DNA of 64,000 nt from Oscillospiraceae bacterium. GTDB lineage: Bacteria; Bacillota; Clostridia; Oscillospirales; Ruminococcaceae. This document shows, piece after piece, positions 1-64,000 of this stretch. The notes under the pieces were generated by a model. It ran no database searches and was not told the DNA's origin. It saw only the letters and a list, made by a program, of their open reading frames with translations. The stretch's first letter is position 1, and the number at the start of each line of letters is the position of its first letter. Where the stretch lies: positions 1 through 64,000 of the forward strand of contig JAFTTI010000019.1 in NCBI GenBank assembly GCA_017466865.1, read 5' to 3'. Made by a program: the position numbers and the translations under genes.

Positions 1-49
1 GCCGCTGAAATCCCTTGTAATCAGGTTTTAGGCGCATATGTCGTAAGGT

Positions 50-604
50 TTGAAAGGTAATTTTTTCCTCAAAAAACATATCCTTTTGCCATTGGGTGGT
101 CCTGATGGAGAACTCGGTGCATCGCTCCGTTATCTCAATCAGAGATACTCTGCACCCTGGAACGAAATCAAAGGCGTTCTCACAGACATCGGAACAGAAG
201 AACTCGCACACATGGAGATGATCCAGGCTATTCTCTATCAGCTGACAAGAAATCTCTCTATCGACGAAATAAAGAAAAGCGGTTTCGACACTTATTTTGT
301 TGACCACACAGCAGGAATATATCCCGTTGCCGCATCGGGAACACCCTTTACAGCATCTTATTTCCAGTCGAAAGGCGACATTGTTACAGACCTTAACGAA
401 GATCTTGCCGCTGAACAGAAGGCAAGAACGACTTATGACAACATCCTTCGCCTTATCGACGACCCCGACGTAAGAGACCCGATTAAATACCTCCGCGAAA
501 GAGAACTCGTTCACTACCAGAGATTCGGCGAGGCTCTTCGTCTTGCGACGGATAATCTCGACTCAAAGAATTTCTATGCGTTTAATCCGAGTTTTGATAA
601 GTAG
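50..604 (+). CDS. cotJC: CotJC-like spore coat protein (manganese catalase family), atypical N-terminus
   Basis: Ferritin-like manganese-catalase fold protein of the CotJC type, a component of the spore coat. Seen: GGPDGELGAS near residue 16, metal-ligand type motifs GTEELAH (48-54), AEQKA (121-125) and RERELVH (149-155), 184 aa. Known family members begin with a conserved stretch of about 25 residues before GGPDGEL; here that stretch is unlike the family. The only upstream start in frame is TTG at 50, because an in-frame stop lies at 44-46. Either the gene is N-terminally rearranged or a frameshift hides the true start outside the window. cotJA/cotJB are not visible. The last 80 nt and the following repeat and terminator recur at about 4.9-5.1 kb. 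Confidence 0.8.
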   Translation: MKGNFFLKKHILLPLGGPDGELGASLRYLNQRYSAPWNEIKGVLTDIGTEELAHMEMIQAILYQLTRNLSIDEIKKSGFDTYFVDHTAGIYPVAASGTPFTASYFQSKGDIVTDLNEDLAAEQKARTTYDNILRLIDDPDVRDPIKYLRERELVHYQRFGEALRLATDNLDSKNFYAFNPSFDK

Positions 605-670
605 GCGGGTAGCACCCGCTGACGATTCGTCACGCAGTTTTTTCGGAAAATAAAAAAGTGGCTCGGAAAT
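605..670 (-). repeat. Dispersed palindromic repeat, copy R1
   Basis: Begins directly after the cotJC stop codon with GCGGGT-AGC-ACCCGC (605-619), then CGATTCGTCACG, an A/T-rich core and GGCTCGG. On the minus strand this is the family order GTTACCGAG, core, ACGAAACGA, palindrome. See the repeat-family finding. Confidence 0.75.
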
Positions 671-693
671 AAAAAATGTGATAAAAAGAAAAT

Positions 694-725
694 CCCCTCT
701 CCACTATGGAGAGGGGTTGTTTTTA
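694..725. terminator. Bidirectional terminator (CCCCTCTCC type)
   Basis: Perfect stem CCCCTCTCC (694-702) / GGAGAGGGG (708-716) followed by TTGTTTTT, with A-rich sequence on the other side. It lies between convergent cotJC and the XRE gene, so it can end both transcripts. Near-identical stems recur at about 5.09, 8.95, 13.98 and 19.06 kb. Confidence 0.85.
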
Positions 726-727
726 TC

Positions 728-1603
728 TCAGTTACTGCTAACTATGAGTTCAGAGCCTATACCTGAGATGCTGATTGTGTTTTCTCCGTTATAATCGGAT
801 ATTTCTTCGCTGACACTTCCGTCTTTCAGGCAATAAATCTTTGATTTTCTCCCCTTATTTACAAGAGTATATTTATTTATATCTTCTACATGAACGAGTG
901 TTTTTGCACCCCACTGGTTCACATCAAGCTGTGTGCAGTTGCCGTCTATTATAATGTCATAATCAGTCTTGCCTGTAAATTCAATACTGCCCTCTGTATC
1001 CTTTATATACACCGATTCTGCATCGCCGTCATATTCAAGACATTTCATCTTTAAGTTTTCAATATAAAGTTCCTTTACAGACGCGTCAATTTCACAATGC
1101 TCTGTAAAATTCACAGGAAGCATAATAATTATATCAAGCGATTCTTTAACTTCAAAACTACTGATTTCCTTTTTATTCTGACAATCTATATCAAGGCGTT
1201 TCTTTTTCTCGTCTATCTTGACTTTATACAGAGAGCTCAGATTTTCGAGCACTTCGGACTGAAGTTTTATATGAACTTTTTCATCGTCACAACCTTTAAT
1301 ACAGATTTTTCTTGCGTTTCCTATGCGTATATCAAAATGCTTTCCGCAATCAATATCATAAACAGTTTCGCTGTATGAAATCTCCTGCTGTGGCTCTGCT
1401 GTATTCATTCTCTCGAGTATGAGTTCATCTAAAGTAACCTTGAAGATTTCAGCAAGTATTATCATATTTTCAACATCGGGCAGACCTCTGTTTGTTTCCC
1501 ATTTGGTAATAGCCTGTCTTGAAACGCCTATTTTCTCCGCAAGCTGTTCCTGCGATAAACCCTGATTTGCTCTGATTTGTTTTAGTCTTTCTCCGAAATT
1601 CAT
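728..1603 (-). CDS. XRE-family transcriptional regulator with C-terminal beta-rich domain
   Basis: 291 aa. Residues 3-62 form a typical Cro/XRE helix-turn-helix (QEQLAEKIGVSRQAITKWE, GLPDVENMIILAEIF). After a linker, residues 80-290 are rich in alternating hydrophobic/polar stretches like the beta-helical DUF4097-type domains; the ligand is unknown. Last gene of a minus-strand cluster behind an ABC ATPase and FtsX-like permease, 1 nt from the permease stop. Such regulators next to MacB-like exporters commonly sense envelope or antimicrobial stress and control their own operon; that role is inference here. Confidence 0.8.
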   Translation of the reverse strand: MNFGERLKQIRANQGLSQEQLAEKIGVSRQAITKWETNRGLPDVENMIILAEIFKVTLDELILERMNTAEPQQEISYSETVYDIDCGKHFDIRIGNARKICIKGCDDEKVHIKLQSEVLENLSSLYKVKIDEKKKRLDIDCQNKKEISSFEVKESLDIIIMLPVNFTEHCEIDASVKELYIENLKMKCLEYDGDAESVYIKDTEGSIEFTGKTDYDIIIDGNCTQLDVNQWGAKTLVHVEDINKYTLVNKGRKSKIYCLKDGSVSEEISDYNGENTISISGIGSELIVSSN

Positions 1604-1604
1604 A

Positions 1605-3929
1605 TTAACCTTCCTTTATTAAAGCGTATGCCGATATTTTCTTTATGGGTTTTGTGAGTAAAATGCTGATTATCAGATTTGCCGTTATCTGCACAAAAGC
1701 AAAAATCATAAGAAAAACAAACGATACCTCCATATTGTTTTTCATAGCACCTATTGTCTCAAAAATAAACTGATTTATCTTCGGAACATAAATCATTCCA
1801 AGAGCAGATGACAACAATACCGCTATAACCGATGACGGCAGGAAACTGCCTATTGTCTGTATCATAAGTTGTCTGTTTGAATAACCGATTGCCTTATAAA
1901 TTCCGAGTTCCTGCTTTCTCTTTACAAGAAGTGTCTTTATCACAATATAAAGCACAAAAAGTACAATGAGTATCGTCAGTATGAATATTACAACCACAAT
2001 AACCGAGGTAATTCCCGAATACATTTCCTGCGTTGTTTCGGTCATCTTCTGATAATTCATTATGCTTATGATTTTATCGCTGTAAGTTTCTTCAATTTCT
2101 TTGAATATCTTCTCTGTATCGGCGGGATTATCAAGATACACATATAAAGCAGGGACAAGTTTTTCAGAACAGAGCATCTCATATCCCTCTAACGAAAATT
2201 CACAAACATTTCCCTGATAATTTACGCTCTGAACAAAACCTGTCACTTCATAAAAATGTGAAATATCGCCGTTGTGCATTTCTATTCTGTCGCCGATATC
2301 ATATTTTCCTTCAAATGCACTTCCGAGAGCGATTTCGTTCTTTTCATCGGGATTTTCACCAAGATAGCATAAATCGTTTGACACACGGCTAAAATCCTCG
2401 CAGGCAAAAACAGTAACGGGCATATCATCCGTATTTACCGTTCCGACCGCATATTTCAATACAGATTTTATTTCCGTATTGCTTTTGAGTTCATCTGAAA
2501 TGAAATCTTCTTGCTCCATATCGGGAGATATTATTATCTGTGGCATTTCTTCGGATAATGTGGATATAAAATTATCAGGCTCAATAATAACATTATAGAA
2601 CATTGTTCCTGCAAATGCAACGAGTATCGTAAGGACAAACGACACGCCGAATAATAAAACATTCTGCTTTCCGTTTGAAAAGGTTTGTTTCATAACAAGA
2701 AGAAATTTTGTTCTGCCATTTGTTTCATCAAGCGGAAAATAGTTTTTCTTGACGGATTTTCCCTCGCCGTTGCCTCTGATTGCGTTTATGGGCTGTAATT
2801 TTCTGATGCGCTTTGCAGATGTATATGTGAAGAGCGAAACTATAACCGCAAGAATTATCATAACACAGATAAGTCCCTTTATATCAAATGATAACGCAAA
2901 AGAAAAACCTGCCTGTAAAGTCAGTATTTCTGCCAAAACGGGCAGAACGGAATAAGAAAGAACCACTCCCGATAAGGAAGCGAAAACTGTAACCATAAGA
3001 TATGGAAGCACCACGCCTGCTATTATCATATTTCCTGTGTATCCGAGCGCTTTAAGAACTCCCATATTGACCATATCTTCTTCAATTGAATTGCTTATTC
3101 TGAATTTACATAAAAATACGCTTACAAGCAAAATTATCATCGCAAATGCCGAAAGAACAAGAATAATCAGATTACAGACCATTGTTCTTGTGTCCTTTGT
3201 AGAAACCCTGTCACAACTCGTAAGCATTGTGATGCCTTTTTTCTCTGTCAGGTCGCTGATTTCATTCTGAAGAGTATTGATATCTCCGTTTGTAATAACA
3301 GAATATTCCATAACTGTCTGTTCTTTATATTCTTCGGCAAATTTTTCATAGACTTTTTCAGGAAGATATGCACCCATAAGTCCTTTTCCGTAGTTGCCGT
3401 ATTGCATTTCTTCTGCAACGCCCGAAACTTTAAAACTATGCTTTGTATCACCGATTTCATAAACTATCTCGTCATCAATACCGAATTCGCCGAAAGCTGA
3501 TACATACAAAGGAAGATAAATTGAGTTATCTGTCATTTCAGCCTTTTCTTCCTTTATATCAAGTTTATTCATATTACGGAATTCGTCCTTGTTATAGAAC
3601 AAGGTGTTCATTGAAAAGTCGGTATCTCTGAAATCCTTGACTACCGCTTCTGCAAATACCGCTTCCCTGCATTCTATATCAACCACATCATCAAGCGCTC
3701 TGATGTCTTCTTTCAGTGTATCGTCATTCTGTATCTTTAAAATGGTGAAATTAAAAGAAGCGGTATTCAGTCTGTTGAATTTATCATCATATGCCTTATC
3801 GACCTGAAAAAGCAATACAAAAGCGAGATTTAACATAATTGCTGTAATCAGGACAACTATGCCGAAAGATATATAAGAGCCTTTATCCTTTTTAAGATTA
3901 TATATCAGCTGGGATTTTATCTTTCTCAT
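1605..3929 (-). CDS. ABC transporter permease, FtsX/MacB-like (two FtsX domains)
   Basis: About 774 aa integral membrane protein: N-terminal helix (17-45), a large extracytoplasmic domain, three helices near 255-370, another helix near 425-450, a second extracytoplasmic domain and three C-terminal helices (about 655-770). This duplicated FtsX layout is typical of exporters for peptides or lipids acting with a MacB-type ATPase. I chose ATG at 3929, preceded by GGGGTGG, over an in-frame GTG at 3938 that would overlap the ATPase stop. Cotranscribed with the ATPase (2-nt gap) and the XRE gene. Substrate unknown. Confidence 0.85.
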   Translation of the reverse strand: MRKIKSQLIYNLKKDKGSYISFGIVVLITAIMLNLAFVLLFQVDKAYDDKFNRLNTASFNFTILKIQNDDTLKEDIRALDDVVDIECREAVFAEAVVKDFRDTDFSMNTLFYNKDEFRNMNKLDIKEEKAEMTDNSIYLPLYVSAFGEFGIDDEIVYEIGDTKHSFKVSGVAEEMQYGNYGKGLMGAYLPEKVYEKFAEEYKEQTVMEYSVITNGDINTLQNEISDLTEKKGITMLTSCDRVSTKDTRTMVCNLIILVLSAFAMIILLVSVFLCKFRISNSIEEDMVNMGVLKALGYTGNMIIAGVVLPYLMVTVFASLSGVVLSYSVLPVLAEILTLQAGFSFALSFDIKGLICVMIILAVIVSLFTYTSAKRIRKLQPINAIRGNGEGKSVKKNYFPLDETNGRTKFLLVMKQTFSNGKQNVLLFGVSFVLTILVAFAGTMFYNVIIEPDNFISTLSEEMPQIIISPDMEQEDFISDELKSNTEIKSVLKYAVGTVNTDDMPVTVFACEDFSRVSNDLCYLGENPDEKNEIALGSAFEGKYDIGDRIEMHNGDISHFYEVTGFVQSVNYQGNVCEFSLEGYEMLCSEKLVPALYVYLDNPADTEKIFKEIEETYSDKIISIMNYQKMTETTQEMYSGITSVIVVVIFILTILIVLFVLYIVIKTLLVKRKQELGIYKAIGYSNRQLMIQTIGSFLPSSVIAVLLSSALGMIYVPKINQFIFETIGAMKNNMEVSFVFLMIFAFVQITANLIISILLTKPIKKISAYALIKEG

Positions 3930-3931
3930 AA

Positions 3932-4690
3932 TTACCACCCCATTTCTGTCAGAAATCTGTCGAGTTTTCTTTCGCGTTCATTATCCGTTTCGCTGTAATT
4001 GCCGAGGTCGCAATCTCCGAAAATCTGACCGTCTCTTATATAAAGTACTCTGTTTCCGCGAAGGGCGGTTTTCTTATCGTGGGTTACCATAATAATGCTC
4101 TGTCCTTCTCTGTGAAGTTTTGTGAAAACATTGAGAACCGCTTCTGAGTTGTTTGAATTCAAAGCTCCCGTCGGCTCATCCGCAAACACAACTGAAGGTT
4201 TGTTGATTACTGCCCTTACTATGCCTGCCCTTTGTGCCTCACCGCCAGAAACCTGAGTTGAAAATTTCTTCTGTGTGATTTCGGGGATATTTACAAGAGA
4301 GAATAATTCCTTCGCTCTTTTTATTACATCTTTTTTATTGTCGTTGCATAACGCTCCTGCTGTAAGGACATTATCCATAAGGCTCATTTTTTCAAGAAGA
4401 TATATCTGCTGAAAAACAAAGCCGCAGTTTTTTCTTCTGAATACAGCGAGTTCGTCATCGTTGTATTCTGTAATCTCCTTATCGGAAAAAACTATGCTTC
4501 CGCTTGTTGGTCTGTCCATCCCCGATAATGAATACATCAGAGTTGATTTGCCTGCGCCCGAAGCACCCATAATGATTGTGAAATCTCCTTTATAAATATC
4601 AAGGGTAAGATTTTCGAAAATAGTCTGACTTGTTTCGCCTGTGTAAAATTCCTTTTTAAGACTTTTTGCTGAAATTAAAACATCTTTCAT
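3932..4690 (-). CDS. ABC transporter ATP-binding protein, MacB/LolD-like
   Basis: 252 aa ATPase partner of the adjacent permease. Seen: Walker A GASGAGKST, Q-loop region FVFQQIYLLEKMSL, signature VSGGEAQRAGI, Walker B VVFADEPTGAL and switch VTHD. The open frame extends to 4762, but ATG 4690 is preceded by CGGAGG at proper spacing, so the extra 24 residues are probably untranslated. First gene of the ATPase-permease-XRE operon; a TATACT -10-like element lies about 40 nt upstream. Confidence 0.9.
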   Translation of the reverse strand: MKDVLISAKSLKKEFYTGETSQTIFENLTLDIYKGDFTIIMGASGAGKSTLMYSLSGMDRPTSGSIVFSDKEITEYNDDELAVFRRKNCGFVFQQIYLLEKMSLMDNVLTAGALCNDNKKDVIKRAKELFSLVNIPEITQKKFSTQVSGGEAQRAGIVRAVINKPSVVFADEPTGALNSNNSEAVLNVFTKLHREGQSIIMVTHDKKTALRGNRVLYIRDGQIFGDCDLGNYSETDNERERKLDRFLTEMGW

Positions 4691-4910
4691 AATGTAACCT
4701 CCGGATGTGATTGATTTTATGATTTCAGTATAGTTACATTTAAAGATAGCAACCACCAACATCCGTTTACATATGAAAAAAAGGATGCTACTTATCGTAG
4801 CATCCCTCTGAAACCGCCTGATTTCGTATAAAATATGGCAGATTTATTTTTGGATTTCATTCCAAAAACTATTGATTTTTATATTTTTTTTTGGATATAA
4901 TATTATCAAG

Positions 4911-4999
4911 TTCGTAAATTCGGCGAAGCTCTTCGTCTTGCGACGGATAATCTCGACTCAAAGAATTTCTATGCGTTTAATCCGAGTTTTGATAAGTAG
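4911..4999 (+). pseudogene. Duplicate of the cotJC 3' end
   Basis: Encodes in frame FGEALRLATDNLDSK followed by NFYAFNPSFDK and a TAG stop, the same last 26 residues as the cotJC-like gene, with a single synonymous difference seen. There is no start or upstream cotJC sequence. The copy continues through the palindromic repeat and terminator (to about 5118), so about 200 bp is duplicated on both sides of the XRE/ABC module. Confidence 0.85.
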
Positions 5000-5066
5000 G
5001 CGGGGAGCCCCCGCGGGCGATTCGTCACGAAGTTTTTTCGGGAAATAAAAAAGTGGCTCGGAAATA
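5000..5066 (-). repeat. Dispersed palindromic repeat, copy R2
   Basis: GCGGGG-AGC-CCCCGC (5000-5014) immediately follows the stop of the duplicated cotJC tail, then ATTCGTCACGAAG, a T/A core and GGCTCGG. It differs from R1 by compensating changes in the stem. Confidence 0.75.
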
Positions 5067-5087
5067 AAAATGTGATAAAAGAAAATG

Positions 5088-5120
5088 CCCCTCTCCACAT
5101 CGGAGAGGGGTTATTTTTTT
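5088..5120. terminator. Terminator (CCCCTCTCC type)
   Basis: CCCCTCTCC (5088-5096) / GGAGAGGGG (5102-5110) followed by TTATTTTTTT. It is the duplicated copy of the terminator at 694-725 and insulates the downstream response-regulator gene. Confidence 0.85.
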
Positions 5121-5195
5121 ACAACAGAAACAAAACTTTAACATTTATATATTATAATAGTTCTGGATAGACAGATTTTTTTACGGAGGTAAACT

Positions 5196-5867
5196 ATGTT
5201 CAGGATACTTGTTGTTGATGATGACCGTGAAATAAACAGAACGGTCTGTGCTTTTTTAAATCAGAACGGATATGAGGCAACGGGCTGTCTTTCGGCTGAC
5301 GAGGCTTATGACGCTATGTATGAAAATGTGTTTGACCTTATCGTTTCGGATATAATGATGCCCGATATCGACGGCTTTGAGTTCGCAAAAGAAGTAAGGT
5401 CCATAAATACCGAAATCCCGATTTTATTTATAACGGCAAGGGATGATTTTGCGTCGAAACAACGAGGTTATCGCGTCGGAATTGACGACTATATGGTAAA
5501 ACCCATTGACCTTGACGAACTTTTCCTGCGTATCGGTGCACTTTTAAGAAGAGCGAAAATCGCTTCGAGCAGAAAGCTCGAAATCGGAAAATTTGTTATG
5601 GATGCCGATGAACACACCGCCTATCTTGACGGCGAGGAAATCTCTCTTACTATGAGGGAATTTTCTATTCTCTATAAGCTTCTTTCTTATCCTAAAAAGA
5701 CCTTTACAAGAACTCAGCTTATGGACGAATTCTGGGATGCCGACACAGAAACCGCACCCAGAGCCGTTGACGTTTATATGACAAAACTTCGCAGTAAATT
5801 ATCTGAATGTAATGATTTTGAGATAGTAACTGTTCACGGACTCGGCTATAAGGCGGTGATAAAATGA
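5196..5867 (+). CDS. OmpR-family response regulator
   Basis: 223 aa. Receiver domain 1-118 with acidic pocket DDD (8-10), phosphoacceptor Asp52 (VSDIMMP) and Lys102 (VKP); winged-helix Trans_reg_C domain about 127-222 ending GLGYKAVIK. Start ATG 5196 follows ACGGAGG. It overlaps the kinase gene by 4 nt (ATGA), so the pair is translationally coupled. The downstream membrane genes suggest an envelope or transport response, but the targets are not visible. A TATAAT -10 candidate sits at 5153-5158. Confidence 0.92.
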   Translation: MFRILVVDDDREINRTVCAFLNQNGYEATGCLSADEAYDAMYENVFDLIVSDIMMPDIDGFEFAKEVRSINTEIPILFITARDDFASKQRGYRVGIDDYMVKPIDLDELFLRIGALLRRAKIASSRKLEIGKFVMDADEHTAYLDGEEISLTMREFSILYKLLSYPKKTFTRTQLMDEFWDADTETAPRAVDVYMTKLRSKLSECNDFEIVTVHGLGYKAVIK

Positions 5868-6952
5868 GTTATAAAAAAGTTCTCCGCGGCTTTATGAACT
5901 GGTTTGTTTTCTTTCTTTTAGCGGCTTTTGTAGTAACCTGCTGTATGCTGCTTTTTGTGAATATAATTGCAGATACTCTCGGTATTTCTTTTACAGAAGA
6001 AAACATATCCGCCGCCGCAAAACTCACTTTCGGGAATGTTATTCTGATTAGTTTTATTTTTACACTCATTGACACGATAAGAAGAAAACTTATGGTAGAC
6101 CGCCCGACAAAAAGAATAATCTCTGCGGGAGAGAAGATAACAAACGGAGATTTTAATGTGAGAATAGAAAAGTTCAGCGATAACGGCGGATACGAAAGTT
6201 TCAACAGTATTATCGATTGTTTCAACAAAATGGCAGAGGAACTCGGAAGTGTCGAAACGCTCCGAACAGATTTTATTGCTAACGTTTCACACGAACTCAA
6301 AACTCCGCTTTCTGTTATGCAGAACTACGGAACAATGTTACAATCCCCCGATTTATCCGACGAAAAACGCATTGAATACGCTAAGGGAATAACCGATAAT
6401 TCAAGAAGACTTGCGAGTCTTATCACAAACATCCTTAAACTCAACAAACTCGAAAATCAGCAGATTTTCCCCATAGTCAGAAGTTTCGACCTCGGTGAAC
6501 ATCTCTGCGCTTCGCTTTTACAGTTTGAAGAAATATGGGAGAAGAAAAATATCATAATAGAAACCGACATTGAGGATGATGTTATCATTTCTTCTGATGA
6601 AGAATTTTTAGGGCTTGTATGGAACAATCTTTTTTCAAACGCATTCAAGTTTACAGATGAGGGCGGAAAAGTTTCTGTTTCTATGAAAACCGAAAATGAT
6701 TATGCGGTAGTTTCTGTTTCGGATACGGGTTGTGGAATTTCAGCGGAAACGGGAAAACACATCTTCGAAAAGTTCTATCAGGGAGATACCTCTCATTCTA
6801 CTCAGGGAAACGGCTTGGGACTCGCCCTTGTGAAGCGTGTTGTTGATATTGTCGGCGGAGAGATTTCTGTTGAAAGTGAAGTTAAAAAAGGAACAACCTT
6901 TACTGTCAGACTAAAAAGAGGTGCTTTTATTGGAATGGAAAAAACTGATTAG
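5864..6952 (+). CDS. Sensor histidine kinase (HAMP-HisKA-HATPase)
   Basis: 362 aa membrane kinase: TM1 about 11-35, short loop, TM2 about 55-71, HAMP about 75-130, HisKA with His143 (NVSHELKTP), and HATPase with N box (NNLFSNAFKF), DTGCGIS and NGLGLALV. The extracytoplasmic loop is under 20 residues, so it probably senses within the membrane or through a partner protein. Partner of the preceding response regulator. A shortened relic of this gene is found at about 18.96-19.03 kb. Confidence 0.92.
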   Translation: MSYKKVLRGFMNWFVFFLLAAFVVTCCMLLFVNIIADTLGISFTEENISAAAKLTFGNVILISFIFTLIDTIRRKLMVDRPTKRIISAGEKITNGDFNVRIEKFSDNGGYESFNSIIDCFNKMAEELGSVETLRTDFIANVSHELKTPLSVMQNYGTMLQSPDLSDEKRIEYAKGITDNSRRLASLITNILKLNKLENQQIFPIVRSFDLGEHLCASLLQFEEIWEKKNIIIETDIEDDVIISSDEEFLGLVWNNLFSNAFKFTDEGGKVSVSMKTENDYAVVSVSDTGCGISAETGKHIFEKFYQGDTSHSTQGNGLGLALVKRVVDIVGGEISVESEVKKGTTFTVRLKRGAFIGMEKTD

Positions 6953-7829
6953 GATTTTATATCCGCCCTTATGGCTGATAATTATTCTTGTTCCGATATG
7001 CACTGTCGCGCTCATATACACATTTATAGGAAAATACGAAACGCACCCCGTCGCTTATTTTACTTATGTTCTTTCTTTTTATACACTCACGGTTGTCGTT
7101 ATGAGGTGTATAAAAACATTCCCCGATATTTATAGAAAAATCAAGGGCGGAGTTTATAAAAATCCGACGGGAAACCGCCTTATGACAGATATGAAATTCA
7201 GAACGCATATCTCTCTGTATACATCCTTAACAGTCAACATAATCTATGTAATTTTCAATATAGTTTCGGGATTTTTATTTCATACCGCCTGGTTTTTCAT
7301 CTTCGCATTTTACTATATGGTTTTAGCGGTTATGAGATTTATTCTTCTTCGTTTTTCAAAACGCATGGGAATAGGAAAAAATCATTTTATGGAACTAAGG
7401 CGTTCCCGCCTTTGCGGATATATTCTTCTTTCTGTAAACCTCGCGTTGTCGGGTGCAGTACTTATGATACTCTATCAGAACAAGGGCTTTTTCTATAACG
7501 GAATTTTTATTTATGTTATGGCTGCATTTACTTTTTACATAACGACAGTTGCGATAATAAATCTTATAAAATACAAAAAACTCGGAAGCCCCGTTATGTC
7601 TATGACAAAGATAATAAGTTTCGCAGCGGCACTTGTTTCAATGCTATCTCTCGAAACTGCTATGCTTTCGGAATTCGGAAAGGATATGTCAGAAGAAAAC
7701 AAAAGGCTTATGATTATGCTTACAGGTGCTGGGGTAAGCGTTTGCATTATAACGATGGCTATTTACAGCATCATAAAAAATTCGTCAGAAATAAAGAAAA
7801 TAATGGAGAATAAAAACTATGAAGAATGA
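6930..7829 (+). CDS. Polytopic membrane protein of unknown function
   Basis: About 299 aa with roughly eight hydrophobic segments in pairs (for example LWLIIILVPICTVALIYTF and YILLSVNLALSGAVLMILY). I do not recognise the family. The start is uncertain: GTG 6921 or TTG 6930. TTG 6930 has AGAGG 8 nt upstream and is preferred; both overlap the kinase 3' end. Its coupling to the two-component system and to the following 123-aa gene suggests it belongs to the same signalling or regulated module. Confidence 0.6.
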   Translation: MEWKKLIRILYPPLWLIIILVPICTVALIYTFIGKYETHPVAYFTYVLSFYTLTVVVMRCIKTFPDIYRKIKGGVYKNPTGNRLMTDMKFRTHISLYTSLTVNIIYVIFNIVSGFLFHTAWFFIFAFYYMVLAVMRFILLRFSKRMGIGKNHFMELRRSRLCGYILLSVNLALSGAVLMILYQNKGFFYNGIFIYVMAAFTFYITTVAIINLIKYKKLGSPVMSMTKIISFAAALVSMLSLETAMLSEFGKDMSEENKRLMIMLTGAGVSVCIITMAIYSIIKNSSEIKKIMENKNYEE

Positions 7830-8190
7830 CTCTGTTTTTAACTATACCTACTCTGCGAAAGAGCAGGAAGAAATAAAAAAGATAAGAGAAAAATATGTCG
7901 GAAAAAGCGATGAAACAAATATCGAAAAACTCCGCCGACTCGACAAAGCCGTAACGAAAAAAGCGACCGTTCTTTCAATAACGCTGGGCATTATAGGTGC
8001 ACTTGTAATGGGAACGGGAATGTCGATGTGTATGGCTTTTGAGGGACTTTTTATCGCAGGAATAATTATCGGTGTTATCGGTATGGCACTCGTTTGTGTC
8101 AATTACCCCGTATACATTTATGTTCTTAAAAAAGAACGTGAAAAGATAGCGCCCGAAATCATAAAACTTTCAGATGAACTTATGAAATAA
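7819..8190 (+). CDS. Small two-helix membrane protein, paralogue of the 8451-8828 product
   Basis: 123 aa: charged N-terminal helix (KEQEEIKKIREKYV, EKLRRLDKAV), then two membrane segments with IIGALVMGTGMSMCM and IIIGVIGMALVCVNYPVYI, and a charged tail ending KLSDELMK. The same layout and words (MGTGMS, NYPVY/IY, LSE/DKLMK) occur in the divergent gene at 8451-8828. It overlaps the previous gene by 11 nt. Function unknown. Confidence 0.75.
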   Translation: MKNDSVFNYTYSAKEQEEIKKIREKYVGKSDETNIEKLRRLDKAVTKKATVLSITLGIIGALVMGTGMSMCMAFEGLFIAGIIIGVIGMALVCVNYPVYIYVLKKEREKIAPEIIKLSDELMK

Positions 8191-8191
8191 T

Positions 8192-8233
8192 AAATCAGGG
8201 ACATTGATTTTTTAAAACCAATGTCCCTGATTT
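8192..8233. terminator. Bidirectional terminator
   Basis: Long inverted repeat AAATCAGGGACATTG / CCAATGTCCCTGATTT around a short T/A loop, with A-runs and T-runs at the ends, between convergent genes. Confidence 0.8.
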
Positions 8234-8265
8234 CTGCGTTTTACCATGTATTAAGAAAAGAGGAT

Positions 8266-8448
8266 TTACTGTTTGAGTCGTTTCTTTGCGTCTTCAACAC
8301 TTTCGCTGTCTTTTGTTAAAAATTCATCGACGAATTTGTCTTCTATCTTTGTGTATCCCGAAACAACTGCATTTTCGATTTTCTTGTATCCGCCGACAAA
8401 AGCTTTCTCGATTTTTTCGTTTGCCTTTACAAGTTTTGATTTTGCCAT
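8266..8448 (-). CDS. Small charged protein (60 aa) of the NEKIEKAFVGGYKKIE type
   Basis: 60 aa, all soluble and helical, with internal repeats of the form (G/S)GYxKIE(D/N): VGGYKKIENAVV, VSGYTKIEDKFV. It lies 2 nt from the gene for the two-helix membrane protein on the same strand, so they are probably an operon. I recall similar short proteins next to that membrane family in other Clostridia; this is memory, not a search. Function unknown. Confidence 0.75.
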   Translation of the reverse strand: MAKSKLVKANEKIEKAFVGGYKKIENAVVSGYTKIEDKFVDEFLTKDSESVEDAKKRLKQ

Positions 8449-8450
8449 AA

Positions 8451-8828
8451 TTATTCTTCCCCCTTCATAAGCTTTTCGCTGAGAGAAAGAATTCTGTCAG
8501 CATATTTTTCCTTTCTTGATGAAAGAATGCTTTTATAGATAGGATAGTTTATTATCGCCATAAACATTCCGATAATGCCGATTACAATACCCAGAGGCAT
8601 TGTGTTTGAAATGCCAAGTTGCTGACCGATGTCTGTCATTACAAGGCTCATTCCTGTGCCCATAATTATTGCGCCTATGCTTCCGAATGTATATCCGAAA
8701 ACATTTGCGGGACGTTTTACCTCTGCGTCAAGTTCACGAAGAAGCGAAAGGTCTTTTTCTGTGCTGTCCTTCTCCATATACTGTGTTCTGATTTTCTGTA
8801 CCATAAATTCTGTGTCGTTTCTGTTCAT
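8451..8828 (-). CDS. Small two-helix membrane protein, paralogue of the 7819-8190 product
   Basis: 125 aa; soluble helix (VQKIRTQYMEKD, LRELDAEVKRPANVF), membrane segments IGAIIMGTGMSLVM and GIVIGIIGMFMAIINYPIY, charged tail ILSLSEKLMKGEE. Clear paralogue of the protein encoded at 7819-8190 although in opposite orientation, so the pair probably arose by local duplication and inversion. Start ATG 8828 lies after GGAGGC. Confidence 0.75.
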   Translation of the reverse strand: MNRNDTEFMVQKIRTQYMEKDSTEKDLSLLRELDAEVKRPANVFGYTFGSIGAIIMGTGMSLVMTDIGQQLGISNTMPLGIVIGIIGMFMAIINYPIYKSILSSRKEKYADRILSLSEKLMKGEE

Positions 8829-8934
8829 AATAAAGCCTCCATTAAAAGATTTGTTTTTTGATTACAGCCTTATTATAACCCTGTGGTATTTATGAGATGT
8901 TTTTGAAATGTTTAAGTTTTGTTAAAGTGAAAAT

Positions 8935-8972
8935 TTTTATAAAAATAACCCTCTCCGATGTGGAGAGGGGTT
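8935..8972 (-). terminator. Terminator for the Na/Pi cotransporter transcript (CCCTCTCC type)
   Basis: CCCTCTCC (8949-8956) / GGAGAGGGG (8962-8970). On the minus strand the stem is followed by TTATTTTTAT, suited to end the gene whose stop is at 8976. Confidence 0.8.
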
Positions 8973-8975
8973 CTT

Positions 8976-10718
8976 TTACTCTGTAACAAGATATTTTGAT
9001 GCGTAATACTGATATTTTTCTTTATAATATGGGCTTTCGGATTTCATCTCTCTTATCGACTTATGAAAATCCATATCAGCGGCGTCTATAACGCAGGCTG
9101 CGATGTTGGAGCAATGGTCTGAAATACGCTCAAGATTTGTCAAAAGGTCTGACCATACAAAGCCACTTTCTATGCTGCATTCGCCCTGCTGAAGTCTTGA
9201 AATATGGTTTGAACGGAGTTTATCCTTGATTTTGTCGATGACTTCTTCTAAGGGTTCGACATCTCTTGCGGCATCAAGGTCGTTATCGCAGAACGCTTTA
9301 CAAGCAAGTCCCAAAATTTCGTCAACGGCTACTCCTAAAGAAGAAATTTCTTTTCTTGCGGCATCCGAGAATTTCATCTTCTTCGACATAAGTTCTTCTG
9401 TCGATTCGATGATGTTCATACTATGGTCTGAAATTCTTTCAAAGTCACCGATTATTTTAAGAAGTTTTGCGGATTCGCTACTCTCCTGTCTTGTGAGTTG
9501 TGATGAACTGAGTTTTACGATATATGTTCCGATAATGTCTTCATAGTGGTCGGTTTTTTCTTCGTAGTCCTTTACTGTCGACGAAATTTCGGGTGAATAA
9601 TCTTTAAGACAGTTTATAGCGTCTGAAACCGATTTTGCCGCACATTCGCCCATATCACATACAAGGCTGTGGCAACGCTCAAGCGCTACCGAAGGGGTTG
9701 CGAGAAGACGCTTATCGAGTTCGACAACCTCTTCGGGCTGTTTTGTTTCGGGAACGAGTTTATAAACGATTTTTTCGAGAAGTGATGACATAGGAAGGAG
9801 AAGAAGTGTGCATCCTATATTGAATGCAGAGTGTGCGACAGCGATGCCTGCGTGGTTTGCCGACGCATCAAAAAGTGCGGGACTTAAAACCATATCTACT
9901 ACCGAGTATACAATAAGCCAGAATGTTGTTCCTATAACATTGAATGAAAGGTGAACGAGAGCCGCTCTTTTCGCGTTCTTATTTGTTCCGAAAGATGAAA
10001 GAAGCGCTGTTATACAAGTACCGATATTCTGTCCCATGATAATGGGTATTGCCGCACCGTAAGAAACGCTGCCTGTTTTTGTGAGCGCCTGAAGAATACC
10101 TACCGAGGCGGAACTCGACTGGATTACCGCTGTTAAAACCGCCCCTGCAAGAACGCCGAGAATGGGGTTTTTAAAGAGGATGAAAAGTTGCTGGAACTCG
10201 GGAACATCCGCAAGACCCGCTACTGAATCTGTCATTATATCCATTCCGAACATAAGAACGGCAAAGCCCAAAAGAATTGTTCCCGTATCCTTTTTCTTAT
10301 CGCTTTTACAGAACATGAAGAATATTGTTCCGATAAGGGCAAGGACGGGTGTGAACGACATGGGTTTTAAAAGCTGAAGAAAAAGTGCGTCGCCCTCGAT
10401 TCCGCCGAGGCTTAAAATCCAGGCTGTTATGGTTGTTCCGACATTAGCGCCCATAATTACATTTATCGCCTGTTTTAAGGTCATAATACCCGAGTTTACA
10501 AAACCGACTATCATTACTGTTGTTGCTGATGAACTCTGTATAATTGAGGTTACGCCAAGCCCTGTTAAAAGACCTGCGAATTTGTTTGTTGTGAGTTTTG
10601 AGAGAAGATGCTGTAAGCTTCCGCCTGCGCGTCTTTCAAGGGCCTGTCCCATTACATTCATTCCATAAAGGAAAAGGCATAGTCCCCCTATAAGTGTAAG
10701 TATGTCAAAAATGTCCAT
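8976..10718 (-). CDS. Na/Pi cotransporter family protein with C-terminal PhoU-like domain
   Basis: 580 aa. The N-terminal half (about 1-330) has two inverted Na/Pi-cotransport repeats with the QSSSA signatures (TSIIQSSSATTVM and TAVIQSSSASVGI), GANVGTT and GQNIGTC. The C-terminal part (about 350-560) has two PhoU-type helical bundles (ERISDHSMNI, ERISDHCSNI). Probably sodium-driven phosphate movement across the cytoplasmic membrane with PhoU-like control. I chose ATG 10718, 10 nt after AAAGGAG; the longer TTG start at 10739 would include that ribosome site. Confidence 0.92.
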   Translation of the reverse strand: MDIFDILTLIGGLCLFLYGMNVMGQALERRAGGSLQHLLSKLTTNKFAGLLTGLGVTSIIQSSSATTVMIVGFVNSGIMTLKQAINVIMGANVGTTITAWILSLGGIEGDALFLQLLKPMSFTPVLALIGTIFFMFCKSDKKKDTGTILLGFAVLMFGMDIMTDSVAGLADVPEFQQLFILFKNPILGVLAGAVLTAVIQSSSASVGILQALTKTGSVSYGAAIPIIMGQNIGTCITALLSSFGTNKNAKRAALVHLSFNVIGTTFWLIVYSVVDMVLSPALFDASANHAGIAVAHSAFNIGCTLLLLPMSSLLEKIVYKLVPETKQPEEVVELDKRLLATPSVALERCHSLVCDMGECAAKSVSDAINCLKDYSPEISSTVKDYEEKTDHYEDIIGTYIVKLSSSQLTRQESSESAKLLKIIGDFERISDHSMNIIESTEELMSKKMKFSDAARKEISSLGVAVDEILGLACKAFCDNDLDAARDVEPLEEVIDKIKDKLRSNHISRLQQGECSIESGFVWSDLLTNLERISDHCSNIAACVIDAADMDFHKSIREMKSESPYYKEKYQYYASKYLVTE

Positions 10719-10835
10719 AGTAGTATTGCTCCTTTGCAATTTTTAAATTTTTTCCTTTTTCAATTCACAACTTGATTATAACATTTAAAAAGTAAAGATA
10801 CGGCAAAGAATAAAGGTTTCTCCCCTATGGAATTA

Positions 10836-10864
10836 TTGACATAAATCAGCGTAAATATTATAAT
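10836..10864 (+). promoter_or_regulatory. Sigma-A promoter of the KdpD-like/KdpE-like operon
   Basis: TTGACA (10836-10841), 17-nt spacer, TATAAT (10859-10864): both consensus. It lies 36 nt ahead of the start codon chosen at 10901. Confidence 0.85.
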
Positions 10865-10900
10865 ATGTTCATTATAACACTTTTTCAAAAGGAACTTATT

Positions 10901-11941
10901 ATGAAAAAAATTATAAAGGATTCTGTCTTTGCTTTTTTAATTCTTATAACGGCTTTCGGAATAAATATGTTTATCAAAAAAATTTTCGGAATAGACTCTT
11001 TAATACCTATGATATTCGTTCTTGGAATTTTTATAATTTCTCTTAAAACAGATGGTTATATAACAGGAATAGTATCTTCTGTAATAAGCGTTTTTGCGGT
11101 AAACTATGCTTTCACATTCCCCTATTATGCATTTGACCTTATATCGCCCGAATGTGTTGTTTCGGTTATTGTTATGCTTATTATCGCCGTTGCGACAAGC
11201 GCTATGACAACGAAGATAAAGGCGCAGAAAAAAGCCTATGCCGAAAGTGAAAAAGAAAAGATGCGCGCCAATCTTTTAAGAGGAATTTCACACGATTTGC
11301 GTACACCTTTAACATCAATCTGCGGTTCAACATCCGCTATAATAGAAAACTATGATATTCTCACAAAAGACCAGCAGATAAAACTTCTTCAGGAGATAAG
11401 AGAAGATTCGCAGTGGCTCACGAGAATGGTTGAAAACCTGCTTTCTGTAACAAGAATCGACAGCCAGAAAGTAAGGGTAATAAAAACGCCTACTGTCCTC
11501 GAAGAACTTATTGACGCGGTTATGTTAAAATTCCATAAAAGATACCCTAATCAGAATGTAATTGTTAACATCCCCGAAGATTTTATAAGTATTCCTATGG
11601 ATCCTCTTTTGATAGAACAGGTTATAATAAATCTTCTTGAAAACGCAATTTTTCACGCAAGGGGAATGACCAGACTTTCTCTTGATGTAAAGACAAAAGA
11701 TGATATGGCAATATTTGAAATTTCAGATGACGGATGCGGTATTTCAAAAGACAGAATGGATAATCTTTTCGGCGGATATTTTGAAAGGGTTGACGCACCG
11801 ACAGACAGTTCAAGAAACAATATGGGTATAGGCTTATCGGTATGTGCTTCGATAATAAAAGCACACGGCGGAGAAATAAATGCAGAAAACATTAAAGAGG
11901 GCGGAGCACTCTTCCGTTTTTCTTTGGAAATGGAGAAATAA
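10901..11941 (+). CDS. KdpD-like sensor histidine kinase (short form)
   Basis: 346 aa. Three to four N-terminal membrane helices (about 8-105) resemble the DUF4118 membrane domain of KdpD, followed by HisKA with His131 (GISHDLRTPLTS) and HATPase motifs (NLLENAIFH, SDDGCGIS, MGIGLSVC). The cytosolic KdpD and universal-stress domains that precede this in full KdpD (about 900 aa) are absent. ATG 10901 follows AAAAGGA and is preferred over 10865. No kdpABC genes are in the window, so potassium control cannot be asserted. It overlaps the regulator gene by one base (TAATG). Confidence 0.85.
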   Translation: MKKIIKDSVFAFLILITAFGINMFIKKIFGIDSLIPMIFVLGIFIISLKTDGYITGIVSSVISVFAVNYAFTFPYYAFDLISPECVVSVIVMLIIAVATSAMTTKIKAQKKAYAESEKEKMRANLLRGISHDLRTPLTSICGSTSAIIENYDILTKDQQIKLLQEIREDSQWLTRMVENLLSVTRIDSQKVRVIKTPTVLEELIDAVMLKFHKRYPNQNVIVNIPEDFISIPMDPLLIEQVIINLLENAIFHARGMTRLSLDVKTKDDMAIFEISDDGCGISKDRMDNLFGGYFERVDAPTDSSRNNMGIGLSVCASIIKAHGGEINAENIKEGGALFRFSLEMEK

Positions 11942-12648
11942 TGAGCAGTAACAAATACAAAATCCTTGTTATAGAAGATGAATCGAATATTTTAAGTTTT
12001 ATAAACACAATTCTTGACGCAAATAATTACAGAGTAATCACGGCAAAAAGTTGCAATGAGGGAAAGATGATGTTTTCATCGCATCTTCCTGACCTTGTTA
12101 TGCTTGATCTGGGTCTTCCCGATGCAGACGGACTTCAGTTTATAAAATATGCGAGAGAGTTTTCTACTGTTCCCATTATAGTTTTATCGGCAAGAACAGA
12201 AGAAAGCGACAAGGTTTCAGCACTCGACCTCGGCGCTAACGACTATATAACAAAACCTTTCGGAACAGACGAACTTTTAGCGAGAGTAAGGGCGACTTTG
12301 AGAAACAGCCGTTACAGTGCTGACAGCGGTGTTCTTTCGGGCGGAAAATTTGTTCTTCATGACCTTATCATCGACTATGACAAAAGGCTTGTCACAGTTT
12401 CGGGAAACAACATAAAACTCACCCAGACAGAATATAATATCGTTGCTTTCCTTTCGGCACATTCGGGAAAGGTTCTTACATATCAGAGCATTATTAAGGC
12501 TATATGGGGCGCTTCTGATATGGGAAGTATCAAGAAGCTTCAGGTAAATATGGCGAATATAAGAAAGAAAATCGGCGCTGTTCCGGGAGAGAACAAATAC
12601 ATCATAAACGAACTTGGTGTAGGATACAGAATGTGTGAGGAAAATTAA
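11941..12648 (+). CDS. KdpE-like OmpR-family response regulator
   Basis: 235 aa. Receiver 1-120 with Asp56 (VMLDLGLPD) and Lys in YITKPFGTDEL, wording typical of KdpE; winged-helix DNA-binding domain about 135-232 ending NELGVGYRM. Cotranscribed with the upstream kinase. Regulated genes are unknown; the neighbouring Na/Pi transporter and cation exchanger are candidates by position only. Confidence 0.9.
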   Translation: MSSNKYKILVIEDESNILSFINTILDANNYRVITAKSCNEGKMMFSSHLPDLVMLDLGLPDADGLQFIKYAREFSTVPIIVLSARTEESDKVSALDLGANDYITKPFGTDELLARVRATLRNSRYSADSGVLSGGKFVLHDLIIDYDKRLVTVSGNNIKLTQTEYNIVAFLSAHSGKVLTYQSIIKAIWGASDMGSIKKLQVNMANIRKKIGAVPGENKYIINELGVGYRMCEEN

Positions 12649-12679
12649 AAAATATGCCTGTTGAGATATAGAAATAATT

Positions 12680-12747
12680 AAGGGTACCGAGCCACAAACT
12701 CAGGTACCCTTGATTGTTTATTACGAATTGCCAAAAGGGACTCCTTT
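12680..12747 (+). repeat. Dispersed palindromic repeat, copy R10 (GGTACC variant)
   Basis: GGTACCGAG, core containing an internal hairpin AAGGGTACC / GGTACCCTT (12680-12711), TTACGAATTGCC and a terminal AAAGG-GACT-CCTTT palindrome. The AAGGGTACC hairpin may also act as a transcript end for the KdpE-like gene. R12 at 26.67 kb has the same form. Confidence 0.6.
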
Positions 12748-12776
12748 AGTGTGTGTACGATACAAAAATAAGTGAA

Positions 12777-12844
12777 GTTACCGAGTAGTAAACTTTTTTT
12801 ACTTAATCTGTACGATACGAATTGCCAAAAGGGGCTCCCTTTTC
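12777..12844 (+). repeat. Dispersed palindromic repeat, copy R11
   Basis: GTTACCGAG (12778-12786), T-rich core, ATACGAATTGCC, then AAAGGG-GCT-CCCTTT (12828-12842), a fully paired stem with the GCT centre shared by other copies but a different stem sequence. Confidence 0.65.
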
Positions 12845-12909
12845 TTTACCGAAAATTTGCTCTTATTATGATATAATGTCATTGTAATTTACAAAAAGGA
12901 GAAAATAAA

Positions 12910-13833
12910 ATGGCTATCTTAATTCAGATACTTCTTTTGGCATTAGGTTTTACAATGCTTATAAAAGGTGCCGATTGGTTCGTTGACGGTGCATCGGGGA
13001 TTGCTACAAAATTCGGTATCCCACAACTTGTTATTGGTCTTACTATCGTTGCAATGGGAACAAGCGCTCCCGAAGCGGCGGTAAGTATTTCCGCGGCAAT
13101 AGGCGGAAGTGCTGACATCACCATAGGAAACATTGTCGGAAGCAATATTTTAAACATCTTCATAATACTCGGTATTTCGGCGGTTATAACAACTCTTGCG
13201 GTTGCTTCATCAACGATAAAATACGAAACTCCGTTTATGATTTTAATTACAATTCTTCTTCTCGTTTTAGGTCTTGACAAAACTATTGGTCTTATCGACG
13301 GAATTATTCTTATAGCGGCATTCATCACTTATCTCACATACTTATTCATAATGGCGAAGAAAAACAAGGAAGAACAGCCAGAGGCGAGGCCGATGGCTAT
13401 ATGGAAAGCTATTCTTTTAACGATAATAGGTCTTGCGCTTATAATTCTCGGCAGTAATGTTACTGTTGACGCGGCAACAGCAATCGCACAGGCTTTTGGT
13501 GTAAGTGAAAGATTTATAGGTCTTACAATAGTAGCCCTCGGAACATCACTCCCCGAACTTTTCACATCTGTTTCTGCCGCAAGAAAACACAATGCCGACA
13601 TAGCAATCGGAAACATCGTAGGAAGCAACATCTTCAACATCCTCTTTGTTGTCGGACTTTCTTCGGTTATAATCCCTGTTCCTTTTGCAAGCAACTTTAT
13701 CTTCGATACAATCGTTGCGATAGTAGCGGCGGCGCTTCTTCTCGTATGTTGTCTTAAAACAAAATCCCTCAAACGATGGGCAGGTATTTTAATGCTTATC
13801 TGCTATGTTGCATACTTCATTATGATTCTCTAG
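12910..13833 (+). CDS. Ca2+/cation antiporter (CaCA family, YrbG-like)
   Basis: 307 aa, about ten membrane helices in two homologous halves. Each half carries an alpha-repeat: GTSAPEAAVSISAA...GNIVGSNILNI in the first and GTSLPELFTSVSAA...GNIVGSNIFNI in the second, with the acidic residues expected to bind the cation. Probably exchanges Na+ or H+ for Ca2+ across the cytoplasmic membrane. Start ATG 12910 follows AAAAGGAG. Monocistronic; its stop codon abuts repeat R3. Confidence 0.9.
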   Translation: MAILIQILLLALGFTMLIKGADWFVDGASGIATKFGIPQLVIGLTIVAMGTSAPEAAVSISAAIGGSADITIGNIVGSNILNIFIILGISAVITTLAVASSTIKYETPFMILITILLLVLGLDKTIGLIDGIILIAAFITYLTYLFIMAKKNKEEQPEARPMAIWKAILLTIIGLALIILGSNVTVDAATAIAQAFGVSERFIGLTIVALGTSLPELFTSVSAARKHNADIAIGNIVGSNIFNILFVVGLSSVIIPVPFASNFIFDTIVAIVAAALLLVCCLKTKSLKRWAGILMLICYVAYFIMIL

Positions 13834-13899
13834 GCGGGGAGCCCCCGCGGGCGTATCGTTTCGAAGTTTTTTCAGAAAATAAAAAACGGCTCGGTAACG
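13834..13899 (-). repeat. Dispersed palindromic repeat, copy R3
   Basis: GCGGGG-AGC-CCCCGC (13834-13848) starts at the base after the exchanger TAG stop, then ATCGTTTCGAAG, core and GGCTCGGTAAC. Same placement as R1 and R2. Confidence 0.75.
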
Positions 13900-13923
13900 A
13901 AGAAATCGTTATCGGGCTTTTTT

Positions 13924-13970
13924 GTGCGTGACCGCACGGGACAATTCGTTTCATAGTTTATCTGAAAATA
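13924..13970 (-). repeat. Dispersed palindromic repeat, partial copy R3b
   Basis: GTGCG-TGAC-CGCAC palindrome (13924-13937), then GGGACAATTCGTTTCATAG and the TCTGAAAATA core. On the minus strand it matches R5 (50.7 kb) and R4 (29.9 kb), which share the GTGCG/CGCAC stem. Confidence 0.65.
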
Positions 13971-13974
13971 ACAA

Positions 13975-14003
13975 CCCCTCTCCTGCGTTGGAGAGGGGTT
14001 TAT
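13975..14003. terminator. Bidirectional terminator (CCCCTCTCC type)
   Basis: CCCCTCTCC (13975-13983) / GGAGAGGGG (13990-13998) with TTTATTTT; separates the convergent exchanger gene and the rbs operon. Confidence 0.85.
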
Positions 14004-14004
14004 T

Positions 14005-14895
14005 TTACTGTTCTTCAAGTGCTTTTATGACTTCATCACGATAAGGGATAGAACCCACGGCACCCGGTCTTGTAACTGCTATTGATGATGCTTTGGCGCT
14101 CATTTTAAGTATATCGGGGATTTCCATTCCGCTCATAAGTCCAGCGAGGAAATAACCTGTGAAAGTATCCCCTGCGGCTGTTGTGTCAACCGCTTTAACC
14201 TTGAATATCGGCTGTGAATAGCGGTTATTCTTATCGGCATAGACTGCGCCGTCTTTTCCTAAGGTAAGAACAATCTGTGCATCGGGATAAAGCTCTAAAA
14301 GTTTATCTAAAATTTCTTCGGGGTCTGAAAGACCTGTAACCTGTCCGCCCTCGATTTCGTTAAGAAGAAAAACGCTTATCTTTTTAAGGTCACAAGCGGA
14401 AAGTTTTTCGTCATAAGGCGAGGGGTTAAGGGCAATCTTCATTCCCTTTTCATAAGCCTTGTCGATGATATAGGGAAGCATATTAACTTCGTTCTGTAAA
14501 AGAAGAATATCTCCCTTTTCAAAATGTGATAAAACATCATCAACAAATTCCTTTGTAAGACACTGATTGGCACCGCCATAAAGAAGAATACAGTTCTGCG
14601 CATTCTCGTCAACCTGAATTATGGTGTGGCCTGTCTTTTCATCGATTTTCTTTATATAGTCGGAATTAACTCCGTATTCCTTACAAGCGTCTAAAAACAT
14701 TTCGCCGTCTTCGCCTATCATTCCGCTATGATAAACGGTAGCACCTGCTTTTGCGAGTGCCATAGACTGATTTATACCCTTTCCGCCGAGAAAAATATTC
14801 ATATCAGAAGTAGTAAGTGTTTCGCCCGGCTGAACGATATGATTGACGCTGTAAACATGGTCGATATTCATCGAACCTATTGTCAATGCTTTCAT
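14005..14895 (-). CDS. rbsK: Ribokinase
   Basis: 296 aa PfkB-family sugar kinase that phosphorylates D-ribose to ribose 5-phosphate in the cytosol. Seen: N-terminal GSMNIDHVYSV, GGKGINQSMALAKAG, and the C-terminal PfkB signature DTTAAGDTFTGYFLAGL carrying the catalytic Asp. Start ATG 14895 follows GGAGGT. Last gene of rbsD-A-C-B-K, 68 nt after rbsB. That intergenic stretch has a small inverted repeat (GTCCCGCCCGTGAATTTCGGGCAGGAC) that may moderate read-through. Confidence 0.93.
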   Translation of the reverse strand: MKALTIGSMNIDHVYSVNHIVQPGETLTTSDMNIFLGGKGINQSMALAKAGATVYHSGMIGEDGEMFLDACKEYGVNSDYIKKIDEKTGHTIIQVDENAQNCILLYGGANQCLTKEFVDDVLSHFEKGDILLLQNEVNMLPYIIDKAYEKGMKIALNPSPYDEKLSACDLKKISVFLLNEIEGGQVTGLSDPEEILDKLLELYPDAQIVLTLGKDGAVYADKNNRYSQPIFKVKAVDTTAAGDTFTGYFLAGLMSGMEIPDILKMSAKASSIAVTRPGAVGSIPYRDEVIKALEEQ

Positions 14896-14963
14896 ATAAA
14901 CCTCCGTTATCCGAATGTCCCGCCCGTGAATTTCGGGCAGGACACGGATTTTTTTATGACAGA

Positions 14964-15905
14964 TTAACCTGCGTTTTCTGCAGTAACGAGTTTAACTTCA
15001 ACAGGGATAGAAGCGGGAACCTCTTCGCCGTTCATAAGCTTTATCGCTGTATCAACCGCAGTAGCACCGATAAGGTCTGGCTGCTGTGCGATAGTAGCAC
15101 TCATCTTGCCGTCCTTTATAGATGCGATAGCGTCGTCTGTTGCGTCGAAACCTACAACTATAATCTTCTTTCTTGATGCGGAAATCGCTTCCATAGCACC
15201 GAGAGCCATTTCGTCGTTAGCGGCGAAAACAGCCTTTATATCTCCGTTTGCCTGAAGCATATTTTCCATAACTGTCATACCCTTTGTTCTGTCGAAATCA
15301 GCAGGCTGACTTGCTACAACATTAAGTTTAGCGTCTGCTATATTGTGGAAACCTGTTCCTCTGTCGATAGCGGCTGATGCACCGCTTGTTCCCTGAAGTT
15401 CTGCAACCTTTGCGCCTTCGCCTACTTTATCAACAATAAACTGTGTTGCGAGTTCAGCGCCCAAAACATTATCCGATGCAATCTGACAGTCGATTTCAAC
15501 GCCGTTTACAACACGGTCTGCTGAAATAACCTTGACGCCCTTGTTTACAGCGTCCTGAACAACAGAAGAAACTGTATCCGAGTTAACGGGGTTAACGATA
15601 AGAACGCTTACCTTCTTTGCGATAAGGTCTTCAATATCACTAACCTGCTTTGCGGCGTCATCACCTGCGTCAACAACTATGAGTTGAACGCCTGCTTCGT
15701 CTGCTGCCTTTTTAGCACCCTCAACGAGAGTTACGAAGAACGGGTTATTCTGTGTTGAAACTGAAAGACCGATTGAACCGTTGCCCTGATAATCAGAAAC
15801 AACTCCGTTATCTTCACCGTCTATTGTTATAAGTGCACATCCTGAGAATGAAAGCATCATAAGTGCACTTAACATAATTGTCAATAATCTTTTAATGGAT
15901 TTCAT
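14964..15905 (-). CDS. rbsB: Ribose ABC transporter substrate-binding lipoprotein
   Basis: 313 aa. Signal peptide with lipobox LSFSGC (Cys about 23), then a periplasmic-binding-protein type 1 fold: IGLSVSTQNNPFF, DAGDDAAKQVSDIEDLI, NPVNSDTV, AANDEMALGAMEAI, VGFDATDDAI. Captures ribose outside the membrane and delivers it to RbsC. ATG 15905 lies 7 nt after GGAGG; the frame extends one codon further to a TTG. Upstream rbsC stop is 27 nt away. Confidence 0.93.
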   Translation of the reverse strand: MKSIKRLLTIMLSALMMLSFSGCALITIDGEDNGVVSDYQGNGSIGLSVSTQNNPFFVTLVEGAKKAADEAGVQLIVVDAGDDAAKQVSDIEDLIAKKVSVLIVNPVNSDTVSSVVQDAVNKGVKVISADRVVNGVEIDCQIASDNVLGAELATQFIVDKVGEGAKVAELQGTSGASAAIDRGTGFHNIADAKLNVVASQPADFDRTKGMTVMENMLQANGDIKAVFAANDEMALGAMEAISASRKKIIVVGFDATDDAIASIKDGKMSATIAQQPDLIGATAVDTAIKLMNGEEVPASIPVEVKLVTAENAG

Positions 15906-15932
15906 CAAATTACCTCCTATGCCAAAATCGAA

Positions 15933-16913
15933 TTATCTCTTGCGGTCTGATAATACAGCAACGAGAATTACAACAGCCTTGATAACATCCTGATAGTATG
16001 TTGATACTTCGAGAAGGTTCATACCGTTATTGAGAACTGCTATGATAAGAACGCCTGCAATTGTTCCTGTTATCTTACCGCGTCCGCCACTCATTGATGT
16101 TCCACCGAGGGCAACTGCCGCTATGGCATCGAGTTCATAACCGTCGCCGAGAGTTGGCTGTGCTGAGTCAAGACGAGAGATAAGGATAAGACCTGTGAGC
16201 GCTGCCATAAAGCCTGATATAGCATAAACGATAATCTTTGTGAGTGTTATATTTACACCAACGAGTTTAGCACACTTTGCGTTGCTTCCTGTTGCATAGA
16301 TTTTTCTTCCGAATGTTGTTTTGTTGAGGATGAAGAAGAATACAACGAGTGCGAAGATGAGAAGTATTGCGGGGATAGGAATGTTGCAGAAGTTACCTTT
16401 ACCGATAAGTTTGAATGCAAACTGATTTCCTCTGTCGCCTATGCTCTTTGCGATGTTTGAAATAGGCTTACCGTCTGTCAAGATAAGTGCAAGACCTCTG
16501 TATGCTGTCATTGTTATGAGTGTTGCTATGAAGGGCTGAAGTCTTCCCTTTGTAACCAAAAGTCCGCTTACAACGCCAAGTATTACCCCTGAAATGAGTG
16601 CGATAATCATAGCAAGGATTGCGGGGCAGCCTTCCATTATGAGTTTAGCACAGATAACTGCACTGAGAGCGAGTGTTGAACCAACCGAAAGGTCGATACC
16701 ATCAGAAAGGATAACGCAGGTCATACCGAATGCTATGAGTCCGTTAAAGGTTGCCTGACGGAGAAGGTTTAAAAAGTTACCCGCTGTTCTGAATTCGGGG
16801 CTTATGATACTGATAACTGCAACTAAAAGAATAAGTGCTATGAAAGCGCCATATTCACTTATATATGATACCCAGCTCTTTTTATTAAGAGCAACGTTTT
16901 CTTTGTTTCCCAT
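15933..16913 (-). CDS. rbsC: Ribose ABC transporter permease
   Basis: 326 aa with eight to ten membrane helices of the BPD_transp_2 family: FNGLIAFGMTCVILSDGIDLSVGS, the EAA-like region (KIYATGSNAKCAKLVGVN), and ALGGTSMSGGRGKITGT. Forms the channel of the ribose importer with RbsA. ATG 16913 overlaps the last base of the rbsA stop (TAATG), so translation is coupled. Confidence 0.93.
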   Translation of the reverse strand: MGNKENVALNKKSWVSYISEYGAFIALILLVAVISIISPEFRTAGNFLNLLRQATFNGLIAFGMTCVILSDGIDLSVGSTLALSAVICAKLIMEGCPAILAMIIALISGVILGVVSGLLVTKGRLQPFIATLITMTAYRGLALILTDGKPISNIAKSIGDRGNQFAFKLIGKGNFCNIPIPAILLIFALVVFFFILNKTTFGRKIYATGSNAKCAKLVGVNITLTKIIVYAISGFMAALTGLILISRLDSAQPTLGDGYELDAIAAVALGGTSMSGGRGKITGTIAGVLIIAVLNNGMNLLEVSTYYQDVIKAVVILVAVLSDRKR

Positions 16914-18400
16914 TACAAAGTACCTCCTGTGGCTAATGTCATTACTTTTTCCTGATCCGCTTCGTTAGCGTCTATAATTCCTGTTACCTTTCCTTCGTGA
17001 ACAACCATTATTCTGTCGCTCATTCCGAGAACTTCGGGGAGTTCCGAAGAAACAAGAATAATCGCAACGCCCTTTGCGGCAAGGTCATTGATAACGCTGT
17101 AAATTTCCTTTTTAGCACCTATATCAACGCCTCTTGTGGGTTCATCGAGAATAAGTATCTTGGGGTCGGTATAAACCCATTTAGCAAATACAACCTTCTG
17201 CTGATTACCGCCCGAAAGATTGTTACATTCGTGCTGTGGGCCGAAGCATTTTATTCTGAATTCGTCAATTCCCTTCTTGACGATTTCTTCAACCTTTGCT
17301 TTTCTTACAACGCCCTTATCAGAAACTTTATCGAGGTTAGCGAGAACTATATTTTCAGAAATACTCTTTTCAAGCAAAAGTCCTTCTGTCTTTCTGTCCT
17401 CTGTGATAAAGCCTATTCCTGCCTTTATTGCGTCCTGTGCGGACTTTATCTTCATTTCGTTTCCTTCAATGAAAATCTTTCCGCTGTCAAGAGGGAGGTT
17501 TCCGAAAATGGCCTGCATGATTTCTGTTCGACCTGCACCCATAAGTCCCGAAACGCCGAGAACTTCTCCTGCTTTAACGCTGAAATTTACATCCTTGAAT
17601 TTCTTTTCCTTTGTAAGCCCTTCAACGCGGAGTTTTTCTTCGCCGATTTCGACACCCTCACGCTTGGGATAACGCTCTCCGATTTCTCTTCCTATCATCA
17701 TCTTTACGATATCGTCCATTGTTATATCCTTGATGAATTTTGTATCGACATAAGTTCCGTCACGGAGGATTGTTATTCTGTCGCAGAGTTCGAAAATTTC
17801 TTCCATTCGGTGTGATATATAAACTATCGAAACACCCTTTTCACGAAGGCTCTTTATCAGTTTGAAAAGACCTTCTGTTTCGCTCTGTGTGAGTGCGGCT
17901 GTGGGTTCGTCCATAATAAGAACCTTTGCGTCAACCATAAGAGCCTTACAGATTTCAACCATCTGCTGCTGACCGACTGAAAGATCTGACATAACTGCGT
18001 TTATAGGGATGTCAACGCCCATTCTGTCCATAACCTCTTTTGCCTTTTCACGCATAGCCTTTCTGTCGCATATTCCGAACTTCTTTGTGATTTCTTTTCC
18101 CATAAAGAGATTTTCTTCAACGGTAAGGTCGAAAAGAACATTGAGTTCCTGATAGATAAAGACAATTCCCGCCTTTTCTGCTTCCTGAGGAGATTTATAC
18201 AAAACCTCCTTGCCATCGACAAGAACCGTTCCCGAATCTCTTGTGTAAACACCTGTGAGGATTTTCATAAGGGTTGATTTTCCTGCACCATTTTCACCCA
18301 TAAGCGCGTGAACTTCGCCGTCTTTAAGGAGAAAACCCGCATCCTTCAGAACCTGATTCGAGCCGAAGGACTTATTTATCCCTTTCATTTCAATATTCAT
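16913..18400 (-). CDS. rbsA: Ribose ABC transporter ATP-binding protein (double ATPase)
   Basis: 495 aa with two fused ABC domains. First: Walker A GENGAGKST, signature LSVGQQQM, Walker B LIMDEPTAAL, about 1-235. Second: an altered Walker A (GLMGAGRTE, as usual in sugar-type CUT2 ATPases), signature LSGGNQQK and Walker B LILDEPTRG, about 250-495. Energises ribose uptake. Start ATG 18400 follows AAGGAG. 18-nt gap from rbsD. Confidence 0.95.
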   Translation of the reverse strand: MNIEMKGINKSFGSNQVLKDAGFLLKDGEVHALMGENGAGKSTLMKILTGVYTRDSGTVLVDGKEVLYKSPQEAEKAGIVFIYQELNVLFDLTVEENLFMGKEITKKFGICDRKAMREKAKEVMDRMGVDIPINAVMSDLSVGQQQMVEICKALMVDAKVLIMDEPTAALTQSETEGLFKLIKSLREKGVSIVYISHRMEEIFELCDRITILRDGTYVDTKFIKDITMDDIVKMMIGREIGERYPKREGVEIGEEKLRVEGLTKEKKFKDVNFSVKAGEVLGVSGLMGAGRTEIMQAIFGNLPLDSGKIFIEGNEMKIKSAQDAIKAGIGFITEDRKTEGLLLEKSISENIVLANLDKVSDKGVVRKAKVEEIVKKGIDEFRIKCFGPQHECNNLSGGNQQKVVFAKWVYTDPKILILDEPTRGVDIGAKKEIYSVINDLAAKGVAIILVSSELPEVLGMSDRIMVVHEGKVTGIIDANEADQEKVMTLATGGTL

Positions 18401-18418
18401 ATTTTCACTACTCCTTAA

Positions 18419-18823
18419 CTATGAAAATATACAGCCCGATTGCAGAATTATATTTGCATAGGGCGTTGTTTCGCCTGTTCTTATGACTGCCTTGCAGTCT
18501 TTGGTTTTTTCTTTGAGTTCTGTGTGTGAAACAAACTCAAATTCTATTTCCTGTCCCTCAAAAAGTTCTTCGATTTCTTTTAAAACTTTAGGGTTTTTAT
18601 CTTTTATTTCCTCTGCTAAAATAACCTTTTCGATTTTCATATCCTCTGAAACAACTTTTAAAGTCTGCATAAATGTCGGAACACCGAACATCAGCGCAAG
18701 GTCAATTCTCTCCGTTTCATCGGGGATAGGCAATCCGCAATCGCCGACAGCAATACGATCGGTATGTCCCATATATGAGAGAACGCGCGATATATCGCTG
18801 TTTAAAATGCCATTTTTCTTCAT
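18419..18823 (-). CDS. rbsD: D-ribose pyranase
   Basis: 134 aa. Interconverts beta-pyranose and beta-furanose ribose so that ribokinase gets its substrate. Seen: MKKNGILNSDISRVLSYMGHTD with the catalytic-type His, GDCGLPIP and the C-terminal RTGETTPYANIILQSG. The frame runs upstream to 18895, but ATG 18823 follows AGGAGGTG and gives the family N-terminus. First gene of the operon; no rbsR repressor gene is in the window. Confidence 0.95.
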   Translation of the reverse strand: MKKNGILNSDISRVLSYMGHTDRIAVGDCGLPIPDETERIDLALMFGVPTFMQTLKVVSEDMKIEKVILAEEIKDKNPKVLKEIEELFEGQEIEFEFVSHTELKEKTKDCKAVIRTGETTPYANIILQSGCIFS

Positions 18824-18841
18824 CTGAAGACACCTCCTGAC

Positions 18842-18859
18842 AGGATTAGTCATAATCCT
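18842..18859 (-). promoter_or_regulatory. Putative operator of the rbs operon
   Basis: Perfect inverted repeat AGGATTA-GTCA-TAATCCT, 13 nt downstream of the rbs -10 element and ahead of the rbsD ribosome site. The position suits a repressor. It does not resemble the LacI-type CG-centred operators of classic RbsR, so the regulator is unknown. Confidence 0.6.
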
Positions 18860-18872
18860 ACATATTATGTAT

Positions 18873-18901
18873 ATAGTAACATAAATTTTGAACATTGTAA
18901 A
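18873..18901 (-). promoter_or_regulatory. Sigma-A promoter of the rbs operon
   Basis: On the minus strand TTTACA (18901-18896), 17-nt spacer, TACTAT (18878-18873), with the palindrome at 18842-18859 just downstream. Confidence 0.7.
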
Positions 18902-18956
18902 ATGATTTTGTATGATTTAACTAAAAGTTTACAATTATTAACCGACTGACGATAAG

Positions 18957-19034
18957 AATAGAAAAGTTCAGCGATAACAGCAGAAACAGGAAAACACATC
19001 TTCGAAAATTCTATCAGGGAGATACCTCTCAACA
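18957..19034 (+). pseudogene. Collapsed relic of a sensor histidine kinase gene
   Basis: ATAGAAAAGTTCAGCGATAAC matches the HAMP part of the kinase gene at 6165-6185 and the following 53 nt (AGCAGAAACAGGAAAACACA onward) match 6741-6793 with about three substitutions. The about 555 nt between these parts in the intact gene is missing. No open frame is preserved. It is followed by the CCCCTCTCC terminator. Confidence 0.8.
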
Positions 19035-19056
19035 GTCGTTTATATATACATAAAAA

Positions 19057-19087
19057 CCCCTCTCCGATGTGGAGAGGGGGTTATTTT
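19057..19087. terminator. Terminator (CCCCTCTCC type)
   Basis: CCCCTCTCC (19057-19065) / GGAGAGGGG (19071-19079), then GTTATTTTT. On the minus strand it sits just after the stop of the small gene at 19093. Confidence 0.75.
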
Positions 19088-19092
19088 TATAT

Positions 19093-19356
19093 TCAGTCTG
19101 TTACTTTAAGATAATCATCTTCATCAAAAAGTTTTACCCAGGCTACAACAACTTCTTCTGTTATAACAAGTCCTCCTAATCCGAAATTTACATAAAAAGA
19201 CTTTTCTCCCTTGTTATAGCCACCTATCTCATAAGAGTAGTTGCCGTCTTTACGATAATCGCATATTAAAAAACACCAATCATCTTCTTCGGGAAGACCT
19301 TTTTCTGCTACATAGTTCCAAGCGCTTTCAGGGATTTTGAATTCAAACTTTTTCAT
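19093..19356 (-). CDS. Hypothetical small acidic protein
   Basis: 87 aa soluble protein starting KKFEFKIPESAWNYVAEKG, containing WCFLICDYRKDGNYSYEIGGYN and ending DEDDYLKVTD. I do not recognise the family. ATG 19356 lies 8 nt after AGGAGGATG, so the long upstream extension of the frame (to 19542) is rejected. It stands alone, divergent from the glycosyltransferase gene. Confidence 0.7.
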   Translation of the reverse strand: MKKFEFKIPESAWNYVAEKGLPEEDDWCFLICDYRKDGNYSYEIGGYNKGEKSFYVNFGLGGLVITEEVVVAWVKLFDEDDYLKVTD

Positions 19357-19445
19357 ATATATCATCCTCCTTGTTTTTATAATTATAATGAATTTCTTTA
19401 ATGGTGTCAATATATAGAGGGGTTTAATTATCCGATATATAATTG

Positions 19446-19474
19446 TTGAAAAATAATACACGCTATGGTATACT
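19446..19474 (+). promoter_or_regulatory. Sigma-A promoter of the glycosyltransferase operon
   Basis: TTGAAA (19446-19451), 17-nt spacer, TATACT (19469-19474), about 48 nt before the start codon at 19523. Confidence 0.75.
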
Positions 19475-19522
19475 GAAAATGACAAGAGCGGTTGCTTTAT
19501 AAAAACATTATGGGGGTTTAAA

Positions 19523-20620
19523 ATGAAAAAGGCTGTTTTCATACCCGTTTATCCGGGAATAAAAAATGCACAGCTTCTTAAGGACTGTGGTATGATTCCT
19601 TATTTTCTTCATAAAAATTACGGTATGGATTCTTATATGCTCACAACGAGAAGAGAGGATTATACCTATATCGATTCTTATGTAAAAGGTCTTAAAATAG
19701 AATATCTCGAAAACGGTTCGATGGAGGAAAAAGTTAATTTTATAATCAATAACGGAAAGACTATCGACCTGCTTATCTTATTCGGCGGATATGAAGATTT
19801 TTACGCTATCAGCCATACATACAAAACAGTAAATCCCGAAGGAAAAATATATCTCGCACTTGATGCAAATTCGGGATGGATGGACAGAATTGAGTTTGCG
19901 GACGAATACTATACAGCCTTTATGAATTACTGTGATGTCATCGCTACATCATGCAGGGCTATGGCAAGACATCTCAATGAAAAATGGCCCTGGAAAGTTG
20001 AATATATCTCCAACGGATTTTTCAACTATTACGAAAAAGAACACGAGGTTGATTTCAGCAGAAAGAACAATACCATTCTTACCGTAGGCAGACTCGGTAC
20101 TGCGCAGAAACTGACCGATGTTCTTTTAGAATCTTTTGCGATGATAAGCGAAAAAATCCCCGAATGGAATCTTAAACTGATAGGAACTATAGAAAAGCAG
20201 TTTGAAGGTTATATTGAAAAATATTATTCAAAATATCCTCATCTTAAAGAGAGAGTTATTTTTACAGGCCCTATTACAGACAAACTCGAACTTTTTGCTG
20301 AATATGACCATTCAAAAATCTTTGCGCTTCCCTCTGCTTTTGAAGGCGGAACGCCCAATGTTATTTCAGAAGCACTCTACAACGGAAACGCTGTTGCGGT
20401 TTCAAAGATAGATTCTTATGAAGACGCCATAGATTTCGGAAAATGCGGTAAATCTGCCGAAATAAACGATGTCAAGGGGTTTGCTGACATCCTTTTGGAA
20501 TTATGTAATGATGAACATTTAGAAGAAAAATGTTTATATGCACACGATTACGCAAAGAGAAATTTCAATATGAGCAAGAATGTCGACAGACTTTATGAAA
20601 TGTTATTCAGAGGTGTATGA
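19523..20620 (+). CDS. Glycosyltransferase, GT4-like (family 1 fold)
   Basis: 365 aa cytosolic GT-B enzyme. The C-terminal half has the donor-binding pattern NTILTVGRLGTAQKLTDVLLE (about 190), LKLIGTIE, and ALPSAFEGGTPNVISEALYNG with the family E-x7-E motif near 280. The N-terminal half has no obvious signature. Donor and acceptor cannot be deduced. Start ATG after GGGGG. It overlaps the next gene (ATGATGA), suggesting a two-gene unit for a cell-surface or small-molecule glycan. Confidence 0.8.
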   Translation: MKKAVFIPVYPGIKNAQLLKDCGMIPYFLHKNYGMDSYMLTTRREDYTYIDSYVKGLKIEYLENGSMEEKVNFIINNGKTIDLLILFGGYEDFYAISHTYKTVNPEGKIYLALDANSGWMDRIEFADEYYTAFMNYCDVIATSCRAMARHLNEKWPWKVEYISNGFFNYYEKEHEVDFSRKNNTILTVGRLGTAQKLTDVLLESFAMISEKIPEWNLKLIGTIEKQFEGYIEKYYSKYPHLKERVIFTGPITDKLELFAEYDHSKIFALPSAFEGGTPNVISEALYNGNAVAVSKIDSYEDAIDFGKCGKSAEINDVKGFADILLELCNDEHLEEKCLYAHDYAKRNFNMSKNVDRLYEMLFRGV

Positions 20621-21591
20621 TGAGCGATATATTTTTAAACAACTGGGATTTATGCTATGTTGATAACAGCAATAAACAAAAAATACTCCTGAAATTAGAT
20701 AACTACACATACAACAAAAGTAAAATTCCTTTTCATCTTTTTGATGAAAACGGTCAGGTAATACTTGTGCACGAAAAGACATTACTCGGAAAATGCGTTA
20801 ACATAAACGGAAATACGGCTAAGTTATACGGCAACAACGGCGAAATGCAGTTGGCGAAAATGTTATGCACATATCTTACCGCAAAGTTCTGCACACACAT
20901 CACACGCCCCGCAAATGTGGCGCTGATAGGATGCGAAGAGGCGGTGTTATACAGCTCTATGTCCGTTATCGGAATGTATAATAAAGCTTCTCAGGTAACG
21001 CTTATTCAGGAAGAAATCCAGAATAACGGAGAGAACTATTTTTTATCAGTTCTTCTCAATATCGAAAATCCGCCCGAAGTTTCTCTCAATGTAAGCGATT
21101 ATCGTAATACCAAACTTCAGGGGGATAGTTTTGACCATATTGTTGTAAACGGAAAGATACTCGGGGAAAATTCTGAACTTAAATTAAAGGAAATCAACAG
21201 ATTATACAACGCCAACGGAAGCGTGATTTTCATCCTTGATGATCAGCCCGAATTATTAAAACAGATAAAAAATATTTGTGGCGAGTATGAGTGTTACAGT
21301 GTTTCCAAAAAAATAAAGGTTGTAACTGTAAGTGATAAAATTCATTCTGATGACAGAATAATAATATCAGAAAAATATGAGTATTTAAAACGCATAGATG
21401 AGTCTGATTTTTCCGATGATAAGATAAGGGAAATTTCAAAAGAACTTAAAAACGATATTGATATTCTTTCAAAACTTTCTGATGTAAAACAGAAAATTCA
21501 GGCGATAGAACTGAGAGAATATCTTATATCATATATGCTTTTTGATGAATACAAATCACACTATCTTAAAGAAATACGAAACATTCTGTAA
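20617..21591 (+). CDS. Hypothetical protein coupled to the glycosyltransferase
   Basis: 324 aa soluble protein, not recognised. A central part has a Rossmann-like rhythm (ANVALIGCEEAVLYSSMSVIGMYNKASQVTLI near 100; SVIFILDDQPELLKQIKNI near 200), so a nucleotide- or sugar-related fold is possible. Two adjacent ATGs (20617, 20620); the second has better spacing from AGAGG. Overlaps the glycosyltransferase stop. Confidence 0.65.
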   Translation: MMSDIFLNNWDLCYVDNSNKQKILLKLDNYTYNKSKIPFHLFDENGQVILVHEKTLLGKCVNINGNTAKLYGNNGEMQLAKMLCTYLTAKFCTHITRPANVALIGCEEAVLYSSMSVIGMYNKASQVTLIQEEIQNNGENYFLSVLLNIENPPEVSLNVSDYRNTKLQGDSFDHIVVNGKILGENSELKLKEINRLYNANGSVIFILDDQPELLKQIKNICGEYECYSVSKKIKVVTVSDKIHSDDRIIISEKYEYLKRIDESDFSDDKIREISKELKNDIDILSKLSDVKQKIQAIELREYLISYMLFDEYKSHYLKEIRNIL

Positions 21592-21596
21592 ATTTA

Positions 21597-21623
21597 AAAC
21601 CCCTTTCATCAGAAAGGGGTTTT
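21597..21623 (+). terminator. Rho-independent terminator
   Basis: AACCCCTTTC-ATCA-GAAAGGGGTT followed by TT; ends the glycosyltransferase unit and faces the convergent gene at 21625. Confidence 0.85.
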
Positions 21624-21624
21624 A

Positions 21625-22146
21625 TCATCTTATAGTTGCAAAACGAAAGACAACAAATCTTCTTGTTTCTTCATTCACCACTATGCCGTAGGTATTTGTT
21701 CCCGAGCCCATAGGAGAATAGACAATGACTTCGTATTCCTTAAGGTCATCATCTATAACTTCATTGAAACATGAATGAAGCGGGAACTTATAAAGTTCAT
21801 TTATATCATCGGTTAAATAATCGCTTACCTTTTTTCCGTCAGACTCTGCGTGTAATTCTTCTTTTATGGTTTTAAGAAAAGCGTTATAATCTTCATCGTC
21901 AGAAATAACAAACGAATAGATACTCTGTTTTCCGATAGTAATATCGCGGTTATAATATCTTATATCTGTGGCGTTATGGGGGATGTCAATTATCGTCATA
22001 GCGCCCGAATTCTTATATTCCTCAAAAGACTCAAAATCCGTTCTTGTCGAAGGGTTTTTTATTATTATAAAAATAAACGCACCTATAAGAAGAAGTATTA
22101 TTCCTATGATGATAAATACCATGGGAGAAAGTTTTTTCTTTTTCAT
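21625..22146 (-). CDS. Hypothetical membrane-anchored protein
   Basis: 173 aa: four lysines, one membrane helix (about 9-30, VFIIIGIILLLIGAFIFIII), then a mostly hydrophilic extracytoplasmic domain with YNRDITIGKQSIYSFVI and a C-terminal VNEETRRFVVFRFATIR. No family recognised. It overlaps the upstream 215-aa gene by 4 nt and is the last gene of a run on the minus strand. Confidence 0.65.
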   Translation of the reverse strand: MKKKKLSPMVFIIIGIILLLIGAFIFIIIKNPSTRTDFESFEEYKNSGAMTIIDIPHNATDIRYYNRDITIGKQSIYSFVISDDEDYNAFLKTIKEELHAESDGKKVSDYLTDDINELYKFPLHSCFNEVIDDDLKEYEVIVYSPMGSGTNTYGIVVNEETRRFVVFRFATIR

Positions 22147-22790
22147 GAGTTTTCTCCTATTACCGTATATTTATCAATATCGCAGTCGTCAAAATAAAAA
22201 ACACAATCGGGCAGGGTTTTCTGAAGTTCTTTTAAGGTTTCATCATCAAAATCCTTGCTATCCATATTCAGATGAACAATTCTGAGGGAACTGAATTTTT
22301 TAAAATCCTCTGCGTCATCCAACAAAATTCCGCCATTAAAAACAAATCTATGTATTTTGGGCAAATCAAACTCTAAAAGTTCAGAGAATTTCACGCCCTT
22401 GGAAAACCTTATTTGTCTTACATAAAAACCTGTATAATCACGATATAACATCATATCAACATCAGGCATAGGTAGTCCGCCTTTACAAATCAGAATTACA
22501 GCATCATCGCATTTTTCTGACAATTCGGAATTTTCAGGGCTATTGATCATATCTTTTATAACAAACATAGTTTCTATAGCGTTTTCGGTTGATTCCATAC
22601 TGCAACTGATAATCAATGTATCTGACTCATCTTCTTTATTATCTCTGTAATAAACACTGCATTTGCTGACATCGGTTGCTTCCAATACAGAATATTTCAA
22701 TCGTGTTTTCGGAGAAGAAAAATAAAGTATCGCATTTAAAGATAAAACCGCAACCAAAACTATCAGACAGATTTTAACTATTTTTTTCAT
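22143..22790 (-). CDS. Hypothetical membrane-anchored protein
   Basis: 215 aa with one N-terminal membrane helix (about 5-24) and an extracytoplasmic region containing leucine-rich-like text (SLRIVHLNMDSKDFDDETLKEL) near 180. No recognised family. Its partner downstream has the same topology, so the two may form an envelope pair. Upstream gene ends 12 nt away. Confidence 0.6.
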   Translation of the reverse strand: MKKIVKICLIVLVAVLSLNAILYFSSPKTRLKYSVLEATDVSKCSVYYRDNKEDESDTLIISCSMESTENAIETMFVIKDMINSPENSELSEKCDDAVILICKGGLPMPDVDMMLYRDYTGFYVRQIRFSKGVKFSELLEFDLPKIHRFVFNGGILLDDAEDFKKFSSLRIVHLNMDSKDFDDETLKELQKTLPDCVFYFDDCDIDKYTVIGENS

Positions 22791-22802
22791 AAATTTCTCC
22801 CT

Positions 22803-23159
22803 TTACCATTCATCATCGGCTTCGAAATCTTTATAGTAGTCTACGAAATCACTGATTATCTCATCTCTCGGGCGAACATATATACTTTCCACGCCCTTAA
22901 GACTTTCAATCCATTCGGCGTCAATCATACAGCCTACATCCATATTGATTTTGTATTTTGCTTTTTCAATCAGAGAGGCATCTTCTTCGTTTCCGAGACA
23001 ATACAGATATCCGCATAAAAGACGGATGTATTCCGAACTTCCTGATTGAAAATCCTTTATCTCATTTTCGATAAGATTGATTATTTCCTCCTTTGAAATA
23101 TTGTCAAAATCAAACCCGTATTCTTTAATAACTTTCTCGGCTCTCTGTCCGTTTGTCAT
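22803..23159 (-). CDS. Hypothetical acidic cytosolic protein
   Basis: 118 aa, acidic, helical; contains IRLLCGYLYCLGNEEDASLIEKAKY and YYKDFEADDEW. Possibly an immunity-like or scaffold protein, but this is only a guess from size and charge. Not recognised. Between the membrane-anchored pair and the YhfC-like gene. Confidence 0.6.
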   Translation of the reverse strand: MTNGQRAEKVIKEYGFDFDNISKEEIINLIENEIKDFQSGSSEYIRLLCGYLYCLGNEEDASLIEKAKYKINMDVGCMIDAEWIESLKGVESIYVRPRDEIISDFVDYYKDFEADDEW

Positions 23160-23185
23160 TCAAAACACCTCTTTCTTATTTTGTA

Positions 23186-23815
23186 TTATTCATCCTCAAA
23201 AGGATTGAAAATTTTTCGCCAGAAATAAAACGCTAAAATGCAGAATATTATCGTTAAAACAAAATTTATTATCAGAAGTTCCGCCGTTATATTCCCCAGA
23301 GCGTGAAAAAGAATAGCTAACGGAAGAGTAAGCAGAGATTTATTGTTTTTTATTCCGTAAAAAATAATTATTGTAAGCGCTACCGAAAACAGAATTCCGC
23401 CGACAGCCGTTAAAAGATTAAAGAAGAAAATATCGGGGGAAACATTACTTTCTCCTATAAGAAGAAGGCAGGCTATACCTCCTCCGAAAGCCTCATAGGC
23501 AGAGTGTCCTATGCCATAAGAAACTGCGTCTTTTCTGCTGTCGCAGGATTTGAGAACAAATTTTAAAACAAGAAATTTGCTACCCTCTTCAAGAATTCCG
23601 AAAAGAAGCGCTTGTTGAAGATAATAGTGAAAAGGAACTGTATAGGAAAATCCCGAACGGATAGCACCGCCCAGCATAAAAACAGGAAAGCAGACAAGAA
23701 ATGCTATTATGGCGGGATAAATTTTAGCACCCGTCTTTTTTCGCCATATAATAAGGGCGATTATGGGAATTGCTATTCTTACAAGCCCTGCTAAAAGACA
23801 ACTTATATCCGTCAT
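23186..23815 (-). CDS. YhfC-family putative intramembrane metalloprotease
   Basis: 209 aa with about seven membrane helices. Motifs expected for the YhfC/PrsW-like group are present: EEGSKFL (about 76-82), GIGHSAYEA (about 101-109) and a later LFHALGN (about 170). The paired Glu and the two His-containing motifs would bind zinc. Substrate unknown. 3-nt gap to the CDF-like gene behind it. Confidence 0.65.
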   Translation of the reverse strand: MTDISCLLAGLVRIAIPIIALIIWRKKTGAKIYPAIIAFLVCFPVFMLGGAIRSGFSYTVPFHYYLQQALLFGILEEGSKFLVLKFVLKSCDSRKDAVSYGIGHSAYEAFGGGIACLLLIGESNVSPDIFFFNLLTAVGGILFSVALTIIIFYGIKNNKSLLTLPLAILFHALGNITAELLIINFVLTIIFCILAFYFWRKIFNPFEDE

Positions 23816-23818
23816 ATT

Positions 23819-24430
23819 TTACCCCTTTGCCCTTTCGTAAATTGTCTTTATTCCGCACCACATAAGATAGAGTGCGACAATGACAGAACCTATTAAATCT
23901 ATGTAATATGAAATCTCTGATTGTGGCAGGATAGCTACCGACAAAAGCGCAACCGTAACGCAGGTATCGACAAGGCTTTTCGCTCTGTAAAGTCTTGCCT
24001 GAACGAGTATTATTGCGTTGGGTTCTTTTTTATTTAAAGATGTGTATTTTATCCAGAAAATCGTGTTTGCGATAACGCCTAAAAATGCGATTATAAGCCC
24101 TGTTATAACATTCCCCTTTTCTGTGTTTTCAGAAAAAAGAGCGAGGCCTATCATAAAAGTTCCGCCGATACACATCATAGCACCGACGAATATATTTGAC
24201 ATTCTTTCAAGTCTTTTTCTTCTGTCGGAATTTTCATCTTCATCCGCTGTTTTAAGATAAACGATAAAGGCAACTATTATCCCCATAAGTTCGGCTGTTC
24301 TTCTTATGAAGTCTGCTATCTGTGTTGAACTTCTGCCGAAAATAAGACCTATCCCCAAAATCAGAGGGCCCGGGGCAGACATTAAAACAGACATTAAAAG
24401 AGTTCTCTTGCCCGATTTTTTACTGCTCAT
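23819..24430 (-). CDS. Cation-diffusion-facilitator-like membrane protein
   Basis: 203 aa, six hydrophobic segments resembling the transmembrane half of CDF transporters: FIRRTAELMGIIVAFIVYLKT, ARLYRAKSLVDTCVTVALL and the last helix IDLIGSVIVALYLMWCGIKTI. The C-terminal cytosolic metal-binding domain is missing and the usual Asp/His transport sites are only partly kept, so transport of metal is uncertain. Overlaps the next gene by 4 nt. Confidence 0.6.
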   Translation of the reverse strand: MSSKKSGKRTLLMSVLMSAPGPLILGIGLIFGRSSTQIADFIRRTAELMGIIVAFIVYLKTADEDENSDRRKRLERMSNIFVGAMMCIGGTFMIGLALFSENTEKGNVITGLIIAFLGVIANTIFWIKYTSLNKKEPNAIILVQARLYRAKSLVDTCVTVALLSVAILPQSEISYYIDLIGSVIVALYLMWCGIKTIYERAKG

Positions 24431-25140
24431 AAAACACCTCCGAAAAGAAATGTTAAAGGAATTATCGTTATCATCGAAGAAACAGGACAGACAAAAGTGT
24501 CAACTCCGTTTTTGCAGTAAAGTTCCGCTGTCGCTGAAACAACGCCCGTTATTAAAGGAATTATCACATAGCCTATGGGCGAAATCCCTCCCCTTGAAAG
24601 AAGCACTATAAGAACGCTTAAAACGGCGCAGACAAACATAGCGGATGTTCCCTCAATGCTCTTTTTTCCGTCGGTATGTTTGGCGTTTATTTTATGCTTT
24701 CCGAATTTCTTTCCGATAAGTGCTGCTAAGGCATCGCCTATTCCCCAGGCTAAAATACTTGCGAGCGCTATATAGCGGTCAGAGAAAATTCCGACGCAGA
24801 CAGAAATAACTATCGCGAACATAGCGAAAACAAGAAGCAGACTTGATTTAAGTTCGCCCTTTTTTCTCTCCGTTACAAATTCGGAATATTTTTTAAACCT
24901 CTCAAAAAAGAAAAGAACGGGAAAAACAATGACAGCGAAGATAAGTGCTGCGAGTGCTGAAATCCACCAGGTTTCAAATGCATAGAGGTAAACGGGAAAA
25001 GAGCCTATTAAAATAAAATGCAGAATTTTTCTGAATATCTCATCGGGAATTTTTATGAACACTCTCGATATAAGTGCTATCGAAGCGAAAATTACATAAT
25101 AAAGACATACCGCCCCGAAACCGCTGAAAAATTCCTGCAT
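24427..25140 (-). CDS. Phytol/dolichol-kinase-like (polyprenol kinase family) membrane protein
   Basis: 237 aa, seven to eight helices. Family-type words: RKILHF near 37, AWGIGDALAALIGKKFGKHKI near 135, KKSIEGTSAMF near 160 and ATAELY near 205. Related to CTP-dependent kinases of polyprenols or diacylglycerol-like lipids; exact substrate unknown. Start ATG 25140 lies after AAAGGAG. Part of the minus-strand membrane-protein run. Confidence 0.7.
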   Translation of the reverse strand: MQEFFSGFGAVCLYYVIFASIALISRVFIKIPDEIFRKILHFILIGSFPVYLYAFETWWISALAALIFAVIVFPVLFFFERFKKYSEFVTERKKGELKSSLLLVFAMFAIVISVCVGIFSDRYIALASILAWGIGDALAALIGKKFGKHKINAKHTDGKKSIEGTSAMFVCAVLSVLIVLLSRGGISPIGYVIIPLITGVVSATAELYCKNGVDTFVCPVSSMITIIPLTFLFGGVL

Positions 25141-25165
25141 TTTTTAGACTCCTTTCAAAAAAAAT

Positions 25166-25525
25166 TTATATACCCATTCCGTAGGTAAACGCATGAACTG
25201 TTAAAAATGAGAGGATGAATGTTCCGACAGAGAAAAGTCCCTGACAGAGAATAAAATAAATTACCCTTACTATCGGAAAACGCTTTACCTCTTCATTTTT
25301 ATAGGCAATTACAGAGAGGATAATTCCGATTATCGCGGTCGCGAGTTCGACGAAGGATACTATAAACGAAAGGACAAAAGTCATGTTATAAAGAAATTCA
25401 AAAAGCTCTTTATTGAATTCTTCTGCCCAGAAAACAGACAATGCGGGAACAGCCGTTGCAAGAACGGCATAAGGCAGAATAAACATTATACCCATAAGAA
25501 AATATGTTACCGCGTTTTTACTCAT
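25166..25525 (-). CDS. Hypothetical small membrane protein
   Basis: 119 aa with three hydrophobic helices (about 8-30, 48-72, 88-110). Not recognised. ATG 25525 after AAGGAAGGTG. First gene of the run 25525 to 21625 on the minus strand; the short intergenic gaps suggest a transcription unit or two. Confidence 0.6.
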   Translation of the reverse strand: MSKNAVTYFLMGIMFILPYAVLATAVPALSVFWAEEFNKELFEFLYNMTFVLSFIVSFVELATAIIGIILSVIAYKNEEVKRFPIVRVIYFILCQGLFSVGTFILSFLTVHAFTYGMGI

Positions 25526-25591
25526 TTTAAAACACCTTCCTTGAAATTTTATTATATCACTTTTTTATGAGGATGACAACGGTTAAGAATA

Positions 25592-25620
25592 TTGCTTTTT
25601 CAACCGCTTTGCTATATAAT
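25592..25620 (+). promoter_or_regulatory. Sigma-A promoter of the fliB-like gene
   Basis: TTGCTT (25592-25597), 17-nt spacer, TATAAT (25615-25620), 28 nt before ATG 25649. Confidence 0.65.
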
Positions 25621-25648
25621 TATAAAAAATGTTAAAGGAATTTTTTAT

Positions 25649-26629
25649 ATGATTTTTCGTGTGCCATCTTATTATGATGATTTTCACTGCATAGCAGATA
25701 AATGCAAGGACAACTGTTGTATCGGTTGGGAGATTGATATTGATGATAAAACCTTTAAAAAATATCTTTCTGTCGGTGGCGATTTCGGTGAGCGACTGAA
25801 ATCTTCAATAAATATGGAAAACCCCTCTTTTATCCCCGACAAAAGCGGAAGATGTCCTTTTTTAAATAAAGATAATCTCTGCGATATAATTCTGAATTTA
25901 GGCGAAGATAAACTCTGTGATATATGTAATAATCACCCGAGATATTTTGAGTGGTTCGGGAATATAAAAGAAGGCGGAATCGGTCTTTCCTGCGAGGAAG
26001 CTTCAAGAATAATTTTATCCTCTTCGTTTTCACTTATCGAAAAAGAAATCAAAGATGAAGAAACAGAATATCCCGATGAAGAAAATCTTTTTGATTTTCT
26101 TCTTTCTGCGAGAGAAAAAATTTTTTCTTATCTTTCGGATGAAAACATCCCTTTAGAAAATGCTCTCGCTGATATATATGAATATGGTCTTATTCTTGAG
26201 GATATTGTTTTTGACGGAGATTTTAATGCTCCCGAAATAAAATCTTCGGGCAAAAAATTCTCTCTTGATACAGATAAAATCATCGACTTTTTACTCACTT
26301 TAGAAAAGCTTTCTCCCGAATGGGAACCTTATATTCTGTCTACGAAAAAAAGTTATAAAGGCGAAGATTTTTTCATCAGAGAAACAGATAAATATCTTCG
26401 TAATATTGCCATTTATTTTATATTCAGATATTTTCTTAAATCCGTTTATGACGATGAAATTATGCCTTATATAAACCTTATGACGATAAGCGTTTTTATA
26501 CTCGCCTTTCTCTTTGCAAACGGAAAAGATTTTTCTCTTGAAACCTGTTCAGAAATAGCAAAGAACTTTTCTAAAGAGATTGAATATTCAGAAGAAAATG
26601 TTGAGGCGATAAGTTATTATGGTATATAA
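25649..26629 (+). CDS. fliB: Flagellin lysine-N-methylase family protein (FliB-like)
   Basis: 326 aa. N-terminal cysteine-rich motif characteristic of FliB: CIADKCKDNCCIGWEIDID, then GRCPFLNKDNLCDI, LCDICNNHPRYFEWF and LSCEEASR; the rest is helical. FliB proteins methylate lysines of flagellin using S-adenosylmethionine and are proposed Fe-S proteins. No flagellar genes are visible, so here it may be an orphan or act on another protein. ATG 25649 follows AAAGGA; the upstream extension to 25592 covers the promoter. Confidence 0.8.
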   Translation: MIFRVPSYYDDFHCIADKCKDNCCIGWEIDIDDKTFKKYLSVGGDFGERLKSSINMENPSFIPDKSGRCPFLNKDNLCDIILNLGEDKLCDICNNHPRYFEWFGNIKEGGIGLSCEEASRIILSSSFSLIEKEIKDEETEYPDEENLFDFLLSAREKIFSYLSDENIPLENALADIYEYGLILEDIVFDGDFNAPEIKSSGKKFSLDTDKIIDFLLTLEKLSPEWEPYILSTKKSYKGEDFFIRETDKYLRNIAIYFIFRYFLKSVYDDEIMPYINLMTISVFILAFLFANGKDFSLETCSEIAKNFSKEIEYSEENVEAISYYGI

Positions 26630-26666
26630 AAACTCTCATCAGATAATTACCGCATAAATGTAATTA

Positions 26667-26730
26667 AGGGTACCGAGCGATAAACTAAGGTACCCTTGAT
26701 TCTTTATTACGATTTACCCAAAGAGAGCGG
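26667..26730 (+). repeat. Dispersed palindromic repeat, copy R12 (GGTACC variant)
   Basis: GGTACCGAGCGATAAACTAAGGTACC, then TTATTACGATTTACCC. AAGGGTACC / GGTACCCTT form a hairpin between the convergent fliB-like and initiator-like genes, as in R10; it overlaps the 3' end of the initiator-like gene. Confidence 0.6.
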
Positions 26731-27660
26731 TTTTTTGATTTCGCCTATGATTTTTATTCCGACTACAGCACCTTTCGGTGTTCTTCTCATAAGTTCATAT
26801 TCATTTATATAACCGATAGATTTATAATAATCAAGAATTTTCTTTGCCGTTTCGGTTATGTCTTTTATGGTATGAAGTCCCACAACGGTTGTAAGATTTT
26901 TTTCTATATCAGAAGGATATTTTACCATATCTTTTTTATCTTCATCAAGACACCAGTCAATCTGGGTGAGAAGGCCTTTATCGCTTTCTGACTTACGGTC
27001 AGACTTTCTGAAATACATAATCTCATCGTGTGCATAACGACTCGTTTTTACATAGTTCATTACTTCGAGTTCGTGAAGAAGCGCATACTTTATAAGAAAA
27101 TTCCGATGAGTATTCTTAACGGTATTATTACAGCAGAATAAATTTTCAGAAACAGCAATAACCTGATTATTTACCTCGGCATATTTATAAAGCGGTGGCT
27201 TATCATAAAACTTATATTTTTTTCCGACTTTCTCAACAGGAAGCAAAGGCATATCCTCAATTTTATAATCACCTTTTCCCAGTTTTCTCGACTTCGCCTC
27301 TTCGCTGTAATCTATTGTGATTTTTGTGTTACAGAGTTTTTCTATCTCTTTTGTAAATTCTTCGATACGCTTTTCCGAACAGGATTCTTTCCCGCCCGAG
27401 ATAGCGTGTATCAGCTGTCTTACAGTGAATTTTCCCTGATAGTATGTGTCGTAATCCTTATAAATCATATAAGCAACATCGAGGATGAGAAAATCAAGCA
27501 TATTAAGAGGTTCAGAAATTTCTCTTGTGATTTTATATTTTACACAGACATCACTTTTCGGAGAAATCTTCGACTTGTATAGCTTGTTTGCCTCCAGCAT
27601 ATTTCCCCTTTGCTTGAGTTTGTTTACAAGCTGGGTATTGTTTATATAAAAAACTTTCAT
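26707..27660 (-). CDS. Plasmid/phage-type replication initiator-like protein
   Basis: 317 aa (or 297 aa from ATG 27600, which has AAGGGGAAAT just ahead and may be the real start). It shows a winged-helix flavour: LNMLDFLILDVAYMIYKDY, FTVRQLIHAISGGKES, then KNTHRNFLIKYALLHELEVM and a C-terminal ILDYYKSIGYINEYELM. This is my inference from fold rhythm and from the neighbouring DnaB-like helicase, whose stop overlaps the upstream start. The pair looks like the replication module of an integrated element. Confidence 0.5.
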   Translation of the reverse strand: MKVFYINNTQLVNKLKQRGNMLEANKLYKSKISPKSDVCVKYKITREISEPLNMLDFLILDVAYMIYKDYDTYYQGKFTVRQLIHAISGGKESCSEKRIEEFTKEIEKLCNTKITIDYSEEAKSRKLGKGDYKIEDMPLLPVEKVGKKYKFYDKPPLYKYAEVNNQVIAVSENLFCCNNTVKNTHRNFLIKYALLHELEVMNYVKTSRYAHDEIMYFRKSDRKSESDKGLLTQIDWCLDEDKKDMVKYPSDIEKNLTTVVGLHTIKDITETAKKILDYYKSIGYINEYELMRRTPKGAVVGIKIIGEIKKPLSLGKS

Positions 27661-28799
27661 TATACAAGTTCTGCCTCCTCTTCAATACCGTTTTTATTTT
27701 CAGATTTCGGCGGTGTTTCAGGGGATTTATTTTTCACATTCTTTGCATTTTTATTCTCATCTGAAGATTCTGTGTTTATAATATCACCCTCTTCAAAATA
27801 ACTGTATTCGGGATAATAGATAAAACGGTCATTAGCACTAAACCCGCTTTTTCCGTATCTTTGTTTAAGAACGATAACCTCTACTCTTCGGGGGTCTTTT
27901 CCCTTTTCTTTATCGAGATTAACATCCTTTATACCATCGCTTACCGCTGAAAGCTGCATTCCGAGTACGACATCGGCTGTAAATTCAATACCGCCCGATT
28001 CTTTGAAAGCACTGAACGAAATCGGTTTGTTATAGCTATCGCGGTTTACAGAGCTTATTACAAAAACGGGAATCTGATTCTGATTTGCAACAAGCCAGAG
28101 TTTCTGTATGTTTTCATCAACAATCTGTTTTTCCTGCAAAGCCTTTTCTTTACTGCTTACAAGAATCTGAAGATAATCGACAAACACAACGGGCTTTTCA
28201 CCTTTTTTTTCGATAAACCACTCTACATCTCCCGCTATGTCCTCTGCTGAAAAAGAATCGTTTTTAAGGTCGCGTTCTAAAACGATAAGTCTGTTTTTAC
28301 ATTCTTTCTTACATTCTTCTTCAGCGAATTTTCTGAGGTCTTCTTTTTCTTTTTTAATATCATTATTCAGAATGTCGGTTGAAGAAAGAGCTTGTTTTTT
28401 TATCTCTCTGTAAACATCAGATGAGAATTTCATCTTATCGCTGTTTTCGGTTTCTTCATAAAGTCCCACAGCGTTTTTCTTACACTTTTTAAAAGCACTC
28501 CTCTGAACCGCTTTCATCGCTATTGCGTGTTTCGGCATTTCGAGAGAGTAGTATATCGCATAAATACCCTGCTTTGCAATGTTCTGTGCAAGTTGTAATG
28601 ATAATGTCGATTTACCGAGGCTTGAAACAGCGCCTAAAATGGTAAGCCCCGGAGCAAGTCCCCCGCCTAAAAGACTGTCAAGTTTATCAAATCCTGTTGA
28701 GATATGGTCGGGATAATTCGCTCTTATATTTTCTGATGAGAAATCAAGAAAATTATTTTCAAAAAGTTTTTCTCTGTCGGCATTATTGAATTTATCCAT
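27660..28799 (-). CDS. DnaB-like replicative helicase (C-terminal RecA-type domain only)
   Basis: 379 aa. RecA/DnaB fold: STGFDKLDSLLGGGLAPG, Walker A GAVSSLGKST (56-65), YYSLEMPKHAIAMK, Walker B VVFVDYLQIL, SVNRDS and GGIEFTADVVLGMQ, ending with an acidic Lys-rich tail. The DnaB N-terminal domain is absent, as in several phage or plasmid helicases. A long charged insert (about 95-165) is unusual. Translation is coupled to the initiator-like gene. No ssb, primase or recombinase is adjacent. Confidence 0.8.
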   Translation of the reverse strand: MDKFNNADREKLFENNFLDFSSENIRANYPDHISTGFDKLDSLLGGGLAPGLTILGAVSSLGKSTLSLQLAQNIAKQGIYAIYYSLEMPKHAIAMKAVQRSAFKKCKKNAVGLYEETENSDKMKFSSDVYREIKKQALSSTDILNNDIKKEKEDLRKFAEEECKKECKNRLIVLERDLKNDSFSAEDIAGDVEWFIEKKGEKPVVFVDYLQILVSSKEKALQEKQIVDENIQKLWLVANQNQIPVFVISSVNRDSYNKPISFSAFKESGGIEFTADVVLGMQLSAVSDGIKDVNLDKEKGKDPRRVEVIVLKQRYGKSGFSANDRFIYYPEYSYFEEGDIINTESSDENKNAKNVKNKSPETPPKSENKNGIEEEAELV

Positions 28800-28910
28800 A
28801 AAATTTCACCCTTTATTACATAATACATCAAAAAAAATTCTATCATATTCCTATATAAAAGTCAATGAATACGCCGTTTGGGATAGTTTTATTATTTTTT
28901 AGAAAAACTA

Positions 28911-28939
28911 TTGACAAATTGTTAAAAAAGTGTTAAAAT
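28911..28939 (+). promoter_or_regulatory. Sigma-A promoter of the repeat lipoprotein gene
   Basis: TTGACA (28911-28916), 17-nt spacer, TAAAAT (28934-28939). AACTATT...AATAGTT arms (28906-28942) bracket the promoter and could be an operator. Confidence 0.8.
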
Positions 28940-28971
28940 AGTTGCAGTTTGAAATAAAGGAGTAAGAAGAA

Positions 28972-29745
28972 ATGAAAAAAATCAAATTTTTAATCGCAGG
29001 TCTTGTAGCACTCACAATGCTTTCAGGATGCACAGCAAAAGAAGATCAGTCGATAGGAATAATCGGCGGTTCCGATGGCCCTACCGCAGTAGTTGTCGGT
29101 GAAGAAAGCCAGACAACAGAAAACGAAGCGCCTGATGTTATAGAAGAAACTATTTTCACTTATGACGATGGTTCTTATGAAACAAATGCCTATGACAAAA
29201 ACGGAAATGTCGTTCAGTGGACATATTACAATCCTGACAAGACTGTTGGCTCATATCAGACTTATGAATATGACGAAAACGGATTCAACACAAAGATCTC
29301 ATATTATAACGGTGACGGAACACTCAATGTTTACGACATATGGGCTTATGATAAAGACGGAAACATTACAGAATCTGCATCATATGAAGCAGACGGCACA
29401 GTTTCTTCACGCATGACATTTGAATACGACAAGAACGGAAACTGCATAAAGGATACAGCTTATGGCGAAGACGGAAAGGTTTCTGTTTATTCGATAAGCA
29501 CATTCTCAGATGACAACAAGATCATCAAGGATGAAAGTTTCACAGGTGACGGAACACTTATTGCAACAAACGAATATGAATATGATGCAAACGGCTATCT
29601 CTCAAAGATGACAACATCAACTTCTGATGGCAGTATCGCATCAATAGGTGTTTACGAAAACGACGCTGACGGAAATGTTATCAGCGAAAAGTGGTATGAC
29701 GGAGACGGAAACGAACTCGATTATTCAACTCCCCAGATGCCCTAA
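28972..29745 (+). CDS. Lipoprotein with EYDxNGN repeats and a GGSDGPT motif
   Basis: 257 aa secreted lipoprotein: signal peptide, lipobox MLSGC (Cys20), then GIIGGSDGPT (29-38), and from about 55 on eight or so degenerate repeats of 20-24 residues of the type (T/E)YDxNGNxxK...YxxDGT. Such repeats resemble RHS/YD-type or MORN-like beta-hairpin repeats. GIIGGADGPT is known from the beta subunit of Na+-translocating decarboxylases; here it is placed just after the lipid anchor. Role unknown. A shorter relative is at 50848-51321. Confidence 0.8.
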   Translation: MKKIKFLIAGLVALTMLSGCTAKEDQSIGIIGGSDGPTAVVVGEESQTTENEAPDVIEETIFTYDDGSYETNAYDKNGNVVQWTYYNPDKTVGSYQTYEYDENGFNTKISYYNGDGTLNVYDIWAYDKDGNITESASYEADGTVSSRMTFEYDKNGNCIKDTAYGEDGKVSVYSISTFSDDNKIIKDESFTGDGTLIATNEYEYDANGYLSKMTTSTSDGSIASIGVYENDADGNVISEKWYDGDGNELDYSTPQMP

Positions 29746-29786
29746 AAGAAAAGATAGTTTCTTTTGAAGATGTGAGTATATATGAC

Positions 29787-29816
29787 AAACCCCCCTCGTT
29801 TTTATGAGGGGGTTTT
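29787..29816 (+). terminator. Rho-independent terminator
   Basis: AACCCCCCTC-GTTTTTAT-GAGGGGGTTTT followed by CTTTTTTT, 42 nt after the lipoprotein stop. Confidence 0.9.
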
Positions 29817-29847
29817 CTTTTTTTAGTGGTTACACGGGGCAGATTTT

Positions 29848-29921
29848 TATTAGGTTTCGCTGTCGGCTGTAAATTTATTTTCTTGATAAACTGAATACGA
29901 TTTGTCCCGTGCGGTCACGCA
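29848..29921 (+). repeat. Dispersed palindromic repeat, copy R4, fused to a structured-element fragment
   Basis: 29854-29870 GGTTTCGCTGTCGGCTGT matches the 5' part of the structured element at 58838-58855. Next comes AATTTATTTTCTTGATAAAC, ATACGATTTGTCCC and GTGCG-GTCA-CGCAC (29909-29922). All of it lies inside the symporter reading frame. Confidence 0.7.
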
Positions 29922-31127
29922 CAACGCAATGAGGTTCGGAAAAGCCATCAGCGCATTGAAAATATCCGCTATGTAAAATACATTTTCAAGGCTTATTGTA
30001 GCGCCAATGAGTATAAAAGCTATATAAATATACTTATAGTATATTTTAGAACCCTCCCCGAAAAGAAAAACAAACGCCGTTTCACCGATAACCTCCCAAC
30101 CGATGATGGTCGCTACCGCAAAAAGATAGATGCAGACCGCAATAAAACCGCCCGAACTTTTCCCTAAAACCGAAGAAAATGCCGATATTACGAGTCCTAC
30201 GGGTTCAGCACCGATATATTCTCCGCTCGTTGTGAGAATTGCGAAAGCGGTCAGACTGCAACAGATAACGGTATCTATGAAAACCTCGGCTATACCCATA
30301 GCTCCCTGACGGAAAGGGTTGTTGTCGCCAGAGGCTGAATGGACTATCCCCATGCTTCCCATTCCTGCCTCGTTTGAAAAAACTCCCCTCGAAAGACCTG
30401 TCACAACCGCCGTTTTTACCGATGTTCCGACTATCCCTCCCGCTACCTCGCAAAGTCCGAAAGCCGATGAGAAAATGTCTATAAAAACATAGGGAATTGC
30501 CCTGAAATTCTTTACAATTACTAATATTGACATAAAAATATACAGAGAGGATAAAATCGGAACTAACTTTTCAGCAACACTTCCGACAGATTTCATTCCC
30601 CCGATGATGACCAGAAAGCAGACTATCGCCGTTAAGGATGCGATAATAAGGGGGTTTAAAGAGAATGTCCCTGATATTGCCGAAACTCCCGAGGCAGATT
30701 GCGCCATATTTCCTATCCCGAAGGATGAGAGAACGCAGAAAACCGCAAAAATATACGACAAGGGTTTAAGCTTTACACTTTTCGACAGAATTTTCATCGC
30801 ATTTCCTCTGCGTGTCGCGATAAAATTTTCAGCGAAGGCGAGTCCCATTCCGAAAAACGAAGAAACCCACATCCAGAACAAAGAACCTGCTCCGCCGACG
30901 GAGAGAGCCGCCGCGACGCCCGTTATGTTGCCCGTTCCCATTGTTGCGGCGAGGGTTGTAAAGGTTGTTCTTCTGAGATTTTTGTCTGTTATAGACTCTT
31001 TTGTGAATTTTAAAATCGTTTTCGGGCGGAGCTGAAAAAATCCGAAACGAAAAGAAAGGAAAACACCTGATAAAATAACGGGAAAAAGCATAATGTTCCA
31101 GACAGAAGATGACACCGATTTCAGCAT
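29850..31127 (-). CDS. Sodium:alanine symporter family protein (AGCS)
   Basis: 425 aa with about ten helices. Family signatures: MGTGNITGVAAALSVGGAGS near 70, FAENFIATRRG, and LSRGVFSNEAGMGSMGIVHS near 245. Imports alanine or glycine with Na+. ATG 31127 follows AAAGGAGAGG and is preferred to 31163. The C-terminus after FPNLIALC is unusual: the last 22 codons and the stop are supplied by repeat R4 and a fragment of the structured element. Divergent from the tRNA operon. Confidence 0.88.
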   Translation of the reverse strand: MLKSVSSSVWNIMLFPVILSGVFLSFRFGFFQLRPKTILKFTKESITDKNLRRTTFTTLAATMGTGNITGVAAALSVGGAGSLFWMWVSSFFGMGLAFAENFIATRRGNAMKILSKSVKLKPLSYIFAVFCVLSSFGIGNMAQSASGVSAISGTFSLNPLIIASLTAIVCFLVIIGGMKSVGSVAEKLVPILSSLYIFMSILVIVKNFRAIPYVFIDIFSSAFGLCEVAGGIVGTSVKTAVVTGLSRGVFSNEAGMGSMGIVHSASGDNNPFRQGAMGIAEVFIDTVICCSLTAFAILTTSGEYIGAEPVGLVISAFSSVLGKSSGGFIAVCIYLFAVATIIGWEVIGETAFVFLFGEGSKIYYKYIYIAFILIGATISLENVFYIADIFNALMAFPNLIALCVTARDKSYSVYQENKFTADSET

Positions 31128-31280
31128 AAAACCTCTCCTTTTGGGGAAAATAGAGTATACCAAATTTATGTTTTAAAGAAGGTTTTTATGCAAACTGACA
31201 GCAAAATATATAAACAAAAGGCAATTTTTAAGGGATATTTTGCTGAATTTATAGAAAAAGAAAAAGTGACAGAAAATCTA

Positions 31281-31309
31281 TTGACAAAAGGCGGTTTGTA
31301 CTGTAAAAT
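31281..31309 (+). promoter_or_regulatory. Promoter of the tRNA-Met/tRNA-Glu operon
   Basis: TTGACA (31281-31286), 17-nt spacer, TAAAAT (31304-31309), 23 nt ahead of tRNA-Met. Confidence 0.85.
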
Positions 31310-31332
31310 AGATGATGTCGCAAATGAATTAT

Positions 31333-31408
31333 GGCGGTATAGCTCAGTGGCTAGAGCAACCGGTTCATACCCGGTAGGTCGTAAGTTCAAATCTCACTGC
31401 CGCTACCA
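31333..31408 (+). tRNA. tRNA-Met (CAT)
   Basis: 76-nt cloverleaf with encoded CCA. Acceptor GGCGGTA/TGCCGCT, D-arm GCTC...GAGC, anticodon stem ACCGG/CCGGT with loop TTCATAC, T-loop TTCAAAT. The G1-U72 pair and one A-C mismatch in the T stem are minor oddities. CAT could also be Ile-lysidine type; elongator Met is most likely from the acceptor. Confidence 0.9.
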
Positions 31409-31410
31409 AT

Positions 31411-31431
31411 GATACCGCAATAAGCGGTATC
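31411..31431 (+). other. Hairpin between tRNA genes
   Basis: GATACCGC-AATAA-GCGGTATC without a T run; probably a processing hairpin between the two tRNAs in the precursor. Confidence 0.6.
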
Positions 31432-31436
31432 ATTTC

Positions 31437-31511
31437 GGCCCGTTGGTCAAGTGGTCAAGACGTCACCCTTTCACGGTGAAATCATGGGTTCGACTCCCGT
31501 ACGGGTCACCA
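31437..31511 (+). tRNA. tRNA-Glu (TTC)
   Basis: 75 nt with encoded CCA. Acceptor GGCCCGT/ACGGGTC, anticodon stem TCACC/GGTGA with loop CTTTCAC giving anticodon TTC, T arm GGGTTCGACTCCC. The minus-strand recombinase reading frame runs into this gene. Confidence 0.92.
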
Positions 31512-32995
31512 ATCATTAACAAAGACGAACACTCAAGATTAGCTTGGGTGTTCTCTTTTTTTATACCCTCGTTTACATCGTCGAGGCTCAGAGCAACTTC
31601 ACCCTCCTTGAAATTGAGAAAAACAACAAGCCTGTCCTCATAAACAAAAACGCTGTTGATGAAAATATCAATTAGACGCTGTTTCTGTTCTTCATCCTTG
31701 AAATCTGTCTTTGCAAACTGCATTATCCAGAATTCAATCTGTTCCCTTGAAAGTATCGGGCGGCAGATTTGTTCCTGTGCAAGTGCAGCTTCAATCGTAG
31801 CCTGCTTTTCTTCAAGCTCCGTCAGAGTTTGCTTTGTAGACTTTGTTATAATGCCTGCCTTGATCGCATTCATAACATTGTCTATTTCTTTTTCTACGGC
31901 TTTCAACTGCTTTTTAAGAATCGGAACCTGTGAGCTTTCTGCACTCTGCATGGAATAACATCTCTCGCTGATTTTCTTGACAAGATTTTTGTTTTTAAGA
32001 AGCTGCATAATAGAGTCGAAAACCCTATCTTCAATCAAAGCTTTCTGTACGATTTTCTTTTTGCAGGTCTTTTTCTTGGATTTCATACATTGATAATAGC
32101 GGTAATTATCCTTCGTTTTGCTCGTTCCGCTGATGCCTGACATTGAAGTTCCGCACTCACCGCAGAATATTTTTCCTGTGAGATAATATCGCTCCTCCAC
32201 CTTTTTGAAGCTCGCCGCCTTATGCTTGTTTGAGGATAATCTTTTCTGACATTTTTCAAATATCTCTTCGGAAATAATCGGAGGAATTGCCTCTGTATTC
32301 ATCGTATCCCTGAAAGTATATTCTCCTATATAGCGACGATTTTTCAAAATCCAGTTGATAAAATGGTAGGTCATCTTCTTGCCTCGATTGGTAACGCTCT
32401 TACTCGTCAGGTCATCTATAATACTGCGAATTGGCTCACCCTCGGCGTATCTTCTGAATATCTCTGCGACTATCGGAGCTTCCGTTTCGTGCTTCTGAAA
32501 ACGCTTGTCGTCATCAATCACATAACCGTAGGTGATATGACCGCCGTTGAATTTTCCTTTGATTGCATTTTCGGTCATTCCTCGGCTTGTTTTCAGTTCA
32601 AGGTCTTTTACATAATATTCAGAAAATCCCTCAAATATTGACTCCATCAGCTTTCCCTCAGGAGAATCATCAATTGGCTCAGTTGCAGAAATAACCGATA
32701 CTCCGTTTTTGTTCAGTTTGGATTTATAAATTACGCTGTCGTATTTATCACGGGAAAATCTATCAATCTTCCACACGATTACAACATCAAATTCACCTTT
32801 TGCACTATCGTTTATCATTCGCTGAAATTCGGGACGGTTATCTGCACGCTTGCCTGAAATTGCTCTGTCGGCATAGCTTTTTATTACCGTATATCCCTTG
32901 CGTTCCGCAAATGCCATACACTCACGAAGCTGTCCCTCAATACTTTCCTCACGCTGATTGTCCGAGGAGTATCTCGCATAAATTACTGCTTTCAT
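31463..32995 (-). CDS. Large serine recombinase
   Basis: 510 aa site-specific recombinase/integrase. Resolvase catalytic domain 1-150 (AVIYARYSSDNQ with nucleophile Ser near 10; GKRADNRPEFQRM; VWKIDRFSRDKYDS), Recombinase domain about 155-265 (GHITYGYVIDDD, NRGKKMT), zinc ribbon about 280-335 (KIFCGECGTSMSG...YYQCMKSKKKTCKKK), coiled coil about 350-420. ATG 32995 follows AAAGGCGG. The last about 25 residues are encoded across the tRNA terminator and tRNA-Glu and look like accidental read-through, so the functional end may be near GIKK. Element ends not located with certainty. Confidence 0.9.
   Translation of the reverse strand: MKAVIYARYSSDNQREESIEGQLRECMAFAERKGYTVIKSYADRAISGKRADNRPEFQRMINDSAKGEFDVVIVWKIDRFSRDKYDSVIYKSKLNKNGVSVISATEPIDDSPEGKLMESIFEGFSEYYVKDLELKTSRGMTENAIKGKFNGGHITYGYVIDDDKRFQKHETEAPIVAEIFRRYAEGEPIRSIIDDLTSKSVTNRGKKMTYHFINWILKNRRYIGEYTFRDTMNTEAIPPIISEEIFEKCQKRLSSNKHKAASFKKVEERYYLTGKIFCGECGTSMSGISGTSKTKDNYRYYQCMKSKKKTCKKKIVQKALIEDRVFDSIMQLLKNKNLVKKISERCYSMQSAESSQVPILKKQLKAVEKEIDNVMNAIKAGIITKSTKQTLTELEEKQATIEAALAQEQICRPILSREQIEFWIMQFAKTDFKDEEQKQRLIDIFINSVFVYEDRLVVFLNFKEGEVALSLDDVNEGIKKENTQANLECSSLLMIGDPYGSRTHDFTVKG
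31527..31562 (+). terminator. Terminator of the tRNA operon
   Basis: GAACACTCAAG / CTTGGGTGTTC stem then TCTTTTTTT. It overlaps the 3' end of the recombinase frame, which is therefore under two constraints. Confidence 0.8.
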
Positions 32996-33110
32996 TTTTA
33001 CCGCCTTTCTGTCGGAATGGTTGGCTTTTCGTATTTCTATTATAACATATATCTCACAAAAATTCAATACTTTAAAGTGTTGAAATCTTTATTTTTCATA
33101 TTTATGTATG

Positions 33111-33144
33111 CCGTTCCCGAATAGAGAAATATTCGGGAAAACGG
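33111..33144. terminator. Strong hairpin, probable terminator/attenuator before the recombinase
   Basis: CCGTTCCCGAAT / ATTCGGGAAAACGG with an AGAGAAAT loop and two bulged bases. It lies 14 nt past the stop of the 57-aa gene on the minus strand and upstream of the recombinase; there is no long T run, so partial read-through is likely. Confidence 0.6.
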
Positions 33145-33157
33145 CAAGGATTTGTCC

Positions 33158-33331
33158 TTAGGCGGCTTTGTTTTTCTTTTCAGCCAACCAAGCCTCATAG
33201 GAAGCTTTTCCTTCTTCGGTTGCATAGAATTTCTGTATCATCGGAAGAAAAATTCTTGCAACGCAATCAAGCTCATATTCGCTGATTTCTGTGTACTCCG
33301 TACAGCTAACCGTTTCGGTGAATGTTTTCAT
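33158..33331 (-). CDS. Small protein (57 aa) upstream of the recombinase
   Basis: 57 aa starting MKTFTETVSCTEYTEISEYE, then LDCVARIFLPMIQKFYATEE and ending EAWLAEKKNKAA. Good start: ATG 33331 is 7 nt after AGAGGG. Acidic N-terminal half and basic C-terminal tail; one predicted amphipathic helix. Not recognised, though small proteins of this sort accompany recombinases and conjugative genes in Clostridia. Same strand and likely same transcript as the recombinase. Confidence 0.7.
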   Translation of the reverse strand: MKTFTETVSCTEYTEISEYELDCVARIFLPMIQKFYATEEGKASYEAWLAEKKNKAA

Positions 33332-33392
33332 AAACATACCCTCTTTCAGATAAAATCAGCACGACTGATTTGTAACGATAACAATTATGTAT

Positions 33393-33459
33393 CGTTACCG
33401 AGCGTTATACCCTCGATTTTTCGTATGTTGCATACGAAATGCCAAAGGCGGCTCGCCTT
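33393..33459 (+). repeat. Dispersed palindromic repeat, copy R9
   Basis: GTTACCGAG (33394-33402), core with CGTATG-TTG-CATACG, AAATGCC, and the AAGGCG-GCT-CGCCTT palindrome (33445-33459). It lies inside the leader of the recombinase region, so the family entered the element too, or the leader is host DNA. Confidence 0.6.
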
Positions 33460-33627
33460 GCTGACATACTTTTGTATGTTAGTGAAACGGTATCGGAATA
33501 CTATATTTTTAGGACAAATCCGGGAAGAAAAATGTAGATTTTTTCTTATGGATTGATGGCATTTAATTCAGAATGCGATATTTGTTATCATCTCCCTCGA
33601 TATAAATTCAAAATATTTTGTAATTCA

Positions 33628-33656
33628 ATTATAGCATGTAGAAACAGGAAAGTCAG
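33628..33656 (-). promoter_or_regulatory. Promoter of leader unit 1
   Basis: CTGACT (33656-33651), 17-nt spacer ending TGC, TATAAT (33633-33628): extended -10 promoter. Followed by GAGGGAG and ATG (33591) for a possible 7-residue peptide. Confidence 0.65.
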
Positions 33657-33794
33657 TACCAAGAGTGTTCCATTTTTGTCCCAATTTTTTCTCAAAAAAG
33701 TCTCAGAAAAATCTCACGACAAGGCTGACCGCCCGATTCGTTACGTAACTGTTATCATCTCCCTCATTGTAAATTCAAAACGTTCTGTAATTCT

Positions 33795-33823
33795 ATTGTA
33801 GCATACGAAATTGCGGAAGTCAC
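33795..33823 (-). promoter_or_regulatory. Promoter of leader unit 2
   Basis: GTGACT (33823-33818), 17-nt spacer ending TGC, TACAAT (33800-33795). Followed by GAGGGAG and ATG (33758) for a possible 5-residue peptide. Confidence 0.6.
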
Positions 33824-33945
33824 TACCAAAACACTCCCAATTTACTCTCATTTTACTCCCATTTTTTTAAAAGTCGCATTTCGTTACGCACCGTTTTTTC
33901 ATCAACCTCTCTTTCCGAAATCGCCTCAGAACGCCCTGTGTTCTC

Positions 33946-33976
33946 ATTGTAGCATAGACCACTGTATCAAAGTCAG
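33946..33976 (-). promoter_or_regulatory. Promoter of leader unit 3
   Basis: CTGACT (33976-33971), 19-nt spacer ending TGC, TACAAT (33951-33946). The longer spacer may weaken it; the TG extension could compensate. Confidence 0.5.
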
Positions 33977-34039
33977 AACAACGGCGTAGGAGAGTGAATA
34001 TTTTTTCGGGAGCGATTCGTTACGCACCTCTTAAATAAA

Positions 34040-34262
34040 TAATCTTGAAAAAGTTATTCAGCACTTTCGTGCGTTTCGGATGACAGCAAGCATCGCCATT
34101 GTGGCCACACAATCGCTTTTTTTGCAACTATGCTCACTGCCACTTCGTTGACAGCAAGCATAGCGTTTGTCTATACAATGTTCGATTTTCTGTAAAAATC
34201 GCCGCTTTGACAAATGCAAAAACTTGTTGGAGGAACCCAAACCCCTTGAGCATAATCAGCAT
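34040..34262 (-). other. Inverted and direct repeats, possible oriT-like or leader remnant
   Basis: No gene seen. TGACAGCAAGCATCGC and TGACAGCAAGCATAGC occur at about 34081 and 34151, each followed by palindromic stretches (GCGATTGTGTGGCCACAATGGC type; CGATTTTTACAGAAAATCG). On the minus strand it is preceded by AAGGGGTTTGGG. Such blocks lie upstream of mobilization genes in clostridial elements as I recall; no relaxase is here. Confidence 0.35.
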
Positions 34263-34279
34263 TACTGCTGAAAATAGAG

Positions 34280-34312
34280 CAAGCCGCCGAGTAAAAAACT
34301 CGGCGGCTTGTT
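34280..34312. terminator. Bidirectional terminator-like hairpin
   Basis: Perfect 12-bp stem CAAGCCGCCGAG / CTCGGCGGCTTG around TAAAAAA. It separates the recombinase region from the lipoprotein gene end at 34380. Confidence 0.75.
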
Positions 34313-34379
34313 TCGTTACACACCTTATGAAGATTGCTTTTCAGGGTGGATGTGGTATAATAAAAAAAGAAAATTCGAT

Positions 34380-35690
34380 TTATGCAGAGGCTATAAAAAT
34401 TTTGCCGTCAATTATTTCGGGTTGTTCGGGGATTTCGCCGTCAAAAAGTTGCAGACCTGTATGCTGTTGCGGAAAATCATCGGAATACACAATATCAACC
34501 TTATTCCAATCATTCGGACATTTTACCGACACTTTATGATTACCTGCAACAAATGTGAATTCTTTGTAATCAGAGGTATCGAGAGTTATGTTATTTTCTG
34601 AAAAAGCAGTTCTTTCTGTTGTATATTTAAGCACGTACCAATGATAACCGATATCGTCATAAACTGTTGTGTATATTCCGTCGCTTCCGAAAAATCCATA
34701 GAAACTGCTATTCTGAACGGTTTTCATTGTAACATAGTTTTCTCTTTCTTTCGAATAAACAACACCATTAAAATAATCTATAATAAAATCTCCCTCATAA
34801 CAAACAATGACGCTTCCATATAAATCATTTTCTGTTTTTCCTATGGTTTCGCTATTGATTGCAGAATAAATTTGCGCTCCGTCTGTATATGCCGCTGTTC
34901 CGTAATGAATAAACGGATAACTGTTTATATCCGAAACAAAGTTTGTCGATTCATCTTCAATATTATAGCAGTATAATCCGAATGTATTTGCATTATCATT
35001 CGGTGTAGATATATAGTAAAGATGCAAATCATTATATATTGTAGGTGCGTTTTTAGCCTCTTCAAAAACTTCACCATAATGATGAATAATTTTGTTTTCA
35101 CCATCTGAAAGGTCAAACATCGCAAGAGATGTTTTTCCACTATGGTCGGTCGTATGGTAAATAAGAAACTCTCCGTTATTATGTAATTCCAAGCCATAGA
35201 CAAATGTGTTTTCAAAGGATAAAAGCTCCTCTTTAACATCTGAAACAAAATCCCATTTCACTATTTTCTGATTATACAGAGGTAGCATTTCTCCGCCCCT
35301 GCCGATAGAAAAATTTTCATTTGCGGTGCTAAAATCAACTTCAATCGCAATAAGACTATGTTCGTCAAACGGAACAAAACTTTTATCGTGAATATTCAGA
35401 ATGATATTTTTATCTTTACTTGCTATGGGAGTATTGCTATAATATCCCTCGCCTTTCTGAGAGTTATAGAACATCTCGTCATACATATCAAGCCGTTTGA
35501 TTTCGCTTATACCTATAAGAGAATGTTCAGGAGAAATAATCTTTTCAGGAGCATTATTTAAAGAGGTTAAAGATGTTGTTTCGGATGTAGAAATAAATGT
35601 TTCTTTCTGTGAAACATCCGAACTGCATCCAACAAAAAATATAGCCAAGAGAATAACCGCTAATATCTTTTTCACATGCATATTTATCAC
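34380..35690 (-). CDS. Secreted lipoprotein, probable beta-propeller-like
   Basis: About 436 aa. Signal peptide with lipobox FFVGC (Cys near 20-22), low-complexity Ser/Thr linker, then a domain of repeated beta-strand blocks (KIVKWDFVSDVKEELLSFENTFVYGLEL; TIYNDLHLYYIS; GLYCYNIEDES; ...), consistent with a six- or seven-bladed beta-propeller. Not recognised beyond that. GTG 35690 or ATG 35681 could start it. It is 5 nt behind the amidase gene and is the last of the sigma-factor operon. Confidence 0.65.
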   Translation of the reverse strand: MINMHVKKILAVILLAIFFVGCSSDVSQKETFISTSETTSLTSLNNAPEKIISPEHSLIGISEIKRLDMYDEMFYNSQKGEGYYSNTPIASKDKNIILNIHDKSFVPFDEHSLIAIEVDFSTANENFSIGRGGEMLPLYNQKIVKWDFVSDVKEELLSFENTFVYGLELHNNGEFLIYHTTDHSGKTSLAMFDLSDGENKIIHHYGEVFEEAKNAPTIYNDLHLYYISTPNDNANTFGLYCYNIEDESTNFVSDINSYPFIHYGTAAYTDGAQIYSAINSETIGKTENDLYGSVIVCYEGDFIIDYFNGVVYSKERENYVTMKTVQNSSFYGFFGSDGIYTTVYDDIGYHWYVLKYTTERTAFSENNITLDTSDYKEFTFVAGNHKVSVKCPNDWNKVDIVYSDDFPQQHTGLQLFDGEIPEQPEIIDGKIFIASA

Positions 35691-35695
35691 GCTTT

Positions 35696-36994
35696 CTATG
35701 AAATACTTGTTATATGGATTACTCGTCTTGAATAATTTGAATTGATATACCCTGTATCGGTTATTAAAACATTATTATTTGCACTGTACCCACTATTATA
35801 CCCCGAACGACTAGTTATTCTTGGACATAATGAATAATTTGAAACATTGGCAATTGATGTAACAATGGTAGTGTGATTATATACTGTATCATTTTCATAA
35901 TTAATTTGTATGAAATCTCCAACTTTACATGTAAGGTAATTTTGTGGACAATTATAAGTAAATGCTCGATGTTCTCCTTTTGGACCATTTCCAGAATTAT
36001 TTATCAAAAAGTTATAGAAATAATCTACCCCTGACCATGAGGATGAACGATTATTTGAATTCCTGAAATACCATCCCGTGCTTGATATCCCATTTCCTCC
36101 AGTATCGACAGGTATTGCTCCTCCTGCAAGCAAACAATGTGAAGCGAAATTTGTACAGTCAAAACCACCTAATAGATAAAAATCAACATATGAAGCATAG
36201 TTGCTATTTCCTGATTGAGGATATTGTACATCACAATTATTAATTGCATATGTTGCCATATTCTGTCTTTGCAAATCTGTTATTCCTCGGCTTTCTATTG
36301 TAACTTTGCTTGAGTTAGAATAACTATTCATAGAACTAATTTCATTAAGATATTTCATTTTACTTACTTTTGCTTCATCAAGATAATATTTTGAAGTTGA
36401 TGAATTTTCCCATATGTTTGTAAATCCGATATTTTCAATATCTCCCCTAATATTTATATTGATAATATCATTAATATAACAATCTATAATTTTGATGTTA
36501 TCACTTGATTTGTCAAAAACTATTTGAGCAGTTCTTGTAATTCCAGAACATTTTTCACAATTTTGATATTTAAATTCTACTGCAACTAAGTATTTACACC
36601 AAATCAATGAATCTTTTACATCATATTCAAGAAGAAGTGCTTGTACAGAAAAGTCTGATACGCCATTATTAGCTTTAAAATCTTCTTTTGATGAATACAT
36701 CGTTAACGAAAGATATTGCTTAAGAATGTCATTAGTAAAATATGTATCATATATTTTTTCTAAGTCTTCCTTTTTTTCATTACCATAAAAATATCCATAG
36801 TATCTATTAAAAAAAGTATCCGCTACTTTTTGACAATCAATATTAACAACATCGCTTATACTTGACAATTCACTGCCTATATTTGTTGTTTCAATCAAAG
36901 ATTGATCAATCGCAAATACAGGCTGTATCACTATCAAGCTTAACACAACCATCGAAAGCAATAAACTTAATAATGTCTTTAATCTATTTTTCAT
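35696..36994 (-). CDS. Secreted protein with Amidase_6-type domain
   Basis: 432 aa. Signal peptide 1-29 (VIQPVFA), an N-terminal region of about 200 aa without known motif, then about 245-430 a putative amidase domain: AINNCDVQYP, FDCTNFASHCLLAGG with the candidate catalytic Cys, STGWYFRNS, and YNHTTIVTS with the candidate His. Expected to act on peptidoglycan or peptide amide bonds outside the membrane. 15 nt behind the small secreted protein gene; part of the sigma/anti-sigma cluster. Confidence 0.8.
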   Translation of the reverse strand: MKNRLKTLLSLLLSMVVLSLIVIQPVFAIDQSLIETTNIGSELSSISDVVNIDCQKVADTFFNRYYGYFYGNEKKEDLEKIYDTYFTNDILKQYLSLTMYSSKEDFKANNGVSDFSVQALLLEYDVKDSLIWCKYLVAVEFKYQNCEKCSGITRTAQIVFDKSSDNIKIIDCYINDIININIRGDIENIGFTNIWENSSTSKYYLDEAKVSKMKYLNEISSMNSYSNSSKVTIESRGITDLQRQNMATYAINNCDVQYPQSGNSNYASYVDFYLLGGFDCTNFASHCLLAGGAIPVDTGGNGISSTGWYFRNSNNRSSSWSGVDYFYNFLINNSGNGPKGEHRAFTYNCPQNYLTCKVGDFIQINYENDTVYNHTTIVTSIANVSNYSLCPRITSRSGYNSGYSANNNVLITDTGYINSNYSRRVIHITSIS

Positions 36995-37009
36995 AATTAC
37001 TCATTCCCT

Positions 37010-37453
37010 TCATATTGCAAATGTAACTTCTTGACTTGTTTTTGAAGTTTCTTCATAGTCATCTGATGTGTAAACTGTGAAGTCGCTAACCAATCGATAT
37101 GTTCCATCGTCAAGTCCGTATGAATAGTTAGTAACATTAATTTTGTGATAATCAATGCTATTGTTCCAACTATCAACATAACTCCAACCACCAAAAATAT
37201 TTTTTCTTTGTAATGTTTGAGTAACTTCAATACTTTCGGTTTCGCCATAATATCCTGTCAAAGAACTCTTACATGTGGCAACATTGCCGGAAATAGTTAA
37301 AGTGCTGGTACAATTGCTTATATACTGATAACGATACACATCAACTTTGCCATGCGCAGAATTTAGCGTAGTATCATAGGCGAATGTTGATATTCCTAAG
37401 CAATTCATAGATAAAATCATTGCAAATAAAAGTGATATGATTTTTTTAAGCAT
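37010..37453 (-). CDS. Small secreted protein, unknown
   Basis: 147 aa with signal peptide (cleavage after about STFA, residue 24). The mature part is rich in Ser/Thr/Tyr and predicted beta (GWSYVDSWNNSIDYHKIN, YGLDDGTYRLVSDFTVY), probably a beta-sandwich. Not recognised. ATG 37453 follows AGGAGGGC. Neighbours suggest it is co-secreted with the amidase protein. Confidence 0.7.
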   Translation of the reverse strand: MLKKIISLLFAMILSMNCLGISTFAYDTTLNSAHGKVDVYRYQYISNCTSTLTISGNVATCKSSLTGYYGETESIEVTQTLQRKNIFGGWSYVDSWNNSIDYHKINVTNYSYGLDDGTYRLVSDFTVYTSDDYEETSKTSQEVTFAI

Positions 37454-37548
37454 AAATATGCCCTCCTATATATTATTATCGAGAAACACTTCTCAATAAT
37501 AATAACGAGGAAAAAATCGAATTTGGACAATAATTAAGGAAATAAATT

Positions 37549-38205
37549 TTATTCCGCCTTTTGCACAGATTTTGCTATTTCAATCAGTTCATCTTGCATA
37601 ATATTCGAACTAATATAAAATACATAACCATCCTGACGCCAGATTATATTTGAATATCCGTGATTATCTTTATAGAATATAGCTTCGTTTCCGTTGATTT
37701 CAATAGTATCAATAACAGTATCTTCGGTATTGATATTCATATCATAATTTCCTTCGGGATACTGACTGTAATCAATAACAATATCGTCTTTTCTATATAG
37801 AACAGAATGAGAAATAATATCCGATTGACAGAATTCAATTTCATATCCACTCAAATCGTATGTGATTTCGTATATGTCTTTGATTTCCGTAAATTCTTCG
37901 TGCTTATCTACTGAGTTTATAACAGAAAACTTCTCAAATATTTCAATAAAGAAACCACAGAAAGCGTCCCTGAATGCTTTTACGCTCAATGCAGTTGTTA
38001 ATGAAAGTGCTATTATAACAATTATACAGGCAATCCTCTTCCCGGCTGTATTGATTATATGATAATATGGTTTATTACGCCTTTTTATCAGTTTTTTCAT
38101 TTTTCTTTCGAAAGCCTGTGAAAATTCATGTTCTTCTGTTTGAGGTATTGATTCATTGTATTTTACGGTTAATGCTTCATCCAAAGCAGTTTCAAATAAA
38201 GTCAT
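37549..38205 (-). CDS. Probable anti-sigma factor with DUF4367-like C-terminal domain
   Basis: 218 aa. Cytosolic N-terminus (1-60), one membrane helix (about 66-85, IACIIVIIALSLTTALSV) and an extracytoplasmic DUF4367-type domain (SVLYRKDDIVIDYSQ, AIFYKDN, IWRQDGYVFYIS, ELIEIAKSV). Its start overlaps the sigma factor stop (ATATGA), a standard arrangement for a membrane-bound antagonist. It would hold the sigma factor until an envelope signal frees it. Confidence 0.8.
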   Translation of the reverse strand: MTLFETALDEALTVKYNESIPQTEEHEFSQAFERKMKKLIKRRNKPYYHIINTAGKRIACIIVIIALSLTTALSVKAFRDAFCGFFIEIFEKFSVINSVDKHEEFTEIKDIYEITYDLSGYEIEFCQSDIISHSVLYRKDDIVIDYSQYPEGNYDMNINTEDTVIDTIEINGNEAIFYKDNHGYSNIIWRQDGYVFYISSNIMQDELIEIAKSVQKAE

Positions 38206-38741
38206 ATCATAGACTCCTCTTTTAACTTATCGCTCAATATGATTTTAGCTCGTTGTATTCTTTTGTATGCTGCATCAACGGAAATATTAAGTAATCTTGC
38301 TGTATCTTCAACGAAAAAACCATTGACATACCGTAAATAAAGGATATCTTTAAATGTTTCCGGAAGTTCGTCAATTTTATTTAAAAGCAGTTGATAATCA
38401 ATATCTTCAAATGCTTTTTCATCAATTACCCTGTTACACATATCATCAATAAAAATAGTATTTTCAGCAGTTTTTTTATTTCTGTTATAAATATCAATTG
38501 AAGTGTTCTTTACAATAATAACAATAAAAGCCTTTGTTTTTGGACATTTTATTTCTTCAATTTTTTCAAAATGATTTGCGATTTTTAAAAACGACTCATG
38601 AACAGCGTCTTCTGCATCAAATTCATTATGAAGTATTCCATAAGCTATCGCATACATACTTTGTCGATATAAATTATATAATACTTCAAAGCGACTTTTA
38701 TCTTCATCACTATCAAGCACACTCAGATATATGCTCAGCAC
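38202..38741 (-). CDS. ECF-type RNA polymerase sigma factor
   Basis: 179 aa. Region 2 about 22-90 (LYNLYRQSMYAIAYGILHNEFDAEDAVHESFLKI) and region 4 about 120-170 (LPETFKDILYLRYVNGFFVEDTARLLNISVDAAYKRIQRAK). GTG start at 38741, 8 nt after AAGGAG. It directs polymerase to its own targets, presumably including this operon. Confidence 0.92.
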   Translation of the reverse strand: MLSIYLSVLDSDEDKSRFEVLYNLYRQSMYAIAYGILHNEFDAEDAVHESFLKIANHFEKIEEIKCPKTKAFIVIIVKNTSIDIYNRNKKTAENTIFIDDMCNRVIDEKAFEDIDYQLLLNKIDELPETFKDILYLRYVNGFFVEDTARLLNISVDAAYKRIQRAKIILSDKLKEESMI

Positions 38742-38774
38742 AAAATCATCTCCTTACGGAATATTGTTTTATTT

Positions 38775-38803
38775 ATAATAGCATAGACAAACAAAAAACA
38801 CAA
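38775..38803 (-). promoter_or_regulatory. Promoter of the sigma-factor operon
   Basis: TTGTGT (38803-38798), 17-nt spacer ending TGC, TATTAT (38780-38775): sigma-A type with extended -10. An additional self-regulated ECF promoter could not be recognised. Confidence 0.6.
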
Positions 38804-38917
38804 GTAAGGCTTATTGGGGTGATGATTAATGTTGAGTTTTTCACCTCAACCCCACCATATATCCAAACCCACAACCAACAAACAAGAGTTCGTCTATATT
38901 CAAGCTTCCGTCACCAG

Positions 38918-38949
38918 AAAACACTCAGAGAAATCTGGGTGTTTTTTAT
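38918..38949. terminator. Rho-independent terminator
   Basis: AAACACTCAGA / TCTGGGTGTTT with a short GAAA loop then TTTATTTTT. It resembles the tRNA-operon terminator at 31527 and is preceded by GTCACCA, the same bases that end tRNA-Glu (see findings). Confidence 0.75.
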
Positions 38950-38968
38950 TTTTCACGCGGGGTGATTA

Positions 38969-38997
38969 TTGCTTTTTAAAAAGAAATATGTTAGAAT
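38969..38997 (+). promoter_or_regulatory. Sigma-A promoter of the lipoprotein gene at 39031
   Basis: TTGCTT (38969-38974), 17-nt spacer, TAGAAT (38992-38997). Confidence 0.65.
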
Positions 38998-39030
38998 TAG
39001 TCCGTTAAAAAATAATACGGGGAGAGAGAT

Positions 39031-39654
39031 ATGAAAAAGATTTTAAGATTTTGGGTAGCGGTTGCTTTTTTTATGCTTCTTACAGGATGCGCAGGGCGTG
39101 TTTCGGAAAACGATTATGATATTCTTATGAATTTCATCGGAGAAAATACCCTTATAGAAAACATCGAAAAAAAGGATATAATTGGTGCGGGCGAGGGTGA
39201 AAAGATTACCTATTGTTTTTCGGGAAGCATTGACGGCGAAAAGAGGGATTTTACACTGAAAGAAATCATCCCCTCTGAAGACTTCCGCGTTTACGAGGTA
39301 ATGGATGTAACCGATGATGATAACGAAACAGAAATCATTCAGATAAAACTCAGTTCAGACAAAACGACAGAACAATATTATTCTCTCAACGGCTATGGCG
39401 AGAAGAATATGGCGTTTCTTATTTCCGAAACGGGTCTTGATGAAAACAAGGCGCTTTATACAGCCTATCATCTGATGAGACTGAAAGCAGGGTTTATCGA
39501 AGGGTATGAATTCCTTTCGGATGACGCTTTAGAAATTGTATTTATAAATGAAAACAAAAACCGCTATACAGTGTCATATTATGATGATGTGAATGTAAAA
39601 ACAATAACGGATGAAGAAGGAAACTGTCTTTATAAAGCCGTTGAAAAAGAATGA
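39031..39654 (+). CDS. Hypothetical lipoprotein
   Basis: 207 aa with signal peptide and lipobox LLTGC (Cys20). The mature part is acidic, with NDYDILMNFIGENTLIE, KITYCFSGSIDG, YHLMRLKAGFIEGYEF and a beta-rich C-terminus ending GNCLYKAVEKE. I do not recognise the family. Start ATG after GGGGAGAGAG. Own promoter and terminator. Confidence 0.7.
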   Translation: MKKILRFWVAVAFFMLLTGCAGRVSENDYDILMNFIGENTLIENIEKKDIIGAGEGEKITYCFSGSIDGEKRDFTLKEIIPSEDFRVYEVMDVTDDDNETEIIQIKLSSDKTTEQYYSLNGYGEKNMAFLISETGLDENKALYTAYHLMRLKAGFIEGYEFLSDDALEIVFINENKNRYTVSYYDDVNVKTITDEEGNCLYKAVEKE

Positions 39655-39667
39655 GTTTACAAAAAAA

Positions 39668-39697
39668 TCCCTCAGAAAAATCTGAGGGAATTTTTTA
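39668..39697. terminator. Bidirectional terminator
   Basis: TCCCTCAGA-AAAA-TCTGAGGGA with A run before and TTTTTT after, between convergent lipoprotein and VirD4-like genes. Confidence 0.9.
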
Positions 39698-40936
39698 TGC
39701 CGTATAATTTTTTTCGGGGGACTTTTCTGTTTCAGCGTTGCGTTCGAGTGTGCTGTAAGGCTTTATCTTTTCAACAAACTTTGCCTTTTCGCCGTTTGTT
39801 ATGAGAATAGCCTGATCTCTCGGAAGACAAAGGATAAAATCCGCGGGTTTGAATGCACGGCAACCTATAAATTCAGCCGTCTCCATATCCTGACAACCGA
39901 GATATAAAAGATGGTCACAGTTATTGACAATGGTAAGCGCCTCGGGATGAGAATACATTGATTCAAGCTGACTTAAACTCTGAAGAATAAGACTTACCGA
40001 AATCTCTCTCGAACGGATAACAGAAACTATTTTCTGAAAATCGGGTATTTTTGCACCCGCCGCGAAATCGTCCATAATTATTCTCACGGGAACATCAAGT
40101 TTTCCGTCTTTGTTTTCATCGGCTTCAGAACAGAGTCTGTTGAGTGTCTGGGTATAGAAGATATTTACAAGGCGGTCAAGGCTTCCGTCAGTGTCGCTTA
40201 CATTGATAAAAAGAACGCTCTTTTTCTTTCCGAGTATTACGGGCGAGAAATTGTTTTCATTCTGAAAAATCGTTTTTGCCTCGCTGAACATAAATGGTTC
40301 TAAAGCACAGTTTAAAAATTCAACTATACAAGACCATGTTTTGTCTGTTTCTCTTATCGAAATTATATGGTTTATTTTTCTTGCACTGTAACTATCGGGA
40401 TTTTTCTTTGTCCATAACTCAAAAGGCAACATTCCCTCGGGAGTGATGACAGCGTTGAAAAGGTCGCAGACAGTCGTCATATTATGGTCTTTTTCGGGGA
40501 GTGCTTCAAGACAGTATGAAATAAGAAAGTTGAGAAGCGATGCCGCTGCCTGTTCCCAGAAAGGATCCTGCTTTGAAAGAATTGGCATAATTATATCCGC
40601 AAGAGTGGTAATATCCTTATCGCAGTATTTTCCGTTTTTATAACGGCGTATTTCAGCGAGAGGGTTATATCCGCAGGAATTCATGGGGTTTACAAAATCA
40701 AGGATATAAACATCATAGCCTTTCTTTTCAAGCTCTCTTTTAAAGCTTTTGTAAAGCTGTTTTTTTGTATCCGAAACAACCATACTGCCCGTTATATTCT
40801 GAAGATTCGGGATAACATATCCGCCCGTTTTTCCGCTTCCTGACGAGCCTATTATCATATCGTTGTTATTAAGTCCCGTAAGTTTTGTGTCGTTTGAAAT
40901 TATAACATCTTTTGAAAGTATACGATAATTTTTCAT
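39695..40936 (-). CDS. VirD4/TraG-like conjugative coupling ATPase, orphan
   Basis: 413 aa type IV coupling-protein ATPase. Walker A IIGSSGSGKTGGYVIPN near 28-44, KKQLYKSFKRELEKKGYDVYILDFVNP (as in TraG), AAASLLNFLISYCLE, Walker B RIIMDDFAAGAKIP near 280 and the late LILQSLSQLESMY. The N-terminal membrane domain of full VirD4 is missing, so it is cytosolic. No relaxase, VirB4 or other transfer genes are near. ATG 40936 follows AGGAGG. Probably a leftover of a conjugative element or a repurposed ATPase. Confidence 0.8.
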   Translation of the reverse strand: MKNYRILSKDVIISNDTKLTGLNNNDMIIGSSGSGKTGGYVIPNLQNITGSMVVSDTKKQLYKSFKRELEKKGYDVYILDFVNPMNSCGYNPLAEIRRYKNGKYCDKDITTLADIIMPILSKQDPFWEQAAASLLNFLISYCLEALPEKDHNMTTVCDLFNAVITPEGMLPFELWTKKNPDSYSARKINHIISIRETDKTWSCIVEFLNCALEPFMFSEAKTIFQNENNFSPVILGKKKSVLFINVSDTDGSLDRLVNIFYTQTLNRLCSEADENKDGKLDVPVRIIMDDFAAGAKIPDFQKIVSVIRSREISVSLILQSLSQLESMYSHPEALTIVNNCDHLLYLGCQDMETAEFIGCRAFKPADFILCLPRDQAILITNGEKAKFVEKIKPYSTLERNAETEKSPEKNYTA

Positions 40937-40954
40937 ATATTTTTTCCTCCTTTA

Positions 40955-41548
40955 TTATTCGATGACGCTTAACATACAATCGCATAAAATTGTATCAAGA
41001 AGTTCTCCGCATGTGAGTATTTCTGTTTCAAGAAAACCTATATCACGGCATATATCCCAAGGTTCATAGAACTTTCTTTTAAGAATACAGAAAAAATCAT
41101 ACATACTCATATTTTCTCTGACAACAATATTGAAATATCTCGATGCTGTTTCGAAAAAATATTCGTGATCGATATTTTTATATACCTTTAAAAATTTAAG
41201 CAGGGATATGCTATGAAAAAGCCTTATATCCTTAATTGAATAAGACGCAAGTATTCCCATCATAACGCTTCTGAGATAAAAACAAAGGTCTTTATCTTCT
41301 TCATCTGCGCGGAACATATCAACTATCTGAAGTGCGTTTTTTAAAGTCAGACTTTCATAATATTTTTCTCTTTCATCTTCATCTTCGATGTATTCAAATT
41401 TTCTTACAAAATCAAACCAATGACTTGCGTGTTCAAGTTCTGTAAGCGGAATACTGAGAACATCATTGATTATTATTTTTATGTCCTTCCGGTCTGTTAT
41501 CACTCCTTTCTTCGCCATATCAAGCGTTTTTTTAAGTGTGGTTTTCAT
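40955..41548 (-). CDS. Hypothetical protein upstream of the VirD4-like ATPase
   Basis: 197 aa all-helical soluble protein (SHWFDFVRKFEYIEDEDERE, LCFYLRSVMMGILASYSIKD, MSMYDFFCILKRKFYEPWDI). Not recognised. ATG 41548 lies about 10 nt after AAAGGAG; the frame extends to 41584 without better signals. 18-nt gap to the ATPase, so they form a transcription unit. Confidence 0.65.
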   Translation of the reverse strand: MKTTLKKTLDMAKKGVITDRKDIKIIINDVLSIPLTELEHASHWFDFVRKFEYIEDEDEREKYYESLTLKNALQIVDMFRADEEDKDLCFYLRSVMMGILASYSIKDIRLFHSISLLKFLKVYKNIDHEYFFETASRYFNIVVRENMSMYDFFCILKRKFYEPWDICRDIGFLETEILTCGELLDTILCDCMLSVIE

Positions 41549-41586
41549 TATATATCTACTCCTTTCAATTAAAATACAAAACAAAA

Positions 41587-41632
41587 AAGGACATAGCTAT
41601 GGCATACAATTTTTTGCCATATCTATATCCTT
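41587..41632 (-). terminator. Long hairpin with T run, possible attenuator
   Basis: On the minus strand GGATATAGATATGGCA / TGCCATAGCTATGTCC (16 bp with three mismatches) then TTTTTTG. It lies about 40 nt ahead of the ATG at 41548, in the right orientation to stop transcription before that gene. Confidence 0.65.
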
Positions 41633-41760
41633 TAAAACCATCCATATCCAACCTGCTTTTTTGAGGTTGGAACATTAGTATAACGCTTTTGAAATGTCTT
41701 GTCAAGAGGTTTTTCAAAAAAATTTTTTGTTTTTTTCCGCCTATCTATAATAATAAAAAA

Positions 41761-41784
41761 ACACCGAAAAATCGGTGTTTTTTC
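41761..41784. terminator. Terminator of the feo operon
   Basis: ACACCGA-AAAA-TCGGTGT with A run on one side and T run on the other, just after the Cys-rich protein gene. Confidence 0.85.
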
Positions 41785-41800
41785 TTTTATTACTGTCTTG

Positions 41801-41971
41801 TTATTTCTCTTTTTTTGTGTCACATCCGCCACATGATTTTTTTCTCTTCGCGCACTCTTTTGCATAGGGGCAACCTATACATTTCTGTCCGCTTTTTTTA
41901 GCACGATAAAGATAGAAAACTATTCCGCCGACAATGGCAATTAAAATGATGATAACAATAACATTTTCCAT
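41801..41971 (-). CDS. FeoB-associated Cys-rich membrane protein
   Basis: 56 aa. One N-terminal membrane helix (VIVIIILIAIVGGIVFYLY), then CIGCPYAKECAKRKKSCGGC, the CxxC...C...CxxC pattern of the small proteins that follow feoB in Clostridia. ATG 41971 is 8 nt after AAAGGA. Immediately downstream of feoB (11-nt gap). Probably helps FeoB in ferrous iron uptake. It is shorter than usual gene-finder cutoffs. Confidence 0.85.
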   Translation of the reverse strand: MENVIVIIILIAIVGGIVFYLYRAKKSGQKCIGCPYAKECAKRKKSCGGCDTKKEK

Positions 41972-41982
41972 AATAAAATCCT

Positions 41983-43977
41983 TTAGTTTTTAAGTGCGTA
42001 TTCTTCTTTGAGTTTTCTGTTTGTGTTTGCGATGATAACACCTATAATTCCCGCCATAACGAGAACTGCGATAAGTCCTGCTACTGCAGCCTTTACATTA
42101 AGAGGATCGCCTACAATAAGTGAACCTATTGTATAGATAAGGTATGAAACTGTATAGCCTGTTGCGAGCTGAAGGCCAATTCCGCCCCAGAGCCATTTTG
42201 CGCTCTTCATTTCTGAATTCATAGCACCTATCGCCGCAAAGCAGGGGGGTGTATAGAGGTTGAACATAAGATAAGCGAGAGCCGCTACCTTTGTTATTGC
42301 CATAACGCCTGCTACTTCTGCGCCTGCGCCCTCCATAAGAGCGAGTTCTTCTGTGTCGATAAGATTGTCAAGTCCTACAAAGCATACTGCGAGAGTTCCG
42401 ACAACATTTTCCTTTGCGATAAAGCCTGTTATTGCCGCCGCCGCAAGTTGCCATGAAAGAACACCAACTATGGGAACGAGAAGATATGCAAAAGGAGATG
42501 CTATTGAAGCAAGGATAGACTGGTCTGCTGACTCTGCTACCTTGAAACTCCATGTAAATGTCTGCATAAGCTGAACAACCATATTACAGAGAAGAATGAT
42601 TGTTGCCGCCTTTACTATGTATGACCATCCACGGCTACACATCGACTTGAATGCGCCGAGGAGTGAAGGTGCTTTGTATTCGGGGAGTTCTATAATAAAG
42701 AATGACTTTCTTGCCTTATGACCTGTTATTTTATTGATGAGAAGAGCGCCAAGGAAAATGAGAAGAATTCCTGCGAAATAAGCGAGGAATGTTACCCAGC
42801 CTGCACCGTCGAAGAATGCGCCCGCGAAAAGTGCGATAACGGGAATTTTCGCTCCGCAAGGCATAAAGGGTGCGAGCATTGCTGTTGCTCTTCTTTCTCT
42901 TTCGTTCTTTATTGTTCTACTTGCCATAACGCCCGGAACAGCACATCCTACTGTAATAACAAAAGGAATAACTGATTTTCCCGAAAGGCCTACTCTTTTA
43001 AAGATAGGGTCAAGAACAACGGCTGCTCTTGACATATATCCGCAGTCCTCTAAAAGTGCTATAAGAAAATACATTACCATAACGAGTGGTAAGAATCCTA
43101 CAACGGCAACAACACCGCCGATAACGCCGTCAACGAGGATTGCAGAAATAAGAGGATTTGCGTTCTGGAGGAGTCCTCCTACCCAGCCCTGAAATGCTTC
43201 GAGCCAGCCGACAAGAAGGTCAGCAATGGGTGTTCCTACCCAGACCTGTGAAATCTGGAAAACGAGGAACATAACGAGTGCGAAAATCGGAATACCGAGC
43301 CATTTGTTTGTGAGAATATCGTCTATCTTGTCGCCTATGTTCTTATCTTTTGTTAAGATTTTTCTTTCTTCAACTTCGTCTACTATCTTATTTACAAATT
43401 CAAAACGCTTCTTATCTGCTGTTTCAACGGCTGACTTGTCGCTAAGGTCTATATCGCCCTGTGTGTAGGGTGCTGACTGTGATTTACCTGCCTGATTAAC
43501 GGCTGTTTCAATAAGTTCTTTAAGACCATTTGATGATGTTGAAACTGTATTGACAACGGGGCAACCAAGTTTTGCTGACAAAGCTGTCGCATCGATATTT
43601 GTTTCTTTCTTTTCGTTTATGTCGCTTTTGTTGAGCGCTACAACCACAGGGATGCCGAGCTCTAAAAGCTGTGTTGTAAAGAAAAGGCTTCGGCTTAAAT
43701 TTGTAGCGTCAACTATGTTGATGATTACATCTGGATTTTCTTCTTTTACATAAGCGCTTGTGATGCTTTCTTCACTTGTGAAGGGTGACATTGAATAAGC
43801 GCCGGGAAGGTCGACAGCTAAAATCTGTTCGTTCCCCGAGTATACTTTTTTTATAAGATGTTCTTTCTTATCGACAGTAACACCCGCCCAGTTTCCTACC
43901 TTTTCATTACTACCCGTAAGGGCGTTATACATCGTTGTCTTTCCTGAGTTGGGGTTACCCGTAAGGGCGATTCTCAT
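41983..43977 (-). CDS. feoB: Ferrous iron transport protein B
   Basis: 664 aa GTP-driven Fe2+ permease of the cytoplasmic membrane. G domain 1-165: G1 GNPNSGKTT (7-15), G2 region VTVDKKE, G3 DLPGAYS, G4 NKSD; then Gate and core helices (AAVVLDPIFKRVGLSGKSVIPFV, VGCAVPGVMASRTI, GFIAKENVVGT). ATG 43977 follows GGAGGAAG. Second gene of feoA-feoB-Cys-rich. Confidence 0.95.
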   Translation of the reverse strand: MRIALTGNPNSGKTTMYNALTGSNEKVGNWAGVTVDKKEHLIKKVYSGNEQILAVDLPGAYSMSPFTSEESITSAYVKEENPDVIINIVDATNLSRSLFFTTQLLELGIPVVVALNKSDINEKKETNIDATALSAKLGCPVVNTVSTSSNGLKELIETAVNQAGKSQSAPYTQGDIDLSDKSAVETADKKRFEFVNKIVDEVEERKILTKDKNIGDKIDDILTNKWLGIPIFALVMFLVFQISQVWVGTPIADLLVGWLEAFQGWVGGLLQNANPLISAILVDGVIGGVVAVVGFLPLVMVMYFLIALLEDCGYMSRAAVVLDPIFKRVGLSGKSVIPFVITVGCAVPGVMASRTIKNERERRATAMLAPFMPCGAKIPVIALFAGAFFDGAGWVTFLAYFAGILLIFLGALLINKITGHKARKSFFIIELPEYKAPSLLGAFKSMCSRGWSYIVKAATIILLCNMVVQLMQTFTWSFKVAESADQSILASIASPFAYLLVPIVGVLSWQLAAAAITGFIAKENVVGTLAVCFVGLDNLIDTEELALMEGAGAEVAGVMAITKVAALAYLMFNLYTPPCFAAIGAMNSEMKSAKWLWGGIGLQLATGYTVSYLIYTIGSLIVGDPLNVKAAVAGLIAVLVMAGIIGVIIANTNRKLKEEYALKN

Positions 43978-44034
43978 AAATCTTCCTCCTTATTATATTT
44001 ACACAAAATCTTTTCAGATATTTTAAACTTTTTG

Positions 44035-44050
44035 GTTAGCATAGACTAAC
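44035..44050 (-). promoter_or_regulatory. Palindrome upstream of feoB, candidate metal-regulator site
   Basis: GTTAG-CATAGA-CTAAC. 12 of 16 positions match the palindrome upstream of feoA (44341-44356). It resembles the TTAG...CTAA half-sites of DtxR-type iron regulators. Confidence 0.55.
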
Positions 44051-44094
44051 TTGGTTTTGAAAATAATCGGCAGATTTCTCTGCCTTAAAATCAA

Positions 44095-44307
44095 TCAGAC
44101 GATAATTGCCTCGGCGAGCTGATTATCTATGCTGTATCTTGCATCCTTTACAGAAACTGTGCAACCGCCCTTGCGGTGTGTTACAACAGTTATCTTTTCG
44201 CCATCATAACAGCCGAGTGAGAATAAGAACGCATTGAGTTCTTCATCGTCAGTATTTATCGATTTGATGATATATTCTTTTCCTTCGATAGCCTCTCTCA
44301 AATTCAT
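44095..44307 (-). CDS. feoA: Ferrous iron transport protein A (SH3-like)
   Basis: 70 aa FeoA-domain protein that supports FeoB: NLREAIEGKEYIIKSI, LFSLGCYDGEKITVV, GCTVSVKDARYSID, LAEAIIV. ATG 44307 gives the family N-terminus; the longer frame to 44337 lacks a ribosome site. 117 nt separate it from feoB, and that gap holds the second operator-like palindrome, so feoB may have its own control. Confidence 0.9.
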   Translation of the reverse strand: MNLREAIEGKEYIIKSINTDDEELNAFLFSLGCYDGEKITVVTHRKGGCTVSVKDARYSIDNQLAEAIIV

Positions 44308-44340
44308 ATCTATTCCACCATATACTTGATTATGCATTGA

Positions 44341-44356
44341 ATTAGCAGACGCTAAC
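44341..44356 (-). promoter_or_regulatory. Palindrome upstream of feoA, candidate metal-regulator site
   Basis: ATTAGCAGACGCTAAC on the plus strand (TTAGC/GCTAA arms), 14 nt downstream of the -10 element. Pairs with the feoB palindrome; a repressor here would block the feo promoter. Confidence 0.6.
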
Positions 44357-44370
44357 TCTTACCACAATGT

Positions 44371-44399
44371 ATTATATACCTGATTATATAGTTTGTCAA
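44371..44399 (-). promoter_or_regulatory. Consensus sigma-A promoter of the feo operon
   Basis: TTGACA (44399-44394), 17-nt spacer, TATAAT (44376-44371), both perfect. Such a strong promoter fits repression under iron sufficiency. Confidence 0.9.
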
Positions 44400-44890
44400 G
44401 CGTTTTTTGGAAAAATTTTTCGGTTTTTTAAAAAATCCCGTATTTTCGGGAGAATTTTATTCTTCTCCCCGTTTACTGTCCTTAAATCTTCTCTGAACTG
44501 CCCTTTTTCGAGGATTTTTTTCCGACAAAACGGAAAAACGATGTGGTATTATGATGTTACCCCATCATCAGACCCCATGAAAAGCAGATTTTCTTTTCAT
44601 AATAATTTATCGTTTGTTTTTCATCCTCTGATTTTTATTGATTTTTCATCCGAAAAACATCATCTTACCCTATGATTAAAGGGGTGAAAATGCCTTTGAA
44701 ATATCAGGGTGTTTTTCGGGACAGTAAAGAAAAAATATCGCGGAAATACGCGGTTTGTTCTGATTATACAGCTATTTTTAAAGGATGAAAAACAAGGTGT
44801 TTTCAAAGGGCAGAAAACGGGACTTTAAAGGTGTTATAAAAGAGCGGAAATATGATGCTAAAATCGGCTTCAAAACGGAGGAATTTATCC
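44400..44890. other. Intergenic region without recognised gene
   Basis: About 490 nt between the feo promoter and the NUDIX promoter. The only clear feature is a small terminator-like hairpin, AATCCCGTATTTTCGGGAGAATT near 44432-44457. Short open frames have no ribosome sites or family resemblance. Repeated AT-rich words (GATGAAAAACA, TTTTCATCC) are noted but not explained. Confidence 0.5.
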
Positions 44891-44919
44891 TTGCAATACT
44901 GCTTTTTTTATGCTATAAT
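44891..44919 (+). promoter_or_regulatory. Sigma-A promoter of the NUDIX gene
   Basis: TTGCAA (44891-44896), 17-nt spacer ending TGC, TATAAT (44914-44919). Confidence 0.75.
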
Positions 44920-45006
44920 TAGTATGAATAGGATTATACCTTTAAAATGGGGTTAAATATCCAAATCTGAAAACGCACTAAATCGGGTGCATGAAAGGAC
45001 AAGAAA

Positions 45007-45420
45007 ATGCAGTATGAAAAATCCTGCGGTGCGATAGTCTACCGCAAATTTCACGGCAACACAGAAATCCTGCTGATAAAACATGTAAACAGCGGGCATT
45101 GGTCTTTCCCTAAAGGACATGTTGAAGAAGGCGAAACCGAAGAAGAAACAGCACTTCGCGAAGTTAAAGAAGAAACAGGAATTGACATTTTAGTCGATAC
45201 CTCTTTCAGAGAAACCGTTCAGTATTATCCCAGAAAGGATACACAGAAGATAGTTGTTTATTTCCTCGGAAAAGCAAGAAACTACGATTTCGTTCCACAA
45301 GAAGAAGAAATCGCAGCGATTAAATGGGTCGAAATCGGCAACGCTGCCGCTATGCTGACCTATGAAAACGATAAAACCATAGTTGCCAAGGCAAAGGTTG
45401 AAATCAAAAACAAAATATGA
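45007..45420 (+). CDS. NUDIX hydrolase, Ap4A-hydrolase-like
   Basis: 137 aa. Complete NUDIX box from residue 39, GHVEEGETEEETALREV then KEETGI, coordinating Mg2+ for pyrophosphate hydrolysis. The N-terminus SCGAIVYRKF and the short total length fit bis(5'-nucleosyl)-tetraphosphatases. Probably removes dinucleoside polyphosphates or oxidised nucleotides in the cytosol. ATG 45007 follows AAAGGACAAG. Monocistronic. Confidence 0.85.
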   Translation: MQYEKSCGAIVYRKFHGNTEILLIKHVNSGHWSFPKGHVEEGETEEETALREVKEETGIDILVDTSFRETVQYYPRKDTQKIVVYFLGKARNYDFVPQEEEIAAIKWVEIGNAAAMLTYENDKTIVAKAKVEIKNKI

Positions 45421-45426
45421 TTTTAA

Positions 45427-45460
45427 AAGGCAGCCTTAACACCTTTTCGGGCTGCCTTAC
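45427..45460 (+). terminator. Rho-independent terminator
   Basis: AAGGCAGCC / GGCTGCCTT stem, then ACCTTTT; directly after the NUDIX stop. Confidence 0.75.
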
Positions 45461-45540
45461 CTTTTACAATCTGTAATAAGAAACTCATTTTAAACAGGGG
45501 CGGTTTTCCCCTTAAAACAGGCTTTTTTGCCGTTTTCATT

Positions 45541-45597
45541 GTTGAAAACTATGATTTTTGGGGTAGTTTTCAACGCTTTCAACAGGTTTTCAACAAT
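45541..45597 (+). promoter_or_regulatory. Inverted repeat and TTTTCAAC words upstream of nadB
   Basis: Perfect 10-bp inverted repeat GTTGAAAACT (45541-45550) / AGTTTTCAAC (45565-45574), followed by two more TTTCAAC words (45577-45596). Position suits an operator for NAD biosynthesis; it does not look like a known NiaR site to me. Confidence 0.5.
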
Positions 45598-45636
45598 TTT
45601 TAATAACAAATTTTCCGTTTTACAAGGAGAGTAAAT

Positions 45637-47097
45637 ATGGATAATCTTAATTTCGATGTCGTTATAGCAGGTGCAGGTGCAGGTGGACTTTATACAGCAA
45701 TAAACCTCCCCTCAAGCCTCAATATCCTCATTTTATCTAAAAAGGAACTTACACTCTGTAACTCCTCTCTCGCGCAGGGGGGAATTGCCGCTGTCTATAA
45801 CCCCGAGGATGACGACACAACACAGCTTCACACAAATGACACCCTCATAGCAGGGGGCTTTCGCAACAACACAGAAACCGTTAAAATTCTCGTTAACAGT
45901 GCGGCGGAGGAGATTGACAAAATCATCTCTTACGGGGTTGACTTTGACAAAAATCCCGATGGCTCTTTACACAGAACTTTAGAGGGCGGACACTGCAGAA
46001 ACAGAATTTTTCATCATAAGGATTCAACGGGCGCAGAACTTGTCAACAAGCTTTCAGCGAAAGTAAAGACTCTTTCAAATGTAACCCTTTGGGAAAACGC
46101 CGTTGTTTCAGATATAAAAGAAACCGAAACAGGCTTTTCTTTCGATATTTTAAAGGAAGAGGAACGGGTGAATGTTGCCTCACATTTCGCAGTTTTAGCA
46201 ACGGGCGGAATAGGCAGGGTTTATGAATACACAACAAACTCTGCTATCTCAACGGGCGACGGAATAGCTATGGCTTACAGAATGGGCGCTACAATACAAA
46301 ACCTTAAACTCATTCAGTTCCACCCGACAGCTTTCAACGATTTCTCACAGAGAGAATGTTTCCTTTTATCAGAATCTCTGCGTGGTGAGGGTGCATATCT
46401 TCTTAACTGCAATATGGAAAGATTTATGCATAGATATGACGACAGATTAGAACTCGCTCCCCGTGATGTTGTTTCACATTCTATCATAGAAGAAAGCAGA
46501 AAAACAGGCTCTAAAAAGTTCTTCCTTGATATATCATATCAGGACGCAGAAGAGGTTAAAGCGAGATTTCCGATGATATATAAAAATCTTCTCGAAAACG
46601 GCTATGATTTAACTAAAGAGCCTATCCCCGTTTATCCCTGTCAGCATTATTTAATGGGCGGAATAGACGTTGATAAATTCGGCAGAACATCAATCTCAGG
46701 GCTTTATGCAGTCGGTGAATGTTCACACACAGGCGTTCACGGAAATAACCGTCTTGCAAGTAATTCGCTTTTGGAAGCGCTCGTTTTCTCTAACAGAGTA
46801 GCTAGTGATATTAAAGAAAAGATGGATAATGTCCCCGAAGAATTCTTGCATTATGAATTCACACGAAAAACAGACGGAGAAGAACTCCCCACAGGGCTTC
46901 GAACAGAAATAAGACACATAATGCAGTCGACTTATTTTGTAATCCCCGAAAGCAAAGAGGCTTTGCTCAAAGGTTTTGAAAGAGTTAAGGAAATAAAGGG
47001 CATACTTGATAAAGAAACATTCTCTTTAACAAGAGATTATATCGAGGCAAGATCGCTCGCTACTATCGCTTATATCATTTTAAAAGAAGTTATTTAA
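45637..47097 (+). CDS. nadB: L-aspartate oxidase
   Basis: 486 aa FAD enzyme that turns L-aspartate into iminoaspartate, first step of de novo NAD synthesis. Seen: FAD-binding GAGAGGLYTA near 11, SSLAQGGIAAV, active-site region LEGGHCRNRIFHHKDSTG, QFHPTAF, and GLYAVGECSHTGVHGNNRLA near 365. Slightly short compared with E. coli (about 540 aa). ATG 45637 follows AAGGAGAG. Operon with nadC, murL and murD2; nadA is not in the window. Confidence 0.93.
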   Translation: MDNLNFDVVIAGAGAGGLYTAINLPSSLNILILSKKELTLCNSSLAQGGIAAVYNPEDDDTTQLHTNDTLIAGGFRNNTETVKILVNSAAEEIDKIISYGVDFDKNPDGSLHRTLEGGHCRNRIFHHKDSTGAELVNKLSAKVKTLSNVTLWENAVVSDIKETETGFSFDILKEEERVNVASHFAVLATGGIGRVYEYTTNSAISTGDGIAMAYRMGATIQNLKLIQFHPTAFNDFSQRECFLLSESLRGEGAYLLNCNMERFMHRYDDRLELAPRDVVSHSIIEESRKTGSKKFFLDISYQDAEEVKARFPMIYKNLLENGYDLTKEPIPVYPCQHYLMGGIDVDKFGRTSISGLYAVGECSHTGVHGNNRLASNSLLEALVFSNRVASDIKEKMDNVPEEFLHYEFTRKTDGEELPTGLRTEIRHIMQSTYFVIPESKEALLKGFERVKEIKGILDKETFSLTRDYIEARSLATIAYIILKEVI

Positions 47098-47114
47098 GAA
47101 AGGACTTTTAAATT

Positions 47115-47954
47115 ATGAACCTCCCACAGAATTATATTGATGATATTATCATAACAGCCTTAAAAGAGGACATAAACTATATTGATGTCACAACAGATTA
47201 TCTTATAGACGACAACAGTGTTTCAGAGGCTTATTATGTCGCTAAGGATGACGGCGTTTTATGTGGAATTGATATTGCAAAAAGAGTATTTAAACTCCTT
47301 GATGACAGTATCGTTTTTGAAACAAAAATCAAAGACGGCGAAAAGGTTAAAAAAGACGATATAATAGCAGAAATGAAAGGCTCTACAAAAACCCTTCTTA
47401 AAGGCGAAAGAACAGCACTTAACCTTTTACAGCACCTTTCGGGGATAGCATCTGCTACTAACCGTTGCGTCGAAAAGGTAAAAGGCACAAGAGCGCAGAT
47501 TACAGACACAAGAAAGACACTCCCCGGTCTTCGCGCTTTACAGAAATACGCAGTAACAGTAGGCGGAGGAAAAAATCACCGCTTTAACCTTTCTGACGGC
47601 GCTATGCTTAAAGATAACCACATCGACGCAGGTGGCGGAATCCCTCAGACTATATCAAAACTTCGCAGTAAAATCGGTCACATGGTTAAAATAGAAGTTG
47701 AGGTAAGAAACCTCTCTGAACTTAAAGACGCTATCTGTGCTGGTGCTGACATTATAATGCTCGATAATATGTCTTATGACGAAATGCGTGAGGCAGTTAA
47801 GATAAACGACGGCAGACGCCTTTTGGAAGCGAGCGGAAATGTTACCGAAGAAAACATAAGAGATGTTGCCGAAACAGGCGTTGACATCATTTCTTTAGGC
47901 GCTCTGACACACTCTGTAAAGTGCTTTGATATTTCAATGAAAATCAAAAAATAG
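47115..47954 (+). CDS. nadC: Nicotinate-nucleotide pyrophosphorylase (carboxylating)
   Basis: 279 aa quinolinate phosphoribosyltransferase. Family motifs: GERTALNLLQHLSGIAS near 97, TDTRKTLPGLRALQKYAV, GGGKNHRFNLSDGAMLKDNH, VEVRNLSEL, IMLDNMS and LEASGNVTEENI. Makes nicotinate mononucleotide from quinolinate and PRPP. ATG 47115; 17-nt gap from nadB with AAAGGAC. Confidence 0.95.
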   Translation: MNLPQNYIDDIIITALKEDINYIDVTTDYLIDDNSVSEAYYVAKDDGVLCGIDIAKRVFKLLDDSIVFETKIKDGEKVKKDDIIAEMKGSTKTLLKGERTALNLLQHLSGIASATNRCVEKVKGTRAQITDTRKTLPGLRALQKYAVTVGGGKNHRFNLSDGAMLKDNHIDAGGGIPQTISKLRSKIGHMVKIEVEVRNLSELKDAICAGADIIMLDNMSYDEMREAVKINDGRRLLEASGNVTEENIRDVAETGVDIISLGALTHSVKCFDISMKIKK

Positions 47955-47968
47955 TTAAGGAGTTTTTT

Positions 47969-49333
47969 ATGAACTATTCCTCTCTCCGTGAAAAATATCC
48001 CGAATTTTTGTTTAAGTCGTATTCAATAGAAGAAAGCGAAACAGAGATAAAGGTTTCTTATAATTTTGAAACGGTTTCTTTATGTGAGTTTAACCCTTTC
48101 TGGATATTTAAAAAGCCCGCGGGAAAATCATTTAAAGGCAACAAAATTTTAGAAAAACTCATCTTCTCTCTCGGTATGGTTGAACTCGTTTCTTACTGGA
48201 AAGCAACCTGTTCACCTACTGTAAAAATTCTTTGCAAAAGTGTTTCAGAGGGTGAGGCTGAGTGGTTCAAAAAGCTCTATTTTAAAGGCCTCGGCGAGTT
48301 TTTCTATATAAATAAAATAGATGCTGACATCTCTTCTTTTATGAATATTGTTTCAGAGGGAGAGGCTATAATTTCAGAGGGAGAAAAGGTTTCGGGGAAT
48401 AAAAATTTAATATCCATCGGTGGCGGAAAAGACAGCGTTGTTTCACTTGAAACACTCTCTGAACTTAAAGAAGACAATTTCTGCTACATCATAAATCCCG
48501 ATGAGGCAACAAAAGCAACCGCTAAAATGGGCGGATATAAAGACGATAAAATCATAGCCGTTAAAAGAGGACTTGACAGAAAAATAGTAGATTTAAACTC
48601 ACAGGGTTTTTTAAACGGACACACTCCATTCTCGGCGATAGTTGCGTTTTCATCGGTTATTTCGGCTTATCTATGGGGCATTAAAAATGTCGTTCTTTCA
48701 AACGAAAACAGCGCTAATGAAAGCACAGTAAAGGGAACTGATGTAAATCATCAGTATTCAAAAAGTTTTGAATTCGAGTGTGATTTCAGGTCTTTCGAAG
48801 AAAAATTTATCTCCTCGGGAGTAAATTATTTCAGCCTTTTAAGACCTTTATCTGAATTTCAGATAGCTAAATTTTTCTCTGAAAAATGCGAAAATTATCA
48901 CTCGGTTTTCAGAAGTTGTAACCTCGGCGGAAAGACGGATTCATGGTGTTGCAACTGTCCTAAATGCCTTTTTATAACGATTATTTTAGCGCCGTTTTTA
49001 TCACACGATGAGATAAAAGAAATCTTCGGCGAAAATCTTCTTACAAAAGAAAAAATGCTTTCTGACTACGATAAATTATTGGGACTTTCTCCCGAAAAGC
49101 CTTTTGAGTGTGTCGGAATGAGAAGCGAGGTTATACTCGCATCTTACCTTACTCTTAAAAAATATCAGGAAGAAAGAAAAGCACTCCCCTGTCTGATTTC
49201 GCATTTCGCTGAAATTATGGATGAGAATTACGACATAAAGGGAGAGTATAAGAAAACGATTTCACAGTTTAACGAAAACAACAATCTCTCCCCTGATTTC
49301 GAGAAAATTTTAAGAGAAAAATTCTCTCTTTAA
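47969..49333 (+). CDS. murL: MurL-like UDP-MurNAc-L-Ala-L-Glu epimerase
   Basis: 454 aa. In the MurL pathway MurD2 first adds L-Glu to UDP-MurNAc-L-Ala and MurL then epimerises it to D-Glu in an ATP-dependent reaction. Seen: SIGGGKDSVVSLE near 150 (PP-loop-like), NGHTPFSAIVAFSS, VVLSNENSANEST, VNHQYSKSFEFE and the cysteine-rich SWCCNCPKCLFITIILAPFL near 325. The following gene is a MurD, which strengthens the call. ATG 47969 follows AAGGAG, 14 nt after nadC. Confidence 0.82.
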   Translation: MNYSSLREKYPEFLFKSYSIEESETEIKVSYNFETVSLCEFNPFWIFKKPAGKSFKGNKILEKLIFSLGMVELVSYWKATCSPTVKILCKSVSEGEAEWFKKLYFKGLGEFFYINKIDADISSFMNIVSEGEAIISEGEKVSGNKNLISIGGGKDSVVSLETLSELKEDNFCYIINPDEATKATAKMGGYKDDKIIAVKRGLDRKIVDLNSQGFLNGHTPFSAIVAFSSVISAYLWGIKNVVLSNENSANESTVKGTDVNHQYSKSFEFECDFRSFEEKFISSGVNYFSLLRPLSEFQIAKFFSEKCENYHSVFRSCNLGGKTDSWCCNCPKCLFITIILAPFLSHDEIKEIFGENLLTKEKMLSDYDKLLGLSPEKPFECVGMRSEVILASYLTLKKYQEERKALPCLISHFAEIMDENYDIKGEYKKTISQFNENNNLSPDFEKILREKFSL

Positions 49334-49347
49334 AGAGGTTTTTTAAT

Positions 49348-50649
49348 ATGTTATCACTTTTAAAATCACTCACAGAAAACAAATCCGTTGCGATTTTAGG
49401 GTTCGGAAGAGAAGGGCGTTCTACCTATAAAACCCTCGTAAAATCGGGCACTAACGCAGATATTACTATCCTTGATAAGTTCGATTTTGAGGATAAAAAA
49501 GACTTCCCCGTTTCTATAATAACGGGCGAAAACTATATGGATAATCTCTCGCGGTTTGACCTTATTTTCAAAAGCCCCGGCGTTGTTATTTCAGCGGATG
49601 TTCCCCGTGAAAAAATAACTTCGCAGACGGAAATTTTCCTTAAAAAATACAAAAATCAGGTTGTAGGAATAACGGGAACAAAGGGCAAAAGCACAACTAC
49701 AACCCTTATTCACCACATCCTTAAAGAAAAAAGAGGGAACGCGATTCTTGTCGGAAACATAGGTATTCCCGCTTTTGACAAACTCACTGATATAGATGAA
49801 AACTCGGTTATCGTCTACGAACTTTCCTGCCATCAGCTTGAGTTCACAGAGGTTTCTCCGCATATTGCGATACTTTTAAATCTCTTCCCCGAGCATTTAG
49901 ACCATTACGGAACGATACAGAATTACTACAACGCGAAGCGGAATATCTATCTTCATCAGGATAAAAACGATATGCTTTTTGTTATGAAAAGGTATCAGCC
50001 CGTGGGGATAAAATCACAGATTATTTCGGTTTCGGATATGGGCGCAGACATAACTTTTTCCCGCGAGGCACTCACTTTCAAGGGCGAAAAAACGCCTATT
50101 AAAAGAAGTGAATTTTCTCTTATAGGCGACCACAATCTTTACAATATTTCCGTTGCCTACGGCGTTTGCAGGACTTTAGGTGTTTCTTCCGACGATATAA
50201 TTTCTGCGGTTAAAACCTATAAATCACTCCCTCATAGATTAGAGGTTTTCCTTGAAAAAGACGGTGTCCGTTACATTGATGACTCGATTTCAACCGCTTG
50301 TGAAACGACAATTCAGGGCGTTTTGTCTATAGGTGATGTCGGTGTTTTAATCCTTGGCGGAATGGACAGAGGCATTGACTACGCTCCACTTATTGAGTTT
50401 TTGAGAACACAGAAAGTTCCCGATGTTATATGTATGTATGACAGCGGAAAGCGAATTTTTGAGGAAGCGAAAGAAATCGAGGGAACAAATCTCGTTCTCG
50501 TTTCTGACCTTAAAGAAGCTTGCGATATGGCGAAATCTCTCGTAAAATCAGGAAATTCCTGCCTTCTCTCCCCCGCTTCTGCAAGTTATGGAAACTTCAA
50601 GAACTTTGAAGAACGCGGAGAAAAGTTTAAGGAATACATCAGAGGATAA
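49348..50649 (+). CDS. murD2: UDP-MurNAc-L-Ala ligase of the MurD family, probable L-glutamate-adding MurD2
   Basis: 433 aa Mur ligase. N-terminal Rossmann part (AILGFGREGRST), ATP loop VVGITGTKGKSTTT near 105, ELSCHQLEF, NLFPEHLDHYG, then C-terminal LPHRLE and LLSPASASYGNFKNFEERG. Usual D-Glu-adding MurD has DSKATN in the third domain entrance; here the corresponding stretch is DDSISTACETT, losing the Lys. With murL just upstream this fits MurD2, which uses L-Glu. A second murD elsewhere cannot be excluded. Confidence 0.85.
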   Translation: MLSLLKSLTENKSVAILGFGREGRSTYKTLVKSGTNADITILDKFDFEDKKDFPVSIITGENYMDNLSRFDLIFKSPGVVISADVPREKITSQTEIFLKKYKNQVVGITGTKGKSTTTTLIHHILKEKRGNAILVGNIGIPAFDKLTDIDENSVIVYELSCHQLEFTEVSPHIAILLNLFPEHLDHYGTIQNYYNAKRNIYLHQDKNDMLFVMKRYQPVGIKSQIISVSDMGADITFSREALTFKGEKTPIKRSEFSLIGDHNLYNISVAYGVCRTLGVSSDDIISAVKTYKSLPHRLEVFLEKDGVRYIDDSISTACETTIQGVLSIGDVGVLILGGMDRGIDYAPLIEFLRTQKVPDVICMYDSGKRIFEEAKEIEGTNLVLVSDLKEACDMAKSLVKSGNSCLLSPASASYGNFKNFEERGEKFKEYIRG

Positions 50650-50652
50650 AAG

Positions 50653-50680
50653 AAAGGACAGCTTAAAAGCTGTCCTTTTC
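50653..50680 (+). terminator. Terminator of the nad-mur operon
   Basis: AAAGGACAGCT-TAAA-AGCTGTCCTTTT, 4 nt after the murD2 stop. Confidence 0.85.
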
Positions 50681-50689
50681 TGTTTTGTC

Positions 50690-50756
50690 GGTTATCGAGC
50701 CATAAACTGATTTTCATAGCAAATTACGAAACGAATTGTCCCGTGCGGTCACGCAC
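50690..50756 (+). repeat. Dispersed palindromic repeat, copy R5
   Basis: GGTTATCGAGCC, core, TACGAAACGAATTGTCCC, palindrome GTGCG-GTCA-CGCAC (50743-50756). It abuts the parS-like site at 50757. One of the most complete copies. Confidence 0.75.
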
Positions 50757-50772
50757 TGTTCCACGTGGAACA
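50757..50772. promoter_or_regulatory. parS-like site 1
   Basis: TGTTCCACGTGGAACA, a perfect 16-bp palindrome, one base from the B. subtilis parS consensus TGTTCCACGTGAAACA. Expected ParB (Spo0J) binding site for origin segregation. Confidence 0.9.
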
Positions 50773-50774
50773 AG

Positions 50775-50803
50775 TTGACTTTCAAAAAGAAAGATGATAT
50801 AAT
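50775..50803 (+). promoter_or_regulatory. Sigma-A promoter of the repeat lipoprotein gene
   Basis: TTGACT (50775-50780), 17-nt spacer, TATAAT (50798-50803). The parS-like site ends 2 nt before the -35, so ParB binding could affect transcription. Confidence 0.8.
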
Positions 50804-50847
50804 TTAGCCACAGACATAAGCCCATTGTAAGTAAAGGAGAGATGAAA

Positions 50848-51321
50848 ATGAAGAAATTTATGACAATACTTGCTATCCTTACGATGATTTTTATGATGAC
50901 TGCTTGTGAAAACGCGGTAGTAAACAAAACAACTATCCCCTCTACAAAAGTAAGCGAAACAGTCTTGCCCGATGGTTCAAAAACAGAAAAAATAAACAGA
51001 GGCGACGGTTATTACTATATAAATGAATACAACCCCGACGGAAATCAGATAAAATCGAGTTGTTATACCAATGAGGGAATACTCGATTTTTACTCTACAG
51101 CCGAATACGATTCAAACGGAAACAGCATAAAAGTAAGTACTCACAATGCCGACGGAACGCTTAAATTTTACCATACATCTGAATATGATTCAGACGGAAA
51201 TAAAATAAAGGACAGCGAATATAACGCTGACGGAACTCTTCAGGTTGTTTTTGAATACGATTCAGAGGGAAACCATATAAAAACAAGCGAATATAACTCT
51301 GACGGAACACTTATAGAATAA
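50848..51321 (+). CDS. Lipoprotein with EYDSDGN repeats
   Basis: 157 aa; lipobox MMTAC (Cys20), then four to five repeats of about 20 residues, EYDS(D/N)GNxIKxSxYNxDGTL. Shorter relative of the lipoprotein at 28972-29745, lacking the GGSDGPT motif. ATG 50848 has AAAGGAG 8 nt upstream; ATG 50842 is too close. Function unknown; the repeats suggest an extended beta-hairpin stack on the cell surface. Confidence 0.78.
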   Translation: MKKFMTILAILTMIFMMTACENAVVNKTTIPSTKVSETVLPDGSKTEKINRGDGYYYINEYNPDGNQIKSSCYTNEGILDFYSTAEYDSNGNSIKVSTHNADGTLKFYHTSEYDSDGNKIKDSEYNADGTLQVVFEYDSEGNHIKTSEYNSDGTLIE

Positions 51322-51325
51322 ACCA

Positions 51326-51354
51326 AAACCCCCGAAAAATCGGGGGTTTTTCTA
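51326..51354 (+). terminator. Rho-independent terminator
   Basis: AAACCCCCGA-AAAA-TCGGGGGTTTTT after the lipoprotein stop. Confidence 0.9.
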
Positions 51355-51424
51355 TTATCAAGAGTGTATTTTAAGTCTGTTCCCAACATCACCATAAAAC
51401 GAAAAGACAGGCAAGATTTTCGCT

Positions 51425-52135
51425 TTATAAAGGGCTTTTCTTTATCTTCCCTGCATCACGAGGATATTTCTTCGGCGTTTCTTTAACCTTTTCTATAACG
51501 ATAAGTCTGCGATTGTCGCCCGAGGGGAGAGAATAGTTCCACGTGGAACATATCTTTCCGCCGAGGATTTCTACCGCCTTTTTTGCGTCCTCTGCGTTTT
51601 CGTTAGGGCCTTTGAGCGCTAAAAACTTTCCGCCGACTTTAACAAACGGAAGACAATACTCACACAAAACGGGTAATGGCGCTACCGCTCTCGCTGTCGC
51701 TATGTCGAATTTCTCACGAAGGTCGGGATTTTTTCCGCCGTCTTCGGCACGAGAGTGGATACAATCGGCTGAAAGTTCAAGAGTATCTGAAACCTCAGAG
51801 AGAAAGTTAATTCTTTTATTAAGGCTATCGAGCAAGGTTATCTCTATATCCTCACGATAAATTTTCATCGGAATAGCGGGAAAACCCGCGCCCGTTCCGA
51901 CATCTATCAGCGTTGTTCCACGTGGAACATCAACCTTTGTCAGCGGAAGAACGCTGTCTAAAAAGTGTTTTTCGGCTATTCCCTCATCGTCCGTAATGGC
52001 GGTGAGGTTTATTTTTTCGTTCCATTCCACGAGCATTTCTGCGTAGGTTTTAAATTTTTCATATTGTTCTGTCGTTATTTCAAGGCTGTTGCCTGAAAAA
52101 ATTTCTTTTAATCTGTTTTCAGTCAGAAAAGACAT
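51425..52135 (-). CDS. rsmG: 16S rRNA (guanine527-N7)-methyltransferase
   Basis: 236 aa SAM-dependent methyltransferase, formerly GidB. Motifs: LVEWNEKINLTAI near 32, HFLDSVLPL, LIDVGTGAGFPAIPMKI (SAM site near 80), LLDSLNKRINFL, FDIATARAVAPL and LALKGPN. Two parS-like sites lie within the gene. Neighbour of mnmG in the conserved origin cluster. The usual noc-parA-parB genes do not follow in this window; a lipoprotein gene takes that place. Confidence 0.95.
   Translation of the reverse strand: MSFLTENRLKEIFSGNSLEITTEQYEKFKTYAEMLVEWNEKINLTAITDDEGIAEKHFLDSVLPLTKVDVPRGTTLIDVGTGAGFPAIPMKIYREDIEITLLDSLNKRINFLSEVSDTLELSADCIHSRAEDGGKNPDLREKFDIATARAVAPLPVLCEYCLPFVKVGGKFLALKGPNENAEDAKKAVEILGGKICSTWNYSLPSGDNRRLIVIEKVKETPKKYPRDAGKIKKSPL
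51535..51550. promoter_or_regulatory. parS-like site 2, inside rsmG
   Basis: AGTTCCACGTGGAACA, 15 of 16 bases of site 1. Confidence 0.85.
51914..51929. promoter_or_regulatory. parS-like site 3, inside rsmG
   Basis: TGTTCCACGTGGAACA, identical to site 1. The codons are constrained to keep the palindrome within the coding frame. Confidence 0.9.
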
Positions 52136-52162
52136 TTTAATTCCCCTTTTATAGAGAGTATT

Positions 52163-52231
52163 CGTTACCGAGCGGTAGAGTTGTTTTCAAAAATAAAGTC
52201 GGAAACGATTCGCCGGCGGTGGCTCACCGCC
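52163..52231 (+). repeat. Dispersed palindromic repeat, copy R6
   Basis: CGTTACCGAG (52163-52172), core, GGAAACGATTCGCC, then GGCGGTG-GCT-CACCGCC (52215-52231). The mnmG stop codon (52226-52224) is read from the centre of this palindrome. Confidence 0.75.
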
Positions 52232-54092
52232 CAGAGAGCCACACTAAAAGTACTGAAATATCAGCAGGCGAAACGCCCGATATTCTTCCCGCCTGAGCAA
52301 CGCTATGAGGTTTAACCTTATTGAGTTTTTCTATCGCTTCAAGGCGAAGTCCCCTAATCTGCGAATAGTCAAGGTCTTCGGGGAGAGCTTTTTTCTCTAA
52401 CTTTCTCATCTGCTCAATCTGTTCGTTCTGCTTTGCGATATAGCCGTCATACTTTATTTTGAGTTCGACCTGTTCTTTTATTTCATAGGGGAGGTCTTCC
52501 CTCTTCTTGTCAAACGGCGCAAAATCGGCATAAAACATCTGTGGGCGACGGATAAGGTCTGAAAGACGAACCCCCGTTGTTATAGGAGATGTTCCGCGTG
52601 AAACCAAAAGTTCATTCAGTTCTTCAGAGGGACGGATTGTCGTTTTCGTAACTCTATAAAGTTCATCCTTAATCATTTCTTCTTTTTTAAGGAACTCTTC
52701 GTAACGCTCATCCGAAATAAGTCCTATTTCGTGACCTATCTCTGTGAGTCTTTCATCGGCGTTATCCTGACGGAGAACAAGACGGTATTCGCTTCGTGAT
52801 GTCATCATTCGATATGGGTCAGAACAACCCTTTGTAACGAGGTCGTCAATGAGTGTTCCGATATAGGATGACGCTCTGTCGAGAGTTATCATTTCTTCGC
52901 CCTTTATCAGTTTAACGGCGTTGATACCTGCTATAAGTCCCTGTGCGGCGGCTTCTTCATAGCCTGATGTTCCGTTGAACTGTCCTGCACCGAAAAGTCC
53001 CTTAACGGCTTTCATTTCGAGGGTATGACGCATAGCGAGAGGGTCAACGCAGTCGTATTCGATAGCATAGGCAGGACGCATAATCTCTACATTTTCGAGT
53101 CCCTTAATAGTGCGTAAAAATTTAAGTTGAACATCCTCGGGGAGCGATGACGACATCCCCTGAAGATAGTATTCGTCGGTGTCAAGCCCCATAGGTTCAA
53201 TGAAAAGCTGATGACGGGGTTTTTCTGAAAAGCGGACAATTTTGTCCTCGATAGACGGACAGTAGCGAGGGCCAACGCCCTCAATTTTTCCGCTGTAAAG
53301 TGGGCTTCTGTGTAAATTTTCAAGAATTACTTTATGGGTTTCATCGTTTGTATATGCTATGTAGCAAGAAACTTTATTCTCAAGACCTTCTCTGTTAGTT
53401 TCAAAAGAGAAAGGCTGAATATTGCTGTCACCCTCCTGTTTTTCGAGGATTTCAAAGTTTATACTTCTTTTATGGACTCTTGCGGGAGTTCCCGTTTTGA
53501 ATCTTCTCATAGGAAGTCCCAATGCTTTGAGGCTTTCTGTAAGGCGAACGGGAGCTATAACATTATCCGCACCGCTCTCGTAAGATGTTTCGCCGATGTG
53601 GATAAGTCCACGAAGATATGTCCCTGTAGCGAGGACAACTGCACAGACCTTATAAACCGCGCCGAGCTTTGTTACAACCTCTGTCACCCTGCCGTTTTCG
53701 GCTCTGACCTCTGTTATTTCGGCTTGTTTTATGTCGAGAAGAGGGGTATCCTCACAGATTTTTTTCATATAGGCGTGGTATTTCATTCTGTCCGCCTGAA
53801 CGCGAAGGCTATGAACAGCAGGGCCTTTTCCTGCGTTGAGCATTCTGCTCTGAATGAAACAAGCGTCCGCCGCCCTGCCCATTTCTCCGCCCAAAGCGTC
53901 GATTTCACGGACAAGGTGACCCTTTGCAGTTCCGCCGATAGATGGGTTGCAAGGCATATTTGCAATTGTATCGAGAGATATAGTAAAGAGTGCGGTTTTA
54001 CAGCCAAGACGCGCCGCAGCGAGTGCCGCTTCGACACCTGCGTGTCCCGCACCGACTATTGCTATATCGTAGTTTTCCATTTCATAGTTCAT
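52224..54092 (-). CDS. mnmG: tRNA uridine-34 5-carboxymethylaminomethyl modification enzyme MnmG (GidA)
   Basis: 622 aa FAD protein; with MnmE installs the cmnm group at U34 of certain tRNAs. Seen: FAD site [19 protein letters not shown] near 10, [46 protein letters not shown] near 375, TSRSEYRL. C-terminal [20 protein letters not shown], where the last residues and stop come from repeat R6. ATG 54092 or in-frame ATG 54080. A weak parS-like sequence is at 52590-52605. Confidence 0.95.
52590..52605. promoter_or_regulatory. Degenerate parS-like site inside mnmG
   Basis: TGTTCCGCGTGAAACC: two mismatches from TGTTCCACGTGAAACA. Could be a weaker fourth site or chance. Confidence 0.4.
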
Positions 54093-54093
54093 A

Positions 54094-54293
54094 AAAATTC
54101 TCTTTTCTTAAAGATAATTCCACGGAGCCCGTGGAGGCGTATTCCGAAAGCGAAAAAGATTGTTTCCATAAAACGAAAAGACATCGTTTACCGAAAACGA
54201 AAAAGATTGTGCTTTATGCTAGGCAAACGAGTGAAGGAATATGCGGATATTCCGAACGAGTTTAACGACGCAGAAAGTGCAAGATTTTTCGTT
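54094..54293. other. Intergenic region mnmG-mnmE with short repeats
   Basis: Contains CCACG-GAGCC-CGTGG and two copies of CGAAAAAGATTGT (about 54150 and 54198). CCATAAAACGAAAAGACA (54166-54183) recurs exactly at 51392-51409 near the rsmG 3' end. No gene seen. Confidence 0.5.
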
Positions 54294-55658
54294 TTATTTT
54301 CCTACGCAGAAGTGGGAGAATACCTCATCTACTACTGCCTCTGTTACCCTCTCGCCAGAGAGTTCTAAAACGGCTGAAAGCGCTTCGTCAAGAACAACTG
54401 TCAGCGCGTCAAAAGTTTCGCCTGATTCCACAAGAGAAACCGCTTCCGAAATTGATAAAAGTGCCTTATCTACGCAGTTTTTCTGTCTTTCGTTCGCTAT
54501 CATTCCCGATGAATAATCGATAGTTCCGAAAGAGAAAATTTCGCTGATTTTCTTTTCGAGATTATCAATTCCCTCGCCCGTTTTCGCAGAGATAGAAACT
54601 GATTTTCCCAAAACATTTTCTATTTTTTCTATGTCGATTTCGTTCCCCTTTTCGCATTTGTTTATAATGGGAATTACTTTCTTTCCTTCAAGTTTTTCAA
54701 TGATTTTTTCGTCCTCGTCGGAGAGTTTTTCAGAAGAATCAAAAACCGCTAAAACAAGGTCTGCCTCCGAGAGTTTTTTAATAGAGCGTTCTACGCCTAT
54801 ACTCTCGACAACATCGCCCGTTTCACGAATACCAGCGGTATCTGAAAGTTTGAGTAAAATATCGCCGACCATAGCGGTTTCTTCGACAATATCTCTTGTT
54901 GTTCCCTCGATGTCTGTAACAATACTTCTGTCGAAACCTAAAAATCTGTTCATTAAAGTCGACTTTCCTACATTCGCCCTACCGACTATCGCTGTGTCAA
55001 TTCCGTTTCTTAAAACCCTGCCGTTGTCATAGGTTTTTGAAAGCGACAAAAGTTCTTCGTGGATATTACAAAGTGCTGAAGAAAGTTCTTCGGGAGTAAG
55101 TTCCATAATATCTTCTTCGGGATAATCGACCCACGCAGAAAGTTCGCCCAAAATTTTAAGTATCTTATCTTTTACATAAGAAATTCTTTTATATAAAGCA
55201 CCCTCTTTTGCCGAAACTGCGGCTTTTCTCGCCTGTTCGCCACCTGCTGAGATAATGTCTATGACGCTTTCGGCTTCTGTGAGAGAGAGTTTTCCGTTTA
55301 AAAATGCACGCTTTGTAAATTCACCCGCTGCCGCTATTTCGCAACCTGCTTTGATAGTTGCAGAAAGAACTTTTTTTGCAACAAAAACACCGCCGTGACA
55401 AGATATTTCGATAACATCCTCGCCTGTATAACTTTTAGGCGCACGAAATACTGTGAGCACTCCTTCGTCGATTTCTTCATCACCCATAAAAATCTTTCCG
55501 AAAGCGCAGGTATAGCCTTTCATTTCAGAAATTTTCTTATCGGAAGACACGGGGCGAAAGACCTTTTCAGCAACAGAAAAAGCCTTATCTCCGCTTATTC
55601 TTATAACGGCTATTCCGCCCTCTGAAAGTGGCGTTGAAATCGCTGCAACAGTTGACAT
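54294..55658 (-). CDS. mnmE: tRNA modification GTPase MnmE (TrmE)
   Basis: 454 aa. N-terminal folate-binding domain 1-118 (EGGIAVIRISGDKA, EISCHGG), helical domain, G domain about 215-375 with G1 GRANVGKST, G3 DTAG, G4 NKCE, and the C-terminal CxGK (FCVGK). Works with MnmG in a heterotetramer. ATG 55658 after GAGGGG. 200 nt separate it from mnmG. Confidence 0.95.
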   Translation of the reverse strand: MSTVAAISTPLSEGGIAVIRISGDKAFSVAEKVFRPVSSDKKISEMKGYTCAFGKIFMGDEEIDEGVLTVFRAPKSYTGEDVIEISCHGGVFVAKKVLSATIKAGCEIAAAGEFTKRAFLNGKLSLTEAESVIDIISAGGEQARKAAVSAKEGALYKRISYVKDKILKILGELSAWVDYPEEDIMELTPEELSSALCNIHEELLSLSKTYDNGRVLRNGIDTAIVGRANVGKSTLMNRFLGFDRSIVTDIEGTTRDIVEETAMVGDILLKLSDTAGIRETGDVVESIGVERSIKKLSEADLVLAVFDSSEKLSDEDEKIIEKLEGKKVIPIINKCEKGNEIDIEKIENVLGKSVSISAKTGEGIDNLEKKISEIFSFGTIDYSSGMIANERQKNCVDKALLSISEAVSLVESGETFDALTVVLDEALSAVLELSGERVTEAVVDEVFSHFCVGK

Positions 55659-55715
55659 ATTTTTTATCCCCTCTTCGAAAAACGGCTTGACAACTTTGCT
55701 GCCAAGCCGATATTC

Positions 55716-56522
55716 TTAATCTATGATGATTTTGCCATAAAGTGTTGTTGAATCCATTTCGTCTTCAGGCTTTGGCTTGGGAGTGGGTTTCTTATAATCC
55801 TTTTCAAAAGAAGTTTTAAGATCAAGTGCTCTTGCGGGCTGACCGTTTCTTCTTCCGCCTCTTTTAAAACCACCCTTGCGATCGCCCTTGTCGTTTCTGT
55901 AAGGACGGGGGTTATCTGATGAGATAACAACCTTTCTGTAAGGTTCTTCGCCGACTGACTTTGATGAAACGCCTTCGATTTCTGTTATAACAGAATGAAT
56001 GATTCTTCTTTCATAGGGGTTCATGGGTTCTAAAGCTGCTGTTCTGCCGTTTTTCTTAACAGATGCTGCGATTTTCTTTGCGAGTTCTGAAAGTGTTTCC
56101 GCTCTCTTTTCTCTGTATCCGCAGGAATCAACTGTTATTCTGTAATAATCCTTTGTGTTCTTGTTGCAGATTGTTGATGCGAGATACTGTAAAGCATCGA
56201 GTGTATCCCCTCTTCTGCCGATAACAGCACCTGTTTCTGTGCCTTCGATGTTAATAACTGCACCATCTTCATTTTCAGTAACTGAAAGTGTTGCTGAAAT
56301 GCCCATTTTATTAAGGATTTCTTCGATATACTTTTTAGCGGGAATATAACGGGGTTCATCATATTCTGCCTTGATTTTAGCTTCTGATTTTATCTTTCCG
56401 AAAAGGCCTTTTTTTGCTTCTTCCAAAACTTCGTATTTTACTTCTTCTTTTTTGATGCCGAATTCTTTAGCGGCGAGTTCAATAGCTTCGTCAACTGATT
56501 TTGCTGAAAAAATCTGTTCCAT
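55716..56522 (-). CDS. jag: RNA-binding protein Jag/KhpB (Jag-N, KH, R3H)
   Basis: 268 aa. Jag_N domain 2-50 (SVDEAIELAAKEFGIKKEEV), KH domain about 75-150 with IGRRGDTLDALQYL, R3H about 150-205 (EPMNPYERRIIH), and a charged Arg/Gly- then Pro/Lys-rich tail of about 60 residues. Binds RNA and in Firmicutes influences cell elongation with KhpA. Between yidC and mnmE as in most Firmicutes. Confidence 0.93.
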   Translation of the reverse strand: MEQIFSAKSVDEAIELAAKEFGIKKEEVKYEVLEEAKKGLFGKIKSEAKIKAEYDEPRYIPAKKYIEEILNKMGISATLSVTENEDGAVINIEGTETGAVIGRRGDTLDALQYLASTICNKNTKDYYRITVDSCGYREKRAETLSELAKKIAASVKKNGRTAALEPMNPYERRIIHSVITEIEGVSSKSVGEEPYRKVVISSDNPRPYRNDKGDRKGGFKRGGRRNGQPARALDLKTSFEKDYKKPTPKPKPEDEMDSTTLYGKIIID

Positions 56523-56544
56523 AATTTTTTTAACGCTCCTTACT

Positions 56545-57753
56545 TTAGTTATCGTGATTTATTTCTATGCCTAAATCTTCGGCAGAAACTTCATCTTTAT
56601 ATTTTTCTTCCATTCTCTTTCGCGCGTCGGCAATGATTTTACTTTCAAGGTCTTTCTGCATCGACTTTGAAATCTTTATGTTGCCTTCTTCATCGCGTGG
56701 AAGTTCTTTCTTTATTTCTTCATCAAGGTTTCTTGTAGGATTGTTTAACTGTTTCTGTTCTTCAAGAAGGGCGAGTTGTTTTTCATACATTCTTTCCATA
56801 TAGCCCTTGCCCTTTTTCTTCTTCTTTCTTTCAGCGTCTTTCTTAACGAGTTCTGCTACCTTTTCGGGTGTGTAAACTTTACTTAAAACAACCTGCTGGA
56901 AAAATCCGAAGATTGACTGGCAGATCCAGTAGTAACCAACGGCCATAGGGAAGTTTCTTGCGATAAAGATTGAGATGATAGGCATAATGTAAAGCGAAAG
57001 TGTCATCGCGTTCATTGATTTTGCCATTGCGTTATCGGGATTTGACTTCTTCTGCTGTGCCTGTGAATAGATCATAGTGAGAAGCTGTGAAAGACCCGCG
57101 AGAATAGGGATTAAAAGTGTAGGCCATGTCCAAGTCGGGTTAACGCCGAGGTCGAAAATTCCTAAGAGATTCATATCAAAGTTGCTTACCGCTTCGCAGA
57201 ATTTTGGCATTGAAGCGAAAGCCGCAGGGTTATCGTTATAAGCCTGCATGATAATAAGCTGTGACTGATAGTTCTTTGAAAGATTTTCAACATTCTTTAC
57301 AACCGTTGCCCAGGCTTCACCGTTTGCCTGTGCTTCAAGGATAACATTCTGTGCTATGAGTGTTGCCTCTGCTATCATATCTTTTGAGAAGTGCATGATA
57401 TGTGTGAGAGGTCTGTAAACAACATCGATGATACCAAAAAGAACGGGGAACTGAATAAGCATAGGAAGACAACTTGACATAGGGTTTATGCCTTCTTCAG
57501 CATAGAGTTTCATCTGTTCTTCCTGAAGCTTCTGCTGGTTGTTTGCGTATTTTTTCTGTAAAGCCTGAAGTTTCGGCTGAAATGCCGACATCATGGCTGT
57601 ATTTTTCTGCTGTTTAACACTTAAAGGAAACAAAAGAATCTTTGTTACAAGTGTGAATAAAAGAATTGCAATACCGTAATTCTTAACGAGATAATATATA
57701 CCCCACATTATAAATCCCAAGGGGTAACCAAAAATTTCATAAATTAACTGCAT
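56545..57753 (-). CDS. yidC: Membrane protein insertase YidC/Oxa1
   Basis: 402 aa. Core insertase with helices near 18-45 ([23 protein letters not shown]), 90-115, 215-235, 265-300 and charged cytosolic C-terminal tail of about 90 residues ([17 protein letters not shown]). Inserts membrane proteins alone or with SecYEG. It overlaps the yidD end by 10 nt. A long central extracytoplasmic insertion (120-205) is present. Confidence 0.93.
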
Positions 57754-58013
57754 CTGTCTGCTCCTGATTTCTTATTTTTCTTTTCGGGGACATAGTCTAT
57801 TCCCCCTATACTCCATGGGTGACAACGGAGTATTCTTTTAACTGCTAAAAAGCCACCGTAAAATATCCCGAAACGCCTTATTGCCGTTAAGGCATACTGT
57901 GAACAGGTAGGATAGAATTTACAACAAGGCGGCTTTAAAGGAGAAATAAATTTCTGATAGAAAACTATCGGCAAAGAACAGATATATCTTATTGTTTCAA
58001 TAAGTTTATCCAT
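57744..58013 (-). CDS. yidD: Membrane protein insertion efficiency factor YidD
   Basis: 89 aa. YidD hallmark [27 protein letters not shown] then [26 protein letters not shown] 58013 follows GGGAGGGG; the frame upstream belongs to rnpA overlap. Overlaps rnpA by 8 nt and yidC by 10 nt. Confidence 0.95.
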
Positions 58014-58359
58014 TTTTCTTAACCCCTCCCGATTCGATAAAAGGAATGGCTTTCTTTTCAAAAAAAGTCGCTATCTGATATGATTTAACCTCCGCTGCGG
58101 CTTGTCTTGCAACAAAGATATAATCGTATCCTTTCGGGAATTTCGCCCTTAAAGAATCATAAGCTGCTCTTATAACTCTTCTCGCTCTTGAACGCTTGAC
58201 AGAATTCCCGACCTTTTTTGTTGTTGTTATACCTACTCTGTTTTCATTTGTTCCGTTTTTTCTGAAATACACAACAACGGTTTTTCCCGCTATGTATTTC
58301 CCTCTTTTATAAAGTCTTAAAAAAACTTTATTGTCTTTGATGATTTCTTTTTTCTGCAT
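58006..58359 (-). CDS. rnpA: Ribonuclease P protein component
   Basis: 117 aa basic protein that helps RNase P RNA cut tRNA precursors. Seen: [21 protein letters not shown] and the signature [19 protein letters not shown] (usual form has RNR, here RSR), [13 protein letters not shown] 58359 gives a normal family length; the frame reaches 58410. Between rpmH and yidD. Confidence 0.93.
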
Positions 58360-58501
58360 AATTTTAAAGAAAAAAGACCGCAATTTTCCCCACCAAGCAT
58401 AAATCCCCAAAGTGTTATAAATGGCACAACGAAGTTTTAAAACCCCGCCACGAGGATGCCTGTGTGAAATGCGGTCAATGGTCGAATTTTTATCTTACTT
58501 A

Positions 58502-58636
58502 TTAGTAGCTGAGCATCTTTCTGCCCTTTGCTCTTCTTCTTGCAAGAACTTTTCTTCCGTTTGCTGTTGACATACGGCTTCTGAATCCGTGAACCTTCTT
58601 TCTGTGAAGCTTCTTAGGCTGATATGTTCTTTTCAT
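58502..58636 (-). CDS. rpmH: 50S ribosomal protein L34
   Basis: 44 aa: [20 protein letters not shown], then [20 protein letters not shown] and MLSY. All family residues are present. ATG 58636 is 8 nt after AGGAGGG. First gene of the rpmH-rnpA-yidD-yidC-jag cluster. Confidence 0.98.
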
Positions 58637-58712
58637 CTTTTTCCCTCCTTGCGAAAAACCGATTATCCGAAAAAATATATAAAATCGGTTAAAGATAATC
58701 TGACAAGTTTAT

Positions 58713-58741
58713 ATTATAGACTATATAAACGCTTTCGTCAA
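58713..58741 (-). promoter_or_regulatory. Sigma-A promoter of the rpmH operon
   Basis: TTGACG (58741-58736), 17-nt spacer, TATAAT (58718-58713). Leader of about 75 nt contains CCGATTATCCGAAAA...AATCGG inverted repeat. Confidence 0.85.
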
Positions 58742-58807
58742 GCATTTTTTCGCGATTTTTTTCTTTTCGTTAATTTTGAGTTGTCTTATTTGTGCGGTTT
58801 TGTGCAA

Positions 58808-58816
58808 AGTGGATAA
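58808..58816. promoter_or_regulatory. DnaA-box-like sequence
   Basis: AGTGGATAA (reverse TTATCCACT), 8 of 9 with the consensus TTATCCACA. A single box; cannot define an origin alone. Confidence 0.4.
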
Positions 58817-58837
58817 TGAAAAAGGCATATTTTAAGG

Positions 58838-58902
58838 GTTTCGCTGTCGGCTGTTTCACAGCCTTTAACAGCGACCTTCTTTTTATTTCGCAAAAAAGAA
58901 GG
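58838..58902 (-). repeat. Structured element, copy S1 (nested hairpins)
   Basis: On the minus strand: hairpin GCCTTCTTTTTTG / AAAAAGAAGG, then outer stem TCGCTGT (58874-58868) / ACAGCGA (58847-58841) enclosing inner hairpin GGCTGT-GAA-ACAGCC, and AAACC. Same plan as the end of the 60.5-kb element (S2), with different stem sequences. Confidence 0.6.
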
Positions 58903-59034
58903 CAAAATGCGCCTCTTGCAGAGGGCTGCGCCTGCTCACGCGCAGGCGTTCGGATTATTCCATTCGCAACAGCAAATAGTCCGTTGCCGATATTACGAAT
59001 GAAAAATAACTTTTCATTGCACGCACCAACTTTA
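58903..59034. other. Palindrome-rich spacer near the origin
   Basis: Contains CGCCTGC-TCA-CGCGCAGGCG-like and TTCGTAATATCGGCAACGG-type inverted stretches; no gene with a ribosome site seen. A frame on either strand of about 100 codons covers it but looks like repeat DNA. Confidence 0.5.
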
Positions 59035-59066
59035 TTTATATGCTCATTGGTTTGTGCGTTACCGAG
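59035..59066 (+). repeat. 32-bp direct repeat, left copy
   Basis: TTTATATGCTCATTGGTTTG then TGCGTTACCGAG; an identical 32 bp is at 60323-60354. The two enclose tRNA-Arg and asnA. It extends the head of repeat copies R7 and R8. Confidence 0.85.
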
Positions 59067-59120
59067 TTTTTTTATTATCCTAACAAACTGCATAACAATA
59101 TGTCCTCCGCGGTCACGCGG
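59056..59120 (+). repeat. Dispersed palindromic repeat, copy R7
   Basis: GCGTTACCGAG, T-rich core, GCATAACAATATGTCC, CCGCG-GTCA-CGCGG (59107-59120). Palindrome faces the 3' end of tRNA-Arg, 23 nt away. Confidence 0.65.
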
Positions 59121-59143
59121 TGCCTGCGGGGGCTCTCCGCCGG

Positions 59144-59220
59144 TGGCACGCCCGACCGGATTCGAACCGGTGGCACATAGCGTCGGAGGCTATTGCTCTA
59201 TCCAGCTGAGCTACGGGCGC
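59144..59220 (-). tRNA. tRNA-Arg (CCG)
   Basis: 77 nt including encoded CCA. Acceptor GCGCCCG/CGGGCGT, D arm GCTC...GAGC, anticodon stem ATAGC/GCTAT with loop CTCCGAC giving CCG, T arm ACCGG-TTCGAAT-CCGGT. Lies downstream of asnA on the same strand. Confidence 0.92.
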
Positions 59221-59255
59221 ATAAATCCGCTGTATAAAAATACAGCGGAATTTTT

Positions 59256-60266
59256 TTATAAAAGCTGTACTCCCTTTTCGTCACATTCTTTAGACATCTT
59301 TTCAGGCCAGACAGAAACCTGAACTTCGCCTATGTGCGCTTTTTCTAAAAGAAGCATACAAAGTCTTGACTGACCTATTCCACCGCCGATTGTGAGCGGA
59401 AGAATGTTATCCTTAATCATCCTGTGATAGTCAAACTGAAGTCTGTCCATAGCGTTATATTTTTCGAGTTGTGAGATAAGTGAAACATCATCAACACGAA
59501 TACCCATTGATGAGATTTCAAGAGAGTCCTCTAAAACCTCGTTCCAGAAAAGAAGGTCACCGTTTAAAGCCCAGTCGTCATAGTCGGGTGCTCTGCCGTC
59601 GTGCTTCGTGCCGTCTGAAAGAGTGTCCCCTATCTTCATAATGAAAACAGTTTTATACTTTTCTGTTATAAGGCGTTCTCTTTCTTTTCCCGTTTTATCG
59701 GGATACATAGCGCGGAGTTCTTCTGTTGTTATAAAGTAAGGTGTTTCGCAGATTTTCTTTGTAAGACATGGGTAGCGAAGATTTACCTTTCTCTTTGTAT
59801 AGGCGATTGCTTTAACAATAGACTTTACTGTTTCTTTTAAGAACTCTTCATTTCTTTCTTCTTTAGAGATTACCTTTTCCCAGTCCCACTGGTCAACGAA
59901 AACCGAATGGATATTGTCGGCATCGTCATCACGGCGGATAGCGTTCATATCGGTGTAAATTCCCTCGCCGACATTATAGCCGTATTTATAAAGCGCCATT
60001 CTCTTCCACTTTGCGAGTGACTGAACAACCTCTGCTTCGCCGTCGATTTCCTTGAAAGAAAAGTCGACTTTTCTCTCTGTTCCGTTAAGGTCATCGTTTA
60101 TACCGCTTCCCTTTCTTACAATAAGGGGAGCTGTTACTCTGTCGAGAGTTAAAGCAAATGAAAGATTCTGCTGAAAAAGATCCTTTATATATTTTATTGC
60201 GTGCTGGGTTTCTCTTAAAGTCAGAGCGGATTTATACCCATCGGGGATAATCATTTGTCTTGACAT
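59256..60266 (-). CDS. asnA: Aspartate--ammonia ligase (asparagine synthetase A)
   Basis: 336 aa; makes asparagine from aspartate, ammonia and ATP. Family words: ALTLRETQHAIKYIKDLFQ, DRVTAPL, ALYKYGYNVGEGIYTDMNAIRRDDD, SVFVDQWDWEK, LTIGGGIGQSRLCMLLL. ATG 60266 follows AAAGGTGG. Downstream of asnS on the same strand, so the asnS T-box may also govern it if transcription passes the structured region between. Confidence 0.95.
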   Translation of the reverse strand: MSRQMIIPDGYKSALTLRETQHAIKYIKDLFQQNLSFALTLDRVTAPLIVRKGSGINDDLNGTERKVDFSFKEIDGEAEVVQSLAKWKRMALYKYGYNVGEGIYTDMNAIRRDDDADNIHSVFVDQWDWEKVISKEERNEEFLKETVKSIVKAIAYTKRKVNLRYPCLTKKICETPYFITTEELRAMYPDKTGKERERLITEKYKTVFIMKIGDTLSDGTKHDGRAPDYDDWALNGDLLFWNEVLEDSLEISSMGIRVDDVSLISQLEKYNAMDRLQFDYHRMIKDNILPLTIGGGIGQSRLCMLLLEKAHIGEVQVSVWPEKMSKECDEKGVQLL

Positions 60267-60322
60267 TTTTTATTACACCACCTTTATTCAATGTTTGGTT
60301 TGGTTATTATGTTTCGTCCTTT

Positions 60323-60354
60323 TTTATATGCTCATTGGTTTGTGCGTTACCGAG
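60323..60354 (+). repeat. 32-bp direct repeat, right copy
   Basis: Identical to 59035-59066; continues into repeat R8. Confidence 0.85.
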
Positions 60355-60411
60355 CCATAAATTTATTTTCATATCAAACTACGAAACGATATGCCCGCGG
60401 GTGCTACCCGC
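60346..60411 (+). repeat. Dispersed palindromic repeat, copy R8
   Basis: GTTACCGAGCC, TATTTTCATATCAAACTACG, AAACGATATGCCC, GCGGGT-GCT-ACCCGC (60397-60411). Same stem as R1. Confidence 0.75.
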
Positions 60412-60477
60412 AACGAGCGAGCGTATTATATCTATCTGCGGAGAAAGGAAAGACGAATTATCGCATGCGTTTCGTAT

Positions 60478-60640
60478 GGTGTCGCCGAGCGACTTGACAG
60501 ACAGAATTTTCGCATCAGAAGCGAAAATTCAGCGACCGTTAAGGTCGGAAAGACTCTCTGTCAAGAGTGTGCCTTTGCCTACTTTCCGCACAAGCGGAAA
60601 GTATGGTCGCCAAAGACTCCGTAAGGAGTCGGGGCGAAAC
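60478..60640 (+). repeat. Compound multi-hairpin element, copy S2 (candidate structured RNA or palindromic mobile element)
   Basis: Ordered hairpins: GTCGC/GCGAC (60481-60493); CTTGACAGA (60493-60501) pairing with TCTGTCAAG (60557-60565) around two hairpins GAATTTTCGC/GCGAAAATTC (60504-60530) and CGACC/GGTCG (60533-60547); ACTTTCCGC/GCGGAAAGT (60581-60602); TCGCC/GGCGA (60607-60637) around GACTCC/GGAGTC. No protein-coding signal. Lies between asnS and asnA. Confidence 0.6.
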
Positions 60641-60659
60641 AAAATAAACGGGTAAGATT

Positions 60660-62030
60660 TTATCTTATATTTCCTACTGTTCTGGGATAGAGAATTACAT
60701 CACGAATGTTTGATACTCCTGTAACATACATAATGAGTCTTTCAAAACCAAGACCGAAACCGCCGTGTGGAACAGAACCGAACTTTCTGAGTTCGAGATA
60801 GTCTGTGTAAAGGTCGAGGTTCATATTTCTTTCGTTCATAGCAGCAACGAGTTTATCATAGTCTGCTTCTCTTTCACTTCCGCCGATGATTTCGCCGACA
60901 CCGGGAACTAAAAGGTCAACCGCAGCAACAGTCTTTCCGTCGGCATTCTGTTTCATATAGAATGACTTTATTTCCTTGGGGTAATCTGTTACGAAAACAG
61001 CCTTTTTAAATACCTTTTCAGAAATATATCTTTCGTGTTCTGTCTGTAAATCAGAACCCCATTCTACAGGATACTGGAATTCTTCACCTGAATTTTTGAG
61101 CATTTCAACCGCTTCTGTATATGTTACTCTTCCGAATTCATTTGAAATAAGGTTTGTGAGCTTTTCTGTAAGTCCCTTTTCAAAGTGGTCATCGAAGAAC
61201 TTTATTTCATCGGGACATTTTTTAAGAATATCACCGATTACTGTCTTTATCATATCTTCTGCTGTTTCGATAACATCGGGGAGTTCGGCAAAAGCGATTT
61301 CGGGTTCAACGTGCCAGAATTCAGCAACGTGACGGGGTGTGTTACTGTTTTCAGCTCTGAATGATGGGCCGAATGTATAGATTTTTCCGAATGCCATAGC
61401 GGCAACTTCGCCCTCTAACTGTCCCGAAACAGAAAGACCTGCTTTCTTTCCGAAAAAGTCGTCTGCCCAGTATTCTTCTTCGCTCTTGTATTTATCTGTA
61501 AAGCCTGTTGTTGTTACCTGGAACATTTCTCCCGCACCCTCGCAGTCACTTCCTGTTATAAGGGGAGTATTTACATAGGTAAAGCCTTTTTCCTGAAAAT
61601 ATCTGTGGATAGCGTCAGCCGCAACGGAACGCACTCTGAACACAGCGTTGAATGTGTTTGTTCTTCCGCGAAGATGAGGCATTGTTCTTAAAAATTCAAG
61701 TGTGTGACGCTTTTTCTGTAAAGGATATTCGGCGGGGCACTTTCCTATTACAACTATTTCTTCTGCGTTGATTTCGGGGTAACCCTGTCTGCCCTCAACG
61801 AGTTCACCCACAACTTTAAGAGAAGCGCCGAGTTTCATAGCTTCGTCTGAATACTCAATGCCCTTTTCCTTATCGATTACTACCTGAATATGCTTTAATG
61901 TTGTACCGTCGTTGAGTTCGATAAAAGCGACATTTTTAGAATCTCTCGCTGTTCTTACCCAACCGCAGATTGTTTCTTTTTTGCCGTATTCTTTAGCGGA
62001 AAAAACTTCTTTGATGTCTGTGTGTTTCAT
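60660..62030 (-). CDS. asnS: Asparaginyl-tRNA synthetase
   Basis: 456 aa class IIb synthetase. N-terminal OB-fold 15-110 (CGWVRTARDSKNVAFIELNDG), motif 2 region FRAENSNTPRHVAEFWHVEPE, motif 3 GFGLGFERLIMYVTG. ATG 62030 after GGGAGGAT gives the family start; the upstream frame enters the T-box leader. Regulated by that leader according to uncharged tRNA-Asn. Confidence 0.96.
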   Translation of the reverse strand: MKHTDIKEVFSAKEYGKKETICGWVRTARDSKNVAFIELNDGTTLKHIQVVIDKEKGIEYSDEAMKLGASLKVVGELVEGRQGYPEINAEEIVVIGKCPAEYPLQKKRHTLEFLRTMPHLRGRTNTFNAVFRVRSVAADAIHRYFQEKGFTYVNTPLITGSDCEGAGEMFQVTTTGFTDKYKSEEEYWADDFFGKKAGLSVSGQLEGEVAAMAFGKIYTFGPSFRAENSNTPRHVAEFWHVEPEIAFAELPDVIETAEDMIKTVIGDILKKCPDEIKFFDDHFEKGLTEKLTNLISNEFGRVTYTEAVEMLKNSGEEFQYPVEWGSDLQTEHERYISEKVFKKAVFVTDYPKEIKSFYMKQNADGKTVAAVDLLVPGVGEIIGGSEREADYDKLVAAMNERNMNLDLYTDYLELRKFGSVPHGGFGLGFERLIMYVTGVSNIRDVILYPRTVGNIR

Positions 62031-62042
62031 AAAAATCCTCCC

Positions 62043-62325
62043 TAAAAATAAAAATACCCCCACCCAACATAATAGGGCGAGAGTTCGCGGTGCCACCTAT
62101 CTTTGCCATAAATTATCATTACGGCTTCTCTTTCGTCTCGTTATAAAGACTTTCCGCTTTAACGGGCGAAACCCGACTCCCCTACTGACGAATTTTCACA
62201 TCCGCTTTCAGTTTGTTGCTCCGAAGTGTTATTCACAAAGGCTCTGCTATGCGGTTCACACTATCCCGCACTCACTTTGAGTGAATTCCTATGCTACTTC
62301 TCTTCATCACTGCATTTAAAATATC
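62043..62325 (-). promoter_or_regulatory. T-box riboswitch leader of asnS
   Basis: Minus-strand transcript carries the conserved T-box GGTGGCACCGCG (62097-62086), a terminator/antiterminator region with CGCCC/GGGTG stem and ATTTTTATTTTT before asnS, and an upstream stem I region. AAC at 62256-62254 (GTGAACCGC) is a good candidate for the Asn specifier codon. Confidence 0.92.
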
Positions 62326-62331
62326 AACTTG

Positions 62332-62360
62332 ATAATAACACAAATTATTTTTCTTGTCAA
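62332..62360 (-). promoter_or_regulatory. Sigma-A promoter of asnS
   Basis: TTGACA (62360-62355), 17-nt spacer, TATTAT (62337-62332), just upstream of the T-box leader. Confidence 0.85.
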
Positions 62361-62582
62361 CAGAATTTGAAAATTTTTGTTGTGATAATAAATGAATTTT
62401 CGCCTTAAAATTTAGTCATAACATAGATTTTTGATTTTTTTTATTTTTTTGTTGCACATCCGCGTGCAACTTTATGGCAAAAAAGCCCTTTAAATAGAGG
62501 CTGTTTTCATCAGTTTTTCCACGAAAAGTTGAAAACTTCGCCTTTATATATAAATATACTATTTATAAATAACAAATTATCC
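62361..62582. other. AT-rich region between asnS and dnaA, possible part of oriC
   Basis: Very AT-rich, with GTTGCACATCCGCGTGCAAC (inverted repeat GTTGCAC/GTGCAAC, 62452-62471) and TTTTTCCACG (62513-62522). Placement beside dnaA suggests origin or DnaA autoregulation, but I see no cluster of perfect TTATCCACA boxes. Confidence 0.4.
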
Positions 62583-62611
62583 TTGAAATTTAAAGAAAAA
62601 TGTAGTATAAT
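62583..62611 (+). promoter_or_regulatory. Sigma-A promoter of dnaA
   Basis: TTGAAA (62583-62588), 17-nt spacer, TATAAT (62606-62611), 47 nt before the start codon. Confidence 0.85.
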
Positions 62612-62657
62612 ATTCTTAAGTTTTGATTTTAAGGAAATGACGGGAGGATTTTTAAAA

Positions 62658-64000
62658 ATGACATCGTTCAATGAAGTGTTTGAAAGCGTCAAACAATACA
62701 TCCTGCAGGCCGAACTTATAACCTCCGTAGGCTATAATTCCTGGATAAAAGGTCTTACTGCGGTTGAACTTGAAGAGGGCAACACAGCCGTTCTCGGAAT
62801 AAACCACGAATTTGCAAGGAACATAGTTGAAAGAAACTATACAGACATTTTAGAAAAAGGCTTTTCAGATGTTATGGGCTTTCCTATTTCGGTAAAGATT
62901 ATCGTTCAGGAAGATATGCGTAACGAAATGTATGCTGCCGAAAACAGAACAAACGAAATGAAAAACATCTTTGAGGGTGCGAAATACGAATACACCTTCG
63001 ACACTTTCATCGTAGGAAGGTCAAACGAATTTGCATACGCTGCCTGTACTGCCGTTGCAGGCGTTCAGCAGTCGCCCAAAAGTTCATCAGAACATTCAAT
63101 CTATAACCCGCTTTTCATCTATGGACCGTCAGGTCTCGGAAAGACACACCTCTTAACAGCCATAGCGCATGAGTTCAACAAGAATTTCCCCGGTTCGAAT
63201 ATAATCTATGTTACGGGTGAAGCATTCACAAACGAACTTATTGATTCTATCCATCAGAAAAAGGATACATCACAGTTCCATCAGAAATACCGTTCGGCTG
63301 ATATTCTTCTTGTCGACGATGTTCAGTTCATAGCAGGTAAAGAGTCTACTCAGGAAGAATTTTTCCATACCTTCAATGACCTTTACAAAATGGGAAAGCA
63401 GATAGTTCTCACATCTGACCGTCCTCCCCGCGATATAAAAACCCTTGAGGACAGAATCAGAACCCGTTGTGAATGGGGTCTTATTGCGGACATTTCCGTT
63501 CCCGATTTTGAAACAAGAATGGCTATCATCAGAAGAAAGGCTGAACTTTTACAGCTTACTATCCCCGATGAAGTTTCCGAATACATAGCTAACAAGCTCA
63601 AAACAAATATCCGTCAGTTAGAGGGCGCTGTTAAAAAGCTTAAAGCTTCAAAGCATTTACTCGGCACAAACATCACTCTCTCAATGGCACAGAGCGTTAT
63701 AAAGGATATTTTAACAGACTCACAGCCTATTCCCGTTACTGTCGAAAACATCATAACTGAGGTTGCAAACATCTATAATGTAACATCAGATGACATCCGT
63801 TCAAATAAAAGACAGCAGCAGATTTCCGTTGCGAGAAAGGTTGCTATTTATTGTATACGCGAGATAACAGGTCTTTCACAGGAAGCTATCGGAAAAGAAC
63901 TCGGCGGAAGAGATCACTCTACTATCGTTTATTCACTCAATTCAATCGACGAAGCACTTAAAAAAGATCCGCATCTCAAAGAAAGCGTTGATGACATTAT
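62658..64000 (+). CDS. dnaA: Chromosomal replication initiator protein DnaA (3' end cut by window)
   Basis: 447 codons visible, nearly the entire protein. Domain I about 1-80 (YNSWIKGLTAVELEEGN), linker, AAA+ domain III: YTFDTFIVGRSNEFAYAA, Walker A GPSGLGKTH, Walker B ILLVDDVQFIAGK, sensor SDRPPRDI, arginine-finger region DRIRTRCEWGL. Domain IV with GLSQEAIGKELGGRDHSTIVYS. ATG 62658 after GGGAGG. Initiates replication at oriC; dnaN would be expected next. No stop codon within the window. Confidence 0.97.
   Translation, partial: MTSFNEVFESVKQYILQAELITSVGYNSWIKGLTAVELEEGNTAVLGINHEFARNIVERNYTDILEKGFSDVMGFPISVKIIVQEDMRNEMYAAENRTNEMKNIFEGAKYEYTFDTFIVGRSNEFAYAACTAVAGVQQSPKSSSEHSIYNPLFIYGPSGLGKTHLLTAIAHEFNKNFPGSNIIYVTGEAFTNELIDSIHQKKDTSQFHQKYRSADILLVDDVQFIAGKESTQEEFFHTFNDLYKMGKQIVLTSDRPPRDIKTLEDRIRTRCEWGLIADISVPDFETRMAIIRRKAELLQLTIPDEVSEYIANKLKTNIRQLEGAVKKLKASKHLLGTNITLSMAQSVIKDILTDSQPIPVTVENIITEVANIYNVTSDDIRSNKRQQQISVARKVAIYCIREITGLSQEAIGKELGGRDHSTIVYSLNSIDEALKKDPHLKESVDDI

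What the first reader, a model, noticed from the sequence alone, without database searches (positions are those of the whole stretch)
605..60411. Dispersed about 65-bp palindromic repeat family with compensating stem changes, usually at gene 3' ends
Copies at 605, 5000, 13834, 13924 (partial), 29870, 33393, 50690, 52163, 59056 and 60346, plus GGTACC variants at 12680, 12777 and 26667, share the order GTTACCGAG, A/T core, ACGAAACGA(T)TTGCC, palindrome. The palindrome keeps its centre (GCT or GTCA) while the stem changes on both sides: GCGGGT/ACCCGC, GCGGGG/CCCCGC, GGCGGTG/CACCGCC, AAGGCG/CGCCTT, AAAGGG/CCCTTT, GTGCG/CGCAC, CCGCG/CGCGG. Covariation of this kind argues that pairing itself is selected, in DNA or RNA. 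R1, R2, R3, R4 and R6 put the palindrome at the stop codon of a gene, always with the same polarity relative to that gene. It may be a non-autonomous transposable element targeting terminators, or a 3'-UTR RNA.
Basis: seen in the sequence. Interest (0 to 1): 0.8.

Follow-up and report, generated by a model that had tools for sequence, protein, structure and literature searches.

The report
Palindromic repeats abutting gene ends
A family of tiny hairpin-forming repeats, scattered through the genomes of uncultured gut bacteria and often placed exactly where a gene stops, looks like a mobile palindrome of the REP kind with a second, co-varying pairing between its loop and its foot.

Summary
The repeat is real. 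All 13 window copies align; a model from 7 of them finds 29 further copies in the MAG at E<0.001. The 19-nt hairpin has a 5-bp stem (S1) and a second pairing (S2) of loop GYC with foot GRC. Both co-vary: among 150 listed pattern matches in 14 genomes of the order, the free S2 pair was complementary in 149. The hairpin edge touches a same-strand stop codon in 23 of 80 testable elements (3.7 expected), but polarity is not fixed: the attached terminator's far end touches an opposite-strand gene end in 8 of 35, and co-directional gaps hold 20 sense and 19 antisense elements. Close species differ in presence, number and hairpin class at the same gene ends. No Y1 transposase was found in 5 of 6 genus genomes, three of them incomplete. 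Best reading: REP-like, non-autonomous mobile palindrome landing at gene ends, enzyme unknown; a new variant of a known kind.

The parts
604..669 (+). unit 605, hairpin GCGGGTAGCACCCGCTGAC directly after TAG of a Mn-catalase gene; body; plain terminator further downstream
   Evidence: Pfam PF05067; strand given is the hairpin-first strand
4999..5065 (+). unit 5000, inside a 204-bp duplicate (window 523-724 and 4918-5118); hairpin differs from that of 605 at 4 of 19 nt, including a T-A to G-C pair change
13832..13899 (+). unit 13834, class A hairpin directly after TAG of a Na/Ca exchanger gene; terminator CTCGGTAACG...CGTTATCGGG TTTTTT
   Evidence: in close species G001 the same site carries a class B hairpin after TAA
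13923..13971 (+). second tandem unit, class B hairpin GTGCGTGACCGCACGGGAC, truncated body, plain terminator
12682..12747 (-). GGTACC subfamily unit with its own internal terminator; absent from G001, which has a plain terminator here
12777..12841 (-). unit with hairpin AAAGGGAGCCCCTTTTGGC; absent from G001
26668..26727 (-). GGTACC subfamily, degenerate hairpin, overlaps the 3' end of an ORF
29859..29924 (-). class B hairpin unit whose terminator side differs from the other copies
33393..33458 (-). class A hairpin AAGGCGAGCCGCCTTTGGC unit
50690..50757 (-). class B hairpin unit; G001 keeps the hairpin with a shortened body, G005 has an extra unit
52163..52231 (-). class A unit whose stem supplies the TGA stop of mnmG; absent from G001, where mnmG is 5 codons longer and overlaps rsmG
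   Evidence: Pfam GIDA, GidB
59057..59119 (-). class B hairpin unit behind hairpin module 59121-59140 and tRNA-Arg
59121..59140 (-). hairpin-only module GCGGAGAGCCCCCGCAGGCA between tRNA-Arg (59144-59220) and the class B unit; not in G005; ACCG on both sides
60345..60412 (-). class A unit, also in G005 at the same place, not in G001
54120..54138 (+). hairpin-only module CCACGGAGCCCGTGGAGGC without the body

Best explanation
A REP-like, non-autonomous mobile palindrome. The core unit is a 19-20 nt hairpin (stem S1, 5 bp, variable; loop GA-GYC or T-GRY; foot GRC-A or RAC-A) that in this genus travels mostly with a ~50 nt body. Its hairpin edge often lies exactly at a functional gene end (stop codon, tRNA CCA) or in a terminator, and a terminator usually follows the body, so that the unit becomes 3' UTR. 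Turnover is quick: units come and go between close species, tandem arrays form, and hairpins of one class stand where another species has the other class. Shown: anatomy, S1 and S2 co-variation, stop-codon contact, presence/absence and hairpin switching. Inferred: that an enzyme acting in trans recognises the folded single strand; that S2 (loop with foot) is part of that recognition, as guides beside the hairpin foot are for IS200/IS605 and RAYT enzymes; and that switching means insertion beside, and loss of, older hairpins. S1 and S2 can hardly form in full together in one short molecule (1-2 nt linker across 5 bp; general knowledge, not modelled), so S2 is an alternative state or acts between copies.
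For: 36 copies in own genome at E<=0.001, and 57, 5, 41, 4 and 37 in the five other genus genomes. Structure-only scan: 41 hits in G000 stretches (39 after removing two counted twice; a few lie inside genes) and 46 in G003, against 2 in shuffles of each. S2 test on 75 of 84 body-anchored copies: class A 0.871 paired versus 0.715+-0.018, class B 0.935 versus 0.733+-0.041, 0 of 2000 shuffles each. Order-wide pattern with free letters: S2 149 of 150, S1 145 and 143 of 150 listed matches; backward-read control 0 in all 21 genomes. Hairpin edge at a stop codon 23 of 80 versus 3.7 expected. Of 42 alignable site comparisons 15 lack the unit by profile and 10 differ in number; of the 15, eight (seven loci) keep no hairpin of the family, seven keep one. 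Examples: SpoVAE-like gene, mnmG, 12680/12777. Hairpin-only module gained or lost at tRNA-Arg. No orientation preference in co-directional gaps, 20 to 19, as expected of a mobile element rather than a gene's own UTR.
Against: No enzyme found that goes with it: PF01797 in 1 of 6 genus genomes and 5 of 10 hairpin-bearing genomes; large serine recombinases (PF07508) are in 9 of 10 genomes searched but not in G005, which has many copies; one such gene lies between copies 29870 and 33393. No clear target-site duplication; the only candidate is ACCG at one site. 15 of 42 site comparisons show the same number of units, so many copies are inherited. Gene calls come from a simple codon-based caller written here; movement itself was not seen.
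Confidence: 0.7

Rival explanations
1. A host 3'-UTR RNA: the hairpin at the stop codon, with S1 and S2 as alternative folds, and the terminator act on mRNA end formation, stability or translation termination of the upstream gene.
For: Exact contact of the hairpin edge with stop codons; terminators on the body side of 47 of 76 copies against 19 of 76 on the other side; same contact in another family of the order (G084: 6 of 16 class A hairpins outside genes).
Against: Orientation is not fixed (20 sense, 19 antisense in co-directional gaps) and the terminator end touches opposite-strand gene ends too (8 of 35). Some of the same genes lack the element in species 92-97% alike. Copies far from stop codons, behind a tRNA, and hairpin-only modules. 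Pair-breaking changes at orthologous copies.
Confidence: 0.13
2. No dedicated enzyme: tandem slippage and template switching at hairpins and terminators copy and convert these modules, and selection tolerates them only between genes.
For: Arrays of about 95 bp and a duplicated gene tail at argS; the first hairpin of G001 behind the exchanger gene equals the second one there; mosaic of other repeats; no transposase found.
Against: The same module lies at many unlinked loci, and its edge at the first stem base is sharp at the sites aligned, which local slippage does not explain.
Confidence: 0.13
3. Ordinary bidirectional terminators that look alike by chance or composition.
For: Convergent gaps are enriched (21 of 40 elements in G000 versus 50 of 358 gaps of at least 60 bp).
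Against: Alike bodies confined to the genus at R1 sensitivity except 2 of 19 family members; shuffles give 2 hits where 41-46 are seen.
Confidence: 0.02

Closest known systems
GTAG REP elements with RAYT (TnpA_REP) enzymes
   Same: 20-40 nt palindromes in high copy, between genes, in convergent or unidirectional gaps, close to gene 3' ends; [quoted passage not shown] stem and loop variants coexist
   Different: GTAG stands before S1 in 3 of the 43 motif hits of G000 (copy 605, not among them, has it too); stem about 5-7 bp; loop-foot co-variation; no RAYT found
CGTC REP elements
   Same: Said to lack a dedicated transposase; tag often changed to TGTC or CCTC (PMC3733652, abstract and section 6); here the strand complementary to the hairpin-first strand carries T-GYC 1-2 nt from the foot
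   Different: CGTC stems are 8-9 bp with A-T pairs first, tails mostly CCA; here mostly G-C pairs, 5-7 bp
IS200/IS605 guide and cleavage-site pairing
   Same: Short hairpins recognised as single strands; cleavage site chosen by base interactions with a guide just 5' of the foot (PMC8266576 and PMC6006769, passages)
   Different: Here the partner of the foot lies in the hairpin loop; the enzyme is missing from most genus genomes
bcr1 repeats of the Bacillus cereus group
   Same: Dispersed, structured, mobile-looking repeats in Firmicutes (recalled; one search gave a search listing only)
   Different: About 155 bp and unrelated (recalled, not compared here)

Membership tests
GTAG REP / RAYT system | GTAG or GTGG 0-2 nt 5' of the hairpin | tested here: not met
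   3 of 43 motif hits in G000 have GTAG before S1; definition from PMC6006769 passages
GTAG REP / RAYT system | RAYT (Y1, PF01797) gene in the genome | tested here: not met
   1 of 6 genus genomes (own, G002 and G004 are only 74-79% complete); 5 of 10 hairpin-bearing genomes
REP elements in the broad sense | short palindrome, many copies, between genes, near gene 3' ends | tested here: met
REP elements in the broad sense | mobility, judged by presence/absence at orthologous sites | tested here: met
   movement itself was not observed
CGTC REP | tag CGTC or TGTC/CCTC at one foot | tested here: inconclusive
   complement of the foot with its A is TGTC in GAC copies, TGCC in GGC copies
CGTC REP | stem of 8-9 bp with A-T pairs first | tested here: not met
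   pair types are mostly G-C
IS200/IS605 non-autonomous element (MITE) | hairpins at both ends and an IS200/IS605 TnpA | tested here: not met
   single-hairpin units are common; PF01797 missing in 5 of 6
Known Rfam family | score above the gathering threshold | tested here: not met
   none at the repeats in the window or at the hairpins of 20 loci, 19 of them from other genomes
Integron attC site | long folded site with cassette array and integrase | not tested
   considered from recall only

The most novel reading that the evidence does not exclude
The loop GYC is a built-in guide and the foot GRC-A the cleavage site of an unknown single-strand recombinase of this bacterial order; the loop-foot code lets hairpins of many different stems be moved by one enzyme and placed exactly at gene ends.
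Probability: 0.14. Interest if true: 0.82.

Novelty: new variant of a known kind. Interest (0 to 1): 0.58.

Why it matters
GTAG and CGTC REPs are described as residing predominantly in Proteobacteria, and how those without a RAYT gene spread is open (PMC3733652 abstract). Here is a family in an order of mostly uncultured gut bacteria in which pairing is shown by two co-varying helices, close species give filled and empty sites, and the hairpin edge meets the gene end to the base. That makes two questions testable: what recognises a hairpin of almost any sequence, and why it lands at the last base of a gene. It also means that 3' UTRs of the same gene can differ in kind between close species.

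Tried and rejected
Y1 transposase as mobiliser: own genome, genus and ten hairpin-bearing genomes searched; not linked. Large serine recombinase: in 9 of 10 genomes, none in G005. Autonomous partner flanked by copies: 46 candidate ORFs, of which those in intervals with at most two genes were printed; one is a serine recombinase (window 31463-32995) that has no like among the 46, the others that I read look like cellular genes; not all were put to Pfam. Gene-cassette idea: abutted genes are mostly chromosomal housekeeping or sporulation genes (ArgS, MnmG, Mn catalase, bactofilin, SpoVAC/SpoVAEB, Na/Ca exchanger, M23 peptidase, a permease, a solute-binding protein, DUF6512, an epimerase; one without a Pfam match); Spo0A, germination protease, P-II and DnaA have a unit 11-22 nt behind the stop. 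Third stem S3 in the body: 5.88 versus 5.80 mean length with halves swapped between copies, so not supported. Fixed polarity: my first measure, taken from the end of the profile match, showed no opposite-strand gene end nearer than 25 nt (0 of 93); measured from the end of the attached terminator 8 of 35 lie within -8 to +1 and 10 of 35 within 10 nt. The claim is withdrawn; for that reason I moved the host-UTR rival from 0.17 to 0.13, the mobile reading from 0.68 to 0.70, the boldest reading from 0.15 to 0.14 and interest from 0.60 to 0.58. Rfam: nothing above gathering at the repeats; one search gave only matches below gathering. Phages: 0 matches with a strict pattern, 3 with a loose one, not read. 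Paper searches for Oscillospiraceae with palindromic repeat, and Oscillospirales with hairpin and stop codon, gave 0; term searches in PMC3733652 found no Firmicutes, Clostridi or Ruminococc, and in PMC12306157 no Oscillospir or Ruminococc, though the latter lists other Bacillota, among them Bacillus subtilis and Acetivibrio clariflavus, as having REP candidates. Only open-licence papers are covered.

Rows dropped: G003 was left out of the site comparison; 132 of 174 comparisons could not be made because flanks were not fetched or not found; a locus can be counted from both sides. In one search, 9 of 84 copies with fewer than 4 of 5 stem pairs in register were left out of the S2 test (some are hairpins one letter out of register or of a third class). 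One search covers the 150 matches listed, not further ones.

Full report
What is there. A covariance model from seven of them finds 47 matches at E<=1 in the 1.8 Mb MAG (75% complete), 36 at E<=0.001; only 150 of 954 candidates were scored, so this is a lower bound. The model matches in all six genomes of the genus held (36, 57, 5, 41, 4 and 37), in 2 of 19 other genomes of the family and in 0 of 16 others of the order.

Anatomy. Terminators of other sequence, and the GGTACC type, replace it in some copies. A terminator-like site lies within 150 nt on the body side in 47 of 76 copies, beyond the hairpin in 19 of 76, and behind 490 of 1659 gene ends in general. Units form head-to-tail arrays of about 95 bp.

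Two pairings. The 19-nt hairpin reads S1 (5 nt), GA, GYC, S1', one nt, GRC in class A; S1, T, GRY, S1', two nt, RAC in class B. A structure-only scan gives 29 A and 12 B hits in 556,566 bp of G000 (two counted twice through overlapping stretches; 39) and 44 and 2 in 394,000 bp of G003; shuffled sequence gives 1.0+1.0 and 1.5+0.5. A few hits lie inside genes and are probably chance. To avoid circularity I found copies by the body alone (84, in G000, G001 and G005) and classed them by S1 alone (44 A, 31 B, 9 neither): S2 is paired in 0.871 of class A cells against 0.715 when partners are shuffled, and in 0.935 against 0.733 in class B, with 0 of 2000 shuffles reaching either. Copies share descent, so shuffles overstate the case; the wider test is better. 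A pattern with free letters at paired positions was run on 21 genomes (ones that had matched a first pattern, plus genus members): of 150 listed matches in 14 genomes, S2 was C-G in 77, T-A in 72 and mismatched in 1; the two free S1 pairs were complementary in 145 and 143. Collapsing identical hairpins within a genome leaves 70 of 71 for S2 against 52 when shuffled within genomes. The pattern read backwards matched nothing in the 21. The first, narrower pattern (S2 fixed as GCC/GGC) matched 18 of 394 genomes of the order in 13 of 169 genera. A third stem in the body was not supported.

Placement. Of 80 elements with a same-strand gene upstream and both neighbours known, 23 begin within -8 to +1 nt of its stop codon; uniform placement in the same gaps gives 3.7, at most 11 in 5000 draws. 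This is not a one-sided rule. Measured from the end of the attached terminator, opposite-strand gene ends lie within -8 to +1 nt in 8 of 35 cases; a first measure from the end of the profile match had hidden this (0 of 93 nearer than 25 nt). Over the four genomes 60 elements lie in convergent, 39 in co-directional (20 sense, 19 antisense) and 14 in divergent gaps, the rest at contig ends (sums); in G000 it is 21 of 40 convergent against 50 of 358 gaps. So units often fill the space between a stop codon and a terminator or a second stop codon. Stop codons may be finished by the stem (TA|G; TGA inside S1 of mnmG). In G084, of another family, 6 of 16 class A hairpins outside genes touch a stop codon, with a different body. 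Behind the tRNA-Arg gene (59144-59220) a hairpin follows CCA directly in G001 (class A) and in G005 (class B); G000 has a class A hairpin 3 nt behind CCA and then a class B one.

Turnover. G001 and G005 are 92-97% alike to the window over the long matches. Behind the exchanger gene G000 has TAG and a class A hairpin, G001 TAA and a class B hairpin: 10 of 19 hairpin letters differ, against 5 of 132 in the gene and 8 of 38 in the body. The units at 12680-12842 are missing from G001, which has a plain terminator. Behind the SpoVAE-like gene G001 has TAA and a plain terminator, G000 the element in between. In G001 mnmG lacks the element, is five codons longer and overlaps the start of rsmG; in G000 the hairpin ends it. 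In G005 a catalase gene tail stands, at a rearranged place, without the element. Of 42 site comparisons, counted from both sides, 15 have the same number of units, 15 none by profile, 10 another number, 2 a long indel; of the 15, seven keep a hairpin of the family and eight (seven loci) do not. Copies 605 and 5000 are in a 204-bp duplication, yet their hairpins differ at 4 of 19 places against 1 of 82 to the left and 10 of 100 to the right, one difference being a T-A to G-C pair. Neighbouring C25 units differ as GCC/GGC and GTC/GAC. Against strict selection on pairing at each locus, two orthologous copies carry pair-breaking changes (sites 9 and 23).

Interpretation. The sum fits a REP-like mobile palindrome that lands at gene ends and becomes 3' UTR. 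It works like a REP; it is not a GTAG REP (tag and RAYT both missing), and only partly resembles CGTC REPs. In IS200/IS605 and RAYT systems a guide beside the hairpin foot chooses the cleavage site by base pairing (passages of PMC8266576 and PMC6006769); a guide in the loop that pairs with the foot would be a new arrangement, and is the boldest reading. E. coli REPs within 15 nt of a stop codon are reported to stall ribosomes (PMC12306157, passage citing earlier work), so an effect on the neighbouring gene is possible. The host is an unnamed genus of Oscillospiraceae of ruminant guts, judged from the titles of the records that match G001 and G005; the order name Oscillospirales is recalled, not from a call.

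Noticed in passing
window 58871-59120: A separate repeat of about 250 bp, ending at the hairpin of unit 59056, with many partial copies in G001 and G005, 81-89% alike among the ten compared.
   Followed up: partly
window 54195-54301 and 60547-60649: Further short repeats (about 100 bp) matched many times in G001 and G005.
   Followed up: no
window 31333-32995: tRNA-Met and tRNA-Glu next to a large serine recombinase gene (PF00239, PF07508), which lies between repeat copies 29870 and 33393; perhaps the end of an integrated element.
   Followed up: partly
window 62070-62319: T-box leader on the minus strand ahead of the gene 60660-62030.
   Followed up: no
window 62658-64000 (to 64022 on the contig): dnaA gene at the right edge, so the window may lie near the replication origin.
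   Followed up: no
L257 1240-1298: Match to Rfam SpF59 sRNA above the gathering score (51.2 bits) in the own genome, beside but not on a repeat.
   Followed up: no
G000:C14 10944-11109 (L035): Tandem unit pair behind argS in which the gene tail is duplicated together with the unit.
   Followed up: partly
G001, three body-anchored copies: A third loop class GTGCG-AA-GGG-CGCAC-A-GCCC, with GGG/CCC as possible loop-foot pairing.
   Followed up: no
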